IMG/VR virus record: IMGVR_UViG_3300038551_000066
Location: 1 to 33,024 of that record
Source of the DNA: a virus
Direction: 5' to 3' (one strand)
Length of the DNA stretch: 33,024 bases
Positions 1-33,024 of the stretch are shown here, in pieces. A model generated the notes under the pieces. It was not told the DNA's origin, ran no database searches, and saw nothing but the letters and a program-made list of their open reading frames with translations. How positions within the stretch are numbered: position 1 is the first letter of the stretch; each line of letters begins with the position of its first letter. The translations under genes were made by a program, and so were the position numbers.

Positions 1-57
1 TGCAACTGCAAGCCCAAGCACCGGGTCATTCTCGACTGCGGGCGCCGGATTTACTGA
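1..57 (+). CDS. C-terminal end of an upstream Cys-rich protein (partial)
   Basis: The frame starting at base 1 is open to a TGA at 55-57 and encodes the last 18 residues of a protein whose start lies outside the window. It holds three cysteines (C-x-C near its beginning and a third ten residues later) and several basic residues, as in a small zinc-binding protein. The stop sits two bases before the terminase ATG, the tight spacing seen throughout this module, which favours this frame. The terminase frame is also open back to the window edge, so an alternative is that the terminase starts further upstream and this stretch is not a gene. A small terminase subunit would be expected hereabouts, but 18 residues cannot show that. 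Confidence 0.4.
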   Translation, partial: CNCKPKHRVILDCGRRIY

Positions 58-59
58 CG

Positions 60-1940
60 ATGCTTGCCCCAGGCCCAATGAAGGACATGGTCCGGGAGGT
101 CACCCGGCTCGTCCATGCGGATCAACCTCGGGAGGCGGCGGCGCGTTTCTATGATTTCTGCAAGCTGAAGTCTCCGGTCCCGGCAGACCCCGACCGCGCC
201 CGCGCGTCACTCATGGAGCTTTTTCAATGGCTCATGGCCAACGGCGGACTTGAAGAGGCGGCTCAACTGTTGTGGAACGAGAAGCTTTTCGACCCCCGGC
301 CCCGTGCGACTCGGGATGTGTGGAAACTGTTCGATGAGGCGAATTTTGGTTTGATGATGGGCGCCGGCTCAATGAGCAAGTCCTATACCATGGGCGTGCG
401 GCTGCTCATGGAATGGGTGAGCGACCCCGTTTATACGACAGTTCGCGTCATCGGCCCCTCCGAGGACCATCTTCAAGCCAACCTGTTCTCGCATCTCGTT
501 GCGCTGCATCGGGGGTCTACGTTGCCGCTCCCCGGCAAGATTGGGAGCTTGTTTATCGGGCTCGACCGGCGGGACCGGCGCTCGTCCATCTGTGGGGTGA
601 TTGTGCCTGTTGGGCAGAACAAGCGGGCGGGCCGGCTGCAAGGCGCCAAGCGGTTCCCCAGGCCGCAGGCGCATCCAGTCTTTGGCGGGCTCTCCCGCAT
701 GATGATTTTCCTCGACGAGTTGGAGAACGTCCCGGCGGGCATCTGGTCTGACATTGACAACGTGATGAGCAACCTTGACGAAGAGCAGTCAAAGGGGCTC
801 AAGATGTTCGGGGCGTTCAACCCGGCGGATAAGGGCGGGCCGGCGGGGCAGCGGGCCGAACCTACTTTTGGCTGGGACAATATCGACCCGGACAAGCATT
901 TTCGCTGGCGTAGTAAACGCGGTTGGGAGGTTCTCCGGCTCGACGCGCTGACGAGCGAGAATGTCATCGCCGGCAAGGTGGTTTTTCCTGGGCTTCAGAC
1001 GAAGGCGGGCGTTGACCGAATCATCGCCAACTCCGGCGGCACAAACTCGCCCGGATACTGGACTTTCGTTCGCGCGATGTATCCTCCGCAGGGTGTGTCA
1101 ATGAGCGTCATCCCCGGCGGATTCCTCAAGAACATCCGGGGGACGTATATCTGGCTCGACAAGCCGACGCCGGTTGCCGGGAACGATCTTGCCTTGCGTG
1201 GGAAATCCGCGTGCATTTACTGTCACGGGCTCTGGGGCCGGGCGGTCGGGATGCGCCTGCCCCCGACGCCGGAAAATCCGGTCTCTGCTGAGGTCCTTTT
1301 CAAGAACGTGCGCGGTGAAGTGGTCCCGCGCTGGGCGCTCCAAGTAAGTGCGTTGCTCAAGCTCCCGAAGGGCGAGACCAGTGAGATGAAGGACACCATC
1401 GTCAAGACCTCCCGAGGCTTGGCGGTCCGGCCCGCGTGGCTTTGCGTGGACCGCACGGGCCACGGGCAGGGTGTTTTCGACCTGCTGCGTTCTGATTGGT
1501 CCCCCGAGGTCATGGGTGTGAATTACTCTGAGAGTGCGACGGAGCGGAAAATCATGGTCGAGGACCAATTGACGCCGCGCGAAGAGTTCACGTATATGAA
1601 CTCGGAACTTTGGTTTGCTTTGCGGCGCTGGCTTGAGTTCAAGTATATCCTCATCTCTCCCGAAATCGAGGCGGAGGACCTCTTCGGGCAGATGACTTCC
1701 CGACTCTACTCGCAGCAGGGAACAAAAATCCGTGTGGAATCGAAGCAGGATTATATTGCCAAAGGCTTCGAGTCCCCGGACGAAGCGGACGGCCTCACCC
1801 TTTTGGTTCATGCGGCTCGTATGGCGAGCGGAGTCACCCTTGGAATGTTGAGCGCCTCGGCGGAGGACGCCGACGGCGAGGGTGATGAGGGGTATTGTCA
1901 TGTTGATTCGTCGAATAAGTTCGACAGCTTAGAGGTATGA
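60..1940 (+). CDS. terL: Terminase large subunit (DNA packaging ATPase/nuclease)
   Basis: Motor protein that pumps phage DNA into the prohead through the portal and cuts the concatemer. The 626 residues fit the family. The ATPase domain has a Walker A-like loop GAGSMSKS at residues 101-108 and a Walker B strand MMIFLDE at about 214-220, with the catalytic Glu after the Asp. The nuclease domain shows acidic positions typical of the RNase H-like fold: GNDLAL near 375, CVDRTGHGQG near 462-471 (Asp 464) and SPDEAD near 572-577. The first ATG after the preceding stop (TGACGATG) is taken as start; ATGs at 78 and 87 are alternatives, and no clear ribosome binding site decides. It overlaps the next gene by ATGA. 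The portal follows two small genes later, the classical order. Confidence 0.9.
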   Translation: MLAPGPMKDMVREVTRLVHADQPREAAARFYDFCKLKSPVPADPDRARASLMELFQWLMANGGLEEAAQLLWNEKLFDPRPRATRDVWKLFDEANFGLMMGAGSMSKSYTMGVRLLMEWVSDPVYTTVRVIGPSEDHLQANLFSHLVALHRGSTLPLPGKIGSLFIGLDRRDRRSSICGVIVPVGQNKRAGRLQGAKRFPRPQAHPVFGGLSRMMIFLDELENVPAGIWSDIDNVMSNLDEEQSKGLKMFGAFNPADKGGPAGQRAEPTFGWDNIDPDKHFRWRSKRGWEVLRLDALTSENVIAGKVVFPGLQTKAGVDRIIANSGGTNSPGYWTFVRAMYPPQGVSMSVIPGGFLKNIRGTYIWLDKPTPVAGNDLALRGKSACIYCHGLWGRAVGMRLPPTPENPVSAEVLFKNVRGEVVPRWALQVSALLKLPKGETSEMKDTIVKTSRGLAVRPAWLCVDRTGHGQGVFDLLRSDWSPEVMGVNYSESATERKIMVEDQLTPREEFTYMNSELWFALRRWLEFKYILISPEIEAEDLFGQMTSRLYSQQGTKIRVESKQDYIAKGFESPDEADGLTLLVHAARMASGVTLGMLSASAEDADGEGDEGYCHVDSSNKFDSLEV

Positions 1941-2509
1941 AAGTCATAAATCTTAATCTTCGGCCTAAAGATGGCTACTGGTTCCAAGATGCCGATGGAG
2001 TTCGGCACGTTGGCAAGAGTTGGACCGCGCTAATCAGGCAGGTGATTAGGTATCGGAAGCTCAAGGGAGCGCCTGAAGGCGACGTGAAGGCCGAGGTGAA
2101 TGCTCAGGCGTGCGAACGTATGCCGAGTTACTGCGGTGAGAAGCGCGGGAAGATGGAAAAACCCCGCCCGCCCTCGACTTTCAAGACTCTGGTTATTGGT
2201 TGGCTCTCAAAAACGAGTCGGGAGGCCCGGGCTGACAAGCTCTCTTACGCTTCGGAGAGGGAAGCCGGCGAGCGAAGGGTGATTTGCGCCAATTGTCCTC
2301 TTCGGACAGACATTAAAGGAGTTTGTTCGCCTTGCGAGACCGCTATCGGAGCCCTCCGGAAGGTCATCAACAAGGGTCGAAGAGCGGTCTGGGATGGTTT
2401 TCACGCGTGCTCGGTGCTCGGAAACGATCTTCCGACGGCAATTCTCCTCATCGAGCCCCCGGTTGACAACAAGAACCTGCCCCCGGCGTGTTGGAGGCGC
2501 CAAAAGTGA
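1937..2509 (+). CDS. Cys-rich phage protein with C-terminal zinc-ribbon-like motif
   Basis: A 190-residue protein starting in an ATGA overlap with the terminase gene. The N-terminal ~70 residues (aromatic GYWFQDADG stretch, a helical segment rich in Arg/Lys, then two Cys) resemble a small domain I associate with phage proteins encoded next to terminases. Residues about 116-131 carry CxxCP, then CSPCE eleven residues on, as expected for a single zinc site. A later lone Cys lies near residue 156 (HACSVLG). No enzymatic motif is visible. The next gene also encodes a CxxCP protein, so the pair may act together, perhaps in DNA binding during packaging, but that is inference. The family name is not known to me. 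Confidence 0.75.
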   Translation: MKVINLNLRPKDGYWFQDADGVRHVGKSWTALIRQVIRYRKLKGAPEGDVKAEVNAQACERMPSYCGEKRGKMEKPRPPSTFKTLVIGWLSKTSREARADKLSYASEREAGERRVICANCPLRTDIKGVCSPCETAIGALRKVINKGRRAVWDGFHACSVLGNDLPTAILLIEPPVDNKNLPPACWRRQK

Positions 2510-2757
2510 GCTTCCCTAACCCTTTTCGAGCGTTTTCGGCTCTCTGTCGCGTCCTTTGGGGTGTTTTGACCGGCTCCCCGGTGGTTGTGCCTGTCGAAAT
2601 CGAGGATTTTCGGCTTCAGAAATGTCGGGCGTGTCCCTGGCACGATAAAACGCTCGACCAGTGCGACAGATGCACTTGTTTTGTCGCGTTGAAGTGTTCT
2701 CTGGCAACGGAATGGTGCCCCGAGGGACGTTGGCCGCGCTGGTGGGGCCGAAGTTGA
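2506..2757 (+). CDS. Small Cys-rich putative zinc-binding protein
   Basis: An 83-residue protein. I place the start at GTG 2506, not the upstream GTG 2488: a perfect GGAGG (2493-2497) sits 8 nt before GTG 2506, and the start overlaps the previous stop as GTGA. The central part has CRAC-PW followed by CDRCTC, a further Cys in LKCSLATEWCPEG and an aromatic/basic tail. This CxxCP...CxxCxC...CPxGxW order is a common small phage protein pattern, likely binding one or two zinc ions. Its stop TGA is part of the TTGACA element that precedes the portal. No function is assigned; a structural or DNA-binding role is possible. Confidence 0.75.
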   Translation: MSFPNPFRAFSALCRVLWGVLTGSPVVVPVEIEDFRLQKCRACPWHDKTLDQCDRCTCFVALKCSLATEWCPEGRWPRWWGRS

Positions 2758-2778
2758 CAATTTTCGCCTTGCGGGAAC
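2754..2778 (+). promoter_or_regulatory. Two-part motif TTGACA-N12-YSGSAAC, copy 1 (portal)
   Basis: TTGACA at 2754-2759, then 12 bases, then CGGGAAC ending at 2778; the portal ATG follows after 9 nt. The first T is 34 nt before the A of the ATG. There is no Shine-Dalgarno sequence for the portal. The element fills the only non-coding gap between the Cys-rich gene and the portal and overlaps the previous stop codon. The same spacing recurs at five other places. The TTGACA half matches a bacterial -35 hexamer but no TATAAT-like -10 is present, so its nature as a promoter is an inference. Confidence 0.6.
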
Positions 2779-2787
2779 AGAACTAAG

Positions 2788-4878
2788 ATGACAAGCGACG
2801 TGCAAACCCCGCCCCCGACGCCGGACGGGTTGACCAACAGCCCGGAATTGAGGCCGGGGAGTGATAGCTTTACTCGGTCAATCAAAGACGCCGATCAAGC
2901 GCGCCGGGTGGTCAAGTCCTTACTCGAAGGGGACCGAGACCGCCAGACAATCAACGGGCGCATCATGGCGAAATACAACGCCGAGCGTCCTTACAAGAAC
3001 GCGGAGCTTGAAGCCGAGGGTTTGAAGTGGCGGAGCAACTTCACAACGAAGCCGTTGCCGCAGATGATCGAGAAAGTAGCCCCGCGTTTTGTGGAAGCTG
3101 TTCAGGGGCTCAAATATCTCACTAACGCTTCGCTTCCGGAGTCGATGGACGGCGCGGCTCACAAGACCGACGTTTTTCGCAACGAGATTACGACGACCTG
3201 CCGGGCGCGCAAGGGATGGAGAATCCTCATCGAAGACATCGCGATGGAAAACGCGCTCTTTGGTTTCACCATCCCTGCTGTGTTGGACGAGTTTACTTGG
3301 TTTCCGAAGCACTTTCGACAGGATGAGTTTTTCTTGCCGAAAGGAACATCGCAGCTTGTTGACTCGGCGCAAGTGGTCGTCTTCAAGGAAGTGTATCTCC
3401 CGCACGAACTCTTCAAGGAGATTGATGACCAAGAGAGGGCGGCGGACCTCGGTTGGAATATCGAGAACACAACCAAGGCAATCAATGAAGCAGCGCCGGA
3501 AAATGTCCGCTCGCAGTTCTCTGATTGGAGCCGTGTTTATGAGGACATGCGGCGCGAGTTGAATCTCGGGTATTCCTTCGAGAACTCGGCGAAGGTCATC
3601 ACGGTTTACTCTCTCCTCGCGGTCGAAGTCAATGGCAAGGTGTCTCACTGGCGGCTGGCCGGCGACGCCTTGACCGAAGTATATCACAAAGACGAGCGGT
3701 TTGAAAGCATGTCTTCGGTGATGTCGTTCTACAGTTTCCAGAAGGGCAATGGCAAGATGCACGGCTCAAAGGGAATTGGCCGCGAGATTTATGAGCTTGC
3801 TGGAATCCTTGACCGCTGCCGCAATGAAGTAGTTGATCGACTGGTAATGTCGGGCAAGACGTTCATCCAGGCAGATGAGAAGATGCTCAAGCGGTTCAAG
3901 ATGTCTGTTGTGGGCAACGCGATCCTTGTTGCCGCTGGCTTCAACGTTCTTGAGCAAAAAATCGACGGCAACGTTGAGGGTTTTCTGAAGCTCGACGATT
4001 ACCTCGGTATGTTGGTTGACCAGCTTATCGGCGCTGTGTCCCCGCGCGTGCTCAAGGGCGAGCGCGTGACGAAGGCACAAGTGGACCTTTTCGCGTCGCG
4101 CGAAGAGGAAGGGAAGGACTCCCGGATTTCACGCTTCCTTGAGCAGTTCGCAAGCATGATGTCGCTTATTCAGCAACGCCTCTGCGATCCGGATACGGTC
4201 GAGAAGGATGCCAAAGAGATGCAAAAGCGTTTGCTCAAGGTGATGACTCGCGACGAATTGAACCAACTCGCGGCGGCGCCTGTTGCGTCCACTATCGCGG
4301 ACCTCACCCCGATTCAGCGGCAGCAAATGGTTGCTCTCGCGACGGAGAACGCCGGAAATCCGCTTTACAACCAGCGCGAACTTCAAAAGCGGAAAATCAC
4401 GGCGCTGATTGACGCGCAGACGGCGGAGGCGCTGCTCTTGCCTGAAGAGGACCCGACGATACAAGCGGAACAGTCTCGCTTGCAGCAACTCGAATTGCAA
4501 GCCCTCACGGCTGGGCAGCCGGTCCCCGTGTCGCCTCGCGACAACCACAAGATTCATCTGCAAATGGTCATCCCCCTGATGTTGCAGACTGCGCAAGGAA
4601 TTCATGAAGGGACAGTCGGAACTGCGGTCCTTGAAGCTCTCGCCGCGCACGCGAACGAGCACATTCAGCGTGCGCTGCAACTCGGAGCGAAACCGGCGGA
4701 GTATTCGGCGGAATCCGCCCAGGTCAAGAAGGTCCTCGGAATCATCGAGGAGTTGAAGCGGATGGACGCTGAAGCCGAGGCCCTCGCTACGCAAAGAGAC
4801 CAGTTGGAAGGCGGGCAGCCCCCGTCAGCGGATGCCGGCGGAGTCCCGCCGGGAGTTCCTCCCGAGCAAATGGCGTAA
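2788..4878 (+). CDS. Portal protein (head-tail connector, podovirus type)
   Basis: Forms the dodecameric ring at the capsid vertex through which DNA enters and leaves. At 696 residues it is long, in the range of podovirus and N4-like portals. The central region contains an extended aromatic-rich beta domain, then the GERVTKAQVDLFASREEEGKDSRISRFLEQF stretch near residue 415, matching the T-x-x-E/Q-V helix and clip of T7-like connectors. It is followed by the C-terminal helical region with a DNHKIHLQ and HANEHIQRA pattern often seen in phage portals, and a Pro/Gly-rich disordered tail. It lies after the terminase and before the scaffold-like gene. Translation starts at an ATG with no ribosome binding site, 34 nt after the conserved TTGACA element. 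Confidence 0.85.
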   Translation: MTSDVQTPPPTPDGLTNSPELRPGSDSFTRSIKDADQARRVVKSLLEGDRDRQTINGRIMAKYNAERPYKNAELEAEGLKWRSNFTTKPLPQMIEKVAPRFVEAVQGLKYLTNASLPESMDGAAHKTDVFRNEITTTCRARKGWRILIEDIAMENALFGFTIPAVLDEFTWFPKHFRQDEFFLPKGTSQLVDSAQVVVFKEVYLPHELFKEIDDQERAADLGWNIENTTKAINEAAPENVRSQFSDWSRVYEDMRRELNLGYSFENSAKVITVYSLLAVEVNGKVSHWRLAGDALTEVYHKDERFESMSSVMSFYSFQKGNGKMHGSKGIGREIYELAGILDRCRNEVVDRLVMSGKTFIQADEKMLKRFKMSVVGNAILVAAGFNVLEQKIDGNVEGFLKLDDYLGMLVDQLIGAVSPRVLKGERVTKAQVDLFASREEEGKDSRISRFLEQFASMMSLIQQRLCDPDTVEKDAKEMQKRLLKVMTRDELNQLAAAPVASTIADLTPIQRQQMVALATENAGNPLYNQRELQKRKITALIDAQTAEALLLPEEDPTIQAEQSRLQQLELQALTAGQPVPVSPRDNHKIHLQMVIPLMLQTAQGIHEGTVGTAVLEALAAHANEHIQRALQLGAKPAEYSAESAQVKKVLGIIEELKRMDAEAEALATQRDQLEGGQPPSADAGGVPPGVPPEQMA

Positions 4879-4879
4879 T

Positions 4880-5206
4880 ATGATTTCGACCAACCCCTTT
4901 GAAGCGAGTCCCGTTTGGGATTCAAACGACGTTTCAGCTTTTCGCGAATTTTTGAATTCCGCGACTGGACGAAAGATTTTCCCGTTACTGGTTGAAGAGG
5001 GGCCGACTCTCGGCGGCGAGGAGCCGCATAGTGTCGCCCTCCGGGCCAAGCTGGTAGAAGGATACCTCGCTTGTGTCCGTGCGCTATCGCGCCTCACGGC
5101 GGGAATCGAGAATACTAACGTTGAGGAGCCGACGGCTTACCCTCCCTTGGACGATGACCGTTATTGGAAGGGTGCAAAGCTCACCAGCGATGACGAGAAA
5201 GAGTAA
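4880..5206 (+). CDS. Small protein between portal and scaffold
   Basis: A 108-residue protein. The start chosen is ATG 4880, one base after the portal stop (TAATATG); an upstream in-frame ATG at 4832 would add 16 residues that overlap the portal and looks less likely. The first half has a helix around FREFLNSATGRKIFPLLVEE, then ALRAKLVEGYLACVRALSRL, and an acidic tail ending in DDEKE. This T/SxxGRKxxPLL plus G-Y-x-x-x-x-x-x-L layout resembles small proteins found beside podovirus portals. Function unknown; a portal- or scaffold-associated head protein is a reasonable guess from position. No cysteines or catalytic motifs. Confidence 0.65.
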   Translation: MISTNPFEASPVWDSNDVSAFREFLNSATGRKIFPLLVEEGPTLGGEEPHSVALRAKLVEGYLACVRALSRLTAGIENTNVEEPTAYPPLDDDRYWKGAKLTSDDEKE

Positions 5207-5209
5207 ATC

Positions 5210-6634
5210 ATGCCTGCCCCAAACCCAAATCTTGACACTCTTGGCGATCCGCTCGCCACACCCGGACCGACCGCCGAGGACATCGCCGATGTGGACCGCG
5301 CGCTTGAAAACTTTTTGAAACCCGCGCTCACTCCAGAAGAGGAAGAAGCGAAGCGGAAGGAAGAGGAAGAAGCGAAGCGGAAGGAAGAGGAAGAGAAGGC
5401 GAAATCTGCCGCTGCCGACGATGCTAACAAGCAGAAGGCCGGCGCGACTGACGACAAATCTAAGGCCGACGCGGACGCCAAGGCCAAGACTGACGCGGAC
5501 GCCAAGGCCAAGACTGACGCGGACGCCAAGGCCAAGACCGACGCCGATGCCGCTGCCGCCAAGGCGAAGGAAGAAGGGGACGTGAAGAAGGCGCAAGCGC
5601 ACGACCCTTACAAGGACGTGCAACTTCCGCCGACGGCTCGCGGCCAGAGCGCGCAAGCCTTCGCGACGCTGAAGGCCCGCGCGGCGCAAGACCTCTCTAC
5701 CCGGGATCAGAAGATTGCGGACCTTGAGAAGCAAGTCAAGGAATTGTCTGAGAAGACGGCGAGTGCTGTTGCACTGGAGAAACTCCAAGCCGCTGAGAAG
5801 GAACTCGCGGACCTTCGCAAGTGGAAGAAGACTCTCGACATTGAGGCAGACCCGGAATTCAAGACGTTCGACGACCGCGCGAAGCTTGTCAAGGACTTCA
5901 TCTATTCCGAGTTGAAGGGCACGGGGAAAGTCACCGATGAGCACATCAAGAAGATTGAAAGCCTCGGCGGACCGGCTAAGATTGACTGGGAGCAGCTTTT
6001 CGCCAAGCTCGAAAATCCGACGGCTCAGGGGGTCATCACAACCAAGCTCGCGGAATTGAAGTCCCTTTCCTTCGAGAAGCAGCGCGCCATCGAAGCCGCG
6101 AAAGCCAACGTGGATCAATACGTTGCCACTCGCGAAAAGGAATTCGTCGAAGCCTCGACCAAGCATAATACCGAGACGAAAGAGCTTCTTCTCGGATTCC
6201 TCGGGCAATTTTCGTGGATGGCTCCGCAGAAGCCTGCGGACAATGCCGATGAAGCCGCCAAGAAAGCCGCGATGGATCACAACTCCTGGCTCGAAGGGGT
6301 CAATAAAGTTCTGGGTGATGCGCTCACCGATGATTCTCCGCAGATGCGCGCGGTGTTGCTGGCCGGCGCGGCGGACCATCTCAGGCTCAAGCGTGATTAT
6401 GCGACTGTCAAGGCCGCGCTCGACGGCGTCGAGGCTAAGCACAAGGCGGAAGTTGAGGCGCTGACAAAGCAACTGGAAGAGGCGACGGCCAAACTCGAAA
6501 AATTGAAGGCCGGCAGTTTGATGAAGCGCGAAGGCGGTGCTCCGACGGTTCAGAAAACGACGCCCGGTGCGAGGGAAAATTTCTCGACCAACGCCGAGAT
6601 GGCGATTGACGCCCATTTTGCGAACTTGAAGTAA
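5210..6634 (+). CDS. Scaffolding-like capsid assembly protein
   Basis: 474 residues, strongly charged and mostly helical, lying where podoviruses encode the scaffold. Residues about 43-65 are a Glu/Lys repeat (EEEEAKRK twice), and about 85-112 repeat the 8-residue unit DADAKAKT. Heptad-rich coiled coil continues from about 165 to 205 and again at about 410-445. The C-terminus ends in a short folded-looking element (AEMAIDAHFANLK) of the kind scaffolds use to contact the coat protein. The start ATG follows the previous stop by three bases with a purine-rich AGAAAGAG upstream. Unlike the usual order, the capsid gene does not follow directly: four glycosyltransferase genes intervene. A non-scaffold role such as an internal core protein cannot be excluded. 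Confidence 0.7.
   Translation: MPAPNPNLDTLGDPLATPGPTAEDIADVDRALENFLKPALTPEEEEAKRKEEEEAKRKEEEEKAKSAAADDANKQKAGATDDKSKADADAKAKTDADAKAKTDADAKAKTDADAAAAKAKEEGDVKKAQAHDPYKDVQLPPTARGQSAQAFATLKARAAQDLSTRDQKIADLEKQVKELSEKTASAVALEKLQAAEKELADLRKWKKTLDIEADPEFKTFDDRAKLVKDFIYSELKGTGKVTDEHIKKIESLGGPAKIDWEQLFAKLENPTAQGVITTKLAELKSLSFEKQRAIEAAKANVDQYVATREKEFVEASTKHNTETKELLLGFLGQFSWMAPQKPADNADEAAKKAAMDHNSWLEGVNKVLGDALTDDSPQMRAVLLAGAADHLRLKRDYATVKAALDGVEAKHKAEVEALTKQLEEATAKLEKLKAGSLMKREGGAPTVQKTTPGARENFSTNAEMAIDAHFANLK
5339..5386 (+). repeat. 24-nt tandem repeat, two copies, in scaffold-like gene
   Basis: Two identical 24-base units (5339-5362 and 5363-5386) encode the Glu/Lys-rich unit EEEAKRKE; a partial third copy follows. 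The unit length is a multiple of three and keeps the frame, as expected of coding repeat expansion in a disordered charged linker. Confidence 0.85.
5468..5539 (+). repeat. 24-nt tandem repeat, three copies, in scaffold-like gene
   Basis: Three almost identical 24-base units begin at 5468, 5492 and 5516 and encode DADAKAKT; only the last base of the third differs. A degenerate copy follows (GACGCCGATGCC). Low-complexity coding repeat, probably a flexible or helical spacer. Confidence 0.9.
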
Positions 6635-7503
6635 TGAGCGACATCGTCCAGCCTACCGGCTTGGCGAAGACGCGCGTTCTCATCGCTTTGCCGTGGTATA
6701 AGAGTGTCAGCCCCGTGACGGCGTTCTCCGTCATGGGACTGATTGACCGCTCTCGCGTCGGAATTCTGCTCCATCATGGCGACGCTTTCGTCATTCACAC
6801 TCGGAACAAGGTCGGGGATTATTTTCTCCGCAGTGAGTTTGAATGGATGCTTACGCTTGATGACGACGTGGTGTGTCCCTTCGGGAATGCCAAGTGGTTC
6901 AACAGTTACACTGGATTCAATTTCCCAGAGAAGTTTGCGGGAATGCACACGCTGAACCGGCTTCTGTCGCATGGAAAAAAACTTGTTGGCGCGGTCTATT
7001 GGGGCCGGCACGCTAACGGAAAGGCGATGTATTGCGAGGGGATGAATGATCCGCAAGAGGCGGCGACGGTTCGCAAGATGGTCCCTGTGGATCACATCAA
7101 GCCGACTCGCTGGGTCGGAACTGGCTGCATGTTGATCCATCGCGACGTTTTTCTTGACATAGAGAAGAGGTATCCCAATCTTGCCCGAGGCTCTGACGGG
7201 AGCGGCGGGCAGTGGTTCACTCCGGCGCAACATAAGGCGCTCGAAACAATCGAGCGGGCTCGGAAGGTTTTGAGACCGGACAAAGGCGCTGGATTGACTT
7301 CCGAGGATGCTTACAACGCGCTGAAGATTCTCGAAGACGGCGCGGCGGCAAACCGGAATGGCGCGAAGTTGGGCATGGGCGAAGACGTGACTTTTTGTAT
7401 TCGCGCGGCGGAGGCGGGGCACCAGCCGTATGTTGATCTTGGGCTTGTCTGTGGGCACATGGGAAACATCATTTACGGACCAAAAAATACTAAGGAAACC
7501 TAA
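6634..7503 (+). CDS. GT-A-like glycosyltransferase 1
   Basis: 289 residues, starting in a TAATG overlap with the scaffold-like gene. A first beta strand (TRVLIALPWYKSV) opens a nucleotide-sugar binding fold, followed by WMLTLDDDVVCP at about 71-82, the acidic DxD-type metal/sugar-nucleotide site. Downstream, VGTGCMLIHRDVF and GEDVTFCIRAAEAG with a later H-x-G (CGHMG) match the acceptor-side and catalytic positions of GT-A enzymes seen in phages. Probable role: transfer of a sugar to a phage or host acceptor in the cytoplasm. It heads a run of four such genes inside the head module. Donor and acceptor cannot be told from sequence. Confidence 0.75.
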   Translation: MSDIVQPTGLAKTRVLIALPWYKSVSPVTAFSVMGLIDRSRVGILLHHGDAFVIHTRNKVGDYFLRSEFEWMLTLDDDVVCPFGNAKWFNSYTGFNFPEKFAGMHTLNRLLSHGKKLVGAVYWGRHANGKAMYCEGMNDPQEAATVRKMVPVDHIKPTRWVGTGCMLIHRDVFLDIEKRYPNLARGSDGSGGQWFTPAQHKALETIERARKVLRPDKGAGLTSEDAYNALKILEDGAAANRNGAKLGMGEDVTFCIRAAEAGHQPYVDLGLVCGHMGNIIYGPKNTKET

Positions 7504-7504
7504 T

Positions 7505-8296
7505 ATGCCAACGTTGGTAAAAAATCCACGCGGCTTGTCCCGTCCGGTGATTTTGTCGAAGACGAAAGATCAGGCTCCAATAACGATCAAGGGGACGATG
7601 AGCAAGCCGAGTCTTTTGGCGGTTCCTGTTCCTTGCCCGCCGGAGAAGCTCCTCATCATTCCACATCTCGAAATGGGAGACGCCATTGTGTGCAACGGGC
7701 TCGTTCGATACCTTGCCGAAAGGATCCCGAATCCGGTTCTCCTTCTTACCCGACGCGATTACTTAGATGATGTGCGGCTCATGTATTCCGATGACGACCG
7801 GATTCAGGTCTATGGGGCGAACAGCGTCAGCGTTGTGAAAGGCGACTGGATTCCTCAGTGGCCCGGGGCGATCAAGCTCGGTTACTGGGGGGAGAACTTC
7901 AATAAAGCCGTCTGGGATCAAGATTTTTATCGGCAAGCCAACGTCCCTTTCGATGCACGATGGGGCTCATTTCACTCCCCAAACATCCCGTTGACCCCAC
8001 GCCCAAAAAACAACATTTTTCTCGTCCATGAGGACCCGCGACGGCATTACATGGTTGATCCTCGCCGGCTTCCGGTATGGACTCGGGTTGACATTACGCG
8101 GCGCCCGTCCTTTTGGGATTGGCTGCCGGAAATCCTTCACGCCCGAGAGCTTCATTTCATCGACTCGGCTTTTTTGAACCTTGCGGACACTCTTTGGGCT
8201 CTGGGGTTGTTGAACGAAACGCGGCTTGTGTGGCACAAGTATGCCCGACCGACGGAGCCGCCTACGGTTCGCGCACCGTGGGAGATTTTCACATGA
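7505..8296 (+). CDS. GT-B-like glycosyltransferase 2 (heptosyltransferase/GT9-like)
   Basis: 263 residues. The start is ATG 7505, because AAGGA (7492-7496) lies 8 nt upstream; an in-frame start at 7430 would overlap the previous gene by 74 nt. The segment KLLIIPHLEMGDAIVCNGLVRYLAE (about residues 48-72) matches the N-terminal strand, Gly-Asp turn and helix of ADP-heptose:LPS transferase-like GT-B enzymes. ELHFIDSAFLNLADTLWALG near the C-terminus fits the second-domain donor site (Ser/Asp after a hydrophobic strand). The protein is shorter than bacterial heptosyltransferases (~320-350), so the fold may be trimmed. Second in the four-gene glycosyltransferase run; next gene overlaps by ATGA. Confidence 0.7.
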   Translation: MPTLVKNPRGLSRPVILSKTKDQAPITIKGTMSKPSLLAVPVPCPPEKLLIIPHLEMGDAIVCNGLVRYLAERIPNPVLLLTRRDYLDDVRLMYSDDDRIQVYGANSVSVVKGDWIPQWPGAIKLGYWGENFNKAVWDQDFYRQANVPFDARWGSFHSPNIPLTPRPKNNIFLVHEDPRRHYMVDPRRLPVWTRVDITRRPSFWDWLPEILHARELHFIDSAFLNLADTLWALGLLNETRLVWHKYARPTEPPTVRAPWEIFT

Positions 8297-9033
8297 CTGA
8301 CAATCGCAAGATACTCTTGGCCCTTCAATACTGGGAAGGGGACCGGCGTAGGGCCGCAGAAATCGCCCGCTTCATCGCCAATATCGAGCCCGCGCATTCT
8401 GAGGTTGCTGATTTTCTTTTTGTGGCCCGACAAGATGCGAAACCGCAGGACCCGGAAGTCATTCGGCATGTTTCGGGAAAATTCAACGTCCACCAGCACA
8501 AGGCGACGACCGGCGGAGTTGGGCACCCGTGGGGGTGTTGGGTGCTTTGGTTTGAAACGGTGAAATGGCTTTGGCAATGGAAGAAAGCGCAGCGGTCTCC
8601 CGATTACAAAGCGATGCTGACTTTCGAGGCGGATTGCGTTCCGCTGACGAAGACATGGATTCGTGAGCTTTCTGAAGAGTGGGACCGTGTTAACCGTCTG
8701 CGTGGGACCGTCAATATCATGGGGTCGGAGACGTGGGATTTCTGGGACCATGTTAACGGAAATCTCTTCGTCGGTGGAAATTTCGATTTTCTTGACTACG
8801 TCATCCGAGGCGTGTCGTTGAAAGGATGCCCGATGAATCGCGGCTGGGACTGTTATCTATTCCCGGATTTTGTTCGCTGGGGCTCGGCGAATACCGTCAC
8901 CATGTTGAATGTTTGCGGGCGCCGCCACGTCGAGAAAGATTGCCTGAAGCGAGGAGTTGAGCGCGGCGTCCGGTTCATCCACGGGGTCAAAGATGATTCA
9001 CTTTTCTCCCAGGCTCGGGCTGTTCTCCTTTGA
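8293..9033 (+). CDS. Glycosyltransferase-like protein 3
   Basis: 246 residues. The start is ATG 8293: it overlaps the previous stop as ATGA and has GGGAG (8280-8284) 8 nt upstream; an upstream start at 8113 lies wholly inside the preceding gene. The protein begins with a KILLALQYWEGD strand, then a helix with RRRAAEIARFI. KAMLTFEADCVPLTKTWIREL around 107-126 has the hydrophobic strand plus E-x-D expected at a GT-A metal site. MNRGWDCYLFPDF follows. The similarity is to the fold pattern, not to a family I can name; a nucleotide-sugar transferase is most likely given its neighbours. It ends in a TTGA overlap with the next gene. Confidence 0.6.
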   Translation: MTDNRKILLALQYWEGDRRRAAEIARFIANIEPAHSEVADFLFVARQDAKPQDPEVIRHVSGKFNVHQHKATTGGVGHPWGCWVLWFETVKWLWQWKKAQRSPDYKAMLTFEADCVPLTKTWIRELSEEWDRVNRLRGTVNIMGSETWDFWDHVNGNLFVGGNFDFLDYVIRGVSLKGCPMNRGWDCYLFPDFVRWGSANTVTMLNVCGRRHVEKDCLKRGVERGVRFIHGVKDDSLFSQARAVLL

Positions 9034-9785
9034 AAATTTGGGTCTTCACCATTTCGCATCAAGAGGGCTACATGATGCCATTCTTCTTGCGTCATTACTC
9101 GACTTTCGCGGACCGGATTATTGTCTGGGACGAGCACTCGACGGATGGCACGCGCGAGGCGGTGAAGGATTGCTCGCTCGCGGAGCTTCGGGATTGGCCT
9201 TACCGGGGACTGGATGACGAGAGGTTTCTTGAGGCCCAAAACAATTGGTATAAAGAGGCCCGAGGGCATGCTGACTGGGTCATGTGGCCGGATGTGGATG
9301 AATTGCTTTGGCACCCGTCGCCGCGTCTTTTCCTAGATCAAATGAAGCGCGCTGGTTGGGACATGCTCCATTCGCGCGGATATGCAATGATGCCGGCAAG
9401 CCCGCCAAAGAACGACGCCCGAAGCCAGTTTTACCAGCTTTGCACGAAAGGGGTCCCGACGCCGAATTACGACAAGAGTATCATCTTCAACCCGGATTGC
9501 GATACTCATTTCGTCGCGGGCCGGCACAAGATGAAGGGTTTTTCCGGCAACCGACCTCCTCCGACCTTCTGGTCATTCAAGCTTTTCCATTGTCATTTTC
9601 TCGGGGTTCGCTACACCCAGCAACGGAACGCCCGAAACTATTCCCGGACATTGGACAAGAGAACTTATGCGTGGAATTATGCTCCCGAGTTCAATCGCCC
9701 GGACCAACCTGGGACGGTTGAATGGGTGAAAGAGATTCAACGCACCCGGAAGGTCGTGGACGTTTTTTCTCACGTGCCGCGTTGA
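9030..9785 (+). CDS. GT2/GT92-like glycosyltransferase 4
   Basis: 251 residues. The start is TTG 9030, overlapping the previous TGA (TTGA); the next ATG (9072) would delete the first strand KIWVFTISHQEGY, which is integral to the fold. Motifs: ISHQEGYMMPFFLRHY, the usual N-terminus of this kind of family-2 enzyme; DRIIVWDEHSTDGT at 29-41 (nucleotide-binding Asp residues); ADWVMWPDVDELLW at about 81-93 with the D-x-D; and a later FHCHFLGVRY His-rich segment. Likely a cytoplasmic sugar transferase. Its stop is part of the TTGACA element preceding the capsid leader. It is the last of four tandem glycosyltransferase-like genes. Confidence 0.75.
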   Translation: MKIWVFTISHQEGYMMPFFLRHYSTFADRIIVWDEHSTDGTREAVKDCSLAELRDWPYRGLDDERFLEAQNNWYKEARGHADWVMWPDVDELLWHPSPRLFLDQMKRAGWDMLHSRGYAMMPASPPKNDARSQFYQLCTKGVPTPNYDKSIIFNPDCDTHFVAGRHKMKGFSGNRPPPTFWSFKLFHCHFLGVRYTQQRNARNYSRTLDKRTYAWNYAPEFNRPDQPGTVEWVKEIQRTRKVVDVFSHVPR

Positions 9786-9806
9786 CAACCTTCTGATTTC
9801 CGCAAC
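9782..9806 (+). promoter_or_regulatory. Two-part motif TTGACA-N12-YSGSAAC, copy 2 (capsid leader)
   Basis: TTGACA at 9782-9787 and CCGCAAC ending at 9806 with the same 12-base spacer as the other copies. It overlaps the stop of the fourth glycosyltransferase gene and opens the 200-base leader of the major capsid gene, separating the glycosyltransferase block from the capsid. The nearest ATG (9826) is 19 nt after the motif; the capsid ATG is 180 nt after it. Candidate promoter for strong capsid expression; no canonical -10 is seen. Confidence 0.6.
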
Positions 9807-9825
9807 TGGATTCTTGAGAGCCTGA

Positions 9826-9981
9826 ATGTCTGCCCGGAAGGCCCTCCCGGGAAGCGACCTAAGCGCCAGTGGTCTGGCGAGAGCGGTGACGGTTTGTCAG
9901 TTCAACGGCGCTGTCGTTGGGGGCCAATTCTCAACGTCCGGGATTTTCGGGGCCGGATACACAATCCCCAGCAGGAGATAG
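9826..9981 (+). CDS. Possible 51-residue leader ORF before the capsid gene
   Basis: An ATG at 9826, 19 nt after the two-part motif, opens a 51-codon frame ending at TAG 9979-9981, five bases before the capsid ATG. The product would be small with a basic start and a Gly/Ser-rich second half (GAVVGGQFSTSG, GAGYTIPSRR). There is a weak GAGAG upstream. Its stop lies inside the spacer between the capsid's AGGAG and start, which would allow translational coupling. Codon use does not look clearly coding, and the region also forms hairpins, so it may be only a structured leader. Confidence 0.3.
   Translation: MSARKALPGSDLSASGLARAVTVCQFNGAVVGGQFSTSGIFGAGYTIPSRR
9833..9879 (+). promoter_or_regulatory. 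Hairpins in the capsid gene leader
   Basis: Two short stems lie here: CCCGG (9833-9837) with CCGGG (9847-9851), and CGCCAG (9864-9869) with CTGGCG (9874-9879) closed by a 4-base loop. Neither is followed by a T-run, so they are not simple terminators. They lie in the only stretch of about 200 bases without a firm gene and could stabilise or regulate the capsid mRNA. Confidence 0.35.
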
Positions 9982-9986
9982 ACAAC

Positions 9987-11282
9987 ATGGCTACTGAGTG
10001 CCTAACGGTCCACCAAATCAGCGATTTCGCGACGAAAGACACGGAACGCATGACCGGGACCATTGCAAAGACTCTCGCCGCAAACTCCCCCTTTGTTAAC
10101 GTGATTCAGGGCGGGACGTTCCCGGCAGGCGTGAGCGACGAAATTCGGACGAGCGTTCAAATGCAGGCCGCTCCCGGCGATTCCCTCGCCATTCCGACCT
10201 TCGTTTGTGACTCGGACATCTGCGGCGAAGACGGCGAACAAGACTTGACGGATACCGTCGAGTTTGTGTCCCGGCTTGAGAGCAAGCGCGGTAAGGGTCC
10301 GAAAGTGTGCGTGAAGAAGGGCTATTCCGCTTTCCGGGGCAGTTACGTTGCTGCTGAGGATTCTCTGCGGAAGCTCATTACGCAATACATCAATTCCGAT
10401 GTGCGAGCGCAGCTTTATCTGCGGTCTGCCTCGAAATTCGTATGCGCTGCGGGGTATGACTTTGACTCGCTGTTCACTGGCGGGAACGAGACTGACCTCG
10501 GAGTCCAGTTTGCGAACATCGCGCCTACCGGTCCGCTGTCCTTCCAGACGTTGCACGCCATCGCGCGCTACATGAAGGAAGCTCTGTTTGCCGAGATGTA
10601 TGACGGCGGAAGTAAGGGGATGCCCCATTTCCGTTTCATCGGTTCGGACGACGCGGTTGAATTCCTGCGGAGTCAGGTGGGGGTGTTGGCCAACATGTAT
10701 GCCCTCACTTCCGGCGGCTACAAGCTCGGTGAAGTGACGCTTACGGCTTACTCTTTTGAGCAGGCCCCGGCGTATCGCGGTCTTGCTTTCGGTGTTGACC
10801 AGCGCCCGCTTCGTGCGAACGCTTTCGACGGCGAAGGGAATCTCGACCTTCTTGACCCTGTGGTCAACATTGCGAATCCGGTCAAGAACACCGCTTATGC
10901 TCGCGCGAATCCTTTGTGGCGGGGTGCGAATTGGGAAGTTGGTTTCTTGATGGCGGACAATGCCTTCAAGCGCCTTGTGCCCGAGCGGTATGTCGGCGAG
11001 GGGAGCTTCAAGTTCGCGCCGCAGTTGCACATGGGCGAACTCGACTGGCATTATGTCATCGACAACGGCTGTAATAGCCGTGGCGATTTCGGCTGGCACC
11101 AGTATCAAATCAGCCGGGCTTACCAGCCGATGCGCCCGCAGTGGATTGTCCCGATTCTCTACAAGAAGCCTTGTCAGAATCTCGGGCTCATCTCTGAGGT
11201 TTGCGATACGCTGAGCACTTACACAGGTGCGGACAGTTACGCCGACTTGGAGTGCGTTGACCCCGGCGAAGAGTTGCAATAA
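9987..11282 (+). CDS. Major capsid protein
   Basis: 431 residues. ATG 9987 is chosen because AGGAG (9973-9977) lies 9 nt upstream; a longer in-frame reading from 9894 has no support. Position (after portal and scaffold-like gene, before fibres and tail genes), length, and mixed alpha/beta composition without enzyme motifs fit an HK97-fold coat protein. Supporting stretches are an N-terminal helical arm (TERMTGTIAKTLAAN), a charged loop around residues 75-110, a long helix near QTLHAIARYMKEALFAE, and a late beta segment ending in the Pro/Trp/Tyr-rich YQPMRPQWIVPILYKK. It has about nine cysteines, many for a coat protein. No firm homologue was recalled, so the call rests mainly on context. It has its own leader and a downstream terminator, as expected for a highly expressed gene. 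Confidence 0.7.
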   Translation: MATECLTVHQISDFATKDTERMTGTIAKTLAANSPFVNVIQGGTFPAGVSDEIRTSVQMQAAPGDSLAIPTFVCDSDICGEDGEQDLTDTVEFVSRLESKRGKGPKVCVKKGYSAFRGSYVAAEDSLRKLITQYINSDVRAQLYLRSASKFVCAAGYDFDSLFTGGNETDLGVQFANIAPTGPLSFQTLHAIARYMKEALFAEMYDGGSKGMPHFRFIGSDDAVEFLRSQVGVLANMYALTSGGYKLGEVTLTAYSFEQAPAYRGLAFGVDQRPLRANAFDGEGNLDLLDPVVNIANPVKNTAYARANPLWRGANWEVGFLMADNAFKRLVPERYVGEGSFKFAPQLHMGELDWHYVIDNGCNSRGDFGWHQYQISRAYQPMRPQWIVPILYKKPCQNLGLISEVCDTLSTYTGADSYADLECVDPGEELQ

Positions 11283-11301
11283 TCCTTTGGGGGTAGGTCG
11301 G

Positions 11302-11341
11302 GGGCCGGGCGTGAGCTTTAGAGCAAGCGTCCGGCCCTTTT
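11302..11341 (+). terminator. Terminator-like hairpin after the capsid gene
   Basis: GGGCCGG (11302-11308) pairs with CCGGCCC (11331-11337); the stem extends inward for about four more positions with two G-T wobbles. A TTTT run (11338-11341) follows. This is a good factor-independent terminator shape. The next ATG (11346) starts four bases later, so downstream expression needs read-through or an upstream promoter. Confidence 0.75.
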
Positions 11342-11345
11342 CACA

Positions 11346-11624
11346 ATGAGGAATTCCTTTACCTTGCTGGCAATGAGTTGGACGGGCACCCTCGCTAGCG
11401 TCACTGCGTTCATTGCCCATGTTACCCCCTGGCTCCCGGTGCTGTCGTTCATCGTGTCCGTCATCGGCACGGCTTTCGCAGTCCGAGCCTGTCGAGCACG
11501 CGAGCGCGCGGCGGACGCCGTTGCCGCAGTGGCGAAAGTGGAGCTTGAGAACGAAAAGGCAGAGCACAAACACGGAGTCGCGGCACTGCTGAACGATGAC
11601 GGAAACGAAGACACCCCTGAATGA
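11346..11624 (+). CDS. Small membrane protein (holin-like topology)
   Basis: 92 residues starting just after the capsid terminator, with no Shine-Dalgarno sequence. The N-terminal half is hydrophobic: a first weak segment around residues 5-26 and a clear one around WLPVLSFIVSVIGTAFAV (about 29-46). A basic patch (RACRARERA) is next, then an Ala/Glu-rich helix and an acidic tail. One or two membrane segments with a charged C-terminus fit a small holin, but also many other phage membrane proteins. The next gene, overlapping by ATGA, is a lipoprotein with a membrane segment; the pair could be a lysis cassette. No endolysin is seen nearby, so this stays tentative. Confidence 0.55.
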   Translation: MRNSFTLLAMSWTGTLASVTAFIAHVTPWLPVLSFIVSVIGTAFAVRACRARERAADAVAAVAKVELENEKAEHKHGVAALLNDDGNEDTPE

Positions 11625-12373
11625 AGAATTTTTTCCTTGCGCTGCTACTGGTCGGGTTGACTGGTTGCGGCACCCTCATCCCGAAGCGGGTTGAGTTTGG
11701 ACAAGACAAGGTCAAGGCCGTCCCCACACAGACCGACCGAGAGAAAGAGACTCAACGGCGGGCGGCGGCTCTGGCCGCACAAAAAGCCCGCGAAACACGG
11801 GAAGCGGCGTTGACAAACAATGCCCCGCCCGCCGTTACGGTCCCCGCGCGGGATACTGAGGCGCTGACAGAGGCGGTTTCCGAAAGCCTCGGTCCTCCGA
11901 AGCATGACCCGTCCGGTGATGACCCGCAGGCTCTCGCGGCGGAATTGCGTGTTGCTATTGCCAAGTTGAATGCCCGACTCGACTCATTCCGGGACAAAAA
12001 CGATGAGAACATCGGGAAGAAGATAGAAGGCACCGGCTTCCTTCAAATCCCGTATTTCGTTTGGCTTCTCATGGTGGTTGTCGTTGGTTTTGTCGGGTTG
12101 ATTTTGCTCGGTATCGGCTGGTCTTTTCTCAAGATGTTCGCCATGAGCAACCCGCCTGTGGCTCTCGGGGTCAATGCGGTTGCGATGGGAGGGAAGTTGA
12201 CAGCGCGCGCCGTTTCGCAACTTATTAAAGGCGGGGAAGCTTTCAAAGACGCCCTTGGGGGCGTAGTGTCTGACCCGGCTTTGCTTGAGCGCGTGAAAGA
12301 GTTGTTTCGGACGAGCCACAAAGCGGCTCAAGACGAGCATCTTCAGGACGCGGTAAAAGAATTGACAAAATGA
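11621..12373 (+). CDS. Lipoprotein with internal transmembrane segment (spanin-like candidate)
   Basis: 250 residues. The N-terminus is a lipoprotein signal peptide: MKN, a hydrophobic run, then lipobox LTGC with the acylated Cys at 16. Residues 20-140 are polar, Ala/Arg/Glu-rich and probably helical. A strong transmembrane helix spans about 144-170 (VWLLMVVVVGFVGLILLGIGW), followed by about 80 residues with amphipathic helices. A lipidated end in the outer membrane plus a membrane anchor is the plan of a unimolecular spanin, which fuses the two membranes at lysis; the long tail after the membrane segment is atypical. Alternatives are a superinfection-exclusion lipoprotein or a virion membrane protein. 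It starts in an ATGA overlap with the small membrane protein gene. Confidence 0.6.
   Translation: MKNFFLALLLVGLTGCGTLIPKRVEFGQDKVKAVPTQTDREKETQRRAAALAAQKARETREAALTNNAPPAVTVPARDTEALTEAVSESLGPPKHDPSGDDPQALAAELRVAIAKLNARLDSFRDKNDENIGKKIEGTGFLQIPYFVWLLMVVVVGFVGLILLGIGWSFLKMFAMSNPPVALGVNAVAMGGKLTARAVSQLIKGGEAFKDALGGVVSDPALLERVKELFRTSHKAAQDEHLQDAVKELTK
12197..12221 (+). promoter_or_regulatory. Two-part motif TTGACA-N12-YSGSAAC, copy 6 (inside the lipoprotein gene)
   Basis: TTGACA at 12197-12202 and TCGCAAC ending at 12221, with exactly the spacing of the five intergenic copies. It is in the coding part of the lipoprotein gene, 148 nt before the collagen-like gene's ATG. It could be an internal promoter for the fibre genes or a chance match; given a TTGACA, a random match to the second half is about 1 in 2000. 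Confidence 0.4.
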
Positions 12374-13437
12374 GTTGCGGCGATTGCAATACAACGGTCC
12401 CCTGCGGGTCAAACCCGTGTGCGGTGAGCACTACCAACACGGCGGCTTGTGAGTCGCTTCCGTCGGCGTTGGACAACTTCATTACTCAGTTTTTTGGGGT
12501 CGTCACTAAGACTGAAGTTGATGGCGCCGTCGGGTGGATTCTGCCTTGTGACCTTGAGGTCGGTCTCGAAGCCAACCCCCGTGATGTTGGCGAGGGGCTC
12601 GCGTGCTACTTTCTCCGGCTTTTTCAGGACGGTATTACCGGGCTTCAGGGAGAACAGGGGGAGAAAGGTGATGCCGGCGTTGACGGAAATAACGGATACA
12701 CCGTGACGCTGACAGGCGCCAATGTGCCCACATCCGGCGCGTGGAGTGTCAAGATGCAAGCCAACTCGGCTATTGTCGAGGGGTTGACGGTCTATGTCGA
12801 AGATTCGGGATATCACAAGATCACTGCGATTGGCGGCGACTGGACGGTTTTCTTGACGGTCGTTGAACTCAAATCTTCGCCTACCGCTTACATCTCCGCC
12901 GGGCATATCGTCACCCCCGCCGGGCCGAAAGGTGCGAAGGGGAGCACCGGGGCGACAGGTCCGAAGGGGAATACTGGCGACAAAGGCGCGACAGGTGATA
13001 AAGGAGACCAAGGGGACCCGGGAACATCTTACACAGGAATTAACGAGCAGGTCCTTGGATCGGGCACGCCTTACACCGTCACTGATACTCTGGCTCCCGT
13101 AGTTCTCGGATCGGTTCAGGCTGAAATTACGCTGCCGGACCTCGGGACGTATCTCGTCACGTTCACGGCAAATGTCGAAATGGATTCGACGGCTGCCGCT
13201 GTGGCTCCGTTGGATACGGTTACGGTTTCCGTATATGACGACATCGACGCCGATTATGTCTCTAGCTCAACCCAGACGGTTCGGCTTCTGCCAGACATGC
13301 GGTCTGTTGTCACTCTTACTTTCCTTCACACCACGGACAGCGCAAATCACACGCTCTCTTTGTATGCTTCTTGCCTTACTAGTGGGAAGGCTTACATCCG
13401 AGGTCAAAGCCGGTGCCTGTATGTGAGGATTGCATGA
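12370..13437 (+). CDS. Collagen-like fibre protein 1
   Basis: 355 residues, starting in an ATGA overlap with the lipoprotein gene. The N-terminal 85 residues are Cys-rich (CGDC, PCGSNPC) and then read as a compact domain (LDNFITQFFGVVTKTEVDGAVGW), probably the virion-attachment part. Gly-X-Y collagen triplets occur at about 90-112 and 185-220 (GPKGAKGSTGATG, GDKGDQGDPG), separated by a beta-rich domain of about 70 residues. The C-terminal ~135 residues are beta-rich with a Thr/Val pattern (AEITLPDLGTYLVTFTANVEM), like the trimeric heads of phage fibres. Such proteins form triple-helical shafts projecting from the head or tail and bind surfaces. A second collagen-like gene follows. Confidence 0.75.
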   Translation: MSCGDCNTTVPCGSNPCAVSTTNTAACESLPSALDNFITQFFGVVTKTEVDGAVGWILPCDLEVGLEANPRDVGEGLACYFLRLFQDGITGLQGEQGEKGDAGVDGNNGYTVTLTGANVPTSGAWSVKMQANSAIVEGLTVYVEDSGYHKITAIGGDWTVFLTVVELKSSPTAYISAGHIVTPAGPKGAKGSTGATGPKGNTGDKGATGDKGDQGDPGTSYTGINEQVLGSGTPYTVTDTLAPVVLGSVQAEITLPDLGTYLVTFTANVEMDSTAAAVAPLDTVTVSVYDDIDADYVSSSTQTVRLLPDMRSVVTLTFLHTTDSANHTLSLYASCLTSGKAYIRGQSRCLYVRIA

Positions 13438-13649
13438 GTGCTTCGCGTAACTGTTTTTGCGGCCCCGTTGTTGGGCGCATCCAAGCTCCGGAGGTCTTAG
13501 TTGACGGCGCTGTCCCTCGGATGGCGACGATTTGCATTTCGCGGCGGAAGCCCCCGTCTCCGGTTTCTGTTCCGCGCGAGTATTGGGAAGACGAAGACAC
13601 CCCGAAATATTTCCAAGATGAACTTGGAAATTTCCTTGAACTGCAATGA
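13434..13649 (+). CDS. Small protein between the two fibre genes
   Basis: 71 residues. ATG 13434 is the start: GAGG (13425-13428) lies 5 nt upstream and the start overlaps the previous stop as ATGA; the upstream GTG 13413 is less likely. The N-terminus has two close cysteines (NCFCGP). A hydrophobic strand (MATICISRR), a Pro-rich stretch and an acidic/aromatic end ([18 protein letters not shown]) follow. It is translationally coupled on both sides to fibre genes, which suggests a fibre assembly or joint protein. No family is recognised. Confidence 0.65.
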
Positions 13650-16105
13650 AGCTCTCCGAAAAACCTGTTTCAACTGGCCCAGTCCAATACGTTACCGCGC
13701 TGATTAGCGGTCCGTCTGGTCCTTTGGTCCGTCGCGTGGCCCCCTACAATCTCGGTCAAGTTGGTCCGACAGGTCCGACAGGTCCGACCGGAGCAATCGG
13801 CGCCACGGGGCCGACAGGCCCGACTGGCCCGACCGGAGCAGTCGGCGCCACGGGGCCGACGGGTCCGACGGGTCCGACCGGCCCGACTGGCCCGACCGGA
13901 GCAGTCGGCGCCACGGGGCCGACGGGTCCGACGGGTCCGACCGGAGCAGTCGGCGCCACGGGGCCGACAGGTCCGACGGGTCCGACTGGCCCGACCGGAG
14001 CAGTCGGCGCCACGGGGCCGACAGGTCCGACGGGTCCGACGGGTCCGACGGGTCCGACCGGCCCGGACGGTGTATCGGCCAACCCGCAATTTGAGTCCCT
14101 CTATGAGGCATCGACGACCGGCTCTGGGTGGAATCAATACACGTGGGGCGGAAACGATTCGGTTTTCGGAAACGTGACGGAGCTTTACGTCGCTACTCTG
14201 GATGCTGCCACTGGAAGCGATTTTTCGGCAGACCTCGCGGCGCTGCAATCCGGAAGCAAGATTCTTTTCGCGGACGTGAACGACCTAAGTAGTTACTGGA
14301 CGTTCGATGTGACGGCGGCAACTTCGGTCAACGAGCCCGGTTCATATTTGATTCCGGTTTCCCCCGACGTGTCTAACGGAAGCGGTCCGGCGTTGTGGCC
14401 CGGAAATGCGCTTGTAACTATCTACCAATACCCTGGCTCGCAAGGTCCGACGGGTCCAACAGGCCCGACGGGTCCAACAGGCCCGACAGGCTCGACGGGG
14501 GCCACTGGGCCGGCTGGTGGTATTGAAGGGTCCATCTTCTATTTGGATGACATCGCTTCCGACATCGGCGGTTATTTCGTCATTGACACTTCCCCGACTT
14601 CGACTGGCGAGGTCATTGACCAAGTAACCGGAGTGACTTCCGGCGGCGGCGCGGCACTCATCGAATCCTATGCTACCCCTTCGGGCGTCCCTGGGGTAAC
14701 TGTCATCCCCGCCGGCAATTGGGTTTTCAACTTCTGGGCGGATGTAGATTCTACGGCTGGCGGAAATTCTAATCTTCGGTTCGACGTTTACCAGAGGGCT
14801 TCTGGAGGGGCCGAGACTCTATTGTTTACGGGCGCCTCGACCACTCTTACCACGGGGCCACTTGCGTTCACTGAGGTCATCTCCGTTCAACCCGATATCG
14901 TCATTTTGGACACTGACCGCATTGTGTTGAAAGTTTACGGAGTGACCACGGCGGTAGCCGCCAAGGTTATTCGTTTTTCTCACAACGGGAGCGCGCGCTA
15001 CTCGCACATGCATACCCCGTTGATTTCGGTCGGGGCGCAAGGTCCGACCGGGCCGACAGGTCCGACAGGTTCGACCGGCCCGACGGGTCCGACCGGCCCG
15101 ACGGGTCCGACCGGCGCGTCAGGGGCCGGCGGGACAACTGGCGATGTTCAGGTTTTTACCGGCTCAGGGACTTGGAACAAACCGACCGGCGCGGTTGGAG
15201 TGTATGTAATCTGCATCGGTGGAGGCGGCGGCGGCGGCGGAAGCACGGCGACAAACGCGACTACGGGCACCAAGATTGGCGGCGGCGGTGCTGGCGGCGG
15301 GGCTCGGTCACAGCTTTATTTCCCGGCGGCTTATCTTCCTGACTCGGTTCCTGTGTCTGTAGGGGCGCCGGCATCTGGCGGGGCTGGAACTGGAAACACC
15401 GGAACTGCGACGGACGGTCAAGTCGGGCAGCCGGCGTATTTTGGCACTTCCGGGAGTTTTTGTAAAGCCTTCGGCGGTGGTGGAGGTGTTGGCGGTCGGT
15501 TGAATTCGAACGGCGGCGGGGCTGGCGGTGGTGGCGTAGCTGGGTCTGGCGCGAATGGAACTGTCGGGGCGAGTGGTAACGGCGGATATCCTGGGACCGG
15601 AGTATCTCCGTATGAGGCAGGTGGCCATGGCGGTGTCGGTGGAAACAACGTCGCCGGAGGTCACACTGAGTATGGCGGCGGAGGAGGCGGAGCCGCTACT
15701 GCGGCAACTGGTAGCAATGGCGGCACGTCAACTTTCGGCGGAGGCGGCGGGGGCGGCGGTGGAGCTGTGACCGGGGCCTCTGGTGCTCAGACTGCCAACC
15801 CTGGCGGGATTGGCGGCGGGCACACTTACAATTCTCTCGCGCTTGGGGACCTCTCTAACGCGACTGGCGGGGCTGTTCAAGGCGGGACCGGAACGAACGG
15901 GGTTTCTGGTCCTTCGGGATACGTTGCCGGAGGCGGCGGGGGTGGCGGAGCAGGCCACACGGGCGGCAATGGCGGCGACGGCGGCAATGGGGGATTTCCT
16001 GGCGGGGGAGGCGGCGGAGGCGGCGCGGGCACCCTCACGGGCAACGTCGGGGGAACCGGCGGGGCCGGAGGGACCGGGGTTATTTACGTCATCACCACTT
16101 TCTAA
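13646..16105 (+). CDS. Large collagen-like, Gly-rich fibre/adhesin protein
   Basis: 819 residues. Order of parts: a 39-residue N-terminus; an uninterrupted Gly-X-Y tract of about 34 triplets (residues 40-141), mostly Gly-Pro-Thr with periodic GAV-GAT pairs; a beta-rich domain; a second GPT tract (about 264-293); another beta domain of about 165 residues resembling fibre or jelly-roll modules; a third GPT tract (about 462-495); then a C-terminal domain of about 310 residues opening with [24 protein letters not shown]. That opening and the many Gly-runs match phage receptor-binding Gly-rich domains that pack as polyglycine II helices. Likely a trimeric receptor-binding fibre. The Thr in the Y position of the triplets are potential O-glycosylation sites. 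It ends before a perfect hairpin. Confidence 0.8.
13763..14070 (+). repeat. Gly-Pro-Thr coding tandem repeats with five GAI/GAV-GAT markers
   Basis: A 9-base unit (GGTCCGACS) repeated with a nearly constant 20-base marker GAGCARTCGGCGCCACGGGG starting at 13791, 13836, 13899, 13944 and 13998. Marker spacings are 45, 63, 45 and 54 bases, all multiples of 9, so copy-number change would keep the collagen triplet and the reading frame. It is a coding tandem repeat, not a CRISPR array. Confidence 0.9.
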
Positions 16106-16111
16106 GAAAGT

Positions 16112-16141
16112 GGACAGTCCGGGGAGATTCCCGGACTGTCC
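16112..16141 (+). terminator. Perfect 12-bp hairpin after the large fibre gene
   Basis: GGACAGTCCGGG (16112-16123) pairs without mismatch to CCCGGACTGTCC (16130-16141) around a 6-base loop, seven bases after the fibre stop. Only TT follows, so a classical T-run is missing; it may act as a transcript end, an mRNA stabiliser, or a partial terminator. The next ATG is five bases further. Confidence 0.65.
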
Positions 16142-16146
16142 TTGTG

Positions 16147-17277
16147 ATGCGATTTCATTTGCTCGCCTGCCCCAACGCGCAGACAACCGCAGAGTATGAA
16201 CTCTGCGGTTTCAACGCGCTCACCATCCGCTTTGCCCGAATGCTATACAAGCAGGGGCATACGGTTTATCTATACGCCAGCGAGGAGAATGAGGCCCCCT
16301 GCACTGAGCTTGTCCCGGTGCTCAGTAAGGCCGATATTCAGACCTTGCTCAATGGCGTTCCCTATCAAGCGGTCTGGTTTCATCCAACGCCGCTCCTCTG
16401 GGAAACGCAGTGCGGGCGAGCCATTTCCGCAATCGCGCAGCGTAAACAGCGCGGGGACTTCATTCTGTCTATCGGAGGTTCTGCTCACAAGCCGGTTTTC
16501 GACAAATTCGCCGAGGACTGCTTCGGGGTTGAGTATTCCATCGGGTATCAAGGGACCTTCGCAAACTACCGGGTGTTTGAATCCCATGCACACCGCAGCT
16601 TCATTCAAGGGCTCTACAAGAACAACCGGGGCAATTACTTCGACGAAGTCATTCCAGTTCCTTTTGAGGCTGAAACCTTTCCGTATAAACGATACCGCTC
16701 TTCACCGGAATATCTTGCCTACGTTGGGCGTATTACCGAGTCCAAGGGGGTAGCTCTTGCCTGTCAAGTGGCTCAAGCTGCTGGGCTTCCTTTGAAGGTC
16801 GTCGGGCATGGGTCTGAGGATGACATCAAGAAGCTCATCGGACTCGGGGCGGAATACCTCGGAGCCCTCCCGACGAAGGCCCGGAACGAAGTCATGGCCG
16901 GCGCCCGGGCGGTCCTCTGTCCGACTCTCTATATCGAGCCCTTCAATTGCGTGGCGGTCGAGGCCCAGCTTTGCGGAACACCGGTCATCGCGTCGCCATG
17001 GGGCGGCTTCACCGAGACCATCGAACACGGGCATACGGGCTTTCGTTGCTCCATGTTCGCCGAATTCGTGGGCGCATGCAAGGAAGTCAGCGCCCTTGAC
17101 CGGTCCGAAATCCGAGCCCGCGCGGTGTATCGGTATTCGGTCGAAGCCATCTATCCTCAATACCTCCGGTATTTTCGTCGGGTTGCCCAGTTGCATGGAG
17201 ACGGGTTTTATGCCGGCTTCCCGCGCGAGAAACCGAGCCCAACGATACCGCCCCCGGACCTCCCGAAAACGAGTTGA
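16147..17277 (+). CDS. GT4-like (GT-B) glycosyltransferase 5
   Basis: 376 residues. ATG 16147 is taken as start; GTG 16144 is an alternative one codon earlier. No ribosome binding site is visible because the hairpin ends five bases upstream. The first half is an acceptor-side Rossmann-like domain (NALTIRFARMLYKQGHTVYLYA). The second half carries donor-binding features: AYVGRITESKGVALACQVAQAAGLPLKVVG, a GAEYLGALP strand, and EPFNCVAVEAQLCGTPVIAS with the E-x7-E pair at about 264 and 272, diagnostic of family-4 retaining enzymes. Cytoplasmic sugar transfer from a nucleotide sugar is expected. It lies directly after the large fibre gene, consistent with modification of that fibre. Confidence 0.85.
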   Translation: MRFHLLACPNAQTTAEYELCGFNALTIRFARMLYKQGHTVYLYASEENEAPCTELVPVLSKADIQTLLNGVPYQAVWFHPTPLLWETQCGRAISAIAQRKQRGDFILSIGGSAHKPVFDKFAEDCFGVEYSIGYQGTFANYRVFESHAHRSFIQGLYKNNRGNYFDEVIPVPFEAETFPYKRYRSSPEYLAYVGRITESKGVALACQVAQAAGLPLKVVGHGSEDDIKKLIGLGAEYLGALPTKARNEVMAGARAVLCPTLYIEPFNCVAVEAQLCGTPVIASPWGGFTETIEHGHTGFRCSMFAEFVGACKEVSALDRSEIRARAVYRYSVEAIYPQYLRYFRRVAQLHGDGFYAGFPREKPSPTIPPPDLPKTS

Positions 17278-17298
17278 CACGGCGTCGAAAATGGCAAC
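17274..17298 (+). promoter_or_regulatory. Two-part motif TTGACA-N12-YSGSAAC, copy 3 (109-aa gene)
   Basis: TTGACA at 17274-17279 overlaps the stop of the fifth glycosyltransferase gene; TGGCAAC ends at 17298 and the next ATG (17308) follows after 9 nt, giving the same 34-nt geometry as at the portal. The downstream gene has no Shine-Dalgarno sequence. It would start a transcription unit covering the tail genes from 17308 to 23092. Confidence 0.6.
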
Positions 17299-17307
17299 GA
17301 TACTGAG

Positions 17308-17637
17308 ATGAAGAGCATTGACCTTGGCCGAAAAATGGACACCCTCGCGGAGCCCATTTCACCGAAGAAAACTGAGAAGGTTTACCCGACCCTCTGGATT
17401 GACGAAGCCGAGGGCGAGCTTGAACTCCCCGACTCCGGCACCATGACTATTTCTTTCGTGATGAAAGAGAAGACGGAGCGCGAGACTGAGAACGGCAAGA
17501 CGTGTTCCTATCGGCTCGAAGTGCGGTCTATCGACGACCTGAAAGAAGACGAGTCGAGTGAGCCCGAGGAGAACACCGAGCGCAACATGGACAAAGCGGT
17601 TGCTTCCTACAAAAAGACCTACGTTAAGGGGGAATAA
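17308..17637 (+). CDS. Small acidic protein, possible head decoration or neck protein
   Basis: 109 residues. After a basic start there is a beta-rich core: VYPTLWIDEAEGELELPDSGTMTISFVMKEK, then a Cys-containing strand (TCSYRLEVRSID), and an acidic, probably helical tail (DDLKEDESSEPEEN). The short all-beta core with a Y-P-T-L start and G-T/E strand pairs is like small capsid-surface or liner proteins in phages, but no family is certain. It is the first gene after the two-part motif and precedes tail genes, so neck, liner or decoration roles all fit. No signal peptide or membrane segment. Confidence 0.65.
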   Translation: MKSIDLGRKMDTLAEPISPKKTEKVYPTLWIDEAEGELELPDSGTMTISFVMKEKTERETENGKTCSYRLEVRSIDDLKEDESSEPEENTERNMDKAVASYKKTYVKGE

Positions 17638-17639
17638 TC

Positions 17640-18587
17640 GTGTTCCAAGTCGCCGACATTTACGAAGACGCCGAGTCGATTTCCGGCGTCTGCGATCAGT
17701 CCAAAAATTTCAGATGGATTGAGGACGCGCTTCAACTCGTCGCGAACAAGGGGCTCTTTGATCCTTACACCGGGATGGTTGACATTTGCGTTGACGGGCG
17801 CTATGTGACGTTGCCGCGCGAAATCGACACGCCTATTGCGATCAACATTGATGGCAAGCCGGCGCTCGGTCGGGACCAGCTTTTTCAATTTCACTTGAAC
17901 GGCCCGGGAACTTCCGATTGTCCTTGCTCTTGGTCTTGGGACGATCAAGGGCTTGTGTGTCTCTATCAAGAGTTGAATGCGCCGTCTTATTTGTGCGCCC
18001 GGTTGCAGCGCGAGTCTGATTCTGGGACGCTGCTCATTGTTTACGGCTATGATGAGCAGGGGCGTCCGATTCGGCAAGAGCGAGACGGCGCTTGGCAAGA
18101 TGGTTGGCAGATTCCGACGATTTTCGGATATCCTGTCCGTGATGCTGATATGCCGAAATTTGCGCGGGTGACTCGGATTCGTAAGGCCGAGACCGATGGC
18201 ACAATCGACTTGATGACGATTGATTTTTCAGGGCTCACTGGCTCCATCCTCGGCGTGTATGAGCCCGATGAGACGGACCCGAGTTACCGGAGGATCAAGC
18301 TTAACCGGCGGGCGAGTTGGGTCCGCATGACTTACCGAAAGACCGGGCCGAAAATCCGAAGCATGTATGAGCGTATTCCGCTCCGAAGCCGACTCGCTTT
18401 CACGCTTTCGCTTCAGGCCGTGAAGAGTTACAAGGAATTCGACCTCCCGTCCGCAATGCAGCTTGAGGCCAACGCCGCGCGACTCGAAACCGAGGCGCAA
18501 ACCGCGTCGAGCCCGCCGACAATGATGCCTCTGCAAGTTGTCGATGTTGGGAACAACCTCAACGATCAAACGGACTGCGTCGAATAA
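17640..18587 (+). CDS. Neck/tail structural protein (candidate head-tail adaptor)
   Basis: 315 residues starting at GTG 17640, with an AAGGGGGA purine tract about 6 nt upstream. Residues 1-70 form an alpha/beta segment (RWIEDALQLVANKGLFDPYTGMVDICVDGRYVTLP). A Cys-containing middle (SDCPCSWSWDDQGLVCLYQEL) is followed by beta-rich strands with GTLLIVYGYDEQGRPIRQ. EPDETDPSYRRIKLNRRASWVRMTYRK precedes a C-terminal helix of about 50 residues rich in Ala and Glu, probably a coiled coil. The E-P-x-x-T-x-P-S-Y-R-R-I pattern is one I associate with unnamed structural proteins of tailed phages. Its place between a small head-like protein and the tail-hub-like gene suggests an adaptor or tail-tube component. 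Confidence 0.55.
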   Translation: MFQVADIYEDAESISGVCDQSKNFRWIEDALQLVANKGLFDPYTGMVDICVDGRYVTLPREIDTPIAINIDGKPALGRDQLFQFHLNGPGTSDCPCSWSWDDQGLVCLYQELNAPSYLCARLQRESDSGTLLIVYGYDEQGRPIRQERDGAWQDGWQIPTIFGYPVRDADMPKFARVTRIRKAETDGTIDLMTIDFSGLTGSILGVYEPDETDPSYRRIKLNRRASWVRMTYRKTGPKIRSMYERIPLRSRLAFTLSLQAVKSYKEFDLPSAMQLEANAARLETEAQTASSPPTMMPLQVVDVGNNLNDQTDCVE

Positions 18588-20596
18588 TGCCCACGCCGAA
18601 GCTCCAAGATCAAGACGTGACTTTCTTCCGGGGGACGCGGTCGGACGCGGCTCCCGCGCAACTTGCTCCTGGCTACGTGTGGAACATGGTCAACATGGTC
18701 AACCGGGGCGGCGTTTTGAAGACGCGCCCGGGCCATATTTGCCGGACCAGCCTTCCGGACGGCAAGCTCCAAGGTGCCGAGCTTTTTCGCCCGAAGGTCG
18801 GGGCTGAGGTTCTCGTCATAGTCATATCGGGCATCGTTTACGTTGCCCCGCTGCCGTTTACCACGTTCCGAATGCTCGACAACGTGCTTCTGTCCCCGCA
18901 TGTTGAACGCGTGTATTTTTGCCTTGCGGAACAATCCGTCACCCGGGCGGACCACACTCTTGAATCAGCGATTGAATTCATCCTCCCGCGCAATGTGCTT
19001 TTCATTCAGGACGGCGGTTATAGCCCTCCGGCTTGGTTCGACGGGTCTAATTCCGGACACGTGCGAGAAAACCCTTACGAGACCCCGGCTGGCGGTCCGA
19101 TGTGTTGGGTTGGGGATAGGCTTTGGATTGCCACGGGCTCGCGCGTGTGGGCGAGCGACATCGCGAATCCTTTTTCGTTCCGTGAGGCCGAATATCTCGG
19201 CGGCGCGTCGAGCTTGGTATTCCCCGAGCCTGTCAATGCGCTTGCTAAGACGCCGGGGCTTGAGTTCTCCGAGCTTCTTGTGGGCACTGACAACGCCACT
19301 CATCTCGTTTTAGCGCATGTTCGCAATCGCGCAGTGTGGGCGACGACCGACGGCTTCCAGCGAGAGCTATTTCCTATTGGCATCACGTCGCAGCGGTCGG
19401 TTGTATCCCAATTCGGCAAACTCTGGTGGTTTTCGCCGGCTGGGCTCACTAGTTTTGATGCCGCCGCTCTCTCGAAGCAGACGGGCCGAACGCCGATTCG
19501 CGACATTGAGCTTGCCGTGTCCAAGGCCGGACTCGCCGACAATCTCGGTGGGGTATGCGGTGCGACGTTTGGCAATTACCTCTTGATGTCGGTCCCCAGC
19601 GGTGACGTTTACAATTCCCATACCTGGGTCATGGATGGTGCCAGCGTCGAGAGTCTTCAAGACTCTTCTGGCCCGTCATGGGGCGGCTACTGGACGGGCA
19701 CCCGTCCGGTGCAATGGGTCTATGGCACCATCAACGGTAAGGAGCGAATCTTCCACGTCTCGGTTGACGTGGACGGGAAAAATCGTCTCTGGGAATCGTT
19801 CACCGAGTCCCGGACGGATAATGGCTGCCACATTACTTGGAGCGTGGAGACGCGAGGTTATTTCGGCGCGCTGTCGGGAGTGAACTTCCCGCCGGGCCGG
19901 CAGAAGACTCTTTGCTACGCCCAGGCACAGCTTCTTGAAATCCTTGGCCCTCTTGACGTGGCTGTTTTCTGGGCTGGGGCTAATCGCGGTCCGTATAAAC
20001 GTTGTCTCACCAAACGTATTGCCGCCGAAAAAGGTTGCATTCGCTGGGACGTGCCTATTACGGAGAGCACCGTCTTCTTTGGGCTCAAGCCGCAATCGCG
20101 CACCATTACCACCGAGGACGTGCGGAAGAAGAGCCCCGACGCGAATGAATCCTGTCCGGTCGAGGGAGACCGAGAGGAAAACGACACCTCTTTTCAATTC
20201 TGCATCGTCGGCAGCGGTGAGGCGGCAATTGAGTGGATTCGAGTTTTTGCCGAGCCGGCGACGGCGACTGACCTTATGTCTGGCACGTGTGAGAAAGATG
20301 AGACTGACGCCAATTTGGTCCGGTTCGACGGCGCGGCGTCCACGGCGAGCACTTATGTTGAGGCGGTCGAGCCATTGGCAAACGGTTCTCCGTTTTTCGA
20401 GAGCACGCAAACGGTTGTCATCGTCAAGAACGGAATCACCGTGTCTGGCTCCGGCTGGGCTCGGAGTATTATTTCTCAGCAGGATGCCGACAAGATGGCG
20501 GCGCGCATTGCTGAGCGGCAAGCCGAAGTCCAGTATCAACGTGAGGCCCCGACTCAACTAAGCGACGGAGAGTCTTTCAATCCCGATGAACTTTAA
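18587..20596 (+). CDS. Tail nozzle/hub-like structural protein
   Basis: 669 residues, starting in a TAATG overlap. The N-terminus (GTRSDAAPAQLAPGYVWNMVNMVNRGGVLKTRPG) has the N-x-x-x-R-x-G-x-L-x-x-R-P-G signature of T7 gp12 or P22 gp10-like tail tube/nozzle proteins. Repeated four-stranded beta units with W/G turns (DRLWIATGSRVWASD, FGKLWWFSPAGLTSFDA, FGNYLLMSVPSG) suggest a beta-propeller. The C-terminal part becomes more acidic and ends in a helix. Such a protein forms the hollow end of a short tail through which DNA leaves. A propeller-containing tail-side protein of another type is possible. It overlaps the next gene by 11 nt. Confidence 0.65.
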   Translation: MPTPKLQDQDVTFFRGTRSDAAPAQLAPGYVWNMVNMVNRGGVLKTRPGHICRTSLPDGKLQGAELFRPKVGAEVLVIVISGIVYVAPLPFTTFRMLDNVLLSPHVERVYFCLAEQSVTRADHTLESAIEFILPRNVLFIQDGGYSPPAWFDGSNSGHVRENPYETPAGGPMCWVGDRLWIATGSRVWASDIANPFSFREAEYLGGASSLVFPEPVNALAKTPGLEFSELLVGTDNATHLVLAHVRNRAVWATTDGFQRELFPIGITSQRSVVSQFGKLWWFSPAGLTSFDAAALSKQTGRTPIRDIELAVSKAGLADNLGGVCGATFGNYLLMSVPSGDVYNSHTWVMDGASVESLQDSSGPSWGGYWTGTRPVQWVYGTINGKERIFHVSVDVDGKNRLWESFTESRTDNGCHITWSVETRGYFGALSGVNFPPGRQKTLCYAQAQLLEILGPLDVAVFWAGANRGPYKRCLTKRIAAEKGCIRWDVPITESTVFFGLKPQSRTITTEDVRKKSPDANESCPVEGDREENDTSFQFCIVGSGEAAIEWIRVFAEPATATDLMSGTCEKDETDANLVRFDGAASTASTYVEAVEPLANGSPFFESTQTVVIVKNGITVSGSGWARSIISQQDADKMAARIAERQAEVQYQREAPTQLSDGESFNPDEL

Positions 20597-22286
20597 TTAC
20601 CAAAAAGTTATCACGGGGCGCCGATTCCCGATTGACTACATAAGTCCGCCGGTTTGTGAGGGCGAATTCTCGTCCACTAGCACGCCGTTTATTAGTTTGC
20701 TCCCGATTCTCAAGGAATCAATCGAGACTCTTGAAGCCTTCTATCAAGATGGCGTGTTTACGTTTCGATGGGATGCCGTAAGGGGAGCTTTGTGTTACTC
20801 GGTTTGGAAGCTGAAAGAGACCGATGAGTGGGAAATTGTCGCTGAGTGCATCGACGCGACAAGTTGGGAAACCAATGTGGCCGGTTGCTATCGGGTCACG
20901 GTTATTTCGGATGAAGGAGAGTCGGAGCCGAGCGAAACAGTTTGCACCACCGAGGCGACAATTTGTCCGGTCTTTTCCCTTGCTTTGCCGTCTTCAATGT
21001 TGGCGGAAGAGGGGACCTCAGTAATACTTACAGCTACGGCGGAGATGACCCCGGCTCAAAGTCTGAATTACGTTTGGACCAAAGATACGATTGTCATTTT
21101 GTCGGAAATTCTTCCGTCGGGGACTCCTTCGTCTATTGTCAAGAACAACGTAACCCCGGGTGATGACGAAGGCCAGTATTGTGTGACGGTAACTGTGATT
21201 GAGGAAGAAGATTGCGACCCTATAGAAAGCTGCTGTAACTTGACGGTCGAGCCTTTTGTTCCGCCGGGATGTGACGACGTAGGGGACCCGGCTCCAGAAG
21301 GTGCGGAAGCTTTCCGTATTCCGCTTTACCCGGGAGATCATCCGGTTTATCCTGGGTTGCCAATCCCGATTGAATGGGAGAATTTTGACCTTTCCGCCGT
21401 CTCGCTCACGGAAGAGGTTTCCTGTCCGAATCCACCGGACCCGCCTACACTCTACGGGAGGCGCGCTATCGTTAGTGAAGTTGACCATCCGCCGGGGGCT
21501 TACGGAATGGCCTATGTTTCCGGGTGGTTCATTCGCGGGGACCTTGTTATCTGTTCCGGCACTCCGGCCTTTCCAATCAATTGTGAGGTTATCGTCAACA
21601 TCCTCGAAGATGAGGAGTTTGTTTTTGATTGCAACACGGCATATTTGCAAAATTCCGGGCTCGCAGAAAATTGGGGTCCGTCATTCCCTCCCTTCGGGAC
21701 GCTTCCGCCGGTCGGGACTTTGGGGGAAGGATGGAATGTTTGCACCGCCGACGGAGTTACCGGCGTTCAAGCTTATTTTGACAGCATTTTTCTTAATGAC
21801 TTGTCGCTTGGCCCGTGGTATTTCTCGCCGACTAATTGGCACACGAACACGGGGGGACGTTTCACTGCCATAAGTCAGTTCGATCCGTTGAACGACACGA
21901 ATTCGATTACCCTCAAAATCATGCAATTTGACGGGTGCGTTCAGCAACCGAGAGGGCTTCAATTTGCTAACTGGGTGGTTGTGAAGGGTGGATTTCCGGC
22001 GGACGTTCAGACGTGGACCGGAACTTTTCCGACTCGCAGCGTATATGATTACACTACGCTGCAATGGGACGCGCTGTCCGGCGGGCATACAGTAGCTTAC
22101 ACCCAGGCGCACCCGACAGCAACGAATGGTTGCGGGTGGATTCTGGATGTTTACGGGGCGGACAGTTTTCATTGGCGCGGTTTGAAGAAGACAGGGGACA
22201 CGGGCGAGGGAATCTATCTCCGGGATGGAGGTTTCAGCGAAGGCCCGGCTTGTGTGTTGATTGAAGAAATCCCGGTAACGGAGTAA
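20586..22286 (+). CDS. Tail protein with FN3-like and Ig-like domains
   Basis: 566 residues. After about 40 residues, a fibronectin-III-like domain is visible (FTFRWDAVRGALCYSVWKLKETDEWEIVAE ... CYRVTVISDEGESEPSETV, about 55-118). An Ig-like domain follows (SSMLAEEGTSVILTATAEM ... YVWTKD ... DDEGQYCVTVTVIEEEDC, about 130-215) with paired cysteines. The remaining 350 residues are beta-rich, Pro- and Trp-rich, with many more cysteines and no enzyme signature. Such domains on tail proteins typically aid weak binding to host surface sugars. It overlaps the tail-hub-like gene by 11 nt and ends 2 nt before the next. The many Cys suggest disulfides forming after release. Confidence 0.65.
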   Translation: MNFNYQKVITGRRFPIDYISPPVCEGEFSSTSTPFISLLPILKESIETLEAFYQDGVFTFRWDAVRGALCYSVWKLKETDEWEIVAECIDATSWETNVAGCYRVTVISDEGESEPSETVCTTEATICPVFSLALPSSMLAEEGTSVILTATAEMTPAQSLNYVWTKDTIVILSEILPSGTPSSIVKNNVTPGDDEGQYCVTVTVIEEEDCDPIESCCNLTVEPFVPPGCDDVGDPAPEGAEAFRIPLYPGDHPVYPGLPIPIEWENFDLSAVSLTEEVSCPNPPDPPTLYGRRAIVSEVDHPPGAYGMAYVSGWFIRGDLVICSGTPAFPINCEVIVNILEDEEFVFDCNTAYLQNSGLAENWGPSFPPFGTLPPVGTLGEGWNVCTADGVTGVQAYFDSIFLNDLSLGPWYFSPTNWHTNTGGRFTAISQFDPLNDTNSITLKIMQFDGCVQQPRGLQFANWVVVKGGFPADVQTWTGTFPTRSVYDYTTLQWDALSGGHTVAYTQAHPTATNGCGWILDVYGADSFHWRGLKKTGDTGEGIYLRDGGFSEGPACVLIEEIPVTE

Positions 22287-22288
22287 CT

Positions 22289-23092
22289 ATGAGCTTGCAA
22301 GACACAAACTTGGTTCTCGAATCGGCGCCACTGCCGGCGCATTTTCAGGGGGACCCGCAGGAGTTTCAGGCCGCGATTGTTGCGCGTCTGAAAATCAAAT
22401 CGCCGTCTGGACTGGTCTTCGTTGTCTCGGGGGACGCGGAGCCCGTGAGCAATCAAGGCCCCTGGCTGAAGGAAGGGGACAAGTGGTATGTGTGGGACGA
22501 GTCAACGAAGCGATACGTCCCGCAGAATCTTACCGACTCGGAAACACTTTGGTTTCACGTGAGCGAGACGGCCCCGACTTCGACGACCCCCGCCGTCTGG
22601 CTCAAGGTCAAGAACGGGCGTCCGGTGGACTGGTATTTTTGGAATGGCAACGTCTGGGTGCCTTCCATGCAGATCATCCAATCCGGAACGACTGCCAACC
22701 GTCCGACGGACCCGACGCCGCTTCAGCGGTATTATGACACTGATTGCGGATGCGAAATCTGGTGGGAGCGCGCCGCATGGCGGACCGTCAGCGGCTCGCC
22801 GGGCGACATCAAGCATGTGCTCTCCGAGACTGCGACGGAAGCCCTCCGGCTTAGCCCTGGCTGGGAAATCCTTGGGACTGCCGACGCGTTGAAGACGTGG
22901 CGCGGTCGGACAATCAGCATGGCGACGCGGGACCCGGGGGCATCCCCTGAGACGGTCCTCGCGGTTGACGCCGCAATCAGCCAGCGGCAGGCCCATGAAG
23001 TATTCGGGGAGACGCAAGGTATCAAGGCGTTGAGCGGCTCTGCGCTTACGTATCCTCCGACCATCGCCCTTTGGACGTTGGTTAAACTGTAA
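22289..23092 (+). CDS. Putative tail-side/collar-like protein
   Basis: 267 residues starting at ATG 22289 with GGAG 5 nt upstream. Aromatic-rich short repeats in the middle (WYVWDESTKRYVPQ, DWYFWNGNVWVP, CEIWWERAAWRTV) look like the G-x-x-W strand pairs of phage fibre and baseplate-wedge modules. The C-terminal ~90 residues (RLSPGWEILGTADALKTWRGRTISMATRDPG) follow the P-G-W...L-R-G-R-x pattern of tail-collar-like domains, and end in a YPPTIALWTLVKL strand typical of trimeric fibre tips. Probable tail fibre or collar protein. It closes the tail block; the following gap carries the fourth copy of the two-part motif. Confidence 0.55.
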   Translation: MSLQDTNLVLESAPLPAHFQGDPQEFQAAIVARLKIKSPSGLVFVVSGDAEPVSNQGPWLKEGDKWYVWDESTKRYVPQNLTDSETLWFHVSETAPTSTTPAVWLKVKNGRPVDWYFWNGNVWVPSMQIIQSGTTANRPTDPTPLQRYYDTDCGCEIWWERAAWRTVSGSPGDIKHVLSETATEALRLSPGWEILGTADALKTWRGRTISMATRDPGASPETVLAVDAAISQRQAHEVFGETQGIKALSGSALTYPPTIALWTLVKL

Positions 23093-23098
23093 ACCACG

Positions 23099-23123
23099 TT
23101 GACACTGGCACAAAAACCGGAAC
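23099..23123 (+). promoter_or_regulatory. Two-part motif TTGACA-N12-YSGSAAC, copy 4 (internal virion protein)
   Basis: TTGACA at 23099-23104, CCGGAAC ending at 23123, then 12 nt to the ATG at 23136. Here the motif does not overlap a stop codon (the previous TAA ends at 23092), which shows that the TGA within TTGACA is not what conserves it. The start has only a weak AAGAG 3-4 nt upstream. Confidence 0.6.
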
Positions 23124-23135
23124 TTCTCAAGAGAT

Positions 23136-24071
23136 ATGTTTGACTTCGGAGTCGGTAGTTTGATCGGCGGGCTCACGCAACTTGGCGGTGCGGCGATTCA
23201 GTCCAACGCCATGAAGGACGCCATGAAAATGCAGATTGATGCCATCAATCAGCAGCGCGAACTTATTCGCAGCGAACTGGCGCCCGAAAAAGTCGCGCCG
23301 ATGGTGTCCGAGGCGGACCGGCAGCGGGCTATGTCAATGCTCGCCCTTCAAGGCAAGATTGATCCCGCCTTGCTCGCGGCTCGGTATCAAGCAAGCTCCA
23401 ACATCCTTGGGGCCTTGCAGCAGCCGGGCGGGGCAGCCGAGGACCTAGCCTCTCAACTCATCTCGGAGATACAGCAGCCCAGCGCCGGGCTCGAAGCGGT
23501 GAAGACCGCGTTGATTGACCGGGCGCTAGATCAGATGGCAGCCGGTGCCACGCTGCCCCCGGACGTGCAAGCCGAAATCATCAAGGCTGGTCTCGAAAAG
23601 ACGACTGCCTCTGGCGTCGGCGCGTCTCGTTCGGGGCTTGCGGGTGAGACGGCCAAGAAGATTCTCGGGCAGGCTGGCATCGCGCTTCAACAGCAGCGCG
23701 AGAATCAAGCAATGAATCTCACGAAAACCGCCGACGAGCTTGCAACCCGTCGGGCGCAATTGCTTGCCTCGGTGTTTCCGCAGTTGAAGAATCTTCAGAC
23801 GCAGAATTTGCAGAACGCTCTCACGTCATTGACCACGTCCAACGCGCTCGTTCCGGAATCCGGGATGAGCGGCGGCGACCTGCTTAATCTCTTGAAGGCT
23901 CGCGTGGGGGCGGAGCAGTCCCTCACGGCACAGGAAGGAGCCGCAAGGGCGGACCTCGCGAAAGGGCTCGGTTCGGTCTGGTCCGGCGCGCTTGGTGGAA
24001 TCGGGCAAGCCGTCGCTGGGGCGAATTCGGCGGGGATGAATCTGCTCTATAACAACGTTTTCGGAGCGTAA
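23136..24071 (+). CDS. Internal virion (DNA ejection) protein candidate A
   Basis: 311 residues, almost entirely helical. The N-terminus is a Gly-rich amphipathic helix (MFDFGVGSLIGGLTQLGGAAIQSNAMKDAM), followed by coiled coil rich in Gln and Ala, and the C-terminus returns to a Gly/Ala-rich weakly hydrophobic segment (GLGSVWSGALGGIGQAVAGANSAG). This F-G-x-G-x-x-x-G-G layout plus Ala/Gln-rich helix resembles T7 gp14-like ejection proteins, which leave the head first and form a pore in the cell envelope. It precedes two more helical proteins and the giant gene, matching the usual internal-core block of podoviruses. Confidence 0.6.
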   Translation: MFDFGVGSLIGGLTQLGGAAIQSNAMKDAMKMQIDAINQQRELIRSELAPEKVAPMVSEADRQRAMSMLALQGKIDPALLAARYQASSNILGALQQPGGAAEDLASQLISEIQQPSAGLEAVKTALIDRALDQMAAGATLPPDVQAEIIKAGLEKTTASGVGASRSGLAGETAKKILGQAGIALQQQRENQAMNLTKTADELATRRAQLLASVFPQLKNLQTQNLQNALTSLTTSNALVPESGMSGGDLLNLLKARVGAEQSLTAQEGAARADLAKGLGSVWSGALGGIGQAVAGANSAGMNLLYNNVFGA

Positions 24072-24072
24072 C

Positions 24073-24672
24073 ATGGCAACTCCTTCGCGATTTTCTTTGA
24101 CTGGTTGGAACTCGACGTATATTGCGCCGAGGACAATCAAACCGACGGCTCCGGCGGTCCCGGCTGCTGCGACGACCCCGGCGGGCACCTCGGCGGGCTC
24201 AATTGGTTCGATGACCGCCGACATTCCGGCGGCGCTTCAGGGGCTCGTCAGCAACGCCAACCAAAGCGACGCCGTTCGCGCGCTTTCGCAAGCCCTCAAT
24301 CTCGCGATTTCGCAGGGCGGGGCGGCGGGCGGCAATCAGGCGGACCTCATCACGGCGCTTTCCCAGGCTCAGCAACGGAATCAGGTCTGGGATACGATAA
24401 TGAAGGACCGTCAAACGATGGATTGGCAACGCCAAAAGGCGAATCGCGCAGACCTTGCCACGGTGGGCGGACCGCTAGGATGGTCTGACACTTACCTCGG
24501 TCAAATAGCCAACAAGCAAGCTGACTTAGACCGAACTCAGCTTGATTATTTGAGGACCATGTCGGCGAATTGGCTAAATCCGCTGACAGCAAGTTCTATC
24601 GCCCCGCATGCTTCCCTCGGCTCGGCGCCGATGTCAACTAGTGGCTGGGTTAGTCGATCTTTGGTGCGCTAA
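24073..24672 (+). CDS. Internal virion protein candidate B
   Basis: 199 residues, start at ATG 24073 with GGAG 6 nt upstream. A disordered Pro/Ala/Thr-rich N-terminus (about 20-50) leads to Ala/Gln-rich helices (ALQGLVSNANQSDAVRALSQALNLAISQ) and a Gln/Arg-rich helix (RNQVWDTIMKDRQTMDWQRQKANRADL). The C-terminus is Ser/Pro-rich. No cysteine, signal peptide or enzyme motif is seen and the family is not recognised. The gene is squeezed between two candidate internal core genes with gaps of one and five bases, so it is probably a component of the same ejection complex. Confidence 0.6.
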   Translation: MATPSRFSLTGWNSTYIAPRTIKPTAPAVPAAATTPAGTSAGSIGSMTADIPAALQGLVSNANQSDAVRALSQALNLAISQGGAAGGNQADLITALSQAQQRNQVWDTIMKDRQTMDWQRQKANRADLATVGGPLGWSDTYLGQIANKQADLDRTQLDYLRTMSANWLNPLTASSIAPHASLGSAPMSTSGWVSRSLVR

Positions 24673-24677
24673 ACGTT

Positions 24678-26039
24678 ATGCCTATCGGAACAGACAGAAA
24701 CATCATGGGCGAGAGTGCGTTGCCGCTCGCGGCGGTAATGCCAGCCCTCGGTTCACAGGACGCCGTTGCCGGCATGCAAAAGATGATGCAGGCCGGTCTC
24801 ATTACTGCGGGTGACATCGCGGAGCGCGCGTCAGCGCGAAACTCTATGAAGGCGGACTTGGACATCCGAGCCATGCAAGAGGCTAGGGCGATGGCTCCGA
24901 AGCTCGCCGAGTTGAAGAAGCAACAGACCGAAGAGGCCCTCGCCGAGTCGAAGTATGGGCCGGGAATCAAGCTTTGGCAGGCTCTCGCCCCCGTCGCGGG
25001 AGTGTCTCAGGTCCCCAAGCTCCCGGACGGCTCGACTGATTACGCCACGATGGCGGAGCAGGGCGGTAAGATGGCGGCTTGGATGGCCGAGCGGCAGAAG
25101 GCAACGGAGGAGCTTACCCCGGTGCCCGGGCTCAGCAAGGAGAAAATCGGACCAGACTACAAGAAGAGTCTGGTTTTCGTCAACAAGTTTGGACAGGAGT
25201 TGACCCCCGAATATCAGCAAGGGCTCAACCTGAAGGCGACTCGGTCGTTTTCTGACTACGTCGGCGGTATGGCTCCGGGAACGTCTTCCACTCCGGGAGT
25301 TGCCCCGGCGCCCGGCACTGCGGCGCTTCCGGTTGGCGTTGTGCAACCCGCCGGCCAAGGCGGAGGCATCGACCTCGGCATAGATTATCAGGCCAAGATG
25401 CAGGCTGAAAAAGCCGCGCAAGACAAGGCGGAGACTGTCTCAAAAACGAATCAAGCCCTCAACAACGCCCGTGAGATGGACTCGGCGGTTGCCGAGGGGC
25501 TTGCCATCGTTCAGAATCCTGCCGCTCCGGTCGGGGCATTCCAGGGCTCTGAATTCGGACAGTTGCTCAACCGGGCCAAGGCGTTTTTTGGGGTCGGTGA
25601 CAAAGCTTACAGTGAGCAGGACAAACTGCGCGGGCTCGTTGGGAGGAAGGTTCTCGAAGGTGCCATGCAAATGAAGGGCAACCTCTCGGACAAAGACATC
25701 CGATTCCTTCAAGCGGCTTACCCGTCGCTGGGCTCTACTCGCGAGCGTTGGGTGAGTTATCTCTCCCTCTGGCAGAAGATGAACCAAACCAACCAGCAAG
25801 TTCTGCAAGGGCTCCTCCCCAAAGGGACTAGCGTATTGCCGGACACTGCCGCCGTGCCCCCGGACTCCGAGGATGTCGGCGCGGTTGTTCAACGACTGTC
25901 GGGCGCTGCTCCGGGTGCCACACCCGGAGCGCCGGCTGCGGCTCCCGAATTCGCGACGTGGGCCGAAGTCCCTGCCGAAGTGAAGGCATCCAAACAGCCT
26001 ATTAAGGTCGGGGGCATCCTCTACACTCCCGCGAAGTAG
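24678..26039 (+). CDS. Internal virion protein candidate C
   Basis: 453 residues. The first 125 residues are helical, Ala/Met-rich (VAGMQKMMQAGLITAGDIAERASARNSMKAD). A central Pro/Gly/Ala-rich linker (about 210-230) follows. The second half has a helical domain with AFFGVGDKAYSEQDKLRGLVGRKVLEGAMQMKGNLSDKDIRFLQAAYPSLGST. The K-G-x-L-S-D-K-D-x-x-F-L...P-S-L pattern is one I have seen in unnamed internal or minor structural phage proteins. A second linker (PGATPGAPAAAPE) ends in a small C-terminal motif, TWAEVPAEVKASKQPIKVGGILYTPAK, resembling a peptide-binding or anchoring tail. The stop TAG is followed immediately by the fifth TTGACA element. Confidence 0.6.
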   Translation: MPIGTDRNIMGESALPLAAVMPALGSQDAVAGMQKMMQAGLITAGDIAERASARNSMKADLDIRAMQEARAMAPKLAELKKQQTEEALAESKYGPGIKLWQALAPVAGVSQVPKLPDGSTDYATMAEQGGKMAAWMAERQKATEELTPVPGLSKEKIGPDYKKSLVFVNKFGQELTPEYQQGLNLKATRSFSDYVGGMAPGTSSTPGVAPAPGTAALPVGVVQPAGQGGGIDLGIDYQAKMQAEKAAQDKAETVSKTNQALNNAREMDSAVAEGLAIVQNPAAPVGAFQGSEFGQLLNRAKAFFGVGDKAYSEQDKLRGLVGRKVLEGAMQMKGNLSDKDIRFLQAAYPSLGSTRERWVSYLSLWQKMNQTNQQVLQGLLPKGTSVLPDTAAVPPDSEDVGAVVQRLSGAAPGATPGAPAAAPEFATWAEVPAEVKASKQPIKVGGILYTPAK

Positions 26040-26064
26040 TTGACATCCGGCCTAGCGCCGGAAC
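26040..26064 (+). promoter_or_regulatory. Two-part motif TTGACA-N12-YSGSAAC, copy 5 (giant gene)
   Basis: TTGACA at 26040-26045 directly follows the previous TAG; CCGGAAC ends at 26064 and the giant gene's ATG (26074) follows after 9 nt, again with 34 nt from the first T to the ATG. The spacer holds a short palindrome (TCCGGCCTAGCGCCGGA). No Shine-Dalgarno sequence is visible. Confidence 0.6.
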
Positions 26065-26073
26065 ATTCTGAAG

Positions 26074-29000
26074 ATGACTGACGGCACTTTTCAACCGGAT
26101 GCCAAGAGCCAAGAATTGCTTGCGGCGGGCGTGGCTCCCTCAGCGGTCGAAACCTTTCAAGCAGACCGTGCGGCGACTGCCGCAAAAGACGCCGAAGCGG
26201 CTGCCGCTGCGGCGGGCTACCGCCCGGCCACACCAGACGAAGCCGAAGCTTTCAAGAATGGATACGTTCCCGCCCCGACCCCCGAGCCTTTTCAGGCGGT
26301 ATTGACTCCTGCGCAGCGGCAAGCTGCTACGCAAATCATCACCGAAAAGCGCGCCGCGCAGCGGCAGGCCCCGCCCCCGGGATGGAAGGAAGCGGACCCT
26401 CTCGACGTTTATACGGACGACCAGCTTCTTGAGGACAAGACTTTCAACGTCGAAGACTACTTTCGCAAGAACCAAGTCGCCGTCGAAAGTGACCCCAAGA
26501 AGACGGCCCGGATGATTGAGCTTACCCGGAAGGCTAAGCAGCGTTCAATGCAGTGGGGCACGCTTGCGAAGGGCGGGCTCAAGGCGGCGGGTGAGATTCT
26601 CGCTTCGCCGTTTGGGCTGGTGACTTATGCCGCCAAGGCCGCAGGCGGCGAAGCCGGCCCTCCGACGGCTGGCGAAACCATTCCCCGAATGCTCACCAAT
26701 CTGGGGCGCACGGTTTTGACGGGGTTGGAACAGCCTGCCATAACGGCGTATGATATTGGGGCGACGGTGTCTGAGGAAGCCCGGACTGCCGGGGGTTTGA
26801 TTCCCGATGTGATGCCCGCCGCCGGCCAGAGTGTAGCTGAGAATTTGCGGGAGCAATCACAGCGCGAAGCGACGGAAGCCCTCGCGGGCACCGTGGCGGA
26901 TGTCGCGGGATTGGCGACTACCGCCAAAGGGATTGGCGGAAAGCTGGGGCGCCTGCTCCACATTACGAAATCGTGGGACGAGATGTCCCCCCAGGAAGTT
27001 CTTGCCAACCTCCGTGCGGGAGCCGCTGACAAACAGGCTCTTGAAGAGCTTTCTAAAGGTGAGACTGTCGCTCTTCAACCGACGCTGACGGAACTGGAAG
27101 CCCGGGGCACCCCGATTCGACCAGAGGAAGTCGCCCGCGCCCAAGAAGGCGGGCTCGCTTCCTGGCTGACTTACGGGAAGCTTTTCGAGGGAATTCATGC
27201 CGGCTCTGCTGCGGCCAAGAAGTTCTTGGCAAACACTGAAGCCGCCAAGCTGGCCGACGGGCTCGTTGAAGCCCGTGGCGCCTACACCACTGCGGAGAAG
27301 CGGGCTTTGGGCTTCGCCACTGCGGAGAACGCGCAAGCGTTACGGCAGGCAGAGCAGGCCGTCCAGGCAGCGGAGGAAGCCGTTGCCAAGTCCCAGACTG
27401 CGTCCACCCTGGCCGCGCTACAATCGGCCAAGGCCGGGCTGGCGGACCTCGCCCAGCGGGCGACTGCCGGCACCGTCGAGACCGTCGGGAAGGCCCTTCA
27501 ACTGCCGGAGAAGATTCTCCACAAGATTCCGGGGGTGAATATCGGGACGACCGCCGGGACCATCGCCGGCATGTTCACGGGCGGACTCGCCGGCGGGGCC
27601 AAGGTAGTTGCGGCCCGGCTGACGGCAGCCGGCGCCGCGAAGGTCGGGCAGGCGGTCGAGGCGGTTGGAGCAGCAGCGGCTCCCGGCGTCTCGCGCACCA
27701 TCGCGCAAAGCCGCGCGGCGGATTTTGCGAAGGCGTTCAACGACTCCGTTGGCAAGGCCCTCGGACCGGGCGGGCTCGGGTTGGACGTTGCGACCGCACT
27801 CGCGACGACGCCGGAAGGTGAGACTCCGACGGACATCCCTGTTTTCATGGGGACCTTGCGGCTTTTCAAGGGGCTGCCGGTTGCCATGCGCCGGGTCGTC
27901 GGCGGCGAACTGGTGGGCGAACGTCCATTGACTGAGACGGTCCCGACTGACCCCGCTTACGGCTCATCCCCTGTTCTTGACCGAGCGCACACCGAGGCGA
28001 TGAAGCTCGCCGGCCCCGACGTTCAGAATCGGGTCAACTTCCTCCGGGCGCTGGGCCGAAAACTGGGCGCGCAACTCTACTTCCTCGACCCGAAGGACGC
28101 CCCCGCGACGATTGTTGAAGCGGCCAAGCAGAACGGCGTCACTATCACGCCGGAGCAAGCAGCAGAATATGCCGCGCAAAACGCCGTTTTCACAACCACG
28201 CTCCGAGACCGCGACGGCAACCCGCAAAAAATCGTCTTCGCGTTCGGCGAGCCCGGCATGGCGCATGATGTAGGACACGCGATTCAAGCGGTCCTCCCGG
28301 AGTCCGTGAACAAGTCCCTCGACGCGCTCACCCGAAGCCAATATGAAGGGCCGGAGCTTGAGGCTTTCGCGCAACGGTATCTCAGCCGGCTAATGCCCGA
28401 GCTTACTCCCGACCAGTTGGCAAACTGGCGCGATTACTTCAACAAGGACACCCTCCCGAAGCACATCTCCGACGCGGAAACCTACATGCTCCGGGAACTC
28501 TCCGCCGAGAATATTGCCAACAGCTTTGGCAGCCGCGCGGAGCAAGCCGGCCAGAAGCCCGACCTGTATCGCACCATCGCTTTCGGCATCGCCGGGTTGG
28601 CGGAACGCCTAGGGGTCAACTTGCTTGGGCAGACTGAGCTTGGCCTTGGTCTGGAATCGAGCGCCCGGGTGCAACGGGCGAATGAAATCGCCCTCGCGGA
28701 CATCCTCCGCTCCCCGGAGCGCGCCGCCATCGTCGAGGTCGAGGCCCGGCGCGCTGCCGCCGGCAAACGGCCCCCGACGGCGCCGAGGGAAGAGAGAGCT
28801 ATTACTCGCGCGGTTGAACAGGCCACGGACACCCCTCCGCCGGTTGACGCCGTGGTCCCGGCTGCCGAGGCCCAGAATGCGCGGCAGATTACCGAAATCA
28901 TCGCCGACACGATTCGCAAAGGCGGCGGTATGCTCAAGGCATGGTATCGGACGGCCCCCGGGACGACCGATGCCGACTTGTCGAGCGCGGCCCCAGTGTC

Positions 29001-32000
29001 CGAGGTCAAGGCCCGCAAAGCCGCCATCGAAGCGGCGCGAGCCATCCCCGAGTCGGAGCGTCCGCTTTGGGAGCGGCTCTTTTTCGCTTACGGATTGTCG
29101 CCGTCCTCGCGCGGCCCCCAGGTCAAGACGTGGAATCCTCTGGTTTTCGCGGCGAATGCGGTCCGGTGGGCGAAGGCTCTTCAGGCTGCCGGCGCCGTTG
29201 CCGAGAGCCCTTACCCCATTGTCAATGGCGAATTGACGCCGGATGGCTGGCGGCAACTGCGGAACGACTTGCAGATTGCCTCTCGGAACTACCTCGCCGG
29301 ATACGGCGCGAGCGGTATCGAGCCCGGCGCCGCTATCGGCGCTGAGGTGTTTAAGCAACAGATTGAGGCAGGCGGCTACCGCGTGCCTGAAAAAACTACT
29401 CCGTCACCGGAACAGTTGCCGCAGGACCGGGCCGACGTGATTAACTATCTCATGGCTCCGGACACCACACCGAAGACGGCGCGTGTCGCGGCTGGCCCAC
29501 AAATCCCGATGAACGTCATCGGGCAGAAAGTTTCCGAGGCCACGATTCCCGGGCGGGTGAGTGCGATTCCCGGTGCTCCAGTTTATACGGGGGAAGCTGC
29601 GCGGGCGAAGGGCGTCGAAGGCATCGCTGTCGCCGAGACGAATCCTTTCCGCGCGAAGATGCGCCAGCTTGGCGTCAAGCCGGAGCTATTCTCGGTGCTT
29701 CAGAGGCTCAACGTCGAGCATCTCGCCAAGGTCGAAGCAGCGCCGGAGCAGCCGGTTGTTGCCGGAAACATCCTCACCCTCGCAGGCGGGCTTTCCCCGA
29801 AGGCCCGGACCGAGCTTATCGGCGGGCAGTTCTCTCCATCGAACCGCGATGACATTCCGGTCATCCGGGCTGCGGCGGTGCGTGACAAAACGACCGGGAA
29901 GACTTACCCGGGTTTTATGCACGTGATGGCGTATGACCGGGTTTTTGACAATGGGCCGATTGACGGCGTGGCCGGCATCGAGGACTATAAGGCCCCGAAT
30001 TATGGGGCGGTGATGGACCGTTTTGAAGAGGGTTTCCTTGTCAAGGACCCCGGCGCTGAAGGCTTTCGTTTCGTGGATCGAATTGAAGCCGGAAGGATTG
30101 CCGAGGCAGCCGGACAAGGTCAAGCGAATCCAAGACACGGTGAGTTGATGTCCGAGGATGTCGCCGGGCTGAACATGGGCGCCCTCGGCGGCGTCCAAGC
30201 TTCACCGGCAGGCGAGGCGGTCCGGGACTTGGCGACAATGACGCGCGAGGAATTCGAGCGCGGCCCCCGAAGTCTTCAAGGTCGTTTCGGCAGCGGGGCA
30301 TCTGGCTGGGCAGCGGAGCGAGGCGCGTCGGCAACAAGCCAAAGCGATGCGGCAATATTCCGCTCGACGTATGAAGCCCTCCGCATGGCAGCGCATGAGG
30401 CCATGACCGTGAAAGACGCCGATCTTGCGATGGACTACATCACCCGGGCGCAAACCGCGCGAGAGGCGTATGAAGTCGCCACGGGTGAGATGATTGACGG
30501 GAAAGCCGGCGAGCCCGGCGCGCTGCGCGAGGTTCGTAAGTATGAGCCCGAATTTCAACCGCCCCTCGGTGAGGTGGTCCGAGCGGCGGCGAAGCCGGCG
30601 GAGGCGCTCCCGATTGAGCCGGTGAGGGAGCCGAGCGAGGCAAAGGTGCTCACCGAGGCGAAAACTTCGCCAGCAACATCCTCTTTTGGCAAGCGCCTCG
30701 AAGAGGAAGGTTTCGAGTTTCGCGTTACCGGACAGAAGGGGGTCCGCACGGTCGAAGTCTGGAAGGACGGCGAGCAAGTCGGAGAACTTCAGTCTGCACA
30801 GAACAAGGACGCGAAGACTGCCTATATCGGGAACATCAAGACGGTTGAGAAGTCTTCAACTGGCGAATCAATGCGACGGCGTGGCATCGCCGAGGCGATG
30901 TATCGCGAGCTTGCGAACACTCTGCAAGACGACGGCGTGACGCAGATTGAAGGCATGGCGGTTCATCCGTCCATCCCCGGACTCCGCGAGCGTGTTTTCG
31001 GAGGTTCGCAGATTGAGACCGGTGAAGGCGTCGGGATTTCCCCGGAAGAAGCCGCTGCCTACATCGAGGAGAAGCGGAAGAATCCGGCGGAAGCATTCTA
31101 TGCCGAAATCAAGAACGCCATCCGCCCGAAGGCCGAGGGCCAGTATTCCCCGACCTCGAAGAAGGGCAAAGAACTTGAAAAGGAAGGCTTCGATTTCGTC
31201 ACATCCAGCAAGGGCGGGGAATTTTTCGTCAAGGCGACAAAGGATGGTAAGCTTGTCGGCGAAATTATCGTGACTCCCTCTGAGTTGGATAAGACGCGGG
31301 CGAGAGTGTCCGCTGTCGATGTCGTAAAAGACTATCAAGGCCGGGGCATCGGTGAAGTATTGTATCGCGAAGCGGCCAACGCGCTGCAAGATGACGGAAT
31401 CCGGCTCCTCAGCGGCATGGTCGTCGCTCCTCAGCCGCTCGGGATTCGAGAACGCGTCTTCGGCGATACGGGGATACGCAACATAATGGGCGAGGGAATG
31501 ACAGTCCCCGAAGCCCAAGAGATGATTCGAGCCGAGGAAAGAGCGGGTCAACCTACTTTCGTTGACGTGGAGAACTTAATCCGTCCGAAGGCGGAGGGCC
31601 AATATGCTCCGAAGGAGAAGAAAGAACATCCGGAGCTTTTCGGTGGTTATCACGTCGGAAAAGGCGGATACACTCAAGGCGAAGGGATGTTACGGGATAA
31701 CATCCTTGATGCGCTGTCAACCTGGCAGGAAAAGGGCACCCTCGACCAACTCAAGAAGCACCTTGAGAAAGTCAGCGGCACGAAAGAGCAAGCGCAGTGG
31801 ACTGGGCTCAATCAATGGCTCGACAAGCGGAAGGCTGAAGGCAAGACCACGGTTACTAAAGGCGAAGTTGAAGACTTCATCGTCGCGAACCAAGTCAAGC
31901 TTGAGGAGCTTACCCTAACCGAGGGCGAGCGCCCAAGTTGGAGCGACGGCGATAACGAAACCGACTGGGGCGGCACATTGCCTTACTGGGAACTCTATAG

Positions 32001-33024
32001 AGGCGACACCGGAGAATCTTACGGCACGGTTTACGCCGAAGTGGCCAACAAGGGAGCCCTCGAAAAGGCTTATGAAGAGGGAACGGAAATGCCGGAGCCG
32101 GACATTTACTATGCGGCTTATTCTGGCGGCGGGAGCCGAATTGGCGGAAAGTTTCAGACTCCTGAGATGGCTCAGCAAGCAGTTGAGGACCGTTACACTC
32201 CGGAGCCCGGAGAAGGTGAAGCGCAGTATGCGAAATGGACTCTCCCCGGCGGCTGGGACTACCGGGAAATCTTGGTCCGGCTGCCTGACTTTCCCGTTCC
32301 GCCGGAACATGAAGCAAACGTTGCCGCTTTTGAGGATTACAGGGCCAAGATGGTTGCCAAGTATGGCAGCATCCAAGAGTTTAACAACAAGGCAACTGCC
32401 GAGGAAAGTCAAGAGTGGAGAGACTTGCGGTCGAGGACGACCACACCCGGCTATGAGTCGCCACACTTCGACGATTCCAAGAACAACGAGAACCTTATCG
32501 CCCACATGCGAGTCAAGACTCGTAAGACCCTCGACGGACAGACTCTTTTCTTCGTCGAAGAAATTCAATCGGATCTTCACCAAGAAGGGGCGAAGTCCGG
32601 GTATCAAAGCGAATTGATGTCCGCCCAACAGCGCGAATTCCTCACTCGCAAGCACGATTGGCTCAACACCGTCCTTGCTCGGAGGCAAGACTTGGACCCG
32701 AAATCGTTTGAAGAGTTTGGCGTTGACCCGAATATTTCCGAGAAAGACGCCCAAAATTTGCAACTCGACATCATAGACGAGTTAAACGCCGATACGGACA
32801 AACAGAAGGACGCGGTCCCCGATGCGCCTTTCAAGGGCGCCAGTTGGAAAAAACTTTTGATGAAGCGCGCCATCATTGCCGCCGCCGAAGAAGGCGCAGA
32901 CGCCCTCGGATGGACGACTGGCGAGATGCAGCGAGAGCGTTACAGCCTCGCGAAGTGGATCGGCTCAATCACTTACCATAAAAACCCGGACGGAACTTAC
33001 TCAGCGGAATTCTGGAAAAAACCA
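26074..33024 (+). CDS. Giant phage polyvalent (multi-domain) protein, partial at 3' end
   Basis: The frame from ATG 26074 stays open to the window edge: 2317 codons or more. The N-terminal ~150 residues are Ala/Glu-rich. Membrane-prone Gly/Ala helices lie at about 165-190 and 490-520. An AHDVGHAIQ motif (His 731, His 735) is followed by acidic helices, as in zincin-like proteases but with Asp for the catalytic Glu. After helical spacers, two homologous GNAT-like domains occur (about 1536-1690 and 1693-1842; motif A regions RRRGIA at 1601-1606 and QGRGIG at 1755-1760). The last part has DYREILVRLPDF, EEIQSD at 2162-2167, VPDAPFKG at 2248-2255 and WTTGEMQRERY at 2280-2290, the conserved block of phage polyvalent proteins. 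Probably packaged in the head and injected with the DNA, acting on host targets or the envelope. Confidence 0.85.
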   Translation, partial: MTDGTFQPDAKSQELLAAGVAPSAVETFQADRAATAAKDAEAAAAAAGYRPATPDEAEAFKNGYVPAPTPEPFQAVLTPAQRQAATQIITEKRAAQRQAPPPGWKEADPLDVYTDDQLLEDKTFNVEDYFRKNQVAVESDPKKTARMIELTRKAKQRSMQWGTLAKGGLKAAGEILASPFGLVTYAAKAAGGEAGPPTAGETIPRMLTNLGRTVLTGLEQPAITAYDIGATVSEEARTAGGLIPDVMPAAGQSVAENLREQSQREATEALAGTVADVAGLATTAKGIGGKLGRLLHITKSWDEMSPQEVLANLRAGAADKQALEELSKGETVALQPTLTELEARGTPIRPEEVARAQEGGLASWLTYGKLFEGIHAGSAAAKKFLANTEAAKLADGLVEARGAYTTAEKRALGFATAENAQALRQAEQAVQAAEEAVAKSQTASTLAALQSAKAGLADLAQRATAGTVETVGKALQLPEKILHKIPGVNIGTTAGTIAGMFTGGLAGGAKVVAARLTAAGAAKVGQAVEAVGAAAAPGVSRTIAQSRAADFAKAFNDSVGKALGPGGLGLDVATALATTPEGETPTDIPVFMGTLRLFKGLPVAMRRVVGGELVGERPLTETVPTDPAYGSSPVLDRAHTEAMKLAGPDVQNRVNFLRALGRKLGAQLYFLDPKDAPATIVEAAKQNGVTITPEQAAEYAAQNAVFTTTLRDRDGNPQKIVFAFGEPGMAHDVGHAIQAVLPESVNKSLDALTRSQYEGPELEAFAQRYLSRLMPELTPDQLANWRDYFNKDTLPKHISDAETYMLRELSAENIANSFGSRAEQAGQKPDLYRTIAFGIAGLAERLGVNLLGQTELGLGLESSARVQRANEIALADILRSPERAAIVEVEARRAAAGKRPPTAPREERAITRAVEQATDTPPPVDAVVPAAEAQNARQITEIIADTIRKGGGMLKAWYRTAPGTTDADLSSAAPVSEVKARKAAIEAARAIPESERPLWERLFFAYGLSPSSRGPQVKTWNPLVFAANAVRWAKALQAAGAVAESPYPIVNGELTPDGWRQLRNDLQIASRNYLAGYGASGIEPGAAIGAEVFKQQIEAGGYRVPEKTTPSPEQLPQDRADVINYLMAPDTTPKTARVAAGPQIPMNVIGQKVSEATIPGRVSAIPGAPVYTGEAARAKGVEGIAVAETNPFRAKMRQLGVKPELFSVLQRLNVEHLAKVEAAPEQPVVAGNILTLAGGLSPKARTELIGGQFSPSNRDDIPVIRAAAVRDKTTGKTYPGFMHVMAYDRVFDNGPIDGVAGIEDYKAPNYGAVMDRFEEGFLVKDPGAEGFRFVDRIEAGRIAEAAGQGQANPRHGELMSEDVAGLNMGALGGVQASPAGEAVRDLATMTREEFERGPRSLQGRFGSGASGWAAERGASATSQSDAAIFRSTYEALRMAAHEAMTVKDADLAMDYITRAQTAREAYEVATGEMIDGKAGEPGALREVRKYEPEFQPPLGEVVRAAAKPAEALPIEPVREPSEAKVLTEAKTSPATSSFGKRLEEEGFEFRVTGQKGVRTVEVWKDGEQVGELQSAQNKDAKTAYIGNIKTVEKSSTGESMRRRGIAEAMYRELANTLQDDGVTQIEGMAVHPSIPGLRERVFGGSQIETGEGVGISPEEAAAYIEEKRKNPAEAFYAEIKNAIRPKAEGQYSPTSKKGKELEKEGFDFVTSSKGGEFFVKATKDGKLVGEIIVTPSELDKTRARVSAVDVVKDYQGRGIGEVLYREAANALQDDGIRLLSGMVVAPQPLGIRERVFGDTGIRNIMGEGMTVPEAQEMIRAEERAGQPTFVDVENLIRPKAEGQYAPKEKKEHPELFGGYHVGKGGYTQGEGMLRDNILDALSTWQEKGTLDQLKKHLEKVSGTKEQAQWTGLNQWLDKRKAEGKTTVTKGEVEDFIVANQVKLEELTLTEGERPSWSDGDNETDWGGTLPYWELYRGDTGESYGTVYAEVANKGALEKAYEEGTEMPEPDIYYAAYSGGGSRIGGKFQTPEMAQQAVEDRYTPEPGEGEAQYAKWTLPGGWDYREILVRLPDFPVPPEHEANVAAFEDYRAKMVAKYGSIQEFNNKATAEESQEWRDLRSRTTTPGYESPHFDDSKNNENLIAHMRVKTRKTLDGQTLFFVEEIQSDLHQEGAKSGYQSELMSAQQREFLTRKHDWLNTVLARRQDLDPKSFEEFGVDPNISEKDAQNLQLDIIDELNADTDKQKDAVPDAPFKGASWKKLLMKRAIIAAAEEGADALGWTTGEMQRERYSLAKWIGSITYHKNPDGTYSAEFWKKP
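30681..31611 (+). repeat. Tandem duplication of a GNAT-like domain in the giant gene
   Basis: Two diverged copies, about 153-156 codons apart, each run from G-K-x-L-E-x-E-G-F through the acetyl-CoA loop (RRRGIA / QGRGIG), then YRE-x-A-N-x-LQDDG, G-M-x-V-x-P, G-x-RERVFG, and finish with the same RPKAEGQY at codons 1684-1691 and 1837-1844. DNA identity is low, so the duplication is old and maintained at protein level. Confidence 0.8.

Follow-up and report, generated by a model that had tools for sequence, protein, structure and literature searches.

Putative late promoters with a host-type -35 element and an atypical -10 region in a phage genome fragment and its relatives

Introduction

The 33,024-nucleotide stretch of viral DNA analysed here, which we call the window (IMG/VR record IMGVR_UViG_3300038551_000066, positions 1 to 33,024), carries at five gene junctions a bipartite motif, TTGACA-N12-YSGSAAC, and these five sites are very probably promoters. 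The full reading that we favour, and consider likely, is that they are late promoters with an atypical -10, used by host core RNA polymerase with a phage sigma-70-type factor. A phage-specific late promoter, used by a modified or activated host polymerase or by a phage sigma factor, had been proposed in the initial annotation of this DNA, and the comparison of sequences supports the version with a phage sigma factor through the placement of the sites at junctions, their -35, their spacing, their geometry with respect to start codons and the sigma genes found in 16 of 19 records of related phages. Promoters of phage sigma factors are hard to predict from sequence because each phage has few copies and a code of its own; with many diverged genomes that pair a promoter with a sigma factor, -10 recognition could become readable from natural variation and could then be tested. 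The sites also offer a late expression signal for phages for which no named isolate was found, and the presumed capsid mRNA contributes a structured leader that is conserved.

The motif in the window

Genes in the window and in its relatives were called with a simple longest-ORF script, which makes the assignment of sites to junctions approximate. The features on which the argument depends are these:

60..1940, + strand: terminase large subunit gene (weak family match, phrog_5713, E 4.9e-4)
2754..2782, + strand: putative late-promoter site 1 of the portal-like gene (ATG 2788 at +34), running from TTGACA to the end of the -10 region
2788..4878, + strand: portal-like gene, named by position and conservation, without a family match
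9782..9810, + strand: putative late-promoter site 2, 205 bases upstream of ATG 9987 of the presumed major capsid gene
9816..9986, + strand: presumed capsid 5' leader, with a predicted first base
9819..9851, + strand: candidate leader pseudoknot 1 (score 7.6, under the counting threshold of 8)
9856..9879, + strand: candidate leader pseudoknot 2 (stems GACC/GGTC and CGCCA/TGGCG; score 8.7)
9987..11282, + strand: presumed gene for the major capsid protein (9894/9987), strongly conserved, 24 relatives being 60-68% identical
12197..12225, + strand: exact motif copy inside gene 11621-12373, followed by ACTTAT
17274..17302, + strand: putative late-promoter site 3, upstream of gene 17308 (ATG at +34)
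23099..23127, + strand: putative late-promoter site 4, upstream of gene 23136 (ATG at +37)
26040..26068, + strand: putative late-promoter site 5, upstream of the giant ORF 26074-33024+ (ATG at +34)

The window holds six exact copies of the motif, all on the + strand (2754, 9782, 17274, 23099, 26040 and the coding copy at 12197), and 0 matches on the - strand, against a mean of 0.006 and a maximum of 1 in 500 dinucleotide shuffles. When TTGAC-Nk-G[CG]AAC was scanned on both strands with the spacing varied, the motif's own spacing gave 7 sites and each of 26 others (4 to 30) gave 0 or 1; the seventh site is a TTGACG variant at 29233, within a gene. All five coordinates first annotated proved exact, as did the claim that the second half accompanies TTGACA only there and at one coding site (6 of the 17 TTGACA on the + strand); the figure of about 15 for that strand was slightly low, and the - strand has 12. 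The motif is, as tested, rarer within genes than between them, 5 of the 6 exact copies lying at junctions. The earlier description of the sites as lying in intergenic gaps holds for the junctions but not to the letter, since at 2754, 9782 and 17274 the first four bases of the site, TTGA, still belong to the preceding ORF and contain its TGA stop. The same packing together of promoter and gene end is seen in a related contig, at L074:3022, where TTGAC overlaps the TGA stop of the preceding ORF. The coding copy at 12197 may be an internal promoter serving the tail-fibre-like genes that begin at 12370, or may have arisen by chance.

TTGACA as such is commoner in the window than expected (29 against 11.9), and the late sites explain only part of this excess. 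The excess and the three sites in which TTGA serves as a stop codon are what could be cited for an origin of the motif by chance or coding bias; independent copies in new sequence, orthologous conservation amid changed flanks and a family-wide spacing peak, all described below, make such an origin scarcely credible.

As regards the genes themselves, the presumed capsid protein of the window has no match among the PHROGs, and its structure model is not confident (mean pLDDT 39). A conserved gene among the head genes, 6634-7503, has DDD and GMGED-type motifs, which presumably recall family 2 glycosyltransferases, and a PHROG match of unknown function. The ORF 26074-33024 runs for at least 2317 codons and is still open at the window end; its first 1800 residues have no PHROG match.

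Conservation in near and distant relatives

The nearest contig, L001, shares its terminase with the window at 100% identity and extends 3.3 kb further upstream; this additional sequence contains one more exact copy (L001:1266; mean 0.0000 in shuffles), and the ATG at +34 from it opens a gene whose translation, judged by eye, looks like a trypsin-like protease. In two further contigs, L074 and L075, most of the proteins shared with the window are 85-89% identical to it, and three are 63-77% identical. The 23099 site is exact in both, the 17274 site reads TTGACG-N12-CCGCAAC in L074, with the ATG at +34, and the flanks around the kept sites have diverged. Nine sites of this lineage were aligned (the six of the window, L001:1266, L074:3022 and L074:8888): TTGAC is kept in 9/9, followed at fixed places by G, C/G, A, A and C, TTGACA has become TTGACG in one, and the -10 position reads (A)ACNNNN, not near TATAAT, in 9/9. 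The site is bipartite, unlike the single-element tAATGTAtA of phage phiEco32, discussed at the end. Like a canonical sigma-70 promoter, the window sites have a TTGACA -35 with a spacer of 16-18 bases; the motif shared before the late gene groups differs from the host primary-sigma consensus, as judged from TANNNT sites. Among 79 loci, TTGAC[AT]-N12-YSGSAAC was found in L001, L074 and L075 only, and a looser motif pattern, searched in L001-L013, gave only L001 and two minus-strand places (L008, L012). In the whole viral collection, GTTGACA-N12-YSGSAAC-N9-ATG occurs in 6 stretches, namely L001 and 5 unrelated ones, and none of 17 window proteins match the latter.

Relatives were collected with the 6634-7500 protein (12 loci) and then with its alignment (67 loci); 19 records were followed up, 14 of them 57-76 kb long. 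Their shared gene order is that of the window, and the distant ones are 47-55% identical at the portal-like gene. In the phage collection, nothing nearly identical to bases 1-25000 of the window was found. Against named phage records the portal-like (2788) protein has no match and the terminase has 56, of which the 20 listed cover 26-38% of its length at <30% identity; no listed title among open-licence papers, searched without a family name to go by, concerns this family. In a search of genome contigs the presumed capsid alignment led to one MAG contig and the capsid protein alone to nothing. That contig (L170, JABFSS010000103.1) is a family phage contig in a Candidatus Peribacteraceae MAG; it may be phage contamination and is not used here as evidence for the host.

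It is at orthologous junctions that the distant relatives are most informative. Upstream of the presumed capsid gene, TTGAC stands 100-240 bases before the gene in 37/41 relatives (random stretches, 16%), and TTGACN-N17/18-A[CT][ACT] is present in 31/41 (random stretches, 4.4%) and missing in 10/41, a count built from 43 unique loci by one rule, 2 of them too short, and including L065, which has no TTGAC. For the other window-site genes, TTGACN-N17/18-A[CT] precedes the portal-like gene in 20/42 (19/41 without the window), g17308 in 7/21 and g23136 in 2/16, and is absent in 22/42, 14/21 and 14/16, respectively; the 26040 site has 0 orthologous upstreams fit for comparison. The 17308 junction carries an ACTTCT or ACTTAT form in G003, G005 and G006. 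Control genes, which have no window site, show the pattern far less often: terminase 0/27, g17640 1/34, g18587 2/31, the 6634 gene 6/47, g20586 0/14, g22289 0/20, gene 1937 5/38 and g24678 0/3. With the window, L001, L074 and L075 left out, and with 180 bases searched upstream of the capsid gene and 135 upstream of others, TTGACN-N17/18-A[CT] is found at 57/117 window-site junctions vs 14/214 other junctions (Fisher P 1e-18, a value that is too small because related phages are not independent and the TA and AC classes were defined after the sites had been seen). On the question of whether related phages keep the motif, then, its exact form is confined to the closest contigs, and the -35, the spacing and the position persist in distant relatives, with many misses. 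A plain loss of conservation in the distant relatives was also considered, and was dropped once the orthologous junctions showed an altered -10 after a kept TTGAC.

Spacing and strand of the -10 classes

Across 15 relative records (two of which, G013 and G017, overlap), TTGAC-Nk-ACTT occurs 38 times at k=18, the next highest count being 17, and TTGAC-Nk-ACTTCT 19 times, the next highest being 3. A broader form, AC[TAC][TGA][TC][TA], counted over the relatives' loci and genomes, gives 69 at k=18 and 67 at k=19, against 7-40 at 20 other values of k (9 to 30). TTGAC-Nk-TANNNT also peaks at k=18 in the 15 records (49, next highest 31), and L001:2007-2041 has a canonical TTGACA-N17-TATCTT-N5-ATG, with the ATG at +34, that begins a gene recognized by eye as serine-recombinase-like; there is therefore a TATAAT-like class beside the AC class, with the same -35.

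The two classes are distributed differently over the strands. In 14 relative genomes the late strand has 113 intergenic TTGAC sites and the opposite strand 112, with 20 AC-type and 12 TA-type sites on the late strand and 7 AC-type and 26 TA-type on the early strand (P 0.001, too small for the reasons given above). AC-type sites make up 27/225 intergenic vs 37/2133 coding TTGAC sites, and the strict AC form is absent between genes in 5 of the 14 genomes (G001, G002, G004, G008, G015). G017 was left out of these strand and class counts, and of the genome part of the Shine-Dalgarno count given below, because its sigma factor is identical to that of G013, and was kept in the 15-record spacing count.

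This bias bears on the possibility that the sites serve as promoters for an alternative sigma factor of the host, or for its primary sigma factor if this prefers a -10 other than TATAAT. The sole cellular record found is the Candidatus Peribacteraceae MAG contig, and the -10 preference of the host may differ from TATAAT; against this, the relatives and L001 also carry TANNNT promoters, biased to the early strand, and for that reason the host sigma factor seems to read TANNNT. We regard a host sigma factor of this kind as quite improbable.

Two side observations belong here. A further class, approximately TTGACATTTTTCGAAAAGTCCAC-ACTGGT, has 9 intergenic copies in the 14 genomes (3 late, 6 early), is seen in G001, G003, G005, G006 and G010, is resembled downstream by L001:1266, and may be a third promoter type. 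The ORFs of 175-187 aa that follow an early-strand ACTTCT or ACCTCT site in G003, G005, G006 and G010 seem to be of low complexity, and their reading frame may be wrong.

Predicted start point and the capsid leader

The distance from TTGACA to the ATG is +34 at 2754, 17274 and 26040 and +37 at 23099. Over the family, 49 unique AC-type sites have an ATG 29-45 bases on that opens at least 70 codons, and in 40 of them it lies at +33 to +38 (11 at +34, 14 at +37). The presumed capsid gene is arranged otherwise, with leaders of 142-220 bases from TTGAC (33 loci; 32 relatives), whose first stem begins at a median of +33 in 30/31, in a stem search confined to +30 to +50. The position of the ATG and that of the leader stem, two unrelated features, thus indicate one and the same start point. 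Shine-Dalgarno-like words are rare (68/585 genes, control 33), and mRNAs from sites with an ATG near +34 are probably leaderless; at -11 an A or a C may stand. The ATG at 9826, after the 9782 site, is probably not a start codon, because alignment with the relatives sets the presumed capsid start at 9987.

A signal for translation, RNA processing or termination, the second of which the initial annotation had offered as an alternative, might be suspected from the 4/5 sites that stand 34-37 bases before an ATG and from the TCCGGC/GCCGGA hairpin that the 26040 site could form. Such a signal is very unlikely: the 9782 site and its gene are 205 bases apart, in 32 relatives the distance is 142-220, and the fold z-scores of the five sites (-0.72, 0.53, 0.93, 0.47 and -1.50) reveal no common fold. 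RNA processing is disfavoured by both the missing shared fold and the unequal distances, and a hairpin or terminator was rejected on the absent common fold.

In 31 aligned leaders of the presumed capsid mRNA two tandem H-type pseudoknots are possible, and in each the initial stem leads into TAA-like letters. A pseudoknot score of at least 8 is reached in 27/31 (first) and 26/31 (second), against 26% and 28% with shuffled downstream sequence, and stem 1 varies on both sides between loci (GAGACC/GGTCTC, GACATC/GATGTC, GGCGAC/GTCGCC). Leaders L163 and L034, which seem to be without the first element, were left out of the alignment and the count, as were loci in which TTGAC was not in range or the start was not fixed. 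The evidence for the tandem pseudoknots is good but not final, because the best pairing was chosen for each sequence and two leaders were left out. Rfam at the gathering score, over 5 sources, returned two tRNAs and no match at the leaders. In T4 gene 32, a pseudoknot in the mRNA leader serves autogenous control.

Sigma factors of the relatives

Sigma70_r4 is over cut-off in 16 of the 19 relative records (19 distinct records from 20 loci), including all 14 of at least 57 kb, and the 3 records without sigma region 4 are all shorter than 50 kb; Sigma70_r2 is found in 11/19, in 9 of them over cut-off. PHROG sigma families match 3/3 relative sigma proteins tested, and in the 15 records fetched the sigma gene lies on the strand opposite the terminase. 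The 33 kb window record, which lacks the early region, has no sigma gene. A single-subunit phage RNA polymerase (PF00940) was found in 0/19 records, in a search whose control was silent too. We infer that the window phage also has a sigma factor, that this factor reads the sites and that transcripts start at them; that a phage sigma factor is the reader we judge probable.

The WW segment and the following region 2.4 of a sigma factor read and open the -10. When the sigma factor of G003 is compared with solved structures, its region 2 can be aligned to RpoS as far as the segment that reads WW in RpoS and PY in the phage protein, where the similarity breaks off, and region 4 aligns separately; in this member WW is replaced by PY, and the -10 core is AC instead of TA. 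The sigma factors of G003, G005, G006, G010 and G011 (45-83% identical to that of G003) go with a presumed-capsid promoter N17-ACTTCT, also the -10 of site 4 (23099) and the commonest form in the family. The presumed-capsid promoters of G007 (ACATCT), G008 (ACCGTA), G009 (ACTGTT) and G012 (ACTATT) have N18, that of G001 is N17-ACTGGG, and G002, G004 and G013 are without a clear form. The match between sigma type and promoter form across relatives is suggestive only, and co-occurrence of sigma factor and site is no proof of reading, because both are inherited.

The main competitor is that the host housekeeping sigma factor uses the sites as promoters with a weak -10, helped by a phage activator or a modified polymerase. 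The perfect -35 consensus and the standard spacing would fit this, as would the 3/19 relative records (all <50 kb) that show no sigma region 4; the finding that 14/14 records of at least 57 kb do have it argues the other way. T4 MotA promoters, the known activator case, keep their -10. The T4 activator binds an upstream -30 motif (PMC11598898), the reverse of the present sites. On this balance we think a host housekeeping factor unlikely, and return to the phage sigma factor in what follows.

Proposed mechanism

In the proposed mechanism, TTGACA would act as the -35, followed by a spacer of 16 or 17 bases and a non-canonical -10 beginning at (A)AC, with the conserved YSGS just upstream; the altered -10 is probably explained by such phages carrying their own sigma factor. 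Host core RNA polymerase with a phage sigma-70-type factor would start some 33-36 bases downstream of the first T in TTGACA. At 2754, 17274, 23099 and 26040 the transcript would begin at the start codon or a few bases from it and would be leaderless or nearly so, and at 9782 it would begin at the foot of a pseudoknotted leader of about 170 nt. Early genes would be left to the host sigma factor, whose promoters would have this -35 together with a TANNNT -10. Early and late promoters would share the -35 and differ in the -10, and swapping the -10 reader would therefore suffice to switch to the structural genes. A broader generalization, in which sigma factors throughout the family keep -35 recognition, have rebuilt -10 recognition and melting, and use a -10 and spacing that drift by lineage, with mRNAs leaderless for most late gene groups and a tandem-pseudoknot leader on capsid mRNA only, is tentative, and we would sooner doubt it than adopt it.

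Comparison with known systems

T4 late promoters are not known to have a -35. The present sites resemble T4 middle (MotA) and late (gp55) promoters in what would be a phage-directed switch of host polymerase to late genes (PMC11598898; PMC2988020), and differ from the MotA promoters, described there with a -30 motif instead of a -35 (PMC11598898), in keeping the -35. The sigma factor of E. coli phage phiEco32, phi32_gp36, is without region 4, and the middle and late promoters that it reads have the single element tAATGTAtA and no -35 (PMC8948821). The likeness to phiEco32 lies in the phage sigma factor and in structural and functional genes set in two opposed clusters (PMC4331800); the difference is that here the -35 is kept and sigma region 4 is detected in relatives.

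Salmonella phage 7-11 has measured late promoters, GTAAtg-(16)-aCTA, read by its own sigma factor SaPh711_gp47 (PMC8948821), and a genome of two-cluster layout (PMC4331800); 7-11 is not among the terminase matches listed (20 of 56). The systems share bipartite sites before late genes, with elements 16 bases apart in 7-11, separate early promoters for the host sigma factor, and a phage sigma factor with region 4, and the 7-11 -10 core aCT resembles the ACTTCT found here. Unlike GTAAtg in 7-11, the -35 here is the host consensus TTGACA, and most sites here are placed for leaderless mRNA. Late promoters of phage sigma factors are thus already known as a kind, of which the sites described here would be a variant with a host -35 and an altered -10.

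Follow-up and report, generated by a model that had tools for sequence, protein, structure and literature searches.

A probable virion-glycosylation locus between scaffold-like and capsid-like genes in a group of uncultured phages

A block of four genes between a scaffold-like and a capsid-like gene of an uncultured phage is probably the form taken in that phage by a virion-glycosylation locus that is conserved and modular. Two of the four products, gpA and gpC, are predicted glycosyltransferases of the GT-A fold that recur at this place in relatives, and the genes around them vary. Together these observations suggest that an uncultured phage group builds glycans onto its own particles.

Results

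Layout of the gene block

The DNA analysed (the window) is a partial genome of 33,024 bases from one IMG/VR virus record. The features used here are listed below, with the basis of each assignment in brackets.

5210..6634, + strand: scaffold-like protein, upstream boundary of the block; 474 residues, charged, coiled-coil-like (position and composition)
6634..7503, + strand: gpA, predicted glycosyltransferase with a GT-A fold, one of two core genes (AlphaFold, Foldseek, invariant residues, 67 of 67 islands)
7505..8296, + strand: gpB, possibly of GT-B type, with a GD motif near its N-terminus (motif; homologues in four other islands)
8293..9033, + strand: gpC, predicted GT-A-fold glycosyltransferase, second core gene (AlphaFold, Foldseek, invariant residues, 64 of 67 islands)
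9030..9785, + strand: gpD, GT2-type glycosyltransferase (Glyco_tranf_2_4) by family match, accessory gene (Pfam PF13704, PHROG 13126)
9786..9986, + strand: leader of the capsid-like gene (hairpin 9833-9851, H-type pseudoknot 9856-9879)
9987..11282, + strand: capsid-like protein, 431 residues, downstream boundary, candidate acceptor (gene order, conservation)
12370..13437, + strand: collagen-like protein, candidate acceptor (Pfam PF01391, 9.5e-9)
13646..16105, + strand: collagen-like fibre protein, candidate acceptor, with a GPT-rich Gly-X-Y run of 36 repeats (Pfam PF01391, 2e-14; PHROG tail fibre matches)

The junctions in the block are tight. The scaffold-like gene and gpA meet in TAATG (6632-6636), gpA and gpB are separated by a single base at 7504 with AAGGAAA upstream, and the gpB/gpC and gpC/gpD junctions are ATGA (8293-8296) and TTGA (9030-9033). 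A prior reading of the letters alone (the sequence-only reading) had described four translationally coupled open reading frames in this order; the coordinates and junction letters bear this out, and the coupling extends to relatives, in which 117 of 196 junctions could be read as a four-nucleotide NTGA overlap. The four reading frames are not chance occurrences, since gpA and gpC are conserved with low dN/dS, gpB has homologues and gpD matches a Pfam family.

The same reading had placed the block between scaffold and capsid genes. The position stands, and the identities of the two neighbours are drawn from gene order, with no library match for either. Protein-family libraries including PHROG returned no specific family for the scaffold-like protein, and neither libraries nor PDB profiles gave an identity for capsid, scaffold or portal. 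The structural proteins are evidently too divergent for any library, so the scaffold, portal and capsid labels are based on order and conservation. By its place in that order, the capsid-like protein would be the major capsid protein. It is highly conserved (63-68% identity to homologues, median dN/dS 0.037), and a homologue of the scaffold-like protein occupies the same place in relatives. No relatives of the capsid-like or portal-like proteins were found in isolated phages, and the window terminase matched PHROG weakly (5e-4). Candidatus Peribacteraceae, the label of one metagenome-assembled genome (MAG) contig with a 67% identical capsid-like gene, is possibly a binning artefact and was not used as a host assignment.

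A start of the capsid-like gene at TTG 9894 was rejected, as homologues align from ATG 9987, and this leaves a leader of about 200 nucleotides after gpD. Across loci the leader has a median length of 185 nucleotides and contains a hairpin and, after it, an H-type pseudoknot whose stems covary. MAFFT misaligned the pseudoknot, which was assessed by a per-sequence pairing test. Once the first stem was anchored, 32 of 41 loci had a second stem of at least 5 base pairs; shuffled sequences gave 5.1 such loci, and swapping partners between phages gave 12.3 (maximum 18 in 200). No Rfam family matched the leader; this RNA may control capsid-protein synthesis.

Predicted structures of gpA and gpC

No curated glycosyltransferase family in Pfam or NCBIfam matched the window gpA, and one of 54 gpA members matched PF13641 (0.0028). 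The AlphaFold model of gpA was confident (pLDDT 93), and Foldseek matched it to many GT-A enzymes in the PDB with E-values of 4e-8 to 4e-5 and TM-scores of about 0.45 by query, among them STIV A197, human LH3, COLGALT1, mimivirus R699 and GalNAc-T2. Phage GT-A proteins were also matched in BFVD. An alignment of 54 sequences revealed invariant residues D76, D78, G249-E250-D251 and H275, and thus a DXD-type metal/sugar-nucleotide motif (D76-x-D78) and an acidic catalytic region. The gene is present in single copy in 22 near-complete genomes and evolves under purifying selection (median dN/dS about 0.10).

The picture for gpC is similar. It lacks a curated family match in Pfam and NCBIfam, and its model (pLDDT 94) resembles glycogenin (E-value 2e-7, TM-score 0.5-0.6), the PBCV-1 capsid glycosyltransferase and xylosyltransferase 1. 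D114, D186 and H230 are invariant among 43 sequences; D114 lies in the context E-A/S-D, a motif whose first position varies within this set. The median dN/dS of about 0.09 indicates purifying selection. Comparison of predicted structures with glycosyltransferase families had been put forward as a check, and it returned the GT-A fold for both proteins; the glycosyltransferase labels originally given to the first and third genes are thus upheld, and on these models gpA and gpC are GT-A-fold glycosyltransferases. Foldseek identities are only 7-19%, so that the matches fix the fold and likely enzyme class and not the donor or acceptor. Profile comparison gave no support for common ancestry of gpA and gpC, nor of gpC and the third glycosyltransferase-like cluster described below.

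Assignment of gpB and gpD

The GT2 label of gpD held: the protein matches Pfam PF13704 at 1.5e-13 (51.5 bits, cut-off 27.5) and PHROG 13126 at 4e-9, and by these sequence matches is a GT2-type glycosyltransferase. For gpB, the proposed GT-B/GT9 heptosyltransferase assignment was abandoned. The search against Pfam at E<=5 produced one irrelevant match, and hhalign against the E. coli heptosyltransferases WaaF, WaaC, WaaQ and WaaU gave a probability of 7% over 48 columns. A GD-type motif at the N-terminus is the likeness that remains, and gpB is possibly GT-B-like by this motif. Single-sequence scans of IMG/VR identified no relative of gpB or gpD; the homologues of gpB, in 4 of the 67 islands listed besides the window, were reached only through gene neighbourhood.

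A fixed core and variable cargo in relatives

Alignment-guided scans of IMG/VR recovered at least 80 gpA loci, at least 80 capsid-like loci and 39 gpC loci. The listed matches yielded 153 scaffold-to-capsid intervals (islands) from uncultured phages, which reduced to 67 distinct ones with the window included. In every one of the 67, gpA is the gene immediately after the scaffold-like one; gpC was matched in 64 (L092, L097 and L135 had no match), and no locus with both flanks and without gpA was seen among the matches listed. To call the block an insertion between normally adjacent genes, as had been supposed, is misleading: gpA is a core gene there in every listed relative with both flanks.

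The interval varies in length from about 1.0 to 6.0 kb, and glycan functions are strongly over-represented among its cargo. Nucleotide-sugar SDR enzymes occur in 37 of the 67 listed islands (at least two genes in 18). A third glycosyltransferase-like family, marked by a conserved D-x-D-S motif, is found in 33 islands, and another such family that contains DXD in seven; HNH endonucleases occur in 14 and sulfotransferase-family proteins in four. A PseB-like dehydratase is also among the cargo, and island L158 carries a pyruvyltransferase-family protein. GDP-mannose 4,6-dehydratase (GMD) was identified in relatives at 506 bits against an NCBIfam equivalog cut-off of 415; GDP-L-fucose synthase (Fcl) was a best match at 365 bits, below its cut-off of 500. 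The window record itself has no match to PF01370 (sugar-nucleotide SDR) in its 33 kb, and PF16363 was unmatched in 4 of 22 near-complete genomes. Among genomes with small islands, some (G006, G010, G011 and G013) carry the sugar genes elsewhere, and four have none. On the capsid-protein tree, six changes in SDR gene content are needed, four of them forced by supported branches.

The longest relative contigs are 65-76 kb, and the group genome is about 75 kb. In one near-complete relative of 75,330 bases, one strand carries the replication genes, including DNA polymerase A, at about 1-31 kb, and the opposite strand carries the structural genes and the island at about 32-71 kb.

These data bear on whether gpA and gpC could now serve the head as structural or assembly proteins that no longer transfer sugar, with the cargo as unrelated passengers. 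The constancy of gpA's place while its cargo varies would fit such a role, as would islands L092 and L097, which have gpA without gpC or cargo. Against it stand the bias of the cargo towards glycan functions and the invariance of the DXD-type, GED and His residues in 54 gpA sequences and of D114, D186 and H230 in 43 gpC sequences, which is expected for active enzymes. We consider a purely structural role very unlikely.

Candidate acceptors

Several proteins encoded close to the block could receive a glycan. The C-terminus of the capsid-like protein is rich in Ser and Thr (27%, compared with 12% in the body). Collagen-like proteins (PF01391) are encoded near the locus in relatives as well as in the window, where Thr at position Y of Gly-X-Y reaches 65%. 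The corresponding value in relatives is 27%, and 31.6% is reported for all bacteria, which makes such Thr the bacterial norm (PMC8968730). Another downstream product has weak matches to Ig-like and Hoc-like proteins; this and the collagen-like proteins are plausible virion-surface proteins.

The matches of gpA to LH3 and COLGALT1, which glycosylate hydroxylysine in collagen, raised the possibility of a hydroxylysine route; glycosylated collagen-like proteins also include BclA of Bacillus and C. difficile spores (PMC8968730). The likeness to LH3 and COLGALT1, with collagen-like proteins encoded near the locus, is however at fold level, at 11-13% identity to gpA, and no 2OG-FeII_Oxy_3 hydroxylase gene was found in 22 near-complete relatives. 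This route was set aside given the missing hydroxylase and the ordinary Thr content of relatives, and the idea of collagen-like acceptors is itself weakened by the same absence and by how common Thr at Y is in bacteria.

Discussion

Virion glycosylation as the preferred explanation

We infer the activity of gpA and gpC, the timing of their expression and the acceptor as follows. The proteins gpA to gpD would be made together with the structural proteins, late in infection. A short glycan would be begun or extended by gpA and gpC on one of the virion proteins, either capsid-like or collagen-like, and the variable genes would set the type of glycan: gpB and gpD in this phage, and GDP-fucose-type sugars, sulfate or pyruvate in relatives. 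Several lines of evidence point to this reading: the GT-A folds with their matches to the virus glycosyltransferases STIV A197 and mimivirus R699 and to the crystallised PBCV-1 capsid-glycan enzyme; the GT2 match of gpD; the lack of thymidylate-synthase-type and C5-methylase genes in 22 near-complete relatives; the fixed position, coupling, structural-gene strand and purifying selection; the sugar-nucleotide SDR, GMD, sulfotransferase and pyruvyltransferase genes in the intervals of relatives; and the candidate acceptors encoded close by, together with the mycobacteriophage precedent.

Some points weigh against this reading: four of 22 genomes lack a PF16363 match, the window record lacks one to PF01370, and a setting among structural genes does not by itself tell what the enzymes act on. 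In the main rival reading they would alter the surface of the infected host, whether LPS, capsule or exopolysaccharide, for example to block superinfection or to reduce sticking of released phages to debris. Surface polysaccharide loci, too, typically contain sugar-nucleotide and sulfo- or pyruvyl-transfer genes, and the GMD, GDP-fucose-synthase-like, PseB-like dehydratase and pyruvyltransferase cargo is the toolkit of such a locus. Serotype conversion by temperate phages offers a precedent (PMC12619734). Coupling to head genes argues in the other direction, as late changes to the host would have little time to act, and an unsystematic look at the islands examined revealed neither a membrane-embedded flippase nor such a polymerase. 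Serotype-converting genes usually act in lysogeny, and no prophage relative was found beyond the one MAG contig. Action on the host surface is on balance unlikely.

Glycosylation of hypermodified phage DNA bases, as by the T-even glucosyltransferases, is a further alternative. Phage glycosyltransferases often act on DNA (PMC12619734, PMC9614988), and gpA has a very weak PHROG match to beta-glucosyl-HMC-alpha-glucosyltransferase (E-value 0.24). The block is however grouped with head genes, apart from replication genes. Moreover, the 22 near-complete relatives have no thymidylate-synthase-type (PF00303) or C5 cytosine methylase (PF00145) gene in searches with positive controls, and this absence of base-modification genes weakens the alternative; Tet/JBP (PF12851) was unmatched in the same genomes, as was its control. 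The sequence-only reading had argued against DNA bases as the target, and we agree in finding this highly improbable.

Comparison with known systems

In the passages available, virion glycosylation in mycobacteriophages (Che8 gp110, Corndog gp38, Myrna; Freeman et al. 2023) is described for capsid and tail-tube subunits (PMC12363180, PMC11256854, PMC12619734), with the glycans at their C-termini (PMC12619734), and in Maravista, a relative of Che8, the glycosyltransferase genes are near the 3' end of the genome (PMC11256854). The likeness to our group lies in phage-encoded glycosyltransferases, and mycobacteriophage Ardmore Gp87 was among the weaker viral fold matches of gpA (2.7e-5). Unlike the Maravista genes, the present locus lies between scaffold-like and capsid-like genes, and it has sugar-nucleotide genes in many relatives.

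Chlorovirus PBCV-1 glycosylates its own major capsid protein with virus-encoded glycosyltransferases such as A064R, and chloroviruses also encode a GMD (PMC9614988). It shares with our group virus glycosyltransferases and GMD, and its soluble GT-A domain is matched by the gpC fold, a likeness at fold level; it differs as a eukaryotic algal virus with N-glycans and with scattered, early glycosyltransferase genes. Among PDB matches of gpA, STIV A197 (PDB 2c0n) has the best E-value, 4e-8; its structure covers 191 residues, it is 14% identical to gpA, and it comes from an archaeal virus of another kind. Distant relatives of gpA (24-28% identity) are Pelagibacter phage HTVC023P gp78, which adjoins a group-1 glycosyltransferase, and Synechococcus phage S-SSM7 SSSM7_095. 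Both are annotated as hypothetical and lie outside a scaffold-capsid setting in the stretches examined; as these relatives in isolated phages are placed elsewhere, it is the present group that is characterised by the location.

Implications

Phage virion glycosylation is already known, having been demonstrated in a few mycobacteriophages; the locus described here would be a new form of it, positionally fixed and diversifying. A fixed scaffold-capsid position with a core of two glycosyltransferases and exchangeable sugar cassettes was not described in the titles, abstracts and passages searched. More tentatively, the interval may be a glycan-type locus, in which a fixed core pair of glycosyltransferases and an exchangeable cassette give a lineage-specific sugar coat on capsid-like or collagen-like proteins, comparable to bacterial O-antigen and capsule loci and with HNH endonucleases possibly aiding exchange. 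For experimental study, gpA and gpC are defined candidate enzymes, and the capsid-like C-terminus and the collagen-like proteins are candidate acceptors. Because a widespread uncultured group swaps sugar-synthesis genes around glycosyltransferases held in the head gene order, natural phage populations may often differ in the glycans on their particles.

A structured leader upstream of the capsid-like gene

The capsid-like gene (window 9987-11282, plus strand; named from gene order) is preceded by a leader of about 185 nucleotides in which a hairpin and then an H-type pseudoknot are found at window 9833-9879. The same hairpin and pseudoknot were present in the leaders of other loci from related uncultured phages, including L133, L116, L131, L043, L111 and L161. 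Stem 1 is GACC/GGTC in the window versus GGCC/GGCC in most relatives, and the sequence of stem 2 differs between phages with compensatory changes. An Rfam search with the leader hairpin and pseudoknot returned no match. A capsid-like gene with 67% identity to that of the window was observed on L206 (JABFSS010000103.1). Binning had assigned this contig to Candidatus Peribacteraceae, which could reflect either a host link or a binning error.

Genes downstream of the capsid-like gene, and a long ORF in a relative

The window encodes the following products.

12370-13437, collagen-like protein
13646-16105, second collagen-like protein
20586-22286, protein with weak Ig-like and Hoc-like matches (Pfam, PHROG)

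Collagen-like genes lie a short way 3' of the capsid-like gene in the window and in 20 of the 22 near-complete relatives. The second protein carries a GPT-rich Gly-X-Y run of 36 repeats, and its C-terminal part is very high in glycine. The product of 20586-22286 matched Pfam Ig_3 and PHROG 2973 (Hoc-like head decoration), both weakly. In the near-complete relative G001, positions 32896-40761 (minus strand) appear to form a single ORF on the late strand, roughly 2,600 codons long, pieced together from two overlapping stretches, L209:14097-19001 and L210:1-3162.

Endonuclease genes in the scaffold-capsid interval

In one glycan-gene island a further gene, L123:6888-7868, encodes a product with a signal-peptide-like N-terminal start and the sequence HETMHAFG, by which it resembles a secreted metalloprotease. 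HNH genes occur in or adjoining the interval in L005, L123, L034, L008 and others, as do GIY-YIG-like genes in L072, L008 and L003. Both endonuclease types are interspersed with the glycan genes, frequently directly 5' of the capsid-like gene, and may drive exchange of the variable glycan cassettes.
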